64,000 nucleotides of DNA from Adenophora triphylla var. japonica. Its lineage: Eukaryota; Streptophyta; Magnoliopsida; Asterales; Campanulaceae. This document shows, piece after piece, positions 1 through 64,000 of this stretch. The stretch covers positions 248,001 through 312,000 of the forward strand of contig JAFEMH010002564.1 of NCBI GenBank assembly GCA_022495995.1, in the 5' to 3' direction. The notes beneath the pieces were generated by a model that saw only the letters and a program-made list of their open reading frames with translations, had not been told where the DNA came from and ran no database searches. Positions within the stretch are counted from its first letter, which is position 1. Every line of letters starts with the position of its first letter. Made by a program: the position numbers and the translations under genes.

Positions 1-54
1 GAAGTGATTTCATCCCCTATTCTAGGTCTGTGGTTTTCTACCTCATCTTGCCCT

Positions 55-552
55 TTAGGTTTCACTTCTGCTGACTCCAAGTCCATTCCTTCTCTTGACT
101 GTCATCATCACTTTGTAAATCCATCCATTCCTATTCTCGTTTCCGACTGATTCTTCACTATCACTGTCTGAGAGATAGGAAAATTCACAGGCGTTGACGA
201 AATTAGAGAGGTCAGGGTGGTACTGGGATTCTAGGGTAAAGAGATTTGGATTAGGCTGAAAGGAGGGAAAGAGTCCCACGGGGGGATGCAAAGGCTGTAA
301 GGGTGTCGGGACCCTGACGGCTCGGGATGTTGGGGAAGACTGAAAAGGGACAGTCTTTGGCAATGGATCATATGTGGATGGAGGAGAGGATTGGCTATAG
401 GCTAGCTTTTCTTCCCTTGTCATGCAGTTTGCCCAAACCGGTCTTTGTTCTCTGTTGAATCGGACATTCGACTCTCTGGGTGACCAAGCGAGGATTACGG
501 CGAGCTGTACGAGAATTGCGCTAACAAGTCGGCGGCCGGTGTTCTCACCCAC
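55..552 (-). CDS. gag: gag N-terminal region of element A-prime
   Basis: An open frame of 165 codons. The first in-frame ATG is at 423-421 and aligns with an ATG at 49902 in element A. The frame upstream of it is also open and conserved but has no ATG. The product is rich in Ser and Pro with a SYDPL/STYDPL-like motif and an acidic DSDSEE stretch, as expected of the low-complexity N-terminus of Tat-type Gag before the capsid domain. The capsid part would lie to the left of the window or in another frame. The stop at 55 may be a lesion or the end of a short leading product. Assignment rests on position after PBS and leader and on similarity to element A. Confidence 0.55.
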   Translation of the reverse strand: MGENTGRRLVSAILVQLAVILAWSPRESNVRFNREQRPVWANCMTREEKLAYSQSSPPSTYDPLPKTVPFQSSPTSRAVRVPTPLQPLHPPVGLFPSFQPNPNLFTLESQYHPDLSNFVNACEFSYLSDSDSEESVGNENRNGWIYKVMMTVKRRNGLGVSRSET

Positions 553-678
553 TTCTTTCTCGCTGCGGGAAAGGGATAGGAAAGGTTTAGACTCGGGGTA
601 GGTGTTTAGGCTGAAGGCTCAGGAAATATGCAAATTAGAATCTTCCAGTTTACTTAAAACAGTGTCTTTTATTAATAT

Positions 679-1071
679 CTATTTGGTTGGAAAAGGGGAT
701 TTGCCCTTCTTTTTCGTAACTACTCTAGATCCTGGATCAGTGGGTTCCGTCACTACGTCTATAAGCCCCTCGTATTCCACCTGTATTTTGACCTCCCAGG
801 GTGGACAGCCCCGGGCGAGGCTCCTATAGGGCACGCGATCCCACCGACCGAGAGTAAAGAACGCTCCTAACGGGTCTAGCGGGTCATAGGAACTTTCAAC
901 GCACGAGCGATGCGGATTATAGTCAAGGCAATACCGAGAAAGTCTCGTCTTTCTGCCTTGATAGGATTTTGGCAGAATTTCGCTTGAGCGAATGACGTTT
1001 TGACTTTCGGTAATTTCCGAGAAGATAATAGGCATGGGTCGGGCGGCAAAAGCCGGATGACACAGTGTCAC
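679..1071 (-). CDS. Leader ORF upstream of gag (possible Ogre-type ORF1)
   Basis: A 130-codon open frame between PBS and gag. Its C-terminal half (PPWEVKIQVEYEGLIDVV, then DPGSRVV, then KKK) can be traced with frameshifts at 49500-49640 in A and about 25500-25650 in B. Conservation at the protein level between two families suggests it was once coding. Ogre elements are known to carry an extra ORF before gag, but I cannot show homology to it. It could instead be a conserved noncoding leader that happens to be open here. Confidence 0.35.
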   Translation of the reverse strand: MTLCHPAFAARPMPIIFSEITESQNVIRSSEILPKSYQGRKTRLSRYCLDYNPHRSCVESSYDPLDPLGAFFTLGRWDRVPYRSLARGCPPWEVKIQVEYEGLIDVVTEPTDPGSRVVTKKKGKSPFPTK

Positions 1072-2180
1072 ATTGAACTTCGTTGCATACGCCGGGCGTG
1101 AGTCAGAATCGAAGTCAATGCCGGGTCAAGATCTTGCAAATTTTTCCTTGTCGGAATTTTAGCAGAGCTTCGCTTGAGCGAAAGATCTTTTGATTTGTTG
1201 GCAAAGACTAGGGGCCTGACTCTTACGCATTCCGTGCAGGTCAAGGTCAATAGTCAATGTCGGAGTTGAGATCTTGCCAATTTTTCCTTGTCGGAATTTT
1301 GGCAGAGTTCCTCCTCCGTTATGAACTAAGGCTTGACCTTTACGAGGGTATGCAACTGGGCTATATGACACGGACTAGACCAAAAACCAACCAAAAAGTC
1401 ACGGTTTTTTGAAACGTGTGACACGGATTGTGCATTGGTCGACCTTTGGCTGCCATGGGGAGGTTGGGATGATTCCGTGCGCGCCGGGAGCATCGTAAGG
1501 CTGTCCGTGGCTGCAGTGGAACCACCCTCGGGTTTGAAGGACGTGTGTGCAAAGTGTACGGGATATATCAGGTGCGCGTAGTGTGCGGTCTCCTAAAAAT
1601 GTTCCTTTTTGAGTTAAAACAGAGATTTTCAAAATGTGTTTTAAAGGAATGATTTTCGGGACGGGGAAAATGCAACACCTAAGCACGTAAATTTTAAGGA
1701 GCCCCGGTCGATCATGGAGGTGGGTAGCCCCAAGCTAGGAATTTGCCCAGTTAACCATGATTTTCTGGTGGAATTGCCACCGAGGTCGCCCGGTCGAGAA
1801 TCCAAGGAGGATTGAGGTACATGCATTGCATGGATCAATTTTCCAGGTTCCACTCCTTTTGCTATTTTTTTTCGGGTTGTTTCCCGTTCAAAGTATGCAC
1901 AGATTCCAAGATGCAAATGATGCAATGCAAGGTAAAGAAAGCAAGCACGATTAATGAAATCGGCGACGGGAGTCTAACCCGCTCAAAGGGAAAAGCTTTC
2001 TTTTGTTTTTTTTTTCAAAATTTTTTTTTTCGAAAAGGGGTACTGGTACGCGGGATTGTTAAACCACCGGTTATCTCAACTCCCACATCAGGGAGTATAC
2101 AGGAAGGGCAAGTGGTTTCCACCTATATACCGAGTATCGATTTTTTGTTTTGAAAATAAAGCTTTTCTCCTTTGGGAATT
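1072..2180 (-). other. Untranslated leader of A-prime
   Basis: No convincing gene. It holds two copies of the palindrome TTCGCTTGAGCGAA (979-992, just inside the leader ORF, and 1169-1182), and the motif whose minus-strand core is GACCGCACACTACGCGCAC (within 1572-1593). Both recur in the leader of A. The CAAGGAAAAATTGGCAAG neighbourhood of the palindrome is also repeated. Confidence 0.6.
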
Positions 2181-2197
2181 CCCCAGCAGAGTCGCCA
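2181..2197 (-). promoter_or_regulatory. Primer binding site of A-prime
   Basis: On the minus strand TGGCGACTCTGCTGGGG follows the LTR end ATTCA by five bases. TGGCGACTCC-type sites are usual for Tat/Ogre elements and are generally matched to a tRNA-Arg 3' end (from memory). The element A copy reads TGGCGACTCCGCTGGGG. Confidence 0.75.
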
Positions 2198-2202
2198 AAC
2201 TT

Positions 2203-3919
2203 TGAATGTGTGCCCAAATTTTTTTGTTTGTTGGATTCACGCGAGTTTGAAGACATCCAGTTTAATTTGAAAAACGGAGTCGCCACGCCATTTTGATTTC
2301 CTCAAAACTTTGAAAAAAAGGATTTTTATGGGTTCGGAGGTTAAGTTACCCCTTGGGAAGAACGGATCGTCGTTCACCCAAGGTGCCTTGTCGGAGCAAG
2401 TCTCCCAAGATCCCATTAATCGTGCTTTCTTGCGTGCTTTCTTGTGTGCATGTGTTTGAAAATAAGGGGGGGGGGGAATGTCCCAAGTCGTCTTCCGGAC
2501 GTACAAACCATTTGTTGGTTGTCGCTCGGGATTTCTTGGATTTTATGTATTCGGGATTATGATCCCGTCCTCATCTTAGACTTGTGATCATCGCTTTTTT
2601 TTTTAGACCTCGGGACTTGCGTGATCGGGAGAATGACTCCCTTTATAGTCAAAGATGAGGTTCTTTAGAAAAGGAGGGTCCTTAGCCCATCAATCCTACA
2701 CTTTAAGATGGTCGAGCTCGTATAGATGCTTCATACTCGTCTTAAGTGATAATCGGAGATATAGGGTTCAAAGGTGTCCCTTTCTAAAGAGATTATGAAA
2801 CCTTTATGGAAGGAACGATGTAAAGATAGGATCTTTTATACCGGTCCGTTCCGAGGTTACTAATGGGGGAATGGGGGAATGCATGTAAAAATGATATTTT
2901 TAATGAAAAGATGACCTTTTTGGGTTGCAAAGGATGCATTTGACTTAAAGAAATGATCTTTATTGCAAAGGATGCATAAAGACACAATTTTTATGCAAAT
3001 GATGCATTTTTATGAAGAAATTGGAATTCAATATGCAAAGGATGCATAAAGATTGCATTTTGAAAAGCATAGGATGCTAGTTTATGGTAAAGATAGGATC
3101 ATTAAAGCAAATGATGCTTGGAAAAGGGATTTTGAATGCAAAGGATGCATTTTTATTGAAAAGATTTGATTTTTATATGCAAAGGATGCATAAAGATAAC
3201 ATTTTTATTGGAAAATAGGGGTTTTAGGTGCAAAGGATGCACCTTTATGGATAAAGACTACATTTTTAATGGCAAATGGTGCCTAATGCATGCAAAGGGG
3301 AAGGGGGAATATAAAGATATGATCTTTAATCTACCAAGTCCCAAGCAAGATAAAAGCAATGCAATGAGCAATTATAGAGCAATTAAAATGCAAGGTTAGG
3401 GCGTGCGAGGTTACCAATGGCTTCCTTTTCTTCTTTGGATGAAGCTAGGAGGAGAGGATTGATCTTGGGCCTTCAAGGAGGAGGGAGATGACTTCTTGAG
3501 CTTCTTCTTCACCTTCTTGAACTTCCAGCTGTTCTTGGGAGGTTTCTTCACGTATTATGAGTATTTGTGGGTGATTTTTCGTATGTAAAATGGGTAGAGG
3601 AGGCTCTATTTATAGGCAGTCTGGAAATCGCCAATGAAGCCGTGCTGCTAGGGACCTCGAGCTAATGCAGCCGTGCGGCATTATCCCTTGTGACTCAGCA
3701 TTTCTAGAACCATGCAAGGTGGCAAATTCTAGAAGCCTCCTCCCAATTAAGAAAAACGTGTTTCTTAATTGGGAAGGCTCCCTTTCAGCCTTTTATTCAA
3801 TTTGGAACTGTTCCGGAATATTTCCGGAATACTAGGAAGGTCCGGAGAATTACCGGGAAACTTACCGAAATTGCCGGGAAATTTAACCGGAAGGCATGAG
3901 CCAGATTTGGGTACTTACA
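2203..3919 (-). repeat. 5' LTR of A-prime
   Basis: About 1.7 kb, from TGTAAGTACCC at 3919 to ATTCA at 2203 on the minus strand; it matches 46510-48111. It contains a TATA box (3606-3615), two CCG-NN-CGG boxes, and roughly a dozen short units built on TGCAAAGGATGCA between about 2925 and 3300 downstream of the TATA box. A PBS-like GGCGTGGCGACTCC lies in U5 (2276-2289). The open frames seen here are not coding. Confidence 0.85.
3606..3680 (-). promoter_or_regulatory. LTR promoter of A-prime: TATA plus CCG-NN-CGG boxes
   Basis: CTATAAATAG on minus at 3606-3615. Upstream of it lie AGCCGTGCTGCT (3638-3649, one arm decayed) and AGCCGTGCGGCA (3669-3680) on the plus strand. The same boxes occur before the TATA box in both A LTRs and before the antisense genes of A. 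Confidence 0.65.
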
Positions 3920-6639
3920 GAAAGAACACGGTTGGTTCAGACCATCCGAACCAATGTTCATCCATTAAATCCGGAGTAGTTCTACCCGGCTAGGGACAAA
4001 CACAACTCCAAAGGAGGGATCGAGAGACAAGTAAGCTTCCTTCAAATTCCATTAATTTTAAGAATGTGCATTCTTTAAATGTTAGAAATTTGACTAGGAA
4101 TGAATTAGGGATTTTGGTGTCCGGATTGGGGCTTTTGACTTTGCTATGAACCTTTGTCGAAATTGACTAGGATGTAGTTCAATTGACACTATGGGTAGAT
4201 GACATAAAAAATTTGGTTGCAAAACTCCATGTCTAGATGCATTTTCCAAAATTAAAGTAGCTTTAATTCGGGACGGAGTAAATTTTCGAAATGTTCGAAA
4301 GGATTTGAAAGTTCCGGATTCGACGGATTTTTCGAAGGGTTTTGAAAGTTCCGGATTCGACGGAGTTTTCGAAATGCTTTGAAAGTTCCGGATTCGACGG
4401 AGTTTTCGAAATGTTTTGAAAGTTCCGGATTCGACGGAGTTTTTCGAAATGTTTTGAAAGTTCCGGATTCGACGGAGTTTTCGAAATGTTTTGAAAGTTC
4501 CGGATTCGACGGAGTTTTCGAAGAGATGGAAATATTTTTTTTAGGAAATGAATGAGAACCGTATCTGCATTGCATCCTTATGATATGCGTTCGTGCATCC
4601 TGTTGACGTTGCTTCTGTGCTTAACGTATCTTTGCTTTGTTCACCTGCAGGGGCGGGGGACGGTTGATACCCACAACCAGAAGAGTCGGGGTGCCTTTGA
4701 GGCAGTGCGAGCGCTGTGGGAGGTATTCCCGGACGATGCTCGAGAGGGAGAGAGGAGTCCACGGCAGCTGGTGCTTGACTCCGGATTAGCTGGGTTTATG
4801 AGTGCGGTAGCTGCGATAGCTGATACGCAAAGGGCCAGGTCCATGTACGTGGCTTTGAGCGAGTACTGGTGGGATACGACCCATACTTTCCATTTCAGAT
4901 GGGGGGAGGCGACGGTTCTCCCACTGACTTTGCCGCTATCACTGGGTTGCCATTCTGGGGCAGCACGCTGGTGTGGGTGGATGGGTACACCCCGCGGCAG
5001 TTGTCGGAGCTGCTGGGTTTTGATATTACCGATGCCAGGGGCTTAGGCATTCGGTACAGACCGATGGAGAGGCATCTGCAGACAGGTATTGCAGATTATT
5101 TGGCTGGATCTTTGAGGATGACCGCGGAGCGCCTGGCTCGAGGTTCATTTGGTTTGTGTTGTCGCGACTTTGTTCACGACTTCGATACATCCTGTCACTT
5201 CCCTACTGCTCGGGTCGCTAACGAGATCTTGGATGCCGTGAGGGTACGCACAGGGGGAAAGGTTTGGGGGCCGAGCTCTATTATTCTTTGGACAGGTTCT
5301 CACGGGGAGAGGAGAATTCCTTGAGCTGCTTCTCGCATGCTTTGGATGTAAGTTTACATCTTTTTCTCTTCCTTGTCTCTTTTATGTACTCGTATGTATC
5401 TGCTCTGTAGCTGACATAACTTTCCATTTGCTTGGCAGGTCTGGTGCCACGAGGTGTTCAGTCCGCAGGAGTGGGACATTAGGGAGACGTATCGACCCCT
5501 GTTCCCTGCCATGCTGGTTTGGCAGAAGAGGGCAAGGAAGGCGGTCTCGTCGAGAGTGGGCACTCGGCTGTCGTACGAGGAGGTGTCCCAGGCCCTGGAC
5601 CGGGAGTTCTCTGAGAGGATCCAGCTGACCTGGTGGAGTCGGTTCCACATGGGCGTGGTTCAGGTTTCTAGCGAGGTGACGCGGCGGCGGAAGCTCCTGG
5701 TGGGACTTCATTGCGACGCTATGTATCTGGGAGAGAGAGTGACCCGTCAGCATGGCCCGGGGTCACTTCCGATGGTGCCGGTGGATCCTCCTATGTGCAT
5801 GCAGCATCCTCTGTCGATGCCGATGGATGAGTTGGAGAGGTATAGACAGGGCGTGTTTTATACTGAGTACATCATAGCGGGGGCCGACTATGAGACTTTC
5901 TTGAGGATGAGGCTGAGGAGCCCACAGGTGCAGCACAGGGAGGGCGATGGCCCTGGATATCCCCGAGATCTCCCGCTCCCACGCACTAGGCTGGCGTACG
6001 AGGGGCTGGATGGTTCGCACAGGCGGCTGGTGATCCCGCTCTCGGATGAGCCGAGACCACGGTATAGGGTTGACCCCAATACTTCGGTGAGCACTTTTTT
6101 GATTTTCTGCATTTGATAGTAGCATCCTGCAAATGTTGCATCTGTACTTTCTGCTCGTCTTCTGATGAATTTCCTGGTTCGCAGGTGTCTGGCCGTACGT
6201 ATAACGACGCTATGAGGCTAGTGGACGGGTGGGCCGCCTACGCTAGGAGGCTCGTGGCGTTCATGCGGTGCAGTTCCCGGAGGAGCATGGATGTCCGTGA
6301 GCCGAGGCCGTCTAGGTCGAGAGGATTCCCTTTGCTCCCACGGCCAGTGGGGAGGACTTTGTACAGGGATTTGGCCAGTTCGCGGGCGGAACGGCTGGAT
6401 TTGGAGCTCATCCTCCTTTGCACTCGGGGCACGAGAGGGGAGAGTCCTCGAGTTCGCGGACGCCGAGGAGGCCTTTTGCATATTTCCGCCTGGAGGAATT
6501 TGGCGACTTCTTGTTTGCGACGGATCCGGCAGCGGCGGAGCAGTGCGTCGAGTGCTCAGATGATGAGCAGGATTCGGAGTATTCCTCCTTTACTGCTTTC
6601 TCTTTTTTTGTAGTGTATGTATCGTCTGGAACGATTTGA
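3920..6639 (+). pseudogene. aORF2 of E1: spliced plant mobile domain gene, antisense to pol
   Basis: Four exons can be read. Exon 1 (to 4030) has lost its start to the A-prime insertion and holds one TAG; it ends at AGACAA/GTAAGC. Intron 1 is 4031-4650, ending CACCTGCAG. Exon 2 (4651-5347) gives WWDTTHTFHFRWGE and, after a frameshift near 4915, PTDFAAITGLPF, the THTFH...GE...G.P signature of the plant mobile domain (aminotransferase-like PMD). Intron 2 is 5348-5439. Exon 3 (5440-6087) is open. Intron 3 runs from GTGAGC near 6088 to TTCGCAG at 6184. Exon 4 ends acidic (CSDDEQDSE) at 6639 after another frameshift near 6400. The equivalents in A and B share the exon order and acidic tail. The molecular role of element-borne PMD proteins is not established. 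Confidence 0.75.
4284..4525. repeat. Tandem repeat, about 37 bp x 6, inside aORF2 intron 1
   Basis: The unit contains GAAAGTTCCGGATTCGACGG followed by AGTTTTCGAAATG. Copies are nearly identical apart from the first two. In A, B and D the arrays lie at the equivalent end of the element, upstream of or next to aORF2. Confidence 0.85.
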
Positions 6640-6964
6640 TTTGAACTGTACTTGAAAAAAGTCGCCCGTGGGGCGGAACCTGTATTTCGCGCATTTATTC
6701 TGTGATCACCTTCTGTTATTTTTGGCAAATAAGGAAGTAGGTTAATCAAAAATAAATAAAATGAAACATGCATTAAAAATTGAACGGGTCAAAATTTAAG
6801 CCTATATGCACTGATAATTAATTAATTGCACTGTTGCACGAGCCCGGGGCGGAAGGGATATTAACATTGGTTGAATGAAACTAGGGGCAGCACGCAGATT
6901 CACAAGGCATGAACAGGGCGTTGTTTGGAATTGCTTCCAATTTAGGAAGCGCTATTGGCTGCAG

Positions 6965-7003
6965 AGTTGACCAAGTCAACTGCAGGGGGAGTCCGGCCGG
7001 ACT
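6965..7003 (+). promoter_or_regulatory. Palindromic boxes upstream of E1 aORF1
   Basis: Within the roughly 490-bp spacer (6640-7130) between aORF2 and aORF1. An inverted repeat GTTGAC-CAA-GTCAAC is followed by AGTCCGGCCGGACT (6990-7003), 128 bp before the aORF1 ATG. The latter box is identical to the one in the D LTR promoter. The rest of the spacer shows nothing that I recognise. Confidence 0.6.
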
Positions 7004-7130
7004 GAGAGTGAGTTTCCAGATTCTTTTAAATTGCAGTTTCAGCTTTGCAATTGGTTAAGAACTGCGCATTCACCTCTGATCAGTTAGCTGAATTCTCTTA
7101 AATTTCTAAGGCTTTCTTTCATTTTCTGTC

Positions 7131-8630
7131 ATGGCTCCCTTTTCCAAGCTATCATCTTGGATGCAAGAGCGATATTTGGACAACTTTCAGTCGTGGGTAC
7201 GGAACCACACGAGGCAGAACAAAGGGTTTTTCGAAGGCTGTTACGGGATGAAATTTGTTTGGGCTTTAAAGGAGCTTATGCCAGATTGGGATCTTTTGAG
7301 AGCCGCGTCTCGGTTCTGGGACGTACGGAGGAGTGTGTACAGCTTTTCGTACAACGAGATCACTCCTACGTTCGAAGATTTCCGGGCCATTCTGGGAGGA
7401 CCTGAGACGGAACAGCTAGTTCTTCCGTATGCTGGTGGCATGGCCACTGTTGAGAAGCTAGTGTCTTTGCTTGGTATCTCGGTTGGAGAAGCATACGGGA
7501 TGCTGATACTGGATACTGATTTTGTCGACATTTCGAGACTGCCCGAAAGTTTTGCCGGAGCTGAGGGGAGCGACTTTGCGTGGGACGCGTTTGCTCTGTG
7601 CGCGATCGCTACTCTGTTCACGTTCACGTCCCTGGGTGCGTGCCATCACAGTGTACTTGAACTGGTGTGGCGATCTTAGGAGAAGGGAGACATCGTGCCG
7701 TTGGTCTTGGGCGAGACGTTCCTGGGCATAGGTCGGATGGCGATCGGTAGCCGATACATATGGGGAGGGAGTCCCGCTATGCTTACCATGTGGTTAAGGG
7801 AGAGACTGCAGATGATGTCTGAGGTGCCAATGTCTTGTGATGCTTGGTCTTTCTCTCGACGTCCTCTGGTGATTGGGGGCAATCAGGCTGAGTTGGAGCT
7901 CTGGATGGCCAGACTCCACACGCATCACTTGCGATGGTGGGTTCCCCATTGGAAGTTACAGACTTGTCGGACCGCTCAGGAGGGTCACTTGGTTGTCAGA
8001 GTGCCGGGGCTGTCTCAGACGTCTTTCTACATTCCATCGTTGGTTCTGCGACAGTACGGGCTGGAGCAGGTGCCGTTGACGGGCTTGGTTCATGCTGCTA
8101 CCTTCGTGGTGGGATCTCTGCTGATGGAAAATCCTTCGACGCTATTGCTGCTCATACGGTGGTGGCAATACACGTCATTTCCTGTCAGGGTTCTCTTTCA
8201 CCGGAGAGAGGGCACTGTTCTGTCGACGCAGTATCTGAACTGGTACGAAGCGTGTATAGGGGAGACACAGATGGCTATCTTGTGGAGACGAAGTGAGCTG
8301 TTGGGTGTCGGACACCTTGACAGCTCGACCTTGAGGAGGACCGAAGCGAGAGTTAATCCTGGGGATCGTAATGGGAACGACATGGCTGACTATGAGGCCA
8401 ATGCTGATCGGGAGGCCAATCAAAGCACGGTTATGATGGCTCGAAGCGAGGCAGCTCGAGACAGAGCTAGGGAAAGGGCTGCGTTGACAGCTACAGGTTT
8501 GACGGAGGCGTCGGGAAGGGTCCCTGAGCCAGGTAGAAGGACTACCGGAGTATTCCCTGTGAAGGTGAAGAACACTCGCCGGGGGAAAGGGAAGGGGAAG
8601 AAGGATGAAGGTCCATGTTCGGGAAACTAG
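7131..8630 (+). pseudogene. aORF1 of E1: DUF7745/PMD-like gene, antisense to pol
   Basis: A single frame of 500 codons broken by only one stop (TAG at 7677-7679), so nearly intact. The ATG at 7131 is chosen because B has an ATG at the equivalent place. The N-terminal part has MPDWDLLRAASRFWDVRR and NEITPTFEDFRAILGGP, the middle has GDIVPLVLGETFLGIG, and a later part has FYIPSLVLRQYGLEQVP, which I associate with the plant DUF7745/plant-mobile-domain group seen in annotated plant retroelement proteins. The C-terminus is basic (RRGKGKGKK). It is convergent with pol, whose stop is about 445 bp away. A two-base or single-base change would restore reading, and readthrough cannot be excluded. Confidence 0.7.
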
Positions 8631-9075
8631 ATTGACCTTGCTGTCCAGAGTATCCACCCATTGTCATTGCAGACACATTTACTGATTAATGTTTTATTGT
8701 AGTTTTGCTAGCGTGTAGTGAGTTAAGAGTTGACCGTGCTTGAACTCATCAAAGAATGTTTTAACCGTAGTGAATTTGTAGGTTAAATGAAAAGAGTTTT
8801 TCGAAACACAAGCAATTGATGCTTATTGTATTTTTTTTAGACCGAACCAATGATGGCTGCCTACGTTCCCCTTTTACAATTGGACTAAGGGGCTCAGGTC
8901 ACCGTAGTTCGACACTTTTAGGTGATTTTGAGAAAAACAAAGACAAAAGAAGTGCGACCCTGTTTTTTACCTGGATCATTAGCGGGAATGTATCCAGTTG
9001 GGTATTACTCTTTTAGCACTTTAATTTTACTGAGGGGACGGTGTATGGGGAAGGAGAGTTGACTCGTGCTCTTCC
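8631..9075. other. Tail-to-tail spacer between aORF1 and pol, with conserved hairpin
   Basis: No gene. On minus, 8910-8857 holds GAACTACG, a C/G-rich stretch and GGGGAACGTAGGCAGCC. CTACG and CGTAG can pair as a stem. The same motif follows integrase in B (20227-20266) and A (56204-56255) and is repeated before the 3' LTRs. Confidence 0.55.
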
Positions 9076-11180
9076 TCAAACGAAGTATCTGCGGAGCTTG
9101 CTTCCGTTCACGGGGTTAACGAAAGGGTTTCCGTCCAAGTCTGCTAACTTCATGGCTCCTCCGGAGAAGATTCTTTGCACCACGAACGGTCCTATCTAGG
9201 TAGGCTCCCACTTTCCGAGGGGATTGGTCTGCGTAGGAGGCTTTTCCTTTAGCACCAAGTCGCCTTCTCTGATGTCTCGGATCTTGACTTTCTTATCGAA
9301 TGCTCGGGCCATTCTGCTCTGGTAGGCTCGAGTGTGTTCCATGGCTTTCAATTTGCGCTCGTCGAGTAGAGCAAGTTCGTCGTGATGGCTCTGTAGCCAT
9401 TCGATTTCATTGATCCCGTTTTCCAAGATGACTCAGAGGGATGGAATTTCCAATTCCACAGGTAACATCGCTTCCATTCCGTAGGTAAGCGCGAACGGAG
9501 TCTCCCCTGTGGCAGTTCTGACTGATGTTCGGTATCCCCAGAGGGCTAGATGTAGCTTTTCGGGCCAGTCCCGACCTCTGGTGGTCATTTTCCTGATTAT
9601 CATGGCGAGAGTCTTGTTGGCTGCCTCTACTGCACCATTGGTTTGTGGTCTGTAAGGAGAAGATTTGTGACGTGTGACTCTGAATTCGGTCAGAAGTTGG
9701 TCACAATCTCCTTCGAAGTGGGTCCCATTGTCGGATATGATCTCGTTGGGCACTCCGTATCGGCACATGATGTTCTCTCGAATGAACTCGACCACCTTCT
9801 TAGAATTCAGTACCTTGTACGATTTGGCTTCTACCCATTTGGTGAAGTAGTCGACTGCGACTAAAATGAACTCGTGACCATTGCTCCCTGGTGGAGTGAT
9901 CTTGCCGATGACGTCGATTCCCCATGTGGCGAAAGGCCATGGTGTAGTCATGCAATAGAGTTCGTGAGGAGGGATGTGATTGAGATTGGAGAACCGTTGA
10001 CATTTGTCGCAGCTTCGGACGAACTGGATGCAGTCTGTTTCCATCGATATCCAATAGTATCCCATATGGAGAATGATCTGTGTCAATGCTTGGGCGTTCA
10101 TGTGCGGACCGCAGGTTCCGTTGTGAACTTCGTTCATTAGCTCGCTCGGCTTTTCTTTGTTTACACACCGAAGGAGTGGCCCTTGGTGGCACTTCTTGTA
10201 CAACATACCCCCCTGAATGACGAAATGGGATGCTAGGTGTTTTAATGCCATCATGTTTTTGGCTTTGATCCCTTCTTTGTATTTTCCATCTTCATTTGTG
10301 AAGGAAGCTTCTCCGTTTTGGAGGTGCTTGGTAAATTTGATTGTACCGGGGTTCGTCGATCGTTTCTTTTTTATTTCAATCTCACGGCAATAGGCGGGTG
10401 TTTCCCGTCTGCCTATTCTGAGGGTTTCTTGCTTTTCCATCGGGAATTTCGACAAGAGAGGCGAGGGTTGCCGGGCGTCTGCGGCGGTTCACTGTCTCTT
10501 GGCAAATAATGGAAAGAGATGTCCTTGAACCGAGAAATGAGCTCCTCCATGTATGTGTGGTACTTAAGGCGAGAATCTACCGTCTTCCATTTGTTGGACA
10601 CTTGATTGATGATCAATGCGAGTCTCCGTATACATCCAGTTACGAGATGTTGCGCTTGAGCGACTTCCGGACACTGTGGCACGAGCTTCATATTCTATTT
10701 GCATTGTTGGTTGTTTCAAAATTGACTTGATGGCTATGGGAGTATGCTCGTCCTTGGGATCGACAAGGAGCATTCCAATATCATTCCCCTTCTTGTTAGC
10801 TGCCCCATCGAAGAAGAGTTGCCAGCGGTTTGCGCTGTCTAGTGAAAAGATTCCGTCGTTCGGAAACTGCGGATCAGGACCCTTAGGTTCACTGCTCGGG
10901 AAGTCGGCCAGCTGATCTGCCATTACTCTGCCCTTTGTTGATTTTCTGACCATATACTTGATGTCGAACTCAGCCAGGAAGAATGACCACTTGGCTAGTC
11001 GCTTTGACAGGTATGGCTTGTCAAAGAGATATCGAACGGGGTCCATTTTGGAGACCAGGAGTACTGAATGTGACTTCATGTAGTGTTTCAGTTTCCCGAC
11101 TACCCATACCAAGGCGGTACAAGTTTTCTGTAACGCTGAGTAGCTGAGTTCACTTCCTTGAAGCTTCCGGCTTACGAAGT
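9076..11180 (-). pseudogene. pol: E1 pol, RNase H to integrase
   Basis: From the right: the end of RT (KLKHYMKSHSVLLVSKMDPV, with KRLAKWSFFLAEF), then RNase H (FFDGAANKKGNDIGMLLVDP) with a frameshift near 10690, and another near 10485 just before integrase. Integrase (10455-9433) is open for 340 codons with the HHCC zinc region (NEVHNGTCGPHMN ... CDKCQRF), core aspartates in GIDVIGK and ISDNGTHFEGD, and SPYRPQTNGAVEAANKT. The C-terminal GPY/F-type domain (IGPFVVQRIF ... SKLRRYF) ends at 9076; one Trp codon before it has become TAG. Cut at 11180 by the copia insertion. Confidence 0.85.
11176..11180. other. Presumed target site of the copia element (GAAGT)
   Basis: Five bases of E1 pol directly before the copia LTR end. 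The matching copy would be beyond the right edge, so this is inferred from the LTR boundary only. Confidence 0.45.
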
Positions 11181-12098
11181 TGTTAGGCCCAATTGGCAAG
11201 GAAATAGGCTAGAGGGGGGGGGGTGAATAGCCTTTTTACAATTTTAATTGAAAATACCTTAATGGTCAAAGTCACTATTCAGAATGTTGTAAGATAATCA
11301 GTAAGCACAGCGGAATGTTTGTGACTAAGTTTGAACTCACACAAAATCAGCAAGAAGTTGTTCAAAGCTTGATTTTAACACAAGGTATTTATTTAAACCG
11401 TTTATGCAGTGCAACTTGTTTGGTTTAAGGAAATACTTATGATTGACGAGGATGAAGCATTACGATTTGTAATGGTGAACGACTAGCAAGATGTAAGTAA
11501 ATTAAAGACAAGGACACAGTATTTGGAGAGGTTCACAGCGTGAATGCTGCTACGTCCTCTACCAAGATTGGTCAGATCTTGGATTTTGAGAGAAGTTTAC
11601 TATCAGTATGTCCTAGTCTATTATAAGTGCGGCCTTGCCGGTTACAAGGATTGAAAACAAAGGATCTACTGATGGATCTTAAGATAAAGAACTGACCAGG
11701 TGTTTTTGAGTGGCAAGTTAGACTTATCTCACTCAGGTGTGTGTGTGCTTTCTCAATCAATGCATTCTAATGATTGTCTTGTTGGAGAATGCTTACAAGG
11801 TTGAATGAGATGTGCACGAGTGTATGTCCCTAATAATGTCTAATGATTTTCTGGACTTGAAGGCTTGAGCTTCATTGAATGCTTCAAGCACACTCTTCTT
11901 CAATGCAACGACCAACCATCTTCAATGCAGCAAAGTCTTCTATATATACTTGAGAGAAAGAGAGAGAAGAACTAAGATGCCGTTGAAGGGTAGATTTGGA
12001 ATAAGGAAATATGGTTGGTAGGTGAGGATCATTTAATGCCATATCTTTGCAATTAATGCGGGAGATTTGAATAAGACATTTCTGCTTTTGTTCGGCGG
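11181..12098 (-). repeat. Copia 3' LTR, downstream portion
   Basis: Ends (minus strand) in GGGCCTAACA at 11181, which mirrors the LTR start TGTTGGATCA at 28410. It carries a TATA-like GTATATATAG on minus (about 11939-11951) and, near the end, the C-rich TATTCACCCCCCCCTCTAGC. Joined to 27984-28410 the LTR is about 1345 bp. Short translated frames here have no support. Confidence 0.8.
12094..12098. other. Target site duplication of B, left copy (GGCGG)
   Basis: GGCGG directly before the LTR end TGAAATTACCC; the identical pentamer at 27979-27983 follows the other LTR end. Confidence 0.9.
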
Positions 12099-13513
12099 TG
12101 AAATTACCCGGATCCGAGCAGGCCTCGCGGCCCCGGCATCTGGCATCTTTCGCGTTGGAAGGTGTCTCGCCGTTTGTTTTCGCATTTGTAGAGTCGCCAC
12201 GCCGTTTTTATTAAGCCCAAAACATTGAAAAAGGGCATCAGTTTAAAGATAATTTTAAACCGTTTTTGTGTGATGAGATTTTGAGTTCGGAGGTCAGATG
12301 ACTCCCCGGGAAGAGAATATTAGAATATTAGAGCTCACCCGAGTAGCCTCGTAAAACGAGTCTTTCGGATACCCCTAATATCCTTTAAATGTTGTGTGTG
12401 TGTGTGTGTGCTTTTAAAAATGCATGCTGTATCGGATGTCTACATTGTATGCTATGTATGGAAATGTATTGAAATAGTATAGGAAGGAAGCCTTACCAAT
12501 GTTGGTTCGTGTATCTTCCGTGCAGGGAATGGTGTTTGAGGTCGGAGTAGCGTTCCGGTATGGATCGGGATTGCTTCGGGAGATGCCGGTTGTTCGCGGA
12601 CGAGTTCGGCGTGAGTTGAGGTTGCGAGCTGCGTTCGGGCGAAGGTTCGGCGTGCGTGGGGATCTTCGGGATCACTCGGGCGAGGGATTCGGCGTGCGTT
12701 GTGGTGGCGGGAGTCACTCGGGCGGAGTTTCGGCGTGGTTTGGGATCGTCGGTTTGACTCGGAAAGAGCCGGGACACCGTGGAAAGACCAGGCAAGGCCT
12801 CGGAGTACCACGAGGGGCCTCAGAGTACCTCGAGAGTGCCTCGGGACAGCGCGGGAGCGTCTCGGGAGCGCTTGGGGAGGCTTCGGAGCACCACAAGAGA
12901 GCTCGGAAGGCCTCAGAAGGATCCGAAAGGGGCCGGGAGTGCCTCGAGAGGACTTAGAGGGGAGCCGAAGGCTAAGGGAGGAAGAGAGAAGAGGGAGGTG
13001 TGTGAAAATGAGGAGGGGGAGCCCTCTATTTATAGTAAAAATTTCGGAGCAAAGAGGTCCGTACGGACCTTCTTGGTTATCCGAGAATTTTGGATTTCCT
13101 CGATTTGAGGGAATGCGCAATGATGGAGAATATTACGGAATGATGGTGTTCCACTGAGCAATAAGGTCCGTGACGGACCATCTTGCATGCAAAGAGGTCC
13201 GTACGGACCAACTCTGCAGGAAGTAATCATTTTCCCGGGATTTGAGGAATATTGTGGACTTTAAGGGGATTTAGTAATCATTGAAACAAAGAGGTCCGTA
13301 CGGACCTTAATTGCTTTTCTGATTTCACGAAAATTCCCGAAAGGTCCTTTTGTCCCTTTTTATCCCAGAGAAGGCTCCTCCACTTGGTTTGGTTGGGGGT
13401 TTGAGAGGGTTTTAAGAGGGTTTTGAGTGAGAGAGGTCTCCGAGGCTGCGTTGATGAGTACTGCGGTGTTTCCCGGGTGCTTGAAAGGGGTGATCCAGAT
13501 TGGGGTACTTACG
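12099..13513 (-). repeat. 3' LTR of B
   Basis: Matches 26555-27978 almost throughout. The inner end reads CGTAAGTACCCC on minus whereas the 5' LTR starts TGTAAGTACCCC. Contains a TG microsatellite (about 12388-12407), a PBS-like GGCGTGGCGACTC in U5 (12191-12203), a TATA box and four palindromes. Differences from the 5' LTR cluster at CAG/CTG sites. Confidence 0.92.
13022..13306 (-). promoter_or_regulatory. LTR promoter of B (3' copy): TATA and four palindromes
   Basis: CTATAAATAG on minus at about 13025-13034. Upstream are GGTCCGTACGGACC at 13056-13069, 13196-13209 and 13293-13306, and a version with one inserted base, GGTCCGTGACGGACC, at 13165-13179. Spacing is 87-140 bp. The unit at 13196 shares its GCATGCAAAGA and CAAC flanks with the copy before aORF1. 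Confidence 0.7.
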
Positions 13514-14990
13514 AAGCCCTCGATGACGTCACTTATGAAAGAAGTGGGGTTGCCGATAAGATAAGGGTCCTAATCTGGATCGCGTGTTGGGAGAGGAAGT
13601 GACCGTGAGGGTCAAGGTGAGGACGTGGTGGTGTCCTTTTGTGTGACCGCATAGGTCGGTAAATTTGAGACCTGTGATAGGATTCCTATGTATCCCTGGC
13701 GGGAATCAAGCACAGTCGTAGTTCGGGTGTGGGGTGAGTGTTTTGTGAATGCGGGCGTGGTGGTGCCACAGGTGTTGTGTGACCGCCGAGGTCGGTGGTA
13801 GAGACGTGGTGGTGTCCTGGGTGGCCGCGTAGGTCGATGGGTGGACCCGTGATAGGATTCCTACGTATCCTGGCGGGAATCAAGCACAGTGTCGTAGTTC
13901 GGAGGTCGTGAATTTGTGAGTGCGGGCGTGGTGGTGCCACGAAGTGTTGTGTGACCGCCGAGGTCGATGGTAGGGCGTGGTGGTGTCTGAAATGTGGTGA
14001 CCGCCGAGGTCAATTGTGAGGACGTGGTGGTGTCACAGGATGGAAATTTTACGATTTTCCTAATCGGGTGGTTTAAGGCCTTAGGGCCGGAGATAGAGTG
14101 AGGACTGAATCGTCTTCGATTGCGGTTGGTGCCACGGCGGAGGACTTTGAATCGTCATCCGCGGCGGTTGGTGCCACGCCGAGGACTTTGAATCGTCATC
14201 GCGGCCCGGTTGGTGCCACGGCCCAGAGGACTTTGAATCGTCTTACGGCGGCGTTTGATGCCACCCGGAGGACTTTGAATCGTCTTAGCGGCGGTTTGAT
14301 GTAATGCGAGGACTTTGAATCGTCTTCTAGCCGCGATTGTGGATGTAATGCGCGAGACTTTGAATCGTCTTCTAGCCGATTGTGGAGGCATGGTTGCCTT
14401 GTGCTTCGAGAGCGTAGATGCCTTTGTGTTTTTGCATGTTGATGTAGAAGGTTGGACTTACGATGGACTGCGGTGCTTACTTGGCTGCTGCCGTTGAAGT
14501 GGGCAAGGATGACGGCCGATGATTGCTTCACCATTTGGCATTTTGGGAGGCGCTTCGTGCCTTGGGACTTGTACTCGGAGGTGTTGGCTCCTTCGCGTGC
14601 TTGTTTTGCCGTTGAGTGGGCAAGGATGATGGTCGGTGCTGGGGATATGCAGTCTTGCATGACTTCCCTTTGACTTGTTGGGGAGGAGCTCGGGCTTACT
14701 TTGATGGCCGGTGCTTGCGCTGCCGTTGAAGTGGGCGAAGTTCGGGCTTACATCTGACTGCCGGTGCTTGAATTCTTTGAGGATGCGTGACCTTGTAGGG
14801 GCCGCTTTTACGTTGGGAAGATGACTTCGGACCTCTAGTGGTTGAGTTGTCGTTGAGCGTTTGGGCGTCTTGTGCCTTGATATTCGTCTTTGGGAGGTGT
14901 TGGCTCCTTCTTGAATTGCCGTCGGGCATCTTGGAGGCGTCTCGTGCCTTGGGATTCGTGCTGGGAGGTGTTGGCTCCTTCTTGAATTGC
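13514..14990. repeat. Degenerate short repeats and hairpin motifs before the B 3' LTR
   Basis: Three repeat classes. 13600-14040: units of GTGACCGCCGAGGTCG with GTGGTGGTGTC. 14130-14380: six copies of GAGGACTTTGAATCGTC about 45 bp apart. 14490-14990: loose units of TTGCCGTTGAAGTGGGC. The CTACG/CGTAG hairpin motif occurs at 13681-13726 and 13856-13901. No gene; short open frames are repeat translations. Confidence 0.75.
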
Positions 14991-15885
14991 CGTTGAGCGG
15001 GCGGTGGTTGAATTGCCGTTGGAGTGGGCGAGGACCGGTCTTGCGCTTGACGGCCGGTGGTTGAATTGCCGTTGGAGTGGGCGAGGACCGGTCTTACGCT
15101 GACGGCCGGGGATTGATTTGCCGTTGAAGTGGGCGAGGTCCGGTCTTACGCTTGACGGCCGGTGGTTGATTTGCCGTTGAAGTGGGCGAGGTCCGGTCTT
15201 ACGCTTGACGGCCGGTGGTTGAATTGCCGTTGGAGTGGGCGAGGACCGGTCTTACGCTTGACGGCCGGTGGTTGATTTGCCGTTGAAGTGGGCGAGGTCC
15301 GGTCTTACGCTTGACGGCCGGGGATTGATTTGCCGTTGAAGTGGGCGAGGATCGGTCTTACGCTTGACGGCCGGTGGTTGAATTGCCGTTGAAGTGGGCG
15401 AGGACCGGTCTTACGCTGACGGCCGGGGATTGATTTGCCGTTGAAGTGGGCGAGGACCGGTCTTACGCTTGACGGCCGGTGGTTGATTTGCCGTTGAAGT
15501 GGGCGAGGATCGGTCTTACGCTTGACGGCCGGGGATTGAATTGCCGTTGAAGTGGGCGAGGATCGGTCTTACGCTTGACGGCCGGTGGTTGATTTGCCGT
15601 TGAAGTGGGCGAGGTCCGGTCTTACGCTTGACGGCCGGTGGTTGAATTGCCGTTGGAGTGGCGAGACCGGTCTTACGCTTGACGGCCGGTGGTTGAATTG
15701 CCGTTGGAGTGGGCGAGGACCGGTCTTACGCTTGACGGCCGGTGGTTGAATTGCCGTTGGAGTGGGCGAGGACCGGTCTTACGCTTGACGGCCGGTGGTT
15801 GAATTGCCGTTGAAGTGGGCGAGGACCGGTCTTACGCTTGACGGCCGGTGGTTGAATTGCCGTTGAAGTGGGCGAGGACCACGGC
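14991..15885. repeat. Tandem array of about 54 bp x 16 in B
   Basis: Unit: TTGCCGTTGAAGTGGGCGAG then GACCGGTCTTACGCTTGACG and GCCGGTGGTTGAA. Copies vary at few positions (GTTGGAG/GTTGAAG, GACCGG/GTCCGG/GATCGG, GGTTGAATTG/GATTGATTTG), and the variants alternate in blocks. The array runs straight into aORF2 sequence at 15886. Confidence 0.92.
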
Positions 15886-17462
15886 CAGTATCGGGGCCTA
15901 TGTTCGGGGTACCGGCCAGGTGACGGCGGAGCAGTTGGCGCGCTCCTTTTTGTGGTATGCACTGTCCGAGACTTTGTTCTCGAACCACGCGACCGCAGCT
16001 CCCTTTGCTTTGTTGGAGAGCTTGACTGATCTGGATAGGGTCTGCGACATTGCTTGGGGTGAGGCGGGCTTGGCGAGCTCTACTTCTCCTTGGACCGGTT
16101 TAGCGGGGGTGGCTTGATTCGTTGGCTGTTTGACTTTGCTCTCGGAGGTATGAGTTTATTCTTGTTTTTGATTTAGCAACCCGTCATTTCTCCATTGTCT
16201 TTTCTGAGCCTTCTCTGTTTTGTCACAGTGTGGTTTTATGAGGTTTTCCGGTGCTTCCCGTGGGATAGGGATCCTGGGGATTCTTTGGGTACCTGCTATG
16301 CTAGGGCCGGGCTCGTACGGCGAGGAAGAGGAGGACAGGGGGGAACCATCGCCTACGAGGGATGTGCGAGGAGCGTGCGGAGAGAGATAGCCGTGAGGGG
16401 TTTGTCTTGTTCCCGTGGACTCGGTATGAGGGAGATGAGTTTGAGGGGGCACCCGAGGTGACGGCGCGGCGGAAGATCTTTGCGGGGCTTGACTTGTGAT
16501 GTCATGTACTTGGGGGAGCGGGTCTTACGCGGCATGGCCCCCGGTGTGCTTCCCGTGGCTCAGGGACCCTCCCTTTGGGATGCTTGACTCCGGGATATGG
16601 ATGTGCTTGACTTCGAGAGAGTACCTTGGCGGTGTCGGTGCCGAGGAGTTCATTTTATACGGAGAGGAGTACGGGGCCTTCGTGAGGAGGAAGGCGGGAC
16701 GCCGCGAGTCTTGGCGCGGGAGAGAGAGGCCGCCCGCGAGCTCCCCGAGGTTCCGATGCCGGGACCGGATTTCACGTACGTCCGCGGACGGAGTCGAGGA
16801 GGAGGGTGTATGCATGCCCGTTCCTAAGCGAGCTCTGCTTGCATACCGAGTGGATCCCCAGACGGATCGGTGAGTGTGCGACCCTTTTCCATCTTGGCAT
16901 CTTTTACGCATTTTCTCTTTTTGTTGTTGAGTATAACCGCATTTGATGAGCGTTTCCTTGGGCGCTTGTTGGTGCGGAGTCCCGGGGAGAGCCTATGATA
17001 TGCGGCTCGCCGTTACGTGGCGCGATGCGCTCCTTCGCTAAGAAGATGGCGTCGAAGGTGTCCTGCCGGTCTTCGCGTCGTGTGCCGGCGTACGAGCCTA
17101 TGCCTTCGAGGCATTACGCAGCAGACGTTCCTCCGCCTAGAGCCGAGCCGGAGCCGCAGCGGGAGGGACCTTTGAGGCGGCATAGCATGGATGCCGGGAC
17201 ATCTTCGGGAGCTGCAGGGCCTTCGAGGGAGCAGCCCTTTTATCAGTTCATGCCTCCGCACGGCGCACAGGGTGAGGGTTCCTCAGAGCCTTCTTTCTTT
17301 GATCCTTTCGCCGGATTTGATCCTTCTGAGTACTTTTCGTGGGAGCCTCCGGCGGGTGCTCGGTATTCCGACGACGAGGATGTGACGGGCGAGTTTGCTG
17401 GGATGCCCGACTTTTCTTTGGAGGACCTCGGTGAGGATGATGATGCTGAGGATTCTGATTAG
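15886..17462 (+). pseudogene. aORF2 of B: plant mobile domain gene, 5' end replaced by repeats
   Basis: The first exon and the start of exon 2 are missing. The surviving exon 2 (to 16147) reads VTAEQLARSFLWYALSETLF, then LLESLTDLDRV and IAWGEAGLAS, the helical core typical of the plant mobile domain (LF.......LL.DLD..G.YAWG.A.L). Intron from GTATGAG at 16148 to GTCACAG at 16228. Exon 3 (16229-16869) begins VWFYEVF like E1 and has frameshifts. Intron 3 starts at GTGAGTG (16870); its acceptor is weak (GCGGAG, 16979). Exon 4 ends with a long acidic tail (DEDV, EDLGEDDDAEDSD) at the TAG 17460-17462. Confidence 0.7.
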
Positions 17463-17800
17463 TATTCATTTGCTTTCCCTCTTTTCATATCCCTCCTTTT
17501 TTTTTTTGTTTAGCAACAGACATTTTGGGTACCTGTAATAAAACACATGTATTTGCATGGCAAACAGTATTTTATTTTAAGATGTAATGTCATTTTTGTG
17601 ATTCCCGGGATTTGTCCTAGAAATTGTTGCTATTATTATTTTTTATTTTTGTACATGCCACGTGAGCTGAGAGTGTGTTTGTGGGTAGTGTATGTTTGCG
17701 GGAATGGCTTTGGCCAGTGTTTGGGCGATTTGGAGCAAGGTTTCTTGAGGACGGTGGTTGTTATGCTTGTTTCTTTGAGGAAATGGGTTGTTTGCAAGGA

Positions 17801-17845
17801 GGTCCGTACGGACATACTTAGCATGCAAAGAGGTCCGTACGGACC
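17801..17845 (+). promoter_or_regulatory. Two B-type palindromes upstream of B aORF1
   Basis: GGTCCGTACGGACA (17801-17814) and GGTCCGTACGGACC (17832-17845), 122 bp before the aORF1 ATG, in the spacer 17463-17966. The second copy keeps the same flanking bases as the LTR copy at 13196-13209, so it is not a chance 14-mer. The spacer holds no gene. Confidence 0.7.
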
Positions 17846-17966
17846 AACCTTGCTTTTGGGAAGGACATAAATGCTTTCCGATTAATCCGGTTCTTCCTCA
17901 TTTCCCCATTTGCGGCCATTTTCGAGCTTTCTTCCCCATTTTCTCTAGGAACCTCCATTTTTTGCC

Positions 17967-19479
17967 ATGGATTCTTCGTACGTCCCTAGTATTTTGCCAA
18001 GGCTTTCGCAGGAGAGGCAAGCACACTTTCTTGAGCAGTTGAAAACGTGGATGCGGCGCCGTATGAGGCATCGTAGACGGGCTTTCGAGGTAAGGTTTCG
18101 TCTTTGCTCGGTTTGGTCTTTTAAGGAGTTGGTTCCTGATTGGGATTTGTTGCGGGCCGCCGCGAAGTTGCAGGATGTTAGGAGGCATGTGTCTTGTTTC
18201 TCCTACAATGAAATGGTGCCCACTTTTGAGGATTTTCGGGCTTTGATTGGAGGACCGGAGGTGGAGGCCATCTCGGCTTCCTTTGATTGGTGGTGCTTTG
18301 CGGTGAGCGTGAAGCTTGCGAGACTTTCTTCGTACTTCGCTGGAAGAAGTGCAGGGGCATGATCCTTGATTCGGGTCATATCGACATTTCGAGCTGCCGG
18401 AGCGGTTCATGGTTGATGATGAGAGTGACGTCTCTTGGGATGTATTTGCCTTGTGCGTGATGGCGACGCTTTTCCAGTCGGTTCCCTTGGCATTTGTGAT
18501 GGCGCTTTGCTAGATGTGGTAGAGACGCTGCGAGTGGAGAGGATATTGTCCCGTTGGTGCTTGGGGAGACTCTTCATGGTATCGGACCGTGCGGCGGGGA
18601 TCGTTTTATGAGAGGGGAAGCCCCGCTTTGCTCACCTTGTGGCTGCGAGAGAGACTTCAGGCCATGCCCGAGGCTCCGACGTCGTTTAGCCCGTGGTAAT
18701 TTGCTTTCAGCCGACCTCTTGTGTTGGATATGGATCGATCCGCCTGGGAGAGATGGATGGCACGGCTTGGTACGCATCGATCCGGCGGTGGGTTCCGCCT
18801 GGAGGATTGAGACCAGGAGGATCTTGCGGGAAGGGTCCTACGTTGTCGAGTTCCAGTTTGTCTTGGTCCTCCTTCTATATTCCGTCGCTTGTTTCCGGCG
18901 GTTTGGGATGAAGCGGGAGCCTTTGTTGGGTGGGATGACCTTGCTACTTGCGGAGGTAGTTCCTCTTTGTATGGCAGCTCCAGTGCCTTCTTGTATTGTA
19001 CGAGGGTATGGAAGTATTCCGCTTTCCCTCTGTGGTACTCCTTAGACGGCGGGGAGCGTTGTATTGACGACTCGGTATACGGCACAGTATGAGCGGCATG
19101 TTGGCGATCCCAAGTGGTCTTGGAGAGAAGGCGTGCGCGGATTCAGGACCCGTTTGCCGTAGTAGCTATTGCCTTAGGAGTGCCGAAGCACAGTCGACCC
19201 TTTGGATGTGACGGGAGACACTTTGTTTGACTACGAGACTAGAGTTGACCGGCCCGACGGGGAGAGGTCCTCTTTACGGACTCGCGAGGAGGAGATCCGA
19301 GCCGAAGCACGGGCGAATGAAGCCACGAGAGCTATTGGATTATTTGACTCTACGGGAGGACCCCGGATCTCGGGCGAGAGACGCGAGAGTTGGTTCACGT
19401 GGAGCGAAAGAAGACTCGCCGGGGACGAGGGAAGAAAGGAAAGAATGGCGAGGGGACAAGCGCAGATGGCGCAGAATGA
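17967..19479 (+). pseudogene. aORF1 of B: DUF7745/PMD-like gene
   Basis: The first 131 codons are open: ELVPDWDLLRAAAKLQDVRRHV, shortened here as PDWDLLRAAAKLQDVRRH, then NEMVPTFEDFRALIGGPEVE. After 18360 the match to E1 continues with frameshifts (GEDIVPLVLGETLHGIG near 18550; FYIPSL near 18880). It ends basic (KTRRGRGKKGKNGEG) at a TGA 19477-19479, at the same distance from pol as in E1. Length, order and position match E1 aORF1. Several lesions; not functional as read. Confidence 0.65.
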
Positions 19480-20309
19480 CCTCCTAGGTATCCATTCATT
19501 GCATTGCAAACACATTATTAGTTAAATGTATTAAGCTGTCTTTTAGCATGTTGTGAACTTGAGAGTCGACCGTGCTTGAACTCATCAAGAAATGTTGTAA
19601 CCGTTAGTGATTTGTGATTTACTTTTAAAGCTTTGTCGAGACGCAAGATCTCTTGTTTGCCTTTGCTTACATTTGTGCACTTTGTCGGCGTCCATCTTTG
19701 GACTTTTCGTTGCATCCGCGCACCGAAGAAGTCAGGCCACGACGGCAATCTCCTTTCTTTGAGGCTTTGTGCTCGGCTGAGAGGTTGAAGGCTTCCCTGA
19801 CAAGTCGTTTTGACGGTCTTTTTTCGTAGCTTCCTTGCCCTTTGTTGGCGTCGGGCTCTTGACCTCAATTTCGCAGCTTCTGCTTTGAGCTTCTTTTGTT
19901 TTTTTTGTGAGCCCTTGCTCGAGCTCTCTTTTTTTTGTGAGCCCTTGCTCGAGCTCTCTTTTTTTGTGAGCCCTTGCTCGAGCTCTTTTTTGTTTTTTTT
20001 TGAAGCGCGTGAGGGCGAAGACAAGCCCCCGGCTTGGAAACAACATGAGTCGGTCGTTTGATCTTTGGGTGACCCTCGGATGTCCTTTGATGTTTCCGCC
20101 GTCGTTTGACTTGGTCAAGGTGACTCTTTGGGCGTGTTCTTGAAAAGTGCGTAGCTTGATGGAGGTCTTGATTGACATTCAAACTTTTGACTTTTTGTGT
20201 ATTTTTAGACCGGACCAATTAAGGTTGCCTACGTTCCCCGGACTAGAGGGCTCGTGCTGCGTAGTTCGACACTACATGGAGTGCCAAGAGATGCACAGCT
20301 TGTTCTTCT
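19480..20309. other. Spacer between B aORF1 and integrase
   Basis: No gene. Contains three tandem copies of GTGAGCCCTTGCTCGAGCTC (19905-19990) separated by T-runs, and the hairpin motif (20227-20266, minus: GAACTACG ... GGGGAACGTAGGCAACC). Translated frames here are low-complexity Lys/Ser-rich and repeat-derived. Confidence 0.6.
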
Positions 20310-21690
20310 TCGGGCGAAGTATCTGCGAAGTTTGCTTCCGTTATTTGGATTCATGAAGGGATTGCCGTCTAGGTACGTTAGCTTCATGGCGCCTCAGGAG
20401 AAGATCTTTTGAACCACGAAAGGGCCGATCCATGTGGGTTCCCATTTTCCCAGTGGGTTGGTTCGAGTGGGAGGCTTTTCTTTGAGTACAAGGTCACCTT
20501 CCACGATGTCTCGGGATTTGACTTTCTTGTCGAAAGCTCTAGCCATCCTGCTTTGATAGGCTCGGACGTGTTCCATGGCCTTTAGTCGTCGCTCATCTAG
20601 CGAGAGCCAATTCGTCATATGTCGGCTTGAGCCATTCGACTTCGTTGATGTCATTTTCCAGCACTCGGAGTGAGGGAATTTCCACTCGATGGGAAGGACA
20701 GCTTCCATCCCGTATGTCGGGGCAAATGGGGTTTCTCCGTGGTCGTTCGACCGGCGTGCGGTAGCCCCAAAGTGCAAGGTGCGGCTTCTCGGGCCAATTT
20801 CGTCCTCGGGTGGTCATTTTTCGGATGATCCGTTCGAGGGTTTTGTTTCTTTGCTTCCACGGCGCCGTTTGTTTGTGGCCGGTAGGGAGAAGATTTGTGA
20901 CGTGTGATCTTGAATTCGGCCGGTGCAGCCGAATTCCCTTCGAAGTGTGAGCCGTTGTGCGATATGACCTCATTTGGGATACCGTATCGGCGGATGATGT
21001 TTTCCTTGAGGAAATGCGCGACCTTCTTGGAGGTGAGTACCTTGTAGGACTTGGCTTCGACCCATTTGGCGAAGTAGTCGATGGCTACTAAGATGAACTC
21101 GTGACCGTTCTTTGCTGGCGGAGCGATTTTCCCGATGACGTCAATTCCCAAGTGGCAAAGGGCCAAGGTGTAGTCATGCGGTAGAGATCGTGGGGCGGTA
21201 GATGATTGAGGTTGGAGAACCGGGTTGGCACTTGTCGCGGCTTCGGACAAAGTGGATGCAATCTGCCTCCATGGAGATCCGGTAGTAGCCCATCCCGAGA
21301 ATGATTTGCATCGGGGCTCGGCGTTCATGTGGGGACCGCAAGCCCCATTGTGGACTTCGTTCATGAACGGCTTGCTTCTTCTTGACCGATGCGGCGTAGG
21401 AGTGGCCCATGGTAGCGTTTCTTGTATAGCATGTCCCCGAGGATGACGAAGTGAGAGGCAAGGCGTTTTAGGGTCATGATGCTCTTGGTTTTGACCCCCT
21501 TCGTGTGTGGGTCTTCCTTGTTCATGAAGGTGATTTCCCCGCTCTTGAGGTGTGGGAAGATCTGGTTTTGTCTTTGGAAATGGCATCGGACTTGCGTCTC
21601 TTTGGCTCTTCAGCAATCTTGCAAATCGTTGTGATTAAAACCTTCTCGCGGCTTGGGCCCGGTTTTCTCTCGTTTGACAAACATGCTTAA
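20310..21690 (-). pseudogene. pol: B integrase
   Basis: The zinc region has NEVHNGACGPHMN and a broken CDKCQ. The core has LGIDVIGKIAPPAKNGHEFI and VDY-like AIDYFAKWVEAKSYKVL. The second catalytic position reads ISHNGSHFEG where E1 has ISDNGTHFEG, so the aspartate is lost. TRHKSSPYRPQTNGAVEA is present; several frameshifts follow. The C-terminal domain has GPFVVQKIFS then TGA then GAMKLTYLDGNPF, and its normal stop is lost. It must be inactive. Confidence 0.8.
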
Positions 21691-22331
21691 ATGTTTGCTT
21701 GATGCATTTATTTAATTAATGTGTTTGTCTTTTGTATAGATGAATTGTTATTAACTTGTTTTGATTAGTTAATATCATCATTTGTTAAAGATGCAATGAA
21801 ATGATTTTTAGGAAGGTCGGACCTTTTATTGAAAGCGTGAAGATCGTACATTGTTGACCAAAGATTCACAATTGTCGGGCGTAAAGCCGTCAAAAGACTC
21901 AAAAGATGTGAATACACGAGACAACAAGACTCGAGGCTAGACTATAGGCGACGAGGATTGGACCGAGCTTCATTACTCTCGGATGGCTGTAGCTCTAGAG
22001 GGAGTGGTGCTTTGGTTCAGTGTGGCCAATCTTCCCTTGGCATGAGTCCGGAAAGTAGCTTGCATGCGGTTCGATTTCAAACCGGATCGCGGAAGTTTTT
22101 GGCTGCTCCCACGATGATGTCCCTCCATTAGTGTTGCCACCGAGTCCTTGGGGGTTTTTGATGATAGAAGTCCCTCATGGCTACTTCTAGGAGGGCGAAG
22201 CATTCGGCGATCGGAGTGGATTCTTGCGATGTTGATCACTTTCATAGAATCTGCTTCTTTATGCGGGATCTTTGCTTGGGACGACGTTTACAATGTACGA
22301 TTCGGCGGACATGCTATATCTCCTTCCACGA
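21691..22331 (-). other. Region of B where RT and RNase H should be
   Basis: Only about 640 bp separate integrase from the post-protease linker. I find no YVDD-like motif or other RT or RNase H landmark in any frame. AT-rich sequence around 21690-21830 may mark a deletion scar or an unrelated filler. Confidence 0.55.
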
Positions 22332-25249
22332 TTAAGCCTTGGAGGAGGTTGCGCCATTGTTCGTCAGTCGGACACCGAAATGTTGAATTGGACTAAGCTG
22401 TGATGGCCGTCCCCGTAAGATCCGAGAGTTTCGGCTAGAGGGTTGTCTTGTATCGGGGATCGGTGATGAGCCGGTTGCAAGAGGGTTTTCGGCGAAGTAA
22501 GGGTCTACTCCTCGATCAATCTCCATTAGGGCATCCATCTCTTGATCCTCTCTCAAGCATTCTTCACGATCGCATATATCGAGTTGTCATCGACCCATGA
22601 GTTCTTCAATTTCCGGCTCGTCGCGGCTTAGAGCGTGGATGTAAGGATCCACTTCGTAGCGGGACGGGGTAGGAGAATCATCTGGAGAAGAGTATTCGGT
22701 CATGTCGGGACCTTCTTGGGTCATAGCTTGCGGCCAAGCACTTGCCATTACCTTGCTTCCTCGGATCACTTCGATCGCTCCATTGGCATTGATGAATTTT
22801 ACGCATTGGTGAAGAGTAGATGATCTGCTTTCATCGATGTATCCAAGGCTGTCCCAACAAAGCAGAGAAGGTTGGTTTGATTTCCACGACTTGGAACTCT
22901 ACCGACTCCAGTTGTACGTCGAATTGGATCCTCAAATTGATGACTCCTACGATTGGTCGTGCAGTGGAGTCGTAGGATCGGATTACCCGAGGTGAAGGCC
23001 TTATCGTAGAACGGTCGATGCGGAGTCGTTTCAATGTGCTCAAAGCGATGATGTCGATGGCTAACAGAGCCGTTATCAATCAAGACGTTCGGGAGGAAGA
23101 ACATCTCTATCTTTATGAGGATGAGGAGGGCTTCGTTGTGCCGATTCTCACATATTGGCAAGTCATCGTCTGTGAAGGCTAAACCGCTTCCCGTGCTACC
23201 GTTGGACTCAGTCTCGTCTGGGGAACGTTCGATCCATCCATTTGTATGCCTTGGCTGGGGCAAAGATCGTAGGGAGACAGTGGCCCTTGGTCGTTCTTGT
23301 CGGAATTCCCGGTCACGAGACCTTTTGACTCTTGTTTCACGCTCCCAGTCATAGCGGGACAGCATGCTGACGGTTTCGGAAATTGCAGGGAGTATGCTCT
23401 CGCTTGGAGTTTCATCAAAGGCTATTGAGTTTACCCTGTCGTTCCGTGGGAATGGATTTCCGATGGTATTGGGACCACGGGGGCGTTCCAATTTTCCCTC
23501 CTCAATGAGCCTGGACCACCCGCTTGAGTACGAAGCAATTGTCGGTGGTGTGGCCGGGGTAGTTGTGGAAGGCGCAAAGTGCTTGCTCATATCCATGTTG
23601 GGTTTGAGGGTCTTCGGTTGGAAATTCTCGAGTGGTTTGAGAAGATTTCGCTTCACCAAAGCTTCAAATACTTGACCCAAGGGCATTTCCGGGTTATCTA
23701 AATGCTTTGGGCGTGGGAAGCGAGGGGGTTGCTATTCTTTGGGCTGCTTGATCGCGGTTTACTTGAGCTCCGTTACGAATGTAGTGCCTATTCCATTTGC
23801 TTCCTTTCCTTTGGTCGGGCAGGAGTTGAAGTTGCCGGAGTTTGTTCGATAGCGGTAAGATGAGGCGGGGGTTCTTTGTTGCCTTTTGAAGACTCGAGTC
23901 TTTTCAAACTTTGTCCGGCGTTGACCATGGCACGGAGATCTGGATAGAAATGGTGGCCGATCAAGGTTCTCAAAGATGGCTTGAGGCGGGAATGGAAGAT
24001 GTCCATCTGCTCTTCTTTGGAAAGTGGATCCATTATCTCGCTTAGCTTCCAGTTCCATCTTTTGTAGAATTCGCCCACTTGGTTCGTCATCCTTTTGTTC
24101 GGTGGCTTGCGAGTCATGGCGGTTTGTTTCCCATTCAAGATTGGCGCGGTACTTCTCCAGAAGATTTCACCGATCCGATCCCACGTGGAGCGGTTTTGCC
24201 TTCACATTGAGGAACCACCTTAGTGCTTTGTGGATTTGAGGGAATGCTGAAAATGATGCGCCATCTGTTGAGGGGTTGCCCCTTTGGCTCTCATACCCGG
24301 GACGTAGGTGTCGATGTGGGTTTTTGGGCATTACATTCAGTCAAACTTTTCCATTTCCGGCATCCCGAACTTTGGAGGGAGAGGGACCACTTTGTTCGGA
24401 TCGGTAGGCGGGAGGGAGTCCTTCCGAGAACTAGCTAGCTTGCCTTGCATGTCTTTCATTTGTTCAATCGGCCGGGCCATGTGGGGATCACTGTGCGAGG
24501 TGGGTTACCGTTTTCGGGGACGGACACCGAAGATGGGGGTGGATTGGGCGATGAGATCGCCATTCGGGAGTCTTGGGGAGGTAGTTGAGTGTATACCAAC
24601 CCATACCCTGGGGTGTTGAAGTTGAGGGCGTGATTGCCGAGTCCGCTAAGGGTTGTGTTTGGGAACCTGGGAAACGATTCGTTAGCCCCAGTGGCGGACT
24701 AGCGGTGGCAAGCTTGAGATGTCGGGATATCCGCTCGGGATGCCTCGTCCCCGGTAAGAATGGGGACTTTTGATTGTGGTTGCGAGGCTCGTATAGAGGC
24801 AAAGGATTGAATCCTGGGGATACCGAGATGCATTGGGATACGCGGAGCGAGCACGTATGTGTGCTTTGTTGGTAATGAGCTTGATGTGCGTGAGCCGGAA
24901 ACCGACCGATCCGAGGCGGGCATGTCTGGAGCCGGCTGACCGATGCCGGAGGGGATCTTTGAGCGAGAGCCGCTGCGTTGCTGGGATCTCGTAGCTTGGC
25001 GGAGGCGGGACCCTGCGATAGCTTTGAGAAACCGGGGAGCCGGTATATCTTCGTCCTCTATGAGAACAAAGGTTCCGTCGGGTTGGGAATGGCTGTTCCT
25101 CGAAGACGCAAGGTGTCGACGATCCAGGCTTGTGTTCTTCTTGGCGCTTCTTGATGGTTTCGAAGGCTCGCAGCACCTCCTCAATTGTCCTGGAGGTTCC
25201 TTAGTGGCGGGGTTCCGTTTCCCTCAACATTATCTGTTGATCCCGTCAT
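22332..25249 (-). pseudogene. gag: B gag-protease
   Basis: Start at the ATG 25249-25247 (MTGSTDNVEGNG). Capsid-like Gag sequence around 24400-23790: FYKRWNWKLSEIMDPLSKEE, then FHSRLKPSLRTLIGHHFYPD and LRAMVNAGQSL. The protease region lies at 23180-22800: HNEALLILI, VLIDNGS (active-site Asp), and ALLGQPWIHR. Beyond it is an acidic linker to 22332. Multiple frameshifts. Assigned by matches to A (51040-51250) and to the protease fragment in D. Confidence 0.75.
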
Positions 25250-26536
25250 GGGGAGTATCGGACGGTGCGGACCGTTGAACCGGAAGGGCTATCGGACCTT
25301 GTGACCTCGATGCGAAAAGGCGGCTTCCGAGGATTCTCAACCACTCTCGGTTCGCTGGAGGGTGACGGGCAAGGTTTAGACACGGGAATGGCCTAACGGG
25401 ATAAAAGGGGAAAGCTCACGTGGCATGCGGTTTCCGTTTCTTTTATTTTCTCGATTTTTTTTTGTTGTTTTAATTTACTTAAAACAGTATTTTCTCGAGA
25501 ATCCTAGGTAGGTTGGAAAAGATTGCTCTTGTTTTTCGCAACTATGCTAGATCCTGGGTCGATGGAGACCATACGTGCGGCTATAAGCCCCTCGTTTTGC
25601 ACCCGTATTTCGACATCCCGGGGTGGACGGCCCGGGCGAGGGTCCTATAGTGCAAGCGTTTCCACCGGCCTAAAGAAAAATCGAACCTAAGGACCGAGCC
25701 TTTGTCATGTTCGTTTTGATGCGTTAGCCATGTGAATAGTGAACCGAGCCGGCCACCGAGTCAAGATCAGGTCAAGAGTTCGGCATGACCTCTCTTTACC
25801 TTGCTTGCGCAAGGGATCCGTGACGTTAGGCGTTAGGCCGGGTCATTTCGTCATGGCCGACGTATCAAAGGCGTGATGACATGGTGTCATGCAAGCATGG
25901 ATGTATATCCGGGACGGAACATCGTGCAGGTGTAGCTTCGGAAATCAAGATCGTGTCAAGATTTTAGCATGACCTTTCATCGCTTTGCTTGCGCAAGGGA
26001 TCTTGAGTTAGAGCTTTGACTCGAAAAATGGCCGGCATGGTATATGTATCCAGTGTATGACACGGGCCAGGTAAAACCAACCGAGTCCGGACAGAGTGTG
26101 ACTCAAGATTCAAACGTGCGGGGTTGACGCTTGGCTAGGATGGGATGTTTGGAATGATCCCGTGCGCGCCCAAGAGGCCTAGGAAGACCAAATGGACCGC
26201 AACCGAGACCACTCCGGGTTAAGGGTTGTAGTGTGCGGTGTATCCGGCGGCCGGTGCGCGTAGTGTGCGGTGTAACCGAGGCGGCGGTGCGCGTAGTGTG
26301 CGGTCTCTAAAATTCTTTTTACGAGTAAAATAGAAGTTTTTGAAGAATTTTAAATGTATGCACGTATGTATATTGATGCATTTTTTTTTTTTTGTATTTT
26401 TTTTTTTTGTAAAATAAACACGAAGCACGTGCACACACACACACAACGCTTAAAGGAAGGGGTAAAATGAAAGTTTGACCCTCATCATCGTTTTAAAAAT
26501 CTTTTGTTTTGTTTAAAAGTTTTTAAAACAAAATTT
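25250..26536 (-). other. Leader of B
   Basis: Noncoding as read. Two copies of CTTGCGCAAG (25804-25813, 25987-25996) sit in the same context as the TTCGCTCAAGCGAA palindromes of A. The GCACACTACGCGCAC-type motif appears three times in tandem (26228-26307). Traces of the leader ORF (EGLI ... DPGSS) are at about 25500-25650. T-rich and CA-repeat tract at 26380-26450. Confidence 0.6.
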
Positions 26537-26552
26537 CCCAATGGAGTCGCCA
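26537..26552 (-). promoter_or_regulatory. Primer binding site of B
   Basis: TGGCGACTCCATTGGG on minus, two bases after the LTR end GGGTAATTTCA. Confidence 0.85.
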
Positions 26553-26554
26553 AC

Positions 26555-27978
26555 TGAAATTACCCGGATCCGAGCAGGCCTCGCGGCCCCGGCATCTGGC
26601 AATCTTTCGCGTTGGAAAGTGTCTCGCCGTTTGTTTTCGCATTTGTAGAGTCGCCACGCCGTTTTTATTAAGCCCAAAACATTGAAAAAGGGCATCAGTT
26701 TAAAGATAATTTTAAACCGTTTTTGTGTGATGAGATTTTGAGTTCGGAGGTCAGATGACTCCCCGGGAAGAGAATATTAGAATATTAGAGCTCACCCGAG
26801 TAGCCTCGTAAAACGAGTCTTTCGGATACCCCTAATATCCTTTAAATGTTGTGTGTGTGTGTGTGTGCTTTTAAAAATGCATGCTGTATCGGATGTCTAC
26901 ATTGTATGCTATGTATGGAAATGTATTGAAATAGTATAGGAAGGAAGCCTTACCAATGTTGGTTCGTGTCTCTCTCTTCCGCCTGGGAATGGTGTTTGAG
27001 GTCGGAGTAGCGTTCCGGTATGGATCGGGATTGCTTCGGGAGATGCCGGTTGTTCGCGGACGCAGTTCCGGCGTGAGTTGAGGTTGCGAGGCTGCGTTCG
27101 GGCAGAGGTTCGGCGTGCGTGGGGATCGTCGGGATCACTCGGGGGCGAGAGGTTCTGCAGGCGTGCGTTGTGGTGGCGAGAGTCACTCGGGCAGAGTTTC
27201 GGCGTGGTTTGGGATCGTCGGTTTGACTCGGAAAGAGCCGGGACACCGTGGAAAGACCGAGCAAGGCCTCGGAGTACCACGAGGGGCCTCGAGTACCTCG
27301 AGAGTGCCTCGGGGCAGCGGGAGCGTCTCGGGAGCGCTGGAGGCTTCGGAGCACCACAAGTGGAGCTCGGAAGGCCTCGGAAGGATCCGAAAGGGGCGGG
27401 AGTGCCTCAAGAGGACTTAGAGGGGAGCCGTAAGGCTAAGGGAGGAAGAGAGAAGAGGGAGGTGTGTGAAAATGAGGAGGGAGCCCTCTATTTATAGTAA
27501 AAATTTTGGAGCAAAGAGGTCCGTACGGACCTTCTTGGTTATCCGAGAATTTTGGATTTCCTCGATTTGAGGGAATGCGCAATGATGGAGAATATTCTGG
27601 AATGATGGTGTTCCCTCGAGCAATAAGGTCCGTATTTTAATTCATCTTGCATGCAAAGAGGTCCGTACGGACCAACTCTGCAGGGAAGTAATCATTTTCC
27701 CCGGGATTTGAGGGAATATTGTGGACTTTAAGGGGATTTAGTAATCATTGAAACAAAGAGGTCCGTACGGACCTTAATTGCTTTTCTGATTTCCTGAAAA
27801 TTCCCAAAAGGTCCTTTTGTCCCTTTTTATCCCAGAAAGGCTCCTCCCTTGGTTTGGTTGGGGGTTTGAGAGGGTTTTGAGAGGGTTTTGAGTGAGAGAG
27901 GTCTCCGAGACTGCGTTGATGAGTCTGCGGTGTTTCCCGGGTGCTTGAAAGGGGGTGATCCAGATTGGGGTACTTACA
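26555..27978 (-). repeat. 5' LTR of B
   Basis: Starts TGTAAGTACCCC on minus at 27978 and ends GGGTAATTTCA at 26555. TATA box at about 27487-27496; palindromes GGTCCGTACGGACC at 27518-27531, 27660-27673 and 27760-27773; a fourth, at about 27627, has lost its right arm. PBS-like motif in U5 at 26648-26660. Confidence 0.92.
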
Positions 27979-27983
27979 GGCGG
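27979..27983. other. Target site duplication of B, right copy (GGCGG)
   Basis: Identical to 12094-12098 and directly after the LTR end ACTTACA. Confidence 0.9.
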
Positions 27984-28410
27984 GTAATAACCCCTTTGTC
28001 CCAACCAGTTACCTGTAGCAAGCAGACAAAGGACAAAGTAGAGCTAAAAGTAGCTCTTAAGTCAGAACAGGCAGAATGGTGTTGGCAGGAAAATGTAACT
28101 ACTTTTAGCAAACAAGTACGATGAAAGAGATAGAGATGTGACCGTTGTGACTGAGAGTCTGTTTCAAATGAAGGGAGTCATCCCAAATTTAAGTCACCTA
28201 TCTGCTGAAGTATGTTGCTGAAAAGTGTTGACTCCTGCTGATTACCAGGCAGATCCCACCAGCAGGATAGTAACCTGCAAGACTTACTGATCTAACAGAG
28301 AAGGCATCAGCAAGAGATCCAAAAATAAATTCTAATTAAATTAGGGGTCTCTAACTAGCCATAAGATTGGGATTAAGCAATTCTGAGTCCACATATATTT
28401 TGATCCAACA
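27984..28410 (-). repeat. Copia 3' LTR, upstream portion
   Basis: On minus it starts TGTTGGATCAAAATATATG directly after a purine-rich tract and continues, after removing B and one GGCGG, into 12093-11181. Confidence 0.85.
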
Positions 28411-28421
28411 ATCTCCTCCTA
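28411..28421 (-). promoter_or_regulatory. Polypurine tract of the copia element
   Basis: TAGGAGGAGAT on minus, immediately before the LTR start. This is the expected plus-strand primer site. Confidence 0.75.
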
Positions 28422-28647
28422 ATTGCTTAAGTCCAATCACCTTTAAATAGAATCACTTAAAAGGATATAGATAGATATTAAGATAAAATGTAAGTGATAA
28501 CTGTAACGGCAAACTAATAAAGTTCTTGCAGAAGGGTTAGATAGATATTAAGCAAGGAACATAAAAACAAAAACCAAATTGTCAGCAAAAGTAAGTTTGT
28601 CTTTGGGGCTTCATGAGGATATCTATTTCATTGGTTACAAGACGGTC

Positions 28648-30985
28648 AAGGATCAGCAGGTTCAACAGCAGCAGCAACGGAGGAATCAGCAACAGACTTG
28701 GACTTTTTCTGCTTCTTGGCTTCAGCCTTCTCAGCTTTCCTCTTCTTGCTAGCCTTGTAACACTCCGCCAGCACTTCATTTTTCCCTTCCGGCTTGGCAA
28801 TCTTCGATTTGCATCGAAAGCTTGGCCCGGCGGCGAGAGCTTGACTTCGGCAACGGCGGCTCTATCTTGGCGGCTTTGAGTTTTAGCTCCAGATCCTTGA
28901 TGATGTGATCTTGATTGAGATTAGAATCAAGCGGCCGGCCGAGTTACGATGGTGCTGTCTATGAGATCACAAAAGCGATCAAATCTCTCTTCACCAACAC
29001 TTAGATTGCGAGGGTGGCTGGCAGGAGAGGGTCTTGGCTTGCTGAGGGCATTGTCAATAAGAGCTGAAAGTCTGGCTGAGACTTTGATTGAGATTCTGTT
29101 TGCTAAGCTTACCTCCTCCTGAGTGGACTTAAGCACTAAATCCTTGATTTCTGCAAATTCTCCTCGGAAAACATACCCAAGTCACCAATGTCACCTCTAA
29201 GTACAGGCTTATAAGCTTCAGAAAGATGGCCATGCTCATTAGCAAAGTAGCCAAACAATGTGTAAACAGGTGGAGAATCAGCAGGGACCAAGAAGGTAGA
29301 AGGAATGATTGTGCTGACAATCAAAGGAACATCAGCAGATCTTGGAGTAGGTGGAACAACAAGGAGAGGGAAATTGGGATGAATGATGATAGAAAGATCA
29401 GCAGAAGTAGGAGAGTCAAGGAACATCTGACCATTATTCTCCAAGGATAGCTTGCTAGCAATCATAAAATTCAGAAATGCTCTCCCATTCAGCAGAATGC
29501 GCATGATGCCAAGGCTTAGAATTGCCGGTGTCTCTTGAATGATCTTGCGACGAGTGCAGGAGGCATAAAATGGTAAAGTAATGGCCAGGGCATGCTGATA
29601 AACCAACTTCCAAACACCAACAGCAGAGTAAGGAGAATACTCAAGTGTTTCAATTACATGATCATTAATCATCAAACGTCTCCTCTTGATTCCATTCGAA
29701 TAAATGCATACTTCAATTGGAGATTCACCAGCTGGACAAATATCACCACGAATTTGCAAAGAGCCAGGCTGATTGGTAGAAGGGGGGGGGAGAGTTTTGA
29801 CTTTGGCATTAGAAACAGCAGGGGTTTTCTTCTTGCCATGCTTAATGTCCTTATCCCATTTGAGTAGAATGGGAGTCATGCTGGAAGAGCCTTCGGTAGG
29901 AACAGAATTTTTGAAAGGATTCTTTACTATCCTTGTACTAGACCTCCACTTAAGTTTCTAATGAGGAGGGAAAAGGGGATTACCAGCAGAGTCCTTTGGA
30001 ATGGACTTCGAGGTTGTGTACCAGTTTGAGCATATCATCATCCTACAGTCATCAGAAAGTGAGTTGTACCATGAGGGAGGTGAGGTATCCTCTTCAACAA
30101 CAGCAGGAATCTCCTCATAATCTTCTGGATCAATCTCATCAGGACTGTCTTCATCAACAGCAGGCAGAGGATCATCATTGGAAAAGAAATTAGCAATGGC
30201 CTGATGAATGAATGCTTGAACAGGATTGTAGACAACAATTGCAGAGAAGGCATTATCAACTTCTTGAGATTGAAGATCAGCAGCAATGTCTGCATCTGTA
30301 GTGGCTCCTCCTCCCAAATCAACAGTCTCTTGGAAGGGTTCAGCAGGGACATCAAAGAAAATAGGAGCTTGCTCAGAATTAAGAAAAACTCCTCCTGTAA
30401 CCACTACGGGGCACCTTTCGAAGGTATCTTTTAGAAGCACAGTCTTGATAAGCTGTTGGTCATCATCGAAACTTGATTCTGCTGGATTCAATAGGGTCAC
30501 TTGAAGAATCAGCAGAAGGAACATTATCAGCATTGTCAGAATCAACCTTCTTATCAGAAGAACTACTACTCATTCTCTTCAAAGCTTCTTCAGAATGAGT
30601 GATGAGTTCGTGAGTCATCTTCAAAACATTTTCAATCGGTGAGTAGCAAGAGGACCTCTGGTAAGAGTTTCGACATCGAGAATACTTGAATCCCCGGTCT
30701 TCATCATTTTCGGCTCTTCCTAGCGATAGGGATCATTTTCTTCAAAATCAAAGCGAGTCTTGTATAAAGAGGCATAAGCAATCCAGGTGAGATGACCATC
30801 AAATCTTGTCTTATCCGATCCTGAAAGAGATAAACTTGATTCCAAAGCGAGAGCGAGAAGATCAAAGTATCTATTGAAGTTCGGCATCAACACATTCTTC
30901 TTTGAAGTTACGGTACTTGGAGAGTGGAGGAAACTTCTCGGCAAAGGTCTCATTCATGTCAGTCTTGCTCTATCAACATAATCAA
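28648..30985 (-). pseudogene. Copia extra gene, C-terminal two thirds (broken)
   Basis: Continues the gene at 30986-32518. 30985-30550 is readable with frameshifts (FNRYFDLLALALESSLSLSG). 30530-29136 is one frame with a single TAG (29960-29958): acidic (DSPDEIDPEDYEEIP), then KTPAVSNAKVKTLPPPSTNQ and a hydrophobic but not clearly membrane-spanning stretch. The end, 29135-28648, is frameshifted and finishes KKRKAEKAEAKKQKKSKS, a likely nuclear localisation-type tail. No signal peptide or clear membrane segment, so despite its env-like position it does not look like an envelope protein. Function unknown. Confidence 0.55.
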
Positions 30986-32518
30986 CTAGGTTTCTAGCGA
31001 GGGACGGTTTCTTTTCTGCTCTTCATGAAATTGGAGAAGTCTTCTGATGAATGGCTGCAGATGGTCAATTGGAAATACCCGGTCACTTGGAGCAATTTTG
31101 TTGATCATGGACCAAGGATAGTTGAAGTAGATATGAAATGTAGGGTTCTTGATTGGAGCACATTTTTTGGTTCTGGCTTCGGTGGCTATTCCGGATGAGG
31201 CTGTATAATGAATGTCAGGGAGGTTAGGGTAAGAAAGTAGAAGGGGCTGTAATGGGATCCTCCTCCTCAAATCTTGCTCAATCATTCTTCTTCTATCAGA
31301 AATTTCCCTATTGATTTCTTCAGGAGTTTTAGTGACTTTTCTGAAGGTTGGCTTTGGTAGCAATGAGGCATCATCAAGAATGGGTTCAGAAAACATCACT
31401 TTTCTGACTCTGGGATCAGAAGTAGGGATAGGAAAGGATTCAACAACTTTGGCAGAAACAGATTTTGATTTCTTGGAAGGTTTGGCAGTGGATGCAGGCA
31501 GTTTTCTCTTCTTTGGTTCAGCAGAGGATGGGGCAGCAGGATTGGAAGCAGATCTCTTGGCTCTAGTAACAGGACCAGCAGCAATGGTGGATGATAAAGC
31601 AGGAGCTGAGGCAACTGAAGGTTTGGGCTTAGCAGGGGCTAGAGCTGGTTTCTTGGATTTCTTCTTCTTGACTTTTTCAGCAGCAGGAGCAACAGTTGAA
31701 CTTTCAGCCGGAGCAGCAACTCTCTCAGCAGGAACAGGGGCTCCATCAGCAGACTGTCTGCTAATTCTCTTCCAATCACCATCACTGTGATGCTTCAACT
31801 TGAGTTTGGATATGCTGGTAGCATTGGGATCGGCAAGAACTACAGCAAGGTTTCCTCTAATTATTCTACTCAGCAACCAATAGTGACAACCTTTGCCAGG
31901 GAAATCTTTACCTTTCTGTCTATCAGCAGCATACTTCTTGGCTGCTTGGGCAATGACCCTAAAGATAAATCCACACCAATTAAAATTCTTCCTCAGCACA
32001 ATGGCAGCAAATCCTTCAAACTGAAGATCGGTAACATGGCTATGTGAACCAGATCGGCAAATCAAACATCTGTCAATAATTTCTATCAGGGCAAAATATC
32101 TCCTAATATAATGAACCTTGAAGTGTTTGTCTCCACTGAGTCTAGGTCTGGCATTAGCACCTCTAATGAGAGTCCAGGCTTCATCCAGAACAGAAGCGTC
32201 AATAGAATTAGGGCCAGAATTTCCTAGGGTTGGAAAAATAGAGGATATGCTTTCAGGAGTAACTGAGATTGGAACACCAGAAACGGTAGAAGAAATTGCA
32301 GAGAAGGATTCTGGGTCATCTTCATCGGAATATTCAACAATGGCATTAGCAATGAATTCTCTGACCGAATCAATATAGATGCCAAAATTATCAGAAGGAG
32401 CCAGGAAGGGAAGAACAGAGGTATCTGACAAAAGATTCCTGAGAAATTGTCCATCATCTTCATCATCGAAAAAGCTTGGGTCAATGTAACCTCCATAGAT
32501 ATCCTTTTCATTACTCAT
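30986..32518 (-). CDS. Copia extra gene after pol, N-terminal 510 residues
   Basis: Open from ATG 32518-32516 to a stop at 30986. The ATG is chosen because it follows a good splice acceptor (TTTTGCAG at 32524). The N-terminus is acidic (about 1-75). A helical region (about 130-240: HYIRRYFALIEIIDRCLICR, SHVTDLQFEGFAAIVL) vaguely recalls the putative plant transposon protein domain (Transposase_32), from memory only. Residues 280-390 are a Lys/Ala/Pro-rich, histone H1-like linker (KKKKSKKPALAPAKPKPS). Position after pol and before the purine tract matches the env-like ORF of SIRE/Maximus elements. The stop may be premature, since related coding text follows. Confidence 0.65.
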   Translation of the reverse strand: MSNEKDIYGGYIDPSFFDDEDDGQFLRNLLSDTSVLPFLAPSDNFGIYIDSVREFIANAIVEYSDEDDPESFSAISSTVSGVPISVTPESISSIFPTLGNSGPNSIDASVLDEAWTLIRGANARPRLSGDKHFKVHYIRRYFALIEIIDRCLICRSGSHSHVTDLQFEGFAAIVLRKNFNWCGFIFRVIAQAAKKYAADRQKGKDFPGKGCHYWLLSRIIRGNLAVVLADPNATSISKLKLKHHSDGDWKRISRQSADGAPVPAERVAAPAESSTVAPAAEKVKKKKSKKPALAPAKPKPSVASAPALSSTIAAGPVTRAKRSASNPAAPSSAEPKKRKLPASTAKPSKKSKSVSAKVVESFPIPTSDPRVRKVMFSEPILDDASLLPKPTFRKVTKTPEEINREISDRRRMIEQDLRRRIPLQPLLLSYPNLPDIHYTASSGIATEARTKKCAPIKNPTFHIYFNYPWSMINKIAPSDRVFPIDHLQPFIRRLLQFHEEQKRNRPSLET

Positions 32519-32523
32519 GATTT

Positions 32524-32715
32524 CTGCAAAACTCAACAATCAAACAAACTCAAACACAATAAGCCAAAGTTAGAATCAGATGATTGAAATATCAAGATAT
32601 ACGTACCAGATTCCAAGATAAAGAGTTGAGTTAGGGAGTTTTGAGATTTGATGAGAAAGTCGTAGAGAATGCGAAAGGATTTTTGAGAAATGGTTTTTGC
32701 TTAAATATGTTATGA
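32524..32715 (-). promoter_or_regulatory. Likely promoter and 5' UTR intron of the copia extra gene
   Basis: On minus: ATATTTAAG TATA-like element (about 32700-32710), roughly 95 bp of C/T-rich leader, splice donor CTG/GTACGTAT at 32606, a possible branch site TTCTAAC, acceptor TTTTGCAG ending at 32524, then the ATG six bases on. It suggests that the gene has its own transcript, or a spliced one from the LTR. The remaining stretch to pol (32716-33193) shows no gene. Confidence 0.5.
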
Positions 32716-33193
32716 AGTTAGGAGGGAAAGGTTTGTTTGAAAAGGGTTTTCAAAAAGGCGCAACTGTTCATTTACCTTGGAATATGTGCGGCAGCAATTG
32801 CATTTAAAGCGCCGAATTTGAGCGGTTAATCATGATTAAAGATAACTGTTTATGATTTTAAATGATACAGTTTACCTGCGATTTATCACAATATTAATTG
32901 GAATAAATCATTTGACACGATTTTCGGAAGTGGAGGTACACACACGTGTCAGAGAGGGGTGTGACCAACTGTCCTTGATTTGATTTGTCTGACAGGGAAC
33001 TCAGCTTTACATTTATGAGGAGGCTTGCTGATGGGAGACATGAATAGCTGGCAACCACAACTAGAGTACCAGCAGAGAAAAAGACATCGGCAAGCTATCG
33101 GCAAGATACAGATCGGCAGAACAACTAATCATCAGAGATATCAAGCAGCAAAGACTGATCGGCAGGGATAGCGATCTCAGCAAGATATCAGCA

Positions 33194-34680
33194 TCAACCC
33201 GAGTAACCAATAACACCCAGCTCACTCCTAAGAAATTCAAATCTCTTCTGATCAAGAGGCTTTGTCAAGATATCAGCTCTTTGAAAGTCAGTATGAACTT
33301 TCAGCAAGACAACGTTGCCTTTCTCAACATGATCTTTCAAGAAATGGTATTTTATGTCAATGTGCTTTGTTTTGGAGTGCATTACTGGATTGTTTGAGAC
33401 TGAAATGGCAGACTGATTGTCACAGTAGATAGGGAAGACTTGAGGTGGAATCTCATAGTCTACTAATTGTTGCTTCATCCATAGGATCTGAGAGCAGCAG
33501 CTACCGGCAGCAATGTATTCAGCCTCAGTTGTGGAAGTGGAGGTAGCTGTTTGCTTTTTGCATGACCATGAAACTAGCCTCTCGCCAAGAAACTGGCATG
33601 TTCCACTGGTACTCTTCCTTGTGACTCGGCAAGCTGCATAGTCAGCATCTGAGTAACCGATAAGATTGAAAGAAGAATCTCTGGCGTACCATAGGTCTAG
33701 GTTAGCAGTGCCACTTAGATATTTGATAATTGTTTTTATAGCTTGCAGATGGGATTCTCTTGGGTCGGCTTGAAATCTTGCGCAGACACAAACGGCAAAC
33801 ATAATATCAGGTCTGCTGGCTGTTAGATAGAGAAATGAACCAATCATTCCTCTGTAAAGAGTCATGTCCACTTTCTTGCCGGATTCATCTTTATCAAGAT
33901 GCACATTTGTCGCCATGGGAGTGCTTTGAGGATGAGCATTATCGAAACCAAATTTCTTGATCAGCTCCTTGGTATATTTAGCTTGATGTATGAAAATTCC
34001 TTCATCGGTTTGCTTTACTTGAAGACCAAGGAAATAAGTTAGCTCACCCATCATACTCATTTCAAACTTGCTTTGCATGAGCTTTTCAAATCTTTTGCAT
34101 AGGGCTTCATTTGTGGAACCGAAGATGATGTCGTCCACATATATTTGAACAAACAATGAATGACCCTTGTGCTTGGTCACAAATAGAGTTGTGTCGATCT
34201 TTCCTCTTGTAAATCCCACACCGTCACTGAGCAGGAATTTGGACAAGGTTTCGTACCAAGCCCTAGGAGCTTGCTTCAAGCCATAAAGAGCTTTCTTCAA
34301 TCGGTAGACATGATTGGGTTTCTTAGAATCTTCAAAGCCTGGCGGTTGTTCAACGTAGACCAGCTCTTGAAGTTCACCATTTAAGAATGCGCTTTTCACG
34401 TCCATTTGATATAGCTTGAATTCTTTGAAGGCAGCGTAGGCAAGAAATAGTCTTATCGCTTCTAATCTTGCTACTGGAGCGAAAGTTTGGTCATAATCAA
34501 TCCCTTCTTCTTGACGGTATCCTTTGGCCACCAATCTTGCTTTGTTTCTCGTAATCTTTCCAGATTCATCCAACTTGTTTCTGAATACCCATTTGGTTCC
34601 AATGACTTGCTGAGAGGAAGGTCTTGGAACCAGTTCCCAGACTTTACATCTTTCAAACTGATTCAACTCTTCTTGCATAG
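33194..34680 (-). CDS. pol: Copia reverse transcriptase and RNase H
   Basis: Uninterrupted from the D insertion to the stop at 33194. RT landmarks in order: [70 protein letters not shown], and the catalytic YVDDIIF. RNase [21 protein letters not shown] and YCDNQSAI, then the usual C-terminal [11 protein letters not shown] and ADILTKPL. It is the best-preserved enzyme in the window. Its N-terminal codons are across the D element at 41869 onward (LADPSWVEAM continues as QEELNQF). Confidence 0.93.
34676..34680. other. Target site duplication of D, left copy (CATAG)
   Basis: CATAG before TGTAAGTACCC; repeated at 41869-41873 after the other LTR end. Removing D and one copy restores the copia reading frame. 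Confidence 0.92.
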
Positions 34681-36783
34681 TGTAAGTACCCAAATCCGGA
34701 TCGTCCAAATCCGTCAGAAAGTTAACCGAAATCCGTTAACTGGCCCGCTCCAGGTTAACCGAAACTCGTTAAACTCCCCGTTGCCATGCCAACGAGACGT
34801 CCCGGGACTGCCCCGTGCATCCTGAAGTCGAACCGTACTTAACACGTGTCATCTCACGTAAAAGTACGTCTTTCCCGGAAAAACGCACTTTTCGGGGGCA
34901 TTTCGGACATTTTCCGGACTGTTATTTTAAAAAACGGACAAAACCGGGACCGGGGAACGAACTCCCACATGGCTGGTGACTCAGAGGGCACGTGGCAGCC
35001 ATGCCACCTCCCTCTAGTCACTCTTTAATTACAAATCAAGGACAAAAGACCAAAATACCCCTGATTTGCAAGCCAAGTCCGGCCGGACTCCCTGTGCACA
35101 TTTTCTGAAATTGCCAGCAAGTCCTTCAAATTCTCAAAATACCACAAAACCCCCTGGATTCAGGCAAAGTCCGTCCGGACTCCTACTGCATTTTTCACCT
35201 ATAAATAGAAATGGCTGTCAAAGCCAAAAGAAGAGTTTTTTACCCCAAAATTTCACCATCCTCACGGCCCAAACTGGTTTACACCCCTTCCGAGCTTCCG
35301 TTCTGCCTCGATTCGCGTGAAACCTTCGTATTTCGATCAAATACGCCCCTTACTACTTCGAAACAACCTTTCGAACTACTTTCCGTGTCCCGTATACACC
35401 TTCCGAGCCAAAGGAGTCGACCCTAGCTATAGGTATAACTCCCTCTCTCTAAATCTCTCGTTCCGTCTCGGTTTACGCGCCAGTCGCTACAACCGTTTCG
35501 AACGTCGTTATCAAAATGTAGACGCCTCCGTCTAACGGGGTCCGATACGTTTTAGCCCCTCGATCCTCTTCTCTTTCCGTAAGAGAAGTAATCACGGGTT
35601 AAAACGGCGTTCCGACCCCGTTCCGTTTTCTTTTATGTCATTTACCAATTCCGGATCGATCGATCCATTGATCGTCATTTAATTCCTGTCTTCTACAAAT
35701 CCGAGCCGATTGGCCTCGTTGATCGTCATTTACAATTCCGAGCCGATTGGCCTCGTTGATCGTCATTTACGATTCCGAATCGTTTGATTCCGTTGACACT
35801 GCTTTAAATACTGTCATTTACGAGTCCGACCCGTTTGGATCGTGATAGTATTTACTTTTCAAAGTCCGAGTCGCAACCCGATTCGTTGATCGCATATCAT
35901 TTAAAACGCATTTTTTCCGTAAAAATCGTTAACAATGTAATGCACGGTTCAAAACCGGAGTTCGTCCGTCGAACTCTCTTTCAAAACGCGCGACATGACG
36001 TTTGGCCTCCAAACGCTCATCTTCAAACTAAAAGCCGCCATTTGACATTTCAAATCATTTAATACGCATTTTTCCCGTAAAAATCGTTGACAATGACATT
36101 CCCGGTTCAAAAAACCGGAGTTCGACCTTCGAACTCCTTTTCAACTCAAAATCGACGTTTGCCACGCGAACGCTCATTTCAAACTCAAAATCGACGTTTG
36201 CCACGCGAACGCTCTTTTCAACTCAAAATCGACGTTTGCCACGCGAACGCTCATTTCAAACTCAAAATTGACGTTTGCCACGCAAACGCTCATTTCAACT
36301 CAAAACCGACGTTTGTCATTCAAACGCTCGTCTTTTCAAACAGGGTCACCTAATCAACGTTTGACATTCAAACCAAGATTAAGCTTGTCATTCAAGCCCC
36401 CATTTCAAAACACACACACACACACAAACGATTTCGAGAAAGGTAGAAAGACTCGTCATGCGAGGCGTTTCGGGCGATCTCGTCATACTCTACCCGAAAC
36501 GTAACGTGACCTCCGAACCTAACAATCTCTGGTACTAAAAGCTTTTTACTCGTTTTTGCTGCCAATAAAAATGATCCCCATTTTCAAAGCTTTTTCCTAA
36601 GTTTTTGCTACCAATAAAAATGACACCATTTTCAATAGCCGTTTCTCAACGTTTGGGCTCAAAATACAAAAACCGCGTGGCGACTCCTCATTTTTTCCTT
36701 CCCATGAAGCGAGGTCTCAGACACCAACCCTCCGCGAAAGACAACCGCGTTTCGCGCCCCGCGCGAAATCCCGGGTAATTTCA
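34681..36783 (+). repeat. 5' LTR of D
   Basis: TGTAAGTACCC to GGGTAATTTCA. It contains internal tandem units: GATCGTCATTTA-type (35640-35830) and CGACGTTTGCCACGCGAACG (36140-36310), plus a CA microsatellite near 36410. PBS-like CGTGGCGACTCC in U5 (36676-36687). Frames translated from these repeats are not genes. Confidence 0.92.
35076..35207 (+). promoter_or_regulatory. LTR promoter of D: two palindromes and TATA
   Basis: AGTCCGGCCGGACT (35076-35089), AGTCCGTCCGGACT (35168-35181) and TATAAATA (35200-35207). The 3' LTR has AGTCCGGCCGGACT (40204-40217) and AGTCCGTTCGGACT (40296-40309) before its TATA box. Confidence 0.7.
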
Positions 36784-37440
36784 GGGTCTGCCTGCTCGAG
36801 TACGTTTACATAGTTAGCATCTCCGGACTCTGAGGGATTCTGATGAGATTTGCCCCGATAGTCCCTTGGTTGATTCGAAAGAGGTAACCCCGGTGCCTGA
36901 GTGCGGACACGCTTGGCTACTGTCTCGGCTTCGTTTCTTATGAGGAAACTATCCCCTCGAATGACTTCGAGATCTCCCTGCCGGTTAATGAACTTAACAC
37001 ACTGATGGAGAGTGGAAGTTATGGCTTTCATGTGGTGTAGCCAAGGGCGTCCCAAAAGAGATGTGAACTCGGATGGAATGTCCATCACATGGAATTTTGC
37101 TGGCACCATTTGGGTCTCGAACCAGAGTTCCAGAGTCACCGTCCCCAGGATGGGATGAGACGAGCTGTCGTAGGCCTTGATAGTCCGAGTAGACGGAATC
37201 AGCTGGCTTTCATTGATACGGAGGGCTCGCATCATGCTGAGAGGGAGAACATTAACGGCTGACCCGTTATCTACCAATACTCCGGGGGGTGATACGGTGT
37301 TTAGCTTGAGAGTGATGTACAGAGCTTCGTTGTGCCCCGAGGCGTCTCTCGATAAGTCTTCGTCACAGAACGTGATCATACTGCCATACAGACGGGAGTC
37401 GTAGATCTCGTCTCTATCCGTAGAAGGAGAGTCATCCACC
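36784..37440 (-). pseudogene. Inverted gypsy protease fragment inside D
   Basis: Open on minus: HNEALYITLKLNTVSPPGVL, the active-site VDNGSAVNVLP, KAYDSSSHPILGTVTLELWF and SLLGRPWLHHM, all typical of Tat-type retropepsin. It begins exactly at the LTR end GGGTAATTTCA. It is on the strand opposite to that expected for D, and ends at the short homology GTCATCYACCCATAG with aORF2 intron 1. Confidence 0.85.
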
Positions 37441-37763
37441 CATAGTGTCAATTGAACTACATCCTAGTCAATTTCGACAACAATTCATGGCGAAGTCAAA
37501 AGCCCCAATTCGGGCACCGAAATCCCTAAGTTCATTCCTAAACAAATTTCTAACATTTAAAGAATGCACATTCTTAAAATTAATGGAATTTGTAGGAAAC
37601 TTACTTGTCTCTTGATCCCATCCTTGGAGTTGTGTCTATCCCTCGCCGGATAAAACTCCGCCGGATTCAATGGATGCACAATGGTTCGAATGGTCCGAAC
37701 CAATCGAGTTCTTTCGTCATCGGTCCTTCCGTGGCGAGCCATTGGTCCCAAATCACCTTCCAT
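37441..37763 (-). pseudogene. aORF2 exon 1 and start of intron 1 in D
   Basis: ATG at 37763; the exon reads MEGDLGPMARHGR, then RLVRTIRTIVHPLNPAEFYP and ARDRHNSKDGIKRQ, ending at donor ACAA/GTAAGT (37605/37604). It matches E1 exon 1 (3920-4030) and more distantly A exon 1 (61174-60998; TPPSELYPGRREHKS). Intron sequence 37604-37441 matches E1 4031-4190. The remaining exons are deleted. Confidence 0.7.
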
Positions 37764-37914
37764 AGCGATTTTCCTTCACAAATACGAGCAAACCTTGCAA
37801 TTTGGGATGAAAATTCTCTCCTCTTTTCTCTCCTCCTCGTCGGAATTTATGGAAGAAAATGGCCTCTCCTTCCTCGGCCTCGGCGCTGAAAAGGACATGG
37901 TCAAATTCAGTAAA

Positions 37915-37928
37915 AGTCCGGCCGGACT
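37915..37928 (-). promoter_or_regulatory. D-type palindrome upstream of D aORF2
   Basis: AGTCCGGCCGGACT, 152 bp before the aORF2 ATG; identical to the LTR promoter box at 35076. Confidence 0.65.
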
Positions 37929-38119
37929 CTTACTGCACCAGAAATTTTTTTGCCACTTTCGCCCCTCAGCTTTATGCAGTTCCAATTTTACCTTTTTTGC
38001 CCCCCCCCTAAAAGTATAAAATTTCCCCAGTTAGACATTTCTAACCCCCCATCCCCCGAGGATAAATTCCCAGTTAGTTTTCACTAACGCTCGTCTCCAG
38101 ACGTTAAAATTCCTAATGG

Positions 38120-38975
38120 TTTTCAACATTATTCAAATCCTAAATAGCGACCTTTCACGGTCCGATTTCAATCCTTAATTGCGACCTTTCACGATCCGAT
38201 TCCAATCCTTAACCGCGACCTTTCACGGTCCGATTTCAATCCTTAATCGCGACCTTTCACGGTCCGATTTCAATTTTTAATCGCGACCTTTCACGGTCCG
38301 ATTTCAATCCTTAATCGCGACCTTTCACGGTCCGGTTTCAATCCTTAATTGTGACCTTTCACGGTCCGATTTCAATCCTCAATCGCGAACTTTCACAGTC
38401 CGATTTCAATCCTTAATCGCGACCTTTCACGGTCCGATTTCAATTCTCAATAGCGACCTTTCACGGTCCGATTTCAATCCTTAATCGCGACCTTTCACGG
38501 TCCGATTTCAATCCTTAATCGCGATCTTTCACGGTCCGATCTCAATCCTCAATCGCAACCTTTCACGGTCCGATTTCAATCCTCAATCGCGACCTTTCAC
38601 GGTCCGATTCCAATCCTTAATCGGGACCTTTCACGGTCCAATCTCAATCCTTAATCGCGACCTTTCACGGTCCGACTTCAATCCTCAATCGCGACCTTTC
38701 ACGGTCCGATTCCAATCCTTAATCGCGACCTTTCACGGTTCGATCTCAATCCTTAATCGCGACCTTTCACGGTCCGATTTCAATCCTCAATCGCGACCTT
38801 TCACGATCCGATTTCAATCCTCAATCGCGACCTTTCACGGTCCGATCTCAATCCTTAATTGCGACCTTTCACGGTCCGATTTTAATCCTTAATTGTGACC
38901 TTTCACGGTCCGATTTCAAATCCTCAATCGGGACCTTTCACGGTCCGATCTCAAACAGTCAATCCCGACCTTCGC
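38120..38975. repeat. Tandem array of about 34 bp x 25 in D
   Basis: Unit: TTAATCGCGACCTTTCACGG then TCCGATTTCAATCC, with scattered transitions. No unique spacers, so not CRISPR-like. Confidence 0.93.
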
Positions 38976-39798
38976 GGTCCGACCTCCACTCTCCTATCGA
39001 GACCTTCGCTGTTCGTCTTCCCGGCAACAGCAATAAGCCCGAACCCCAAGGCACGAACGCCTTGCAACAATCCCTCTTCGGCCATCCTCGTAAGCCCGAA
39101 CACCTTTCCACTCCAGCAAGTGAACATTCATCTCCCCGGCCGCCAGTCGTAAGCCCGATCGTTCCACCTCAGCGGCCGTCAAGGTAAGCCCGCACAACAA
39201 TCCCTCTTCGGCCATCAAGGTAAGCCCGAATGCTCATCCCCAGCAGGATTCTAAAGAAGAAATGTCGATCCCGCCGTGTTGTTAATAACGCCAGTTTAAC
39301 ACAACCGTTCTCATCAGTACCGCCGTATCCCCAGCAGGATAAACCTGGCAACAGCAATAAGCCCAGCACCCAAGGCACGAACGCCTTCGTCACAGGATAA
39401 ATGTATCCTCGCAACTCCGGTTTGAGGCGCCACACGCCCTCGTATGATTCAGCAACTCCGGTTTGAGGCGCCACACGCCCTCGAAGGTTTCAGAAGTCCC
39501 AGGTTCAGACGCCTCCCAATAGTCTCCATTCAGGTACAGGTACCTCGCGAATGGTCTCATTCAGGTTTAGACGCCTCCTAACATGTCTCGCTCAGGTCAA
39601 GGTCCCCATGCGCGGCCCTTGCCCCCTTTCGAACTACGATCGGCTTGATTCCCGCTCGGGATACGTAGGAATCCTTTTCGCTAAGGGTCCAGCCAGCTGA
39701 CCGCCCAGGTCTCTTTCAAAGTAAGGCATCCCGATTTGGATCCTTATCTTTTTCAACGACCCCACCTCCTTCGGAAGTGACGTTGCTGAGGGGCAAAC
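38976..39798 (+). other. 3' noncoding region of D
   Basis: No gene. Short diverged repeats (GTAAGCCCGAAC, CAACTCCGGTTTGAGGCGCC), the hairpin motif GAACTACGATCGGCTTGATT ... GATACGTAGG (39631-39674), and AGTGACGTTGCTGAGGGG directly before the 3' LTR, the likely plus-strand priming zone; A has AGTGACGTTGCCGAGGG there. Confidence 0.6.
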
Positions 39799-41868
39799 TG
39801 TAAGTACCCAAATCCGGATCGTCCAAATCCGTCAGAAAGTTAACCGAAATTCGTTAAATGGCTTGCTCCAGGTTAATCGGAACTCGTTAAACTCCCCGTT
39901 GCCATGCAAACGAGACGTCCCCGGACTGCCCCGTGCATCCCGACGTCGAACCGTACTTAACACGTGTCATCTCACGTAAAAGTACGTCTTTCCCGGAAAA
40001 ACGCACTTTCCGGCACTTTCCGGGGGCATTTCGAACATTTTCCGGACTGTTATTTTAAAAAACGGACAAAACCGGGACCGGGGAACGAACTCCCACATGG
40101 CTGGTGACTCAGAGGGCACGTGGAAGCCATACCACCTCCCTCTAGTCACTCTTCAATCACAAATCAAGGCCAAAAGACCAAAATACCCCTGATTTGCAAA
40201 CCAAGTCCGGCCGGACTCCCTGTGCACATTTTCTGAAATTGCCAGCAAGTCCTTCAAATTCTCAAAATACCACAAAACCCCCTGGATTCAGGCAAAGTCC
40301 GTTCGGACTCCTACTGCATTTTTCACCTATAAATAGAAATGGCTGTCAAAGCCATAAGAAGAGTTTTTTACCCCAAAATTTCACCATCCTCACGGCCTAA
40401 ACTGGTTTACACCCCTTCCGAGCTTCCGTTCTGCCTCGATTCGCGTGAAACCTTCGTATTTCGATCAAATACGCCTCTTACTACTTTGAAACAACCTTTC
40501 GAACTACTTTCCGTGTCCCGTACACACCTTCCGAGCCAAAGGAGTCGACCCTAGCCATAGGTATAACTCCCTCTCTCTAAATCTCTCGTTCCGTCTCGGT
40601 TTATGCACCAGTCGCTACAACCGTTTCGAACATCGTTATCGAAATGTAGACGCCTCCGTCTAACGGGGTCCGATACGTTTTAGCCCCTCGATCCTCTTCT
40701 CTTTCCGTAAGAGAAGTAATCACGGGTTAAAACGGCGTTCCGACCCCGTTCCGTTTACTTTTATGTTATTTACCAATTCCGGATCGATCGATCCGTTGAT
40801 CATCATTTAATTCCTGTCATTTACAAATCCGAGCCGATTGGCCTCGTTGATCGTCATTTACAATTCCGAGCCGATTGGCCTCGTTGATCGTCATTTACGA
40901 TTCCGGATCGTTTGATTCCGTTGACACTGCTTTAAATACTGTCATTTACAAGTCCGACTCGTTTGGATCGTGATAGTATTTACTTTTCAAAGTCCGAGTC
41001 GCAACCCGATTCGTTGATCGCATATCATTTAAAACGCTTTTTTTCCGTAAAAATCGTTAACAATGTAATGCACGGTTCAAAACCGGAGTTCGCCCGTCGA
41101 ACTCTCTTTCAAAACGCGCGACATGACGTTTGGCCTCCAAACGCTCATCTTCAAACTAAAAGCCGCCATTTGACATTTCAAATCATTTAATACGCATTTT
41201 TCCCGTAAAAATCGTTAACAATGACATTCTCGGTTCAAAAAACCGGAGTTCGACCTTCGAACTCCTTTTCAACTCAAAATCGACGTTTGCCACGCGAACA
41301 CTCTTTTCAACTCAAAATCGACGTTTGCCACGTGAACGCTCATTTCAAACTCAAAATCGACGTTTGCCACGCAAACGCTCATTTCAACTCAAAACCGACG
41401 TTTGTCATTCAAACGCTCGTCTTTTCAAACAAGGTCACCTAATCAACGTTTGACATTCAAACCAAGATTAAGCTTGTCATTCAAGCCCCCATTTCAAAAC
41501 ACACACACACACACGATTTTGAGAAAGGTAGAAAGACTCGTCATGCGAGGCATTTCGGGCGATCTCGTCATACTCTACCCGAAACGTAACGTGACCTCCG
41601 AACCTAACAATCTCTGGTACTAAAAGCTTTTTACTCGTTTTTGCTGCCAATAAAAATGATCCCCATTTTCAAAGCTTTTTCCTAAGTTTTTGCTACCAAT
41701 AAAAACGACACCATTTTCAATAGCCGTTTCTCAACGTTTGGGCTCAAAATACAAAAACCGCGTGGCGACTCCTCATTTTTTCCTTCCCATGAAGCGAGGT
41801 CTCAGACACCAACCCTCCGCGAAAGACAACCGCGTTTCCCGCCCCGCGCGAAATCCCGGGTAATTTCA
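39799..41868 (+). repeat. 3' LTR of D
   Basis: Near-identical to 34681-36783; differences are mostly C/T or A/G transitions and one fewer 38-bp internal unit. TATA box near 40328; PBS-like CGTGGCGACTCC at 41761-41772. Confidence 0.92.
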
Positions 41869-43770
41869 CATAGCTTCCACCCAGCTTGGATCAGCAAGGG
41901 CTTCTTAAGTCTTTTGAGGCTCAATATCAGACACCATAGCTGAAGAGAAAAGATTTTCATCAAAGTCCTTGTTCAGATTTCTGGTCACTCTGGGTCTAAA
42001 GACATCACCAATGACATTATCAAGAGGATGGTCACGATGAGGTATAACTTCTCTTGGAAGGTCTTGTCTTACTGATTCTTGTCTTAAGGATTCTAGAGGA
42101 GGTTCAGAATCAGCAGCAGATTTGGAAGATGATATAATGAAAGGAATAGGAGAGATAGGATGATTTGGACTTTGAGTGGATTTGGAATTTGATTGAGGAA
42201 TATTTGGTATAGGAGGATGAATTACTGAAATTGGATTTGGGCTAGGATTCATTGGCACTGATTGAGAAGAATCACCAGAGGCATTTAAAGGATTATCAGC
42301 AGGACGATTTCTTGTTGAGGAAGGAAAGATATCTGCTGGGTCTTCTGCAACAACAAAAGGATCTTGCACATTATCTGCAGATTGATTAGAGTTACTAGAT
42401 TCACCTGTCTCAAAACCACTAGATTGGTTAGCACTATTTGGAGTCTGGTCAGACTCTAACAAATCAAATTCATCAAAGGTTACATGAACAGATTCAACAA
42501 TTTTCAAAAGTTTCTTATTGAAAACTCGAAAGGCCTTACTATGTTTTGAGTAGCCGACAAAAATGCCTTCATCAGCTTTTTCATCAAATTTACCTCGGTG
42601 CTCTCTTCCGTTGTAAAGTACATAACATTTTCATCCGAAGATTTTGAAGAATCCAATATTGGGTACTCGGCCTCTCCAGAGTTCATAAGGAGTCTTATTA
42701 TGGAATTTGTTGATGTGAGATCTGTTCTGAGTGAAGCAGGCGGTATGAATGGCTTCTGCCCAGAAATATTTCGGCAACCTGGCTTCAGAAATCATGGTCT
42801 TACCGGCTTCAATAAGCGTCCTATTCTTTCTCTCAACTACACCATTTTGTTGAGGTGTACCAGCAGCGGAGAAATTATGGTCTATACCATGATCATCACA
42901 ATATCGAGCGATACCATTGTTTGTAAATTGAGTCCCATTGTCTGATCTCATGCTAACAATATCGCTCTCTTTCTGAGTCTCAGAAAGCGATCAATAACTT
43001 GGTGGCAACAAGATATATATCATCTTTGTTCTTTGAAAGCTTCCACCCAAGTATATCCGGAATAGTCATCTACTACGACTCAAGGTATATCTACTTCCCC
43101 CGAGGGCCGGGCTTGGCACGTGGTTGTGGGGCCAAATAGATCCATATGTAACATTTGAAGGCACCTAGAAGTTGACATGCAGGTCTTGATCTCGAAAGAG
43201 GATTTGTGTTGTTTTCCCAACCGGTAAGCTCGCACTTCTTTCCGTGATCGTGGGACACTTTTGGAAGACCGGTTGCCAATCCGGACCGGCAAGCTTGGAT
43301 ATTGATTTGAAGTTTAAGTGACTGAGTCTCTTGTGCCATAGCCATGAGTTCTCACTGATATTCTTAGCTACAAAACAGATATTAGTAACACCAGTAATAG
43401 CACTTAAGTCTACTGCATAAATGTTACCTTTTCGTTTGGCAGTGAGAAGAGTTTCATTTGAGGCAATGTCTTTTATATAGCAACTTGAAGTAGTAAAGAT
43501 ACATTGCATTCCTCTATCACGCATTGTGATATGGAGAGAAGGTTATGTTTGAGTCCATCCACCAAAGAGACCTTCGTACGAGAATCGCACCTCTAATGAT
43601 GGTTCCACATCCAATTATTTTACCTTTTCCATTGTCACCAAAAACTACGTGGAGGACACGATGCGTCAACAATATCAGCAAGGAGATCGGCACGGCCAGT
43701 CATGTGTCTGGAACAGCCACTATCCAAAATCCATACATCTTTGCTGGCATCAGTCGAGGCCATAAAGCAT
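41869..43770 (-). pseudogene. pol: Copia protease, integrase and linker to RT
   Basis: Protease near 43763-43560: WILDSGCSRHMTGRADLL with the DSG site, then a frameshift. GAG-pre-integrase WHKRLSHLNFKSISKLAG near 43340. Integrase core: MRSDNGTQFTNNGIARYCDD and AAGTPQQNGVVERKNRTLIE (42951-42631). A 200-codon Ser/Pro/Asn-rich linker (42507-41905) ends in one TAA, then EALADPSWVEAM continues into RT across D. A few frameshifts, otherwise well kept. CATAG at 41869-41873 is the right-hand TSD of D. Confidence 0.85.
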
Positions 43771-46178
43771 ACCTGCAAGTTAAACATGCTTATGGTCCCC
43801 CTTTATTCACTGGGTCCAAGAGGTTAGTTCCTCTTGGGCAGCCATATCTGGCCGCCACTAGAGGCCTTAGCCACTGTGGGTCCTGAAAGGCTTTTCAAGA
43901 GGCATTCATGAGCATGATGACCATAATCTAAACAATTATCACATCTTACTTTGCTGTTTGACTGAGTAGTCGGAAAGACACCACTAGATTTAGTCATTGC
44001 ATCATTAGGCTTAGGAGAATCAGCAGACACGAACTTAGGGACTTTGTAAGTACTGGTTTTGCCCTTCTTGCCTTTCTGCTTGCCTTTGCCAGTCACCTTT
44101 GGGGGAGACTGTTCATCGGCAGCTGAATCAAGAGTGGCAATACCAGCTTTGCTGATGCATTTACTTTTAATGTCTTCATCCGCAGAATCATTATCAGCAA
44201 TCTTAATTCCCTTTTGTACGTACCTGACTTTCTCCATTTCCTTGTAGTTAGGATACTTCATTGCTACAGCATTATATTTTTGCTTGGTATCCTTATGCAA
44301 TGAGTTAATCGAGTTGTTTTCAGCCTTCTTGTCCTTTTTCTCGATTCTGAGAGGCATCGGTACGCACGATCGCTATCGCTGGTTTCAAATCCTATCCCAT
44401 GTTGATTATTTTTAGGACAAATTTGGGTTGCATTAATCGCAATTTTAGCAGCGTTAGGTTTTGAAAAAGTATCAATGGTTTTCATAAGAGAATCATTTCT
44501 TTGAGCTAAATCTTTAATCGTGGCAGTGTGTACTTTTGCTCGCTTTTGAGATCCGTGTTTTCAATTTTAAGCCGATCGAACTCACTCGCTTTTGTTTTTA
44601 AAGAATCAAGTTCAGTTTTGAGTGAGTCTCTTTCACCAGAAACTAAACTGAAATCAACAGTCAATATTTCATGAACACTACTCAACTTTTCATAATCAAT
44701 AAAAAGTTCATCCATGGTCTCTATCATCTCAGCTTTAGATATCTCAGGAAGAGGGTCGGTTGTGTTTCTTTTGGCTGAGTGATCTTTTGGTTCAGGAGAG
44801 AAGTTGGGTAGGGATGAGATGGGTTTGGCAAGATTTCTTGAAATACTTGGGAGTTTGGTAAAGGATAGCTTCTTTTCGAAGGATTGTGGAGGACTTGGTT
44901 CGGTTGCATAGGAGGCAATGGGTCCACACTGTCCATAGAGTGAGGTTCCAACTTGATGAACCTTATAACCATAAGGATTGACTGCATTGACTTTAACTTC
45001 TTGGAATGAATGTCTTGCTGGTCTTTCTTTCCTTGATGATCTTCTTGGAGGAGTTGCATCCCTGTGAATAGGAGTTGGTAGATCTAGTGCTATTTCATCA
45101 TCGGCATCCAGGGCAACAAAACTTATATCAGCATCTTCATTGTCATCAGCAGGCGCCTTCACCTTCTCGAGCCGCTTTCACACCGATCGGCATAGCTTTC
45201 TTCAGGCTTGCCAAGAATCTAACATAGCTTCGGACTTTGGATGTCTTTGGTTTACCGATTTCCCGACATACTCATATTTTGGTGGACATTTAGATGCAAA
45301 ATGTCCAGTGTTTTCGGCGCTTAAAACATACCAAGTCTCCTTTCTGTTCTTTCCATCGCCAGCTAGTAGAAGGCTTATGGTTGTTGGTGGTTCTATGGAA
45401 GGGAGTAGTAAATGGTTTGTTTTGATTTGGTTTGCTGTCTTTTTGCATATTCTTGAAGTTTTTGAACTTTCGATAGTTTTTGGCAAATGCAGCAAATTCA
45501 TCTTCTTCCACATGAGGCTCAGGAGGGCTTTCAAGTGTTTTGTTACAGCAAGGGCTTTGGCATTGAATAGTAGGAGGATAAGGAGTAGGAATTTGAGATA
45601 TCTGAGTCTGTGCTGAGAGAGACATGCATTTGAAGTTTTTATCTAGAACATTAAGTTTTTGTAGTTCTCTCTCATACAGAAATAGACTAGACACAATATT
45701 TTGAATAGAAGTAGTATTTAAATCTCTAGCTTCTCTGAGAACAGTGACCTTGGTATGATATATACTTCCTAAAGCACTTAGAAAACGTATATTCAGGTCT
45801 TTTATAGTATATACTTTACCAAGAGAAGCACATAGATTACTTACCTCGCAGAATCGATCATATGCTGTTCTGAGTGATTCGCCATCTGACTTTTTGAAGG
45901 ATTAGAACTCAGCAATTGCATCATAAAGCCTGTTGTCCTTGGTGCGAGCATCTCCTTCGAAGTATTCAAGGAGCTTGTTCCAGCATTCTTGTGCCGTGTA
46001 ACACAAGTCAATGAGCTTGTACTGTTTGTCGTCTAGACCACAAGAGATAATGTGGCTGGCTTTCCCATCAAGAGCATATGTTAATTTATCTTCGTCAGTC
46101 CATTCATCTCTTGGTTTTTCGACCAGAGTTTTCGTAACTTGAACATCTGTTTCTTGTTCATCATCAGCGTCGGCATGC
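43771..46178 (-). pseudogene. gag: Copia gag, long form, 5' end cut
   Basis: Enters at 46178 mid-gene. The capsid part reads YDAIAEF, ESLRTAYDRFCEVSNLCASL and VTVLREARDLNTTSIQNIVS (46000-45690). A zinc knuckle remnant NTGHFASKCPPKYEYVG lies near 45300. A long Ser/Pro region and a coiled-coil-like segment (44700-44500) follow, then a second knuckle CDNCLDYGHHAHEC near 43910. A gag this long with two knuckles and a coiled coil fits the SIRE/Maximus type. Broken by several frameshifts; the N-terminus is beyond the D-type LTR. Confidence 0.75.
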
Positions 46179-46509
46179 TGAAATTACTCGGGATTTCGCG
46201 CGGGAGCGCAAAACGCGGTTGTCTTTCGCGGAGGGTTGGTGTCTGAGACCTCGCTTCATTGGGAAGGAAAAAATGAGGAGACGCCACACGGTTTTTGTAT
46301 TTTGAGCCCAAACGTTGAGAAACGGCTATTGAAAATGGTGTCGTTTTTATTGGTAACAAAAACTTAGGAAAAGGCTTTGAAAATGGGGATCATTTTTATT
46401 GGCAGCAAAAACGAGTAAAAAGCTTTTAGTACCAGAGATTGTTAGGTTCGAAGGTCACGTTACGTTTCGGGTAGAGTATGACGAGATCGCCCGAAACGCC
46501 TCGCATGAC
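46179..46509 (-). repeat. D-type LTR fragment, minus orientation, split by A
   Basis: TGAAATTACTCGGGATTTCG and onward is the reverse complement of the last 330 bp of the D LTR (36453-36783). Inserted in copia gag; CATGC (46174-46178) is the candidate target site. Stops at 46509 in CTCGCATGAC where the D LTR would go on GAGTCTTTC. The remainder should follow the A element past the window. Confidence 0.88.
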
Positions 46510-48111
46510 TGTAAGTACCCAAATCTGGCTCATGCCTTCCGGTTAATTTTCCCGACATTTTCGGTAAGTTTTCCGGTAATTCCCCAGACCTTCCCAGCGT
46601 TCCGGGAGCATTCCGGAACTGTTTTTAATTAAATTAGGGCTGAAGGGAATCCTTCCTAATTAAGAAACACGTTTTTCTTAATTAGGAAGAGCCTTCTAGA
46701 ATAATGCCACCTTGCATGGTTCTAGAATGCTGAGTCATTCAGGATAAGACCGCACGGCCTCATTTGCAAAGGACCTGCAGCCGCACGGCTTCATTAGCCT
46801 TATCCAGATTACCTATAAATAGAGGCCTCCTCTACCCATTTCAAAAAAACAACAAGACACACAATAGAGATACAATACACTCACAAACACAATCAGTACG
46901 TGAAGAACACCCTCAAGGCTCAAGAAGGCGAAGAAGAAGCTCAAGAAGCCATCTCCTCCTCCTTCAAGACCCAAGACGAACCTCTCCTCCTAGCTCCGTC
47001 CGAAGAAGCGAAGGAAACGATTGGTAACCTCGCACGCCCTAACCTTGCATTTTAATTGATATACTTGCTCATTGCATTCATATATCTTGCTTGGGACTTG
47101 GCATTTATTCATAAAGATCATTTCTTTATCATTCCCCTTCCCCTTTGCATGCATTAAGACCTCATTTGTCATAAAAATGTAGTCTTTTTCATAAAGGTGC
47201 ATCCTTTGCACCTAAAACCCCTATTTTCCAATAAAAATGTTATCTTTATGCATCATTTGCATATAAAGATCAAATCTTTTTCAATAAAAATGCATCCTTT
47301 GCATCAAAACCCCTTTTTCAATGCATCATTTGCATAAAAATCCTATCTTTATGCATCATTTGCAATAAAGATCCTTTCTTTAAATCAAAAAGCATCATTT
47401 GCAAACATAAAATGTCATCTTTTCATTAAAGAGTCATTTTTCATCATGCATTCCCCCTTTCCCCAACCTTGGAACGGACCGTGTAAAAGTTCTCATCTTT
47501 GCATCGTTCCTTCCATTAAAGGTTCATGATTTCTTTAGGAAAAGGATAACCTTGAACCCTATATCTCCGATTATCGCTTAAGAATGAGTATGAAGCCTCT
47601 ATACGAGCTCGACCGTCTTAAAGCGTAGGATTGATGGGCTAAGGACATTCCTTCCTAAAGAACCTCATCTTTGACCACAAAGAGAGTCATTCTCTCGATC
47701 ACGCAAGTCCCGAGGGTCCCGAGGTTAAAATGCGATGATCACAAGTCACAAGATGAGGACGGGATCATAATCCCAAATACATAAATTCCAAGGAATCCCG
47801 AGCGACAACCAACAAATGGTTTGTACGTCCGGAAGATAACTTGGGACATTTCCCCCTTTTACTCTCAAACACATGCACACAAAGAAAGCACGCAAGCAAG
47901 CACGATTGATGAAATCTTGGGAGACTTGCTCCGGCAAGGCACTTTGGGTGAACGCCAAACGTTCTTCCCAAGGGGTAACTTAACCTCCGAACCCATAATA
48001 CCTTTTTTTCAAAGTTTTGAGGTAATCAAAATGGCGTGGCGACTCCGTTTTTCAAATAACTCGGATGTCTTCAAACTCGCGTGAACACCAAAAATTTGGG
48101 GCACACATTCA
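46510..48111 (+). repeat. 5' LTR of A
   Basis: 1602 bp, TGTAAGTACCC to CACACATTCA. About a dozen ATGCATC(C/A)TTTGCAT-like units at 47200-47430. PBS-like GGCGTGGCGACTCC at 48033-48046. Confidence 0.9.
46749..46821 (+). promoter_or_regulatory. LTR promoter of A: two CCG-NN-CGG boxes and TATA
   Basis: ACCGCACGGCCT (46749-46760), AGCCGCACGGCT (46780-46791) and TATAAATA (46814-46821). The 3' LTR repeats them at 63124-63135 and 63154-63165. Confidence 0.7.
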
Positions 48112-48116
48112 CAGTT

Positions 48117-48133
48117 TGGCGACTCCGCTGGGG
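48117..48133 (+). promoter_or_regulatory. Primer binding site of A
   Basis: TGGCGACTCCGCTGGGG, five bases after the LTR end. Confidence 0.85.
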
Positions 48134-49901
48134 ATATCCCAAAGGAGAAAAGCTTCTATTTTCAAAACAAACTAAAATCGATACTTGGTATATAGGTGGA
48201 AACCACTTGCCTTTCCTGTACACTCCCTGACGTGGGAGTTGGGATAACCGGTGGTTTAACAATCCACGTACCATTATCCCTTTTCGAAAAAAACAATTTT
48301 GAAAAAAATAAAGAAAGCTTTTCCCTTTGAGCGGGTTAGACTCCCGTCGTCGATTTCATTAATCGTGCTTGCTTTCTTTACCTTGCATTGCATCATTTGC
48401 ATCTTGGAATTTGTGCATACTTTGAAAACGGGAAACAACCCGAAAAATAGCAAAAGGAGTGGAACCTGGAAAATTGATCCATGCAGTCGTACGGCTCAAT
48501 CCTCCTTTGATTCTGACCGGCGACCTCAGGGCAATTCCACCAGGAAAATCATGGTTAATCTGGCAGCCCTAGCAGCTTGGGGCTACTCACCCATGACTCG
48601 ACCGGGGCTCCCTTAAAATTTACGTGCTTATGTGTTGCATTTTCCCCGTCCCGAAAATCATTCCTTTAAAACACATTTATGAAAATCTCGTTTTAACTCA
48701 AAAAGGAACATTTTTAGGAGACCGCACACTACGCGCACTCCGATATATACTGTACACTTTTGCACGCACGTCCTTCAAACCCGAGGGTGGTTCCACTGCA
48801 GCCACGGACAGCCTTACGATGCTCCCGGCGCGCACGGAATCATCCCAACCTCCCCATGGCAGCCATTGTCGACCAATGCACCCGTGTCACACGTTTCAAA
48901 AACCGTGACTTTTGGTTGGTTTTTGGTCTAGTCCGTGTCATATAGCCCAGCTTGCATACCCACGTAAAGGTCAAGCCTTAGCTCATAACGGAAGCCAAGA
49001 TTGTCGCTCAAGCGAAATTCCCGCCGAAATTCCGACAAGGAAAAATCGGTGGGATCTTGACTCCGACATTGACTATTGACCTTGACCCGCACCGGAATGC
49101 GTAAGAGTCAAGACCAAGTCTTTGCCAAAAATCAAAAGATCTTTCGCTCAAGCGAAGCTCGCCAAAATTCCGACAAGGAAAAATTGGCAAGATCTTAACC
49201 GCATTGACTTCGATTCCGACTCACGCACTACGTATGCAACGAAGTTCAATGTGACACCGTGTCATCCGGCTTTTACCGCCCGACCCATGCCTATTATTCT
49301 CTCGGATATTACCGAAGGTCGAAACCGTCATTCGCTCAAGCGAAACTCGCCAAAGATCCGTCAAGGCAGTAGAGACGAGACTTTCCCAAGATTGCCTTGA
49401 CTATAATCCGCACGTCGTGCGTTGAAAAGTCCTATGACCCGCTAGACCCGATAGGAGCGTTTTTACTCCTCGGTCGGTGGGATCCGCGTGCCCTATAGGA
49501 CCCTCGCCCCGGGCCGTCCACCCCGGGAGGTCGAAATACAGTGGAATACGAGGGGCTTATAGACGTAGTGACGGAACCCACCGATCCAGATCTAGAGTAG
49601 TTGTGAAAAAGAAGGGCGTAACCCCTTTTCCAACCAAATAGATATTAATAAAAGACACTGTTTTAAGTAAACTTGAAGATTCTAATTTGCATATCGCCCG
49701 AGCCTTCAAATTTAAACACCTACCCCGAGTCTAAACCTTTCCTATCCCTTTCCCGCAGCCGAGAAAGAAGTGGGTGAGAATACCGGTCGCCGACTTGTTA
49801 GCACGTAATCCTCGCACGCCCGCTGTAATCCTCGCTTTCATCGGGCCCGTAGAGTCAAAATGGCCGATTTGACAGAGAACAGGCTTGGTTTGGGTAACCG
49901 C
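48134..49901 (+). other. Leader of A
   Basis: Noncoding as read. GACCGCACACTACGCGCAC at about 48720-48738; three palindromes TTCGCTCAAGCGAA-like at 49004-49016, 49143-49156 and 49331-49344; broken copy of the leader ORF at 49250-49640 (VEYEGLIDVVTEPTDP). Confidence 0.6.
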
Positions 49902-52900
49902 ATGACTAGGGAAGAAGAGCTAACCTTAGCCCCGGAAAACAGCCGTAAGGCTCCATGAGGAACAAAGAAGCCACGCTCATTGAAGCGCTTCGTCGTCATG
50001 GAGTTCAAATAGTGGTCGAGCCCAACGGTTCCTTGGTGATGATAGAAGATTGAGCCTCCGTGGCGCCCATCTCAGCTCCATCAACCTATAACCAATGCCC
50101 TCCTCCATCCTCATACGATCCCTTATCCAGATTACCCTCTTCAGCCCTTTCCAACATCTCAAGCCACCAGATCCCGACACCCTCACCTCCTCAAATGAGA
50201 CCCAGCTTTGTTCCCTATCACCGTAAAGCAAACGCCTCGCCTATCCCTAAGCATGCAGCCTCTCGCATTACCCCATGGGATTCGCTCCCTCTCCTCGCAT
50301 GGGCCATCCTGCATTCCCTAGGCCTCAAAATCAGCTCAATGATCCTTTCAATTCATGTCCTCGCCACAAAGCAGATCTTCCACCTCCAACTTTGCCAACA
50401 AGCATTCCCAGGAGGTTCCGTATCCTTTTCCTACTTCGGAAATTATGAGCCTAATTCCTATGCCTCCGCCAGCCTCACGGAACACGGGACCCGGTCAAGT
50501 TTACACTTATTTCCCTCCAAAGATCCCCAAGCCTCGTACCGCCTACCACCGTGCCACCTACTATCCTTCCACCCAAATCGCATAAGCCTTCTCCGAATCA
50601 AGCAATCCTAAACCATCCCCCGACTCCGACATGGCTTGGCTAATGGAACAAGTTAGGTCCATGCAAGAGAAGTTTGGGGAAATAGACACCAAGAGGACAA
50701 AGATACCGTATCACCGATCCCAAAGAAAGTTGTCCCTCTCCCTCCAAAATTCCGAATGCCGTAAATTGAAAAGTTCAACTAAGCACCGATTGTCCCCTGA
50801 CTCACATTGAAAGCTACATTCTTGCCATGAGAGCCAAAGATTGTACACAAAGAACAAATGGCCGATCATTTTCAGCTTATCATTAAAAGGTTCACTTCTT
50901 AGGTGGTTCCCGCATGTGAAACCAGAGGCCCGAGCTACTTGGGACCAGATCAAGGAAGCGTTCCTAGAAAAGTATAAGGCCAATTTGAATTGGGAAACCA
51001 GCCGTAATGACCTACAGTGGTACCCTACAACGTTCGATGAGCCAGTAAGTGAATTCTACAAGAGATGGAATTGGAAGCTCATGAAATGATGACCCCACTC
51101 AATGAAGAGGAACAGATGGAGATCTTCCAATCTTTCTTGAAACCTCAACTAAGAGTTCAACTTGGCAATTACTACTATCCCGACCTTCGGGCAATGGTAA
51201 ATGCCGGCACCAAGTTTGAGAATGCCTTCAATATGGCCCTCGACCACGAATGAATGCGCTCTACCGCTACAAAGCACCTGTCAAATGCCCCAAACTGCCA
51301 CCGTGAAAGGAAAAGAAGTGATTGGCGCCGTTAATTACATTCGTAATGAGAAAGGGATGTAATGCACGCCAAGCCGCCGCAAAGCCAAAGCTCCCTTTCT
51401 ATACCGCTCAAGATTTCGAATGCCACTAGAAAAGGTCTTCGACGATTTGGTAGCCCAAGGACTCATCGTACCTTTGAAAACTCGGAAACCCAGAACCCCA
51501 AAGACGTAATGGACGAGACCAAACACCGCCGCTACACAATTATCATGGCCATAACACTAATGATTGCACCTACCTCGAAGCTCCCGATCTCTCGCCTAGT
51601 TGAAGAAGGCAGTTAGAACCACCCTGGGGTCCCAATGTGGTCAAGAATCCTCTTCCCGCTAACAATCGAGTCAACATGATCGAGTTCGGAGGAACGAATG
51701 GAAATGGTTTTGGAAATCCAGAGGTCATAGATATCCCGAAATTCAATATTCCTTATGCCGAATTACAAGGGAAATGGAAAGATCTCGATTAATGCCGCCG
51801 CCACGAGGGACAGCTGACCCATAGTCGGAACCGATTTCATTAATGTTGTCGAGCTCGGCCTACTTTTCTACGACATCGAACCAAGAACCATGGTCAAGAT
51901 TACGTAAGAAAGGCTCACTTATGAAGATTGCGAGTTTGAAGTAAAACAAGCCATGTTAATGAAAGTCTCTCCGTAACCCTTCATCACCCATGACGAGCAT
52001 AATGTATTTGTAATGGCTCTTACTACTCCCGAGGATCATTCCCAATCCCCGTTTGGGAAAAGGTAGAGAGAAGAGTGAACAAGCCGAAGACTTTTGGGAT
52101 GAAGAGAGCCGTATCTCGATGCCGAAAGCACAACCGGTCCTACCGCCCTGCAGGTACAAATGGATAAAGTTAAGTTCGTAAAGGAGATTCCGCCGTATCG
52201 CCCGAGCACTTCCTATGGAATTGGTGTCGACAAAGGCAATAATGATCCGCAGAGTGCACAATCAAATGACAACGCCGACAAGACCGCTACTCCCTGTGGC
52301 AACAAAGAAGAAGGAGCGAGATCCCGCCCAACCTCGTCAAGTCCCCTCGAGTCAATAAGTAGCGTAGGTCCAGAGTCGTTGTTGTATATTCAATGAGTCA
52401 GAATCTTTGATTTCCAGCCCTCGTAGTCATCCGAAGGCCTCACGCCCGAGGATTATGAAAATGTAATCGATGTCATCTTTCCCCTTATCTTGAATGAAAT
52501 GACAAATCTTTCGATTATCCTCTTATTGCCAACTTAACAAATGATAAATTAACTCAAAACTTAACAATAGTTAATAATGAATCATTTGAACAAGATGCAA
52601 ACACACTAAACGAACAATACATTAAAGAAATCTTTAAGGTGTTTCGTAAAAGAGGAAAACCGGCCCAAGCCGCCGAGGAGGTTTTGATAAGTGTGAACTT
52701 GGGTACTATCGAAGAACCTAAAGAGACACAGATTGGAAGCTTCTTCCAGGGGGTTGAAAGGGACAGATTGATCGAGCCGCCGTAGAATACGTCGACGTGT
52801 TTGCATGGTCATACAAGGACATGCCTGGGCTAGACAGCTTCAATAGTAGAGCACGTAATTCCTCTAGCACCGCATGCTAAGCCGCAGCGTAAACCGAGAA

Positions 52901-55900
52901 AGATCAAGCCGAATGGTCTCTACAGTCAAGGAAGAAATCGAGAAGCTATCATGAGTAGGGTTCATCGTAGTCATTGAATACCCGACGTGGTTGTCCAACA
53001 TCGTGACCGTAACCAAGGCCAATGGGAAGGTGCGCCGCCGTGTGGATTTTCGAGATCTCGAACAAGGCCACCCCAAAGATGACTACCCTCTCGCCAAATA
53101 TAGACATCCCGGTGGATTCCATCGCCAACTACGAAGTCAAATCCTTCGTTGATGGTTTTGGTGCTACAACCGCATCAAGATGGCCGAGGAAGACCAAGAA
53201 AAGACAGCCTTCACCACACCGCTGGGAACCTATCGTTATACAAGCAATGCCATTCGGGCTCAAGAATGCCGGGCTACTTACCAAAGGGCAACCACCGCGC
53301 TTTTTCATGACATGATCCACAAGGAGATTGAGGTCTACGTAGATGACATGATAATCCACTCCAAAGGAGAAGGTGGGCAAAGACTTTGTTGACCTACAAA
53401 AATTCTTTGAGAGGCCGAGACAAAGATTCCATGAGACTAAACCCCGCCAAAATGCACCTTCTGAGTGACAAGGGGAAAAGTGCTTCGGGTACATGGTCAC
53501 TGAGCGAGGTATAGAAGTTGACCCCGAAAGATCAAAGCCATCATGGATATGAGGCCACCTCAAACCTGCATGTAGGTCAAGAGTTTTATGGGCAAACCGC
53601 AAGACATCACCCGCTTGGCCAATCAATCACCACTATGTGCGAGCCCATCTTCAAGCTCATGAAGAAGAATGTGGACACGTAATGGACCGAAGAATGCCAA
53701 GATGCCTTTCACCAGATCAAGGCATACTTAGTACATCCCCGGTACTATGCCCCCCACATAGACAGTAAGCCTCTTCTCGCTCTATCTCACCGTCACGCAT
53801 ACACGGCAATGGGGCTATGCTTGCTCAGAAAAGAAAGACTCTCGGGTGGAAAACGCCATTTACTTTGTCACCTAAGCTACAGGTGGAGCGAGCTCAATTA
53901 CTCAAAGATGTGAAAAGACTTGTGCAGATCGGTCCGGGTAGTCGGCAAATTGAAGCATTATATGCAAGCCCACCCTATGAATTTGGTCTCGAAAATGGAT
54001 CCCATCAAGTACATCTTTGACAAGCCTTCCCTCTCAATGCGTTTAGCGAAGTGGTCCTTCTTCTTGCGTATCATACGACATCAACTATGTGACCGTAAAG
54101 GCCATCAAGGGTCAAGCATTGTCGATCACCCGGCGAATTTCCCCGCAATGAAGACAGAGGGCCTCGAACCCCAATTCCGATGAAGGGATCTTTGCAATGA
54201 GCCTCGAAAATAGATGGCAATTGTTCTTTGACTGAGCCGCTAACAAAAGAGGAAATGGTGTAGGAATGCTATTGGTCGATCCGAAAGATGAGCATACCCC
54301 CATAGCCCTCAAGTTGAACTTTCCCGCCACGAACAATGTCGCGAGTACGAAGCCTCGCATTGCCGGCCTGGAGGCCGCCTTAGAAAGAAATGTCAAGGAG
54401 CTCGAAGTTTACTGAGACTCGCCCGATCATCAACCAAGTCTCCAACAAGTGGAAGATCGTGGACCCTAATCTCGCAACGGTATCATGCCCATATGGAGGA
54501 GTTGACTCGGACAGCTTCGTAGAAGTGACTTTCCACTACTTGCCGAGGGAAAAGAACAGATTCGCAGATGCCCTAGCTACTCTAGCCTCATTGGTAGAGA
54601 TCCCCGAGGGAAAAGCCATAAAGCCCTTCGTAGCGGGTAGAAGAGAAGCCCCAGCTCTTCTCGTCAGTGGAAGTGGACCTCGGGACCCGAGCCCATAAAG
54701 GAACCTTGGTACAATCAGATTTACCAATTCCTCAAAGACGGAGAGTCAGCTTTCAGAGACGAAGAAGGTAGACCAAAAGAAGGTGTCAGAGCCAAAAGCT
54801 TGCGAGCCCTGAAAAGGTTGGCCTCTCATTATGTCATTCTAGGAGGCAACCTATACAAGAAGCGGTATCAAGGACCACTCCTCTTATGTGTCACCCAAGA
54901 AAGGGCCAAAGAGTTGATGACCGAAGTCCACAATGGTCCTTGCGGTCCTCACATGAATGCCGTAGCCCCCGATGCAAGTGATCCTCGTAATGGGTTACTA
55001 CCGGATCTCCATGGAAACAGATCAAGGCCCAAAGACGTCCGAACCTCGCGACAAGTGCCAGCCGGTTTGCCAATCTCAACCATCTCCCCACCTCATGACT
55101 CCGTACCGCATGACGACTCCTTGGCCGTTTGCAACTCGGGGCATTGACGTGATAGGGAAAATAGCCCCTACAGAAGCAATGGGCACGAGTTCGTGTTGGT
55201 AGCCATCGACTACTTCACCAAGTGGGTAGAGGCCAAGTCCTACAAGGTCCTCACTTCCGTAAAAGTGGCCCAGCTTCATCAAAGAAAACATAATGTGCGT
55301 ATATGGGGTGCCCAACGAGATCATTTCTCGATAATGGGTCACACTTCAAGGAGATCTGCGATAGACCGCCGTCGTAATTCGTAGTTACTCGCCACAAGTC
55401 GTCCCCGTACATAAACCTCGCACCAATGGAGCCGTGGAAGCCGCTAATAAGACACTCGAGCGGATCATCCGAAAATGGCCACCCGTGGTCGTGATTGGCC
55501 CGAAAAGCCGCACCTAGCACTCGGGGCTACGTAACGTCTCCGTCGAATGTACCACAGGAGAAACTCCTTTTCGCCCTAACTTACTGATGGAAGCAAATAA
55601 GTTACCAAAGGGAGTTGGAAATCCCGTCATTAAGGGTCCTCCTAGAAAAACAAGTTGTCAATGAAGTGGAATGGTTGCGCAAATGCATTTGACGAGTTAG
55701 CCCCGCTGACGAGAGAAGGCTAAAAGCCATGGAACACACCCGAGCCTACTGCAGGCAAATGGCCGAGCGTTTGATAAAAAGGTCAAGGCCGTAGACATCA
55801 AAGAAGGTGACTTAGTGCCGAAAGTAAAGCCCCTACCGCAGACAACCCCCGGGAAAATGGGAACCCGTTTGGATCGGCCCTTATGTGGTGCGTAAGATAC

Positions 55901-55989
55901 CGTCAAGGAGCAATGAAGCTTGCGTACTTGGATGGCAATCCCTTTGTCCACCCAACAACGGTGATAAACTCCGAAGATACTATGTCTAA
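49902..55989 (+). pseudogene. pol: A gag-pol (gag, protease trace, RT, RNase H, integrase)
   Basis: Start chosen at ATG 49902, shared with A-prime. Gag capsid at 50840-51250 (WFPHVKPEARATWDQIKEAF, FYKRWNWKL, YYYPDLRAMVNAG). The protease is too damaged to place. RT: TWLSNIVTVTKANGKVRRRV near 52990 and VYVDDMIIHSKG near 53335. RT connection and RNase H: VVGKLKHYMQAHPMNLVSKM (53940) and a broken RNase H to 54540 (FHYLPREKNRFADALATLAS). Integrase 54800-55989: NEVHNGPCGPHMN-type zinc, GIDVIGKIAP, LDNGSHFKE, RHKSSPY, final LRRYYV. Many stops and frameshifts, several of a CAG-to-CGTA look, so decay may be partly artefactual. Confidence 0.8.
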
Positions 55990-56532
55990 TAAAAAAAAAG
56001 AGAAAAATCTTAGTGCAAAAAGAGTAATGCCCTAGGCCGAAACCCCAAAAAGGGCGGTCTAGGCAAAAGACAAATGGTCACATTAAAAAAAAAAAGAGAA
56101 AAAATCTTAGTGCAAAAGAGTAATGCCCAAGTTTAGGCCGAAACCCCAAAAAGGGCGGTCTAGGCAAAAACAGGCCGCACATAAAAAATTAGTTCACTGT
56201 AATGAACTACGAGACCCGAGCCCCTTAGCCTTTCTTGTAAAAGGGGAACGTAGGCAAAGCCATATATGGTTCGGTCTAAACAATAAAAAGGACAATCAAG
56301 CTTCCATGAAGTGCGTCCTAAATAATAAAGGGTATTTCAAGCTTTTCATAAAAACGGGTCCCAATCAATAAAGACATTTGAATTTCCATGAAATGTGTCT
56401 TGATTAATTTTTAAGATAATATGCCTTGTTCATTACAAGTTAAAAACTTCTTGATGAGTTCAAGCACGGTCTACCTCTTAACTCGCTAACCTCGCTAAAA
56501 AGATCTAAAATACAATAAAATGCCTAAATAAA
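55990..56532. other. Spacer between A pol and aORF1
   Basis: No gene. A duplicated stretch (AAAAATCTTAGTGCAAAA, 55990-56060 and 56090-56165) and the hairpin motif GAACTACGAGACCCGAGCCC ... GGGGAACGTAGGC (56204-56255). Confidence 0.6.
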
Positions 56533-58143
56533 CTAATGTGTTTGCAAATGGCAATAAGAGGATCTCGAGAAAAGACTTGTCGCCGTCATTCGCCGAGTCT
56601 TCTTCGCCTTTCTTCCCTTTCCTGCCTCGTCGAGTCTTCTTCCTTTTCTTCTCAATAATGCCGGTGATCCCTCATCCCGACCTCTCGGTATCCTCACCGG
56701 AGCCTCCACCAACCCCGTGTCAATAAGCGCTCTCTCTATACGAGCACGAGTCCGTATCTCCTCCCTCCGAGACTCGCCAAATGAGCGACCTCTGACAACC
56801 TTTGTACCGAGCCTCCATATCTCCGACCAAGTCACCTCGATTGGTTATGGCAACTCGCCTTAGCCTCGCCTCCCTCGTAGTCCTACTCGAGTCGCAGCCG
56901 CCTCCCAATAAAGCTCGACGTCTATCCTCCAAGATAACCCGAGTCGCTCCCATCTCCCTCTCGTACTCACCCAAGTGACAAAGCTGGTCAAGATGGTGCT
57001 CTTCCCGCTCCCGAAGATAGCCCCGTGGGAAAGCAAGATATGTCCAAGCCTCGAGAAGAAAGAGAAGCCGGGCCGGATCACTCATGTCCAATGACACCAC
57101 CTCCATGGTCCGGATGTCCTCCCAATCACTCAAAGGCTCCCGTAAAGCCCCAAACCGCCCGGATACTAAGTGGTATGTAGAAGGATGACCAGCAGAATCC
57201 CGGAACCCTCACAAAGATAAGACTCCCGAAATATCCTCCCGGTCCGCAACCTCCAATGAGGTATCCACCAACGGATGTCCGAAGTGGATAGCCTAGCCAT
57301 CATCGCCCTCCCAGCCTACCCCCGTTCCTCGCCGCCTAGGCGCACCTCTCCGAGAAATCACCCAAGGGCACCGAGCCGGCAAAGCCCCGTGCAAAGCCCC
57401 AAGCCTCTCCCCGCAGCCACAAAGTCAACATAGCCTGACTCCCGACCTCATGAAATGGTCTCCCGAGCCATCCCGTCAATCCCATGCAAAGTCTCTCCCA
57501 AAACCAAATGGGACAATATCCTTCCTGCACTCTCGCAGCCTTCGACCATGTCCAAGAGACCACTATGACAGATCCCCACGGACTCAAGCAAGTTGAACAA
57601 AACAGAATACGCAGAGAATGAAAGCATCCATAGCTACCGTGGTCGCAGCCATATCCGGAGACCCAAACCTGCCCGGATATCGAAAGGTCAATCCTATCCG
57701 GGCTACCATCATCCTCTCACTCCTCTCCCAAAGGAATCTCGCAGAAAAGATGCAAGCCTTACCGCCACCGCACGCTCTCCGATCAGCGGAATAGATATAG
57801 CCTCGCCTCGGGACTCCCAATCAAGGCTTTCAAGTCTTCGTGCGTTGGGACAATTTTGTTGTAAGAAAAGCAAGAAACATGTCTCCTGACGTCCTGTAAC
57901 TTTGCCGCGGCTCTCAACAGTCCCAATCGGGCGGAGATCCTCAAATGCCATAAAGACTTGATCTTGAAGAAAGAATCAAGCAGCCCTTGTGATTTTGGAA
58001 GTTATGTCTCGCCCAAGATTGAAGACCGGATAGAAAATGGTCTCGCTTCCCTTTGCAATCTAACGGGCTTCTCCATCGCAAAGTGTTCAAAGATGGTGCT
58101 TTTAGGTCCAAAATATGCTCGGGAACAATTGGGACAAGTCTAG
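56533..58143 (-). pseudogene. aORF1 of A: DUF7745/PMD-like gene
   Basis: Read with frameshifts on minus: LLRAAAKLQDVRRHVSCFSY and NKIVPTHEDLKALIGSP near 57900, SLDMSDPARLLFLLEAW and YLAFPRG near 57060, and a basic C-terminus (RRKGRR ... KGRKAKKTRR). Order and spacing to pol match E1 and B aORF1. No clear ATG; start is approximate. Confidence 0.6.
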
Positions 58144-58209
58144 AGTGAAAATGAAATGAAATGGCTAAGCCTTGCTTTTATTCGTAAAATAACCACTGCA
58201 TTAACCGTT

Positions 58210-58251
58210 AGCCGCACGGCTTCATTTTCCTCAAGGCCATGCCGCACGGCT
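58210..58251 (-). promoter_or_regulatory. Two A-type boxes upstream of A aORF1
   Basis: AGCCGCACGGCT (58210-58221) and TGCCGCACGGCT (58240-58251), with CTTCATT or CTACATTAGCC after them as in the A LTR (GCTTCATTAGCC). Confidence 0.65.
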
Positions 58252-58596
58252 ACATTAGCCCTCTCGCAAAATTCTGCAAAGAACCAAAGTTGCTGCCCAA
58301 GGGAGTTTTCACCCCACTTTTTCAACCAAAACCCGTACAAAAACATATCCGTAAGCCATTCAAGCATTTATATACCATTATAAATCATTTTGGCCCATTT
58401 CAGCCCCAATTCCAAGCAAAAGTCACCCCAAGGCTCGTATAATATGCAAATTGAGAAAGCATAAATTAGAAAAGTAAATAAAATGTACATACAATGTTTT
58501 CGCCCCATCGGCGCCCAAATAAAGCAAAAATAAACGAAGTGTGCATAAAAATTGTTCATTGTTTGTTTTCGTTCCAAATCTATTCTAGAGACCTCC

Positions 58597-61174
58597 TAGG
58601 CCTCCGATTCTTCTTCCTCCTCATCGCCGCTCAACTCATAGATGCTAGCCTCCCTCATCAAGTCCTCCCCGGTCGCTCACGCCGACAAATGGACATTATC
58701 GTGCCCGTACTCACCACCGCTCCTGCACGTCCGGGCTGGGTCCCCGCCCCGAGGCATGGCACCGGGAAGAGTACTCCGAGGCCGACGAGGTAGACGCCGT
58801 GCCCCGACGTGCCGCTCTCTGCGCCTGTGCCCCGTGCATCCGCCGCCGCCTTCGGCGCAGCGCCTTCCTCGAAGAGATCGGCACACGTCCTTCCACCCTA
58901 TTCTCGCCCGACCAGCCTATCATAAGTGCGAGCCGGAACTCCGAGAAAAGAAGAGAAAATCTCGTAAAAAATCTCGTAAAATCTCTTAAAATTGCAAAAA
59001 GCGTAAAATCGAAAGCCGAAAAGGGAAAGACCCTAAAAGTACACTTACAAAGGCTATCAGCGGCAAGGTGTACCGGGGCTCCCTAGCATCGGGACAGTAT
59101 CCTCATCCTCCTCGGCACTCCATGGACCACGTAGGACAAATGCGCAGGAGGGATCGGCGGGTCAAGAGGCTCATCCTCCCCATATCCCCGAGTGACCGCT
59201 AGCTTCACTAGCTTCGTGGCGTCCTCAAGCGCCGCTCCACAAACACAAGCGTAGGGGTGTGCATGTCAGTACTCCTCCGCAGCCCACGCCGCTCGGTACC
59301 TAGCTATCTCATCCTCTGGCTAATCCCCGGGCCGCAAAGATCCGTGCCGGAGGATCGTGTGGAGTAATGGCGTCCAATGGAGGGACATGACCATGCCGCT
59401 CGAGAAACGGTCCCCCAAGTAAATGACATCACATGTCGCCCCAAAGAGCCACCTCCTCTCGCCTCGTCACCTCGATGGCATCTCCCAAAGAAAATCTCCT
59501 GATACCTCGCCCAGGGTAGAAGTCCACTCCGTCGTGCCCATCTCTCGTTGATGACCGGCCTCACCATTTTGTAATCGAAGGTAATCCGGGTCTTCCCGTG
59601 AATTTATCTCTCGCATCTCCTCCAAATAACCATAAAGGTGGAAGATGGTGACATCACTCGCTTTGGTTCCAAGGGAAGAACCCGATCACCTCACAAAACC
59701 AGCCCGCATGTTCAAAACATCAAAAGGTCATTCTCTCTTATAAAAGTCTCAAGACAGAAAAGAGAAAAGAAAAAGAAAGGAGACTACCTCAAGGGCAAAT
59801 GAGAAGCACCATGGAAGCAGCTTTGTTCCGACCGTACATGTCCAACGAGAAGTACAACTCCGCCTAATCCGGCCTCTCCCCAAGAGACCGTCCCTATCCC
59901 ATCCACATCCTCCAAAGAGTCGAGGAGGCAAGTCATGACTAGCGTCCCGTAATTAGCAAAGATAGTGACCGATAGCATCAACCATATGAATGCTCTAGCT
60001 ACCACAAGGGCCACATCATTAGCAAAGAAAGTTCTCGCATGCAAGTCTGAACCGCCACCTCGACGTTCGCGCGTCTCCATCCCCACTGGGAATCACTCAA
60101 ATCCAACCAAAGCCTGGAACTCCTTAGCCGTAATGTGGTCTCTCCAAGTCACGGGCCTCCCGTGAACTGCGCAGCCGCAATAGCCGTAAAATCGGCAGGA
60201 GTCACCGCGCCTCTCCTACCAGTGTGAAAGCTATGTGTACCGGTCCCACCGTAACTCGTAAAGGGCCCGGATCAAGCCCTTGCTCTTAGAGGTGATGTGA
60301 ACACCCCCGCCGATGGCCTCTACAAACGCATCCAGACGGTGAGCTCTCGCACCCGCCTTGGGATTCACCCCATTCTTCTCAAAATCCGGCATCCTCTGCC
60401 AAAGCTTGACCGCTATCTCAGATGGTCCTCTAGACTTGTTCTCCTGTAGACAAGCACAACAAAGAAGTGTGTCAATCATTCATCATTTTCAAAAAACATG
60501 CATATATTCACAAAAGTGCACATGTTTTCAAAAGAAAAGCATTCATACAAGTCTTTTTAGCATCTTTTGCATCAAAAACGTGACTTTCATCATTTGAAAC
60601 ACGTCATTTTAAGCACGTTGCTTTCCTAAGGCACAAAATCACAATTTTCACAATTCTGTGCACATAAGCATTATTTTTTCAAATAAAATGGCATGCATGA
60701 ATCATTTTCATCTTCCAAAATCATGTTTTCTCATTGAAAATCAGAATTTTGACCTAGTTCTAGCACAAGGCAAGAACTCCGTCTCATATTTTGAAAATTC
60801 TCATTCTTACTTCATTTTGCGAAGTGAGTCATTCTCATCAAACAAATTGCACAATGCACATTCTTAGCCTCATAGGTTGTTCATGCATCTCAAAATCATT
60901 CAAAAAATTATTCAAAAATCCTAAAATTCGGGTCAAGCCCTAAATCATTCAAAATTCAAGCAAAATCATCGGATTTGAGCAAAATGAGAATGCTTACCCC
61001 AACCGATCGCGGGTTCGTTGATTTATGCTCCCTTCTTCCCGGGTAAAGCTCCGATGGAGGCGTAAGGAAGTCATACTTCCTCTCCGTCCGAACGAGCTCC
61101 TTTCTCCTCCTTCTCGCAGCCGCGGAGATGTTCCTTCTTGCTTGCCTCGGTATGGGATTGCCCTCCGGATCCAT
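58597..61174 (-). pseudogene. aORF2 of A: spliced plant mobile domain gene
   Basis: Exon 1 from ATG 61174 (MDPEGNPIPRQARRNISAAA) to 60998, donor GTAAGC. Intron 1 60997-60444, acceptor TTGTCTACAG. Exon 2 60443-59788: KSRGPSEIAVKLWQRMPDF, LIRALYELRWDRYT, then AFIWLMLSVTIFANYG and SLEDVDGIGTVSWGEAGLGG, the plant mobile domain core; donor GTAGTC is weak. Exon 3 about 59703-59060 with frameshifts. Last exon ends SGDEEEEESEA at 58597. The same acidic ending as E1 and B supports homology along the whole length. Confidence 0.7.
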
Positions 61175-61320
61175 TCCAATCGATAGAAGCAAAGGGAATT
61201 GAAGAATTTTGAAGAAATTCTCTCCTTTCTCTCTCTCTCTTCCTCGCCAGCTTCTTGGGCGGCAATAATGCCCAATGCCCGTTCAAACCCTCGTTTTAAA
61301 TAACTGAAAAAACAGTCTCT

Positions 61321-61365
61321 AGCCGTACGGCTCCTTTTTCTCCATCTCATGCCGGCGGCTTCATT
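61321..61365 (-). promoter_or_regulatory. A-type boxes upstream of A aORF2
   Basis: AGCCGTACGGCT (61321-61332), a perfect palindrome, and a damaged GCCGGCGGCTTCATT (61351-61365); 147-190 bp before the ATG at 61174. Confidence 0.6.
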
Positions 61366-61559
61366 CGCTCCGAGCGTAAATTACAATCCCGCCCCCGGAC
61401 CTTCCACTTGGGCATGCAATTTCCGTTATCTTTAACCAAGATAACATCTTTTCGTAAAATATCCCTTATCTCTTTAGCAATCAAGCTCTATTCCCAAATA
61501 CCTCCGTTAATTCCGTTATAACGGATAACACTAGGTGACAACCTCCGAATTGTCGTAAC

Positions 61560-62060
61560 TCTAAACTTGTGCTACCTCTATCCGCGAATAGTGACGTATG
61601 CCCAAGTCATTCCAACTTGTGCTACCTCTATCCGCGAATAGTGACGTATGCCCAAGTCATTCCAACTCTGTGCTACCTCTATCAGCGAATAGTGACGTAT
61701 GCCCAAGTCATTCCAACTTGTGCTACCTCTATCCGCGAATAGTGACGTATGCCCAAGTCATTCCAACTTGTGCTACCTCTATCCGCGAATAGTGACGTAT
61801 GCCCAAGTCATTCCAACTTGTGCTACCTCTATCCGCGAATAGTGACGTATGCCCAAGTCATTCCAACTTGTGCTACCTCTATCCGCGAATAGTGACGTAT
61901 GCCCAAGTCATTCCAACTTGTGCTACCTCTATCCGCGAATAGTGACGTATGCCCAAGTCATTCCAACTTGTGCTACCTCTATCCGCGAATAGTGACGTAT
62001 GCCCAAGTCATTCCAACTTGTGCTACCTCTATCCGCGAATAGTGACGTACGCCCAACTGC
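61560..62060. repeat. Tandem array of about 50 bp x 10 in A
   Basis: Unit: CTTGTGCTACCTCTATCCGC then GAATAGTGACGTATGCCCAA and GTCATTCCAA. Copies are almost identical, which points to recent expansion or homogenisation. The open frame across it is the repeat translated. Confidence 0.95.
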
Positions 62061-62330
62061 TACCTCTATGTAGTTAGCCCAACTTAAGTTACCTCTATCT
62101 CCGTCATAAAGAGATAGCGCCATAAGCTCTAGCTTCTTCAGTGACAATCTCCGCATTGTCAATCGTGACACCCAGAATTGTCAATCGTGTGATCTCGCAA
62201 TTGTCAATCGTGTGACAAGTCCAACTGTCAATCGTGTGACATCCAGAATTGTCAATCGTGTGACAAATTTCCAAGAATTGTCAATCGTGTGACGCCTCCG
62301 AATTGTCAAAATCTCAAGGATCCTAGACAT
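62061..62330. repeat. Short repeat AATTGTCAATCGTGTGAC in A
   Basis: About seven copies of an 18-bp-type unit between 62150 and 62310 with variable spacing, preceded by diverged remnants of the 50-bp unit. Confidence 0.8.
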
Positions 62331-62883
62331 CGTTCCTAACTATCTAGTGATGCTTGAACTACGATCAAGGCTTGATTCCTCCGGGATACGTAGGTAGCCT
62401 TTTATAAAAGGTTCAGCCATTCGACCACTTTGGTCACCCTCGTTTCTTTGTCACTCCTCGCGATAAAGCAGGCCCTCATAGAGGTTCGTATATCCGACCA
62501 CCTCGGTCACTTCTAGCATATCCCCAAAGAGGATCAATTGCTTGACCTCCTAGGTCATTTTCTCTTCTATTTCCCCTAGCGAGGGCAGTTTCTCTTCTTC
62601 CTCCCCCAGCGGATCTTTTCCGAACTACGATCTGGCTTGATTCCTCTGGGATACGTAGGTAGCCTACTTTAGGTTCAGCCAATTTGTCACATATGACACC
62701 CCATTCCCCAGCGGATCTTTTCCGAACTACGGCCTGGCTTGATTCCTCCGGATACGTAGGTAGCCTTCCAAAAGGTTCACCCACTCGACCACCTCGGTCA
62801 CCCAATCCGTCTCGGCATTCGCCGCATCGATCCTTTTCTATCGACAACCCCACTCGCCTTGCAAGTGACGTTGCCGAGGGCTT
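62331..62883 (+). other. 3' noncoding region of A with three hairpin motifs
   Basis: GAACTACG ... GGCTTGATTCCTC ... GATACGTAGGTAGCCT at 62355-62400, 62622-62664 and 62724-62766, each followed by TTCAGCCA/TTCACCCA and GACCACCTCGGTCAC-like text. AGTGACGTTGCCGAGGG lies directly before the LTR. No gene. Confidence 0.65.
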
Positions 62884-64000
62884 CGTAAGTACCCAAATCT
62901 GGCTCATGCCTTCCTAAGCTAATTTTCCCGACATTTTCGGTAAGTTTTCCGGTAATTCCCGTATTCTTCCCAAATGCTCCGGAGCATTCCGGAACTGTTT
63001 TTTAATTAAATTAGGCTGAAGGGAATCCTTCCTAATTAAGAAACACGTTTTTCTTAATTAGGAAGAGCCTTCTAGAATAATGCCACCTTGCATGGTTCTA
63101 GAATGCCGAGTCATTCAGATAAGACCGCACGGCCTCATTTGCAAAGGACTCGCAGCCGCACGGCTTCATTAGCCTTATCCAGATTACCTATAAATAGAGG
63201 CCTCCTCTACCCATTTCAAAAACAACAAGACACACAATAGAGATACAATACACTCACAAACACAATCGACGTGAAGAACACCCTCAAGGCTCAAGAAGGC
63301 GAAGAAGAAGCTCAAGAAGCCATCTCCCTCCTCCTTGAAGACCCAAGACGAACCTCTCCTCCTAGCTCCGTCCGAAGAAGCGAAGGAAACGATTGGTAAC
63401 CTCGCACGCCCTAACCTTGCATTTTAATTGATATACTTGCTCATTGCATTCATATATCTTGCTTGGGACTTGGCATTTATTCATAAAGATCATTTCTTTA
63501 TCATTTCCCTTCCCCTTTGCATGCATTAAGACCTCATTTGTCATAAAAATGTAGTCTTTTTCATAAAGGTGCATCCTTTGCACCTAAAACCCCTATTTTC
63601 CAATAAAAATGTTATCTTTATGCATCATTTGCATATAAAGATCAAATCTTTTTCAATAAAAATGCATCCTTTGCATCAAAACCCCTTTTTCAATGCATCA
63701 TTTGCATAAAAATCCTATCTTTATGCATCATTTGCAATAAAGATCCTTTCTTTAAATCAAAAGCATCATTTGCAAACATAAAATGTCATCTTTTCATTAA
63801 AGAGTCATTTTTCATCATGCATTCCCTTTCCCCAACCTTGGAACGGACCGGTGTAAAAGTTCTCATCTTTGCATCGTTCCTTCCATTAAAGGTTCATGAT
63901 TTCTTTAGGAAAAGGATAACCTTGAACCCTATATCTCCGATTATCGCTTAAGAATGAGTATGAAGCCTCTATACGAGCTCGACCGTCTTAAAGCGTAGGA
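62884..64000 (+). repeat. 3' LTR of A, truncated by window end
   Basis: Begins CGTAAGTACCC where the 5' LTR has TGTAAGTACCC, and aligns with 46510 to about 47640, with clustered differences at CAG/CTG sites. Confidence 0.9.

Follow-up and report, generated by a model that had tools for sequence, protein, structure and literature searches.

Family-specific dyads at the LTR and antisense-gene promoters of gypsy retrotransposons from Adenophora triphylla: candidate operators for a dimeric regulator

Do the LTR of a plant gypsy retrotransposon and the genes carried antisense within it answer to the same DNA site? The question is raised by a 64,000-nt stretch of Adenophora triphylla var. japonica DNA (the window), in which an initial annotation assigned each of three related gypsy families its own palindrome with a CCG-NN-CGG core, placed just upstream of the LTR TATA box and again upstream of the antisense genes aORF1 and aORF2. 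With a gypsy-type pol and antisense ORFs between pol and the 3' LTR, the elements appear to fit the Tat clade of Ty3/gypsy. The E1 pol matches RT_RNaseH at 55 bits (cut-off 24.8) and Integrase_H2C2 at 35.8 bits (25.5), with rve at 32.5 bits, slightly under its cut-off of 32.6. On the opposite strand, E1, B, and A all have aORF-like frames past the integrase, and in B and A such frames also precede the 3' LTR; the E1 3' LTR is outside the window. The position of an additional RNase H (aRH) defines the Tat subclade, as stated in part of PMC6317226, and the scan of an E1 piece detected the original RT RNase H alone.

The core, CCGNNCGG (CCG-NN-CGG), occurs 29 times in the window against 11.6 expected from a first-order Markov model, and 22 of the 29 copies fall inside the 300 bp preceding the TATA box of an LTR or the candidate ATG of an aORF. 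At least one copy is present in all 12 LTR and antisense-gene promoter windows (about 5% expected per window), which are 300 bp long, were selected after the initial annotation had indicated them, and for the B, D, and A antisense genes precede candidate ATGs chosen by eye. The palindromes are found at both promoter kinds, as annotated. When each element contributes one LTR, nine of nine promoters hold the core, although the strict count may be eight, given the homology of the A and E2 LTRs (85-87%). CCG-NN-CGG is the sole 9/9 scorer of the 448 palindromes that combine 3-nt arms with spacers of 0-6 nt, the runners-up reaching 5, and the best of any motif was at most 7/9 in 300 draws of nine random non-promoter windows each. 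The E2 LTR, the only promoter outside the earlier list, contains the core as well (3671). All listed sites are present in the sequence, and the core is indeed kept across families, but the two-base centre, said to be constant, varies inside families D and A: the second D LTR site has TC or TT instead of GC, and the A aORF2 site has TA instead of CA. The first A LTR site (46749, 63124) has the core ACCGCACGGC, so its flanks are non-palindromic.

Element B (12099..27977, minus strand) has LTRs at 12099-13512 and 26555-27977 that are 96.4% identical over aligned bases, and a direct 5-bp flank repeat, CCGCC. The U3 promoter of its 5' LTR (27497..27796, minus) contains three dyads with cores at 27521, 27663, and 27763, the proximal one 24 bp upstream of TATAAATAGA (27496). 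The 3' LTR copy (13035..13334, minus) has cores at 13059, 13199, and 13296; the B positions listed earlier all exist, but the site at 13165, about 30 bp from 13199, is degenerate, its centre being 3 nt long, and the 5' LTR copy has lost it. B aORF1 (17967..19460, plus, the span of the translated region) runs antisense to pol with several frame breaks. Its promoter (17801..17845, plus) carries a pair of dyads with cores at 17804 and 17835, 31 bp apart, which lie 155 and 124 bp upstream of the candidate ATG at 17967. The 5' end of B aORF2 was not located; a 53-bp tandem array occupies 14993-15880.

The non-autonomous element D (34675..41868, plus) is flanked by the repeat CATAG and has LTRs at 34675-36784 and 39793-41868 with 97.0% identity. 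Its 5' LTR promoter (35076..35184, plus) has dyad cores at 35079 and 35171, 92 bp apart, with the TATA box (35200) 21 bp downstream of the latter; the 3' LTR promoter (40204..40312, plus) has cores at 40207 and 40299 (centre TT). The D aORF2 promoter palindrome (37915..37928, minus), 154 bp upstream of the candidate ATG at 37763, centres a near-perfect 28-bp dyad in which 13 of 14 positions, read by eye, are complementary. The E1 aORF1 promoter palindrome (6990..7003, plus; core 6993) lies 130 bp upstream of the ATG of aORF1 (7131..8630, plus), which is antisense to pol and has one in-frame stop at 7677-7679. The open stretch of E1 aORF2 spans 5415..6113 (plus). Similarity between E1 and D ends at 3920, the start of the E2 LTR, and the E1 aORF2 promoter thereby falls outside the comparison.

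In the A 5' LTR promoter (46749..46791, plus) dyad cores at 46750 and 46781 are 31 bp apart, and the TATA box (46814) follows the proximal dyad by 25 bp; the 3' LTR promoter (63124..63166, plus) has cores at 63125 and 63156. The A aORF1 promoter (58210..58250, minus) also holds a pair, with cores at 58212 and 58242, 30 bp apart and 135 and 165 bp upstream of the candidate ATG at 58076 (minus). The single A aORF2 palindrome (61321..61332, minus; core 61323) has TATTTAAA 20 bp downstream and the candidate ATG (61174) 148 bp downstream. E2 is an A-like LTR (LTR start 3920; sites at 3634..3680, minus) whose intact core at 3671 lies 56 bp upstream of the TATA box (3614); a second site, about 31 bp closer to TATA, has one mutated arm.

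Placement just upstream of the LTR TATA box and of antisense genes is borne out. The TATA-nearest LTR sites of B, D, and A lie 21-25 bp upstream of TATA, and the proximal aORF sites lie 124-154 bp upstream of the candidate ATG in five of five cases (124-165 bp for all aORF sites). A TATA-like octamer (at least 6/8 match) occurs 16-29 nt downstream in four of five aORF promoters, against a null rate of 0.147, one of the four TATA forms having been added after A aORF2 was viewed; D aORF2 lacks such a box where one would be expected. Promoters contain one to three intact sites. The A LTR and the aORF1 promoters of A and B show pairs 30-31 bp apart, which are absent among the intact LTR sites of B (100 and 142 bp apart in the 5' LTR) and of D (92 bp). 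This pair spacing is close to the length of one dyad, or to three turns of the helix.

CCG-NN-CGG sits at the centre of a longer dyad, bounded by a TG whose T is the eighth or ninth base past the core. This outer TG is present in 21 of 30 promoter arms versus 2 of 14 control arms and was detected separately on each side, with TGC at 8/9 tied for top on the sense side (p 2.6e-8) and TG at 9 top on the antisense side (p 1.9e-9), both before correction for 3680 tests. The dyad matrix reads TGCA-N5-AGTCCGNNCGGACT-N5-TGCA. When each family was left out of the matrix in turn, its own sites took ranks 13-23 (B), 18-39 (D/E1), and 15, 37, 174, 368, 1397, and 2314 (A/E2) among 64,000 positions. By flanks alone, one of six A/E2 sites outscores every control site; the outer TG symmetry is weak in family A. 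The dyad falls short of full symmetry, with GC at +9/+10 in 12 of 15 sense but 5 of 15 antisense arms, and the spacers between outer TG and core show no conservation across families. Of the unlisted matrix matches, the best scores 11.9 bits, at 26087 in the B leader, and was considered too weak.

The palindromes are family-specific, as claimed: all seven aORF sites are closest to LTR sites of their own family, the E1 site being compared with D LTR sites because the E1 LTR is outside the window. Up to 14 nt from the core, LTR-aORF identity is 16.4/28 within families (16 pairs) versus 9.7/28 across them (33 pairs), and at 15-40 nt it is at chance level (12.9/52). Likeness is also higher in the element-sense orientation than reversed. 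Given this 14-nt reach on each side and the sense-orientation bias, the within-family match may reflect copying between U3 and aORF promoters. Centre and flanks shift jointly by family at both promoter kinds. The expected covariation of palindrome arms with the aORF protein did not emerge in any simple form in the one aORF1 block compared: likeness is 32/38 for B-A, 27/38 for E1-B, and 23/38 for E1-A, so the block pairs B with A, whereas TCCG..CGGA arms are common to B and D/E1. By blastn (E<=1e-10, >80 nt), the B, D, and A LTRs do not match each other beyond the B-A LTR tip.

The antisense genes themselves look distantly PMD-like. aORF1 shows purifying selection, with dN/dS of about 0.32 over 118 codons between E1 and B (0.18 for an integrase piece), and aORF1 of E1, B, and A and aORF2 of A and D are interrupted by stops or frameshifts. 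For the C part of aORF1, protein searches returned one relative (P0001, 49%), and for aORF2 another (P0002, 78% identity with the E1 stretch), on contigs of 1,557 and 1,431 bases; the N part of aORF1 had none. Every PMD or DUF7745 Pfam match is under its curated cut-off: the E1 aORF1 N part weakly matches DUF7745 (E 4e-4, 20 bits vs 26), E1 aORF2 weakly matches PMD (13.9 bits vs 34.9), and P0001 matches the C-terminal end of the PMD profile (E 0.075, 12.6 bits vs 34.9). PMD gave no match in the C part of E1 aORF1 (E<=1) or in P0002 (E<=10). TRP28 (PF04195) was absent from the scanned aORF pieces at E<=1 and from the E1 N part, P0001, and P0002 at E<=10; all copies are broken, and the pieces scanned exclude the N block of A aORF1 and the start of aORF2 in A, D, and E1. 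Assignment to the Retand lineage by an antisense TRP28 ORF gained no support. AlphaFold gave no usable model for the E1 aORF1 N and C pieces (two sequences each; mean pLDDT 37.7 and 34.6). Among solved structures, the E1 N part had one chance-level match (E 0.79) and P0001 none. IMG/VR yielded no confirmed E1 integrase relative and no match for GTCCGNNCGGAC plus TATA box.

The best reading of the dyads is a dimer-bound operator that co-regulates the LTR and the accessory genes. Each family would have an operator of about 28-32 bp, promoter-proximal in the LTR and in the aORF1 and aORF2 antisense promoters, in which TG or TGC flanks the inner CCG-NN-CGG on both sides at a distance of roughly one helical turn. 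A dimeric DNA-binding protein may recognise the sites at both promoters, and if one protein reads both, LTR and accessory-gene transcription would respond jointly. The binder would most likely be the element's own PMD/DUF7745-like aORF product, creating an autoregulatory circuit with family-specific sites. These sites were probably copied between U3 and aORF promoters, for instance through template switches that preserve sense during reverse transcription; such copying would keep them alike within a family. Of the first proposal, a dimer-type site that is family-specific and promoter-proximal at both promoter kinds is supported, which makes a tie between LTR and aORF transcription probable; the element-encoded binder and its co-evolution with the site, proposed alongside, gained no direct support. 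As a whole, an operator read by a dimeric, most likely aORF-encoded protein, with site copying within families, is a tentative proposal just short of an even call.

A host dimeric transcription factor used by both promoters is a serious possibility, if somewhat doubtful, with LOB-domain or other plant-specific factors as candidates. Host factors are commonly used by LTR promoters, and one common reader would be expected from an inner CCG..CGG shared by families whose LTRs have no long blastn match. Family differences would then be tolerated variation kept alike by copying, which accounts for the within-family match, and the aORF1 block likeness, which does not track site likeness, fits as well. 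However, centre and flanks vary in concert from family to family, in LTR and aORF promoters alike (7/7), and a text search of the literature with literal site strings returned papers of which none, by title, concerned a plant transcription factor; a literature search on LOB-domain palindromic sites gave no usable lead. The scarcity of CCGNNCGG in stretches of other elements, none in 27978-34674 and one in 41869-46177 (at 45183), also speaks against a host factor, as a weak control in which a copia RT lies at 33197-34735 and the copia LTRs were not located. SBP/SPL sites have a GTAC core, and this general reading was rejected because GTAC occurs only in the B centre and A aORF2.

The arm imbalance in GC at +9/+10 and the better LTR-aORF likeness in sense orientation could instead point to RNA hairpins in genomic RNA, acting in packaging, dimerisation, or export, with the stronger flank always on the element-sense side. 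Three of six folds are stable for their composition (z -3.6 for B LTR, -5.9 for B aORF1, folded on the aORF strand, and -2.9 for D aORF2), but the other three are not (-1.0 for D LTR, -1.1 for A LTR, +1.3 for E1 aORF1). Moreover, the two-base centre gives no loop unless the core opens, the spacers vary between families, and the distances to TATA and candidate ATGs suggest transcription, making hairpins very improbable. A B LTR site and a B aORF1 site are identical over 28 bp, which shows that duplication did occur, yet chance duplication in each family as a functionless residue is very improbable, given a core kept across families without long LTR matches, similar TATA and ATG distances, and none of 447 other palindromes behaving likewise.

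VANDALs are MULE-kind DNA transposons, and the parallel drawn with their VANC proteins holds in logic but not in kind, since high-density motifs of a VANDAL DNA transposon are replaced here by few, palindromic, promoter-proximal sites in LTR retrotransposons, with a putative binder. Both systems have short family-specific motifs in non-coding regions that differ among related families; VANDAL motif arrays have a single orientation and are read by an element-encoded protein, and the target of VANC21 is the non-palindromic YAGTATTAY, densely placed and often in tandem repeats, with binding and demethylation shown, according to portions of two reports (PMC5735166, PMC10398659). Retand-lineage TRP28 ORFs are likewise antisense between pol and the 3' LTR, with tandem arrays located there too; DNA binding is predicted for TRP28, a regulatory role has been proposed, and the available sections describe no cis site (PMC11963269), while the aORFs here have no PF04195 match in the pieces scanned. 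Maize Grande gene23, also an antisense accessory gene, has its own internal promoter and a nuclear protein, and the sections at hand do not mention a site common to LTR and antisense promoters (PMC7264820). The PMD proteins MAIN and MAIL1 are tied to TE silencing and to the promoter DOWN motif, CATGCAGTTT in the MORC1 promoter, in parts of PMC7156037 and PMC9899485. A DOWN motif at the dyads was not borne out: there were 0 vs 0.10 expected with one mismatch, 1 vs 0.71 with two, and a mild excess with three (10 vs 5.4), without clear enrichment.

The function of antisense ORFs in plant Tat-type retrotransposons is called unknown in passages of PMC7264820 and PMC11963269. The proposed shared operator offers a defined 30-bp bait that makes DNA binding by the aORF products directly testable. 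It is conceivable, though we would lean slightly against it, that an antisense-encoded dimeric regulator of the PMD superfamily reads a family-specific dyad of about 30 bp in the LTR and in its own promoter, forming a self-contained autoregulatory switch. We know of no comparable trans-regulator for any plant LTR retrotransposon, and such a switch, if real, would be the first. Its family-specific sites would spare relatives and host genes, and gypsy elements would have something comparable to VANC or to the transactivators of retroviruses.

The window, which its elements mark as plant DNA, consists of LTR retrotransposons nested in one another. Element B (12099-27977, minus strand; LTRs 96.4% identical) is bounded by the 5-bp flank repeat CCGCC, and element D (34675-41868, plus strand; LTRs 97.0% identical) by CATAG. 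Element A runs on the plus strand from 46511, its 3' LTR reaching the window end, with LTRs 97.1% identical over the visible part. E2 (minus strand, starting at 3920) is an A-like LTR with 85-87% identity to A, and E1 (3921-12098, minus strand) is a fragment of a D relative with RNase H and integrase; positions 3920-4203 match D 37431-37715 at 89%. Past integrase, E1, B, and A carry antisense frames, the accessory genes aORF1 and aORF2, and D retains the start of aORF2. No LTR-LTR matches among B, D, and A were detected by blastn (E≤1e-10, over 80 nt) except at the B-A LTR tip, and the B and D LTRs share a few weak tblastx pieces (E 7e-5). The LTR 5' ends of D (34675), A (46511), E2 (3920), and B (27977) have in common the tip TGTAAGTACCC(A/C)AATC(T/C)GG, yet longer blastn matches are absent among the B, D, and A LTRs.

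Other features accompany these elements. In D (36717-37763, minus), a 220-aa ORF lies beyond the aORF2 promoter and start, in the same strand and frame, with three stops between. By tblastx (E 3e-36), this ORF resembles B at 22746-23218, a presumably protease-like stretch of its sense-strand polyprotein; an inverted pol piece is thus now antisense behind the aORF2 promoter. A 517-aa open frame (30989-32539, minus) adjoins a copia RT at 33197-34735 and weakly resembles Transposase_32 (E 0.0026; 18 bits vs 45).

The palindromic sites listed in the initial annotation are all present, with small corrections. The core, CCGNNCGG, occurs 29 times in the window against 11.6 expected, and 22 of these copies lie within 300 bp upstream of either the TATA box of an LTR or the candidate ATG of an aORF. 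At least one copy is found in 12/12 of these 300-bp promoter windows, or in 9/9 when one LTR per element is counted (eight windows instead of nine when the A and E2 LTRs, being homologous, are taken as one). Among 448 palindromes with three-base arms, all others occur in at most five promoter windows. In 300 random draws of nine windows, the best motif reached three windows in 43 draws, four in 180, five in 62, six in 14, and the maximum of seven in 1. The E2 LTR, not part of the earlier finding, also carries an intact core 56 bp before its TATA, and a second site, nearer the TATA, has one arm mutated. Seven copies fall outside promoter windows (17256, 18587, 24731, 39652, 45183, 57155, and 59289).

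Site position is also regular. The last LTR site is 24 bp (B), 21 bp (D), or 25 bp (A) upstream of TATAAATAGA, and the two LTR copies of an element agree in this distance. In all five aORF genes, the candidate ATG follows the proximal site, by 124, 130, 154, 135, and 148 bp, the ATGs of the B, D, and A genes having been chosen by eye. Four of five aORF promoters have a TATA-like octamer (≥6/8 to one of four forms) 16-29 nt past the site, D aORF2 being the exception; a null rate of 0.147 per promoter gives, by hand, ∼0.002, which is optimistic because the form TATTTAAA was added after it was sighted in A aORF2. The A LTR and the promoters of A aORF1 and B aORF1 carry sites in pairs 30-31 bp apart, which is one dyad length or three turns; in E2 and the B 3' LTR, one member of such a pair is degenerate. 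The B and D LTRs depart from this spacing, their intact sites being separated by 100 and 142 bp in the B 5' LTR and by 92 bp in D.

The proposed family specificity is borne out, as 7/7 aORF sites are nearest to an LTR site of their own family whichever of three flank widths is used, with E1 compared with D. Over the 14 nt to either side of the core, the core itself not counted, aORF sites match own-family LTR sites at 16.4/28 positions (16 pairs) and other-family sites at 9.7/28 (33 pairs), and one B LTR/aORF pair is identical over 28 bp. At 15-40 nt, aORF-LTR identity is 12.9/52, which is chance. Within families, identity is 16.4 in element-sense orientation vs 11.2 reversed. Identity near the core, chance beyond it, and the better match in element sense indicate a common unit of ∼36 bp, the span examined. 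LTR and antisense promoters face opposite ways; the unit keeps one direction along the element. Sense-preserving copying within a family, for example by reverse-transcription template switching, would explain both likeness and orientation. This reading weakens the earlier suggestion that sites co-evolve with a family-specific protein, which may nevertheless hold.

The dyad extends beyond its core. When 15 promoter sites are aligned in element-sense orientation, LTR duplicates excluded, an outer TG, its T being the 8th or 9th base beyond CGG, is present in 10/15 sense and 11/15 antisense arms (21/30 together), compared with 2/14 arms of the seven non-promoter sites. Di- and trinucleotides were also scanned across flank positions 4-26, only after the alignment had been inspected, with identical arms merged so that 13 sense and 15 antisense arms were left. 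Sense arms gave TGC at 8/9 as a joint best (p 2.6e-8) and antisense arms TG at 9 as the best (p 1.9e-9), each among 3680 tests. Every one of the 22 known sites, now with LTR duplicates, is among the top 23 matches to the symmetric matrix, TGCA-N5-AGTCCG-NN-CGGACT-N5-TGCA; since this recovery is circular, each family was also held out in turn. Among 64,000 positions, held-out B sites ranked 13-23 and D/E1 sites 18-39, and both exceeded every control site on flanks alone. Held-out A/E2 sites ranked 15, 37, 174, 368, 1397, and 2314, with 1/6 beating every control on flanks alone; family A keeps the core and has the outer TG only in part. The single intruder, and best unlisted match (core 26087, 11.9 bits), lies at 26075-26106 in the B 5' leader, ∼470 bp past the LTR, and could be a degenerate site. 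Internal tandem arrays of B (14993-15880, 53-bp unit), D (38136-38982, 34-bp), A (61564-62056, 50-bp), and E1 (4294-4522, 37-bp, including TCCG-N7-CGGA) hold none of the top 45 matrix matches.

What might bind the dyad is less clear-cut. An element-encoded protein is a tentative choice, at slightly under even chances, and a host factor is a marginally less probable one. Between E1 and B, aORF1 shows the mark of purifying selection, with dN/dS of ∼0.32 (118 codons, synonymous change near saturation) beside 0.18 for an integrase piece. E1 aORF1 is open but for one in-frame stop, and its counterparts in B and A are each interrupted by several frame breaks. The N part of E1 aORF1 resembles DUF7745 at a score below cut-off (E 4e-4; 20 bits vs 26). 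For the plant mobile domain (PMD), matches came from P0001, which is related to the E1 aORF1 C part and aligns with the C-terminal end of the domain (E 0.075), and from a piece of E1 aORF2 (E 0.03). Profile searches gave no PMD match for the E1 aORF1 C part or for P0002, an aORF2 relative; we treat these similarities as leads rather than memberships.

Comparable systems have been described. Retand antisense ORFs carry TRP28, marked as DNA-binding by a predictor and of unknown function (PMC11963269), and gene23 of Grande is expressed from a promoter of its own and encodes a nuclear protein (PMC7264820). Among Ogre elements 57%, and among Retand elements 23%, have extra ORFs with PMD and Transposase_28 (PMC6317226). 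In VANDALs, motifs specific to each family are read by VANC proteins (PMC5735166, PMC10398659). Passages of a paper on plant LTR motifs made no mention of a palindrome (PMC11656987), and no report of a common LTR/antisense site was apparent among the papers listed by searches with site strings and related topics, in which subscription journals were mostly outside coverage.

About one helical turn separates the inner CGG from the outer TG, a spacing that would fit a protein reading successive grooves on one DNA face. Very probably, these elements share a real and strongly non-random promoter-proximal dyad operator, common to their LTR and antisense promoters.
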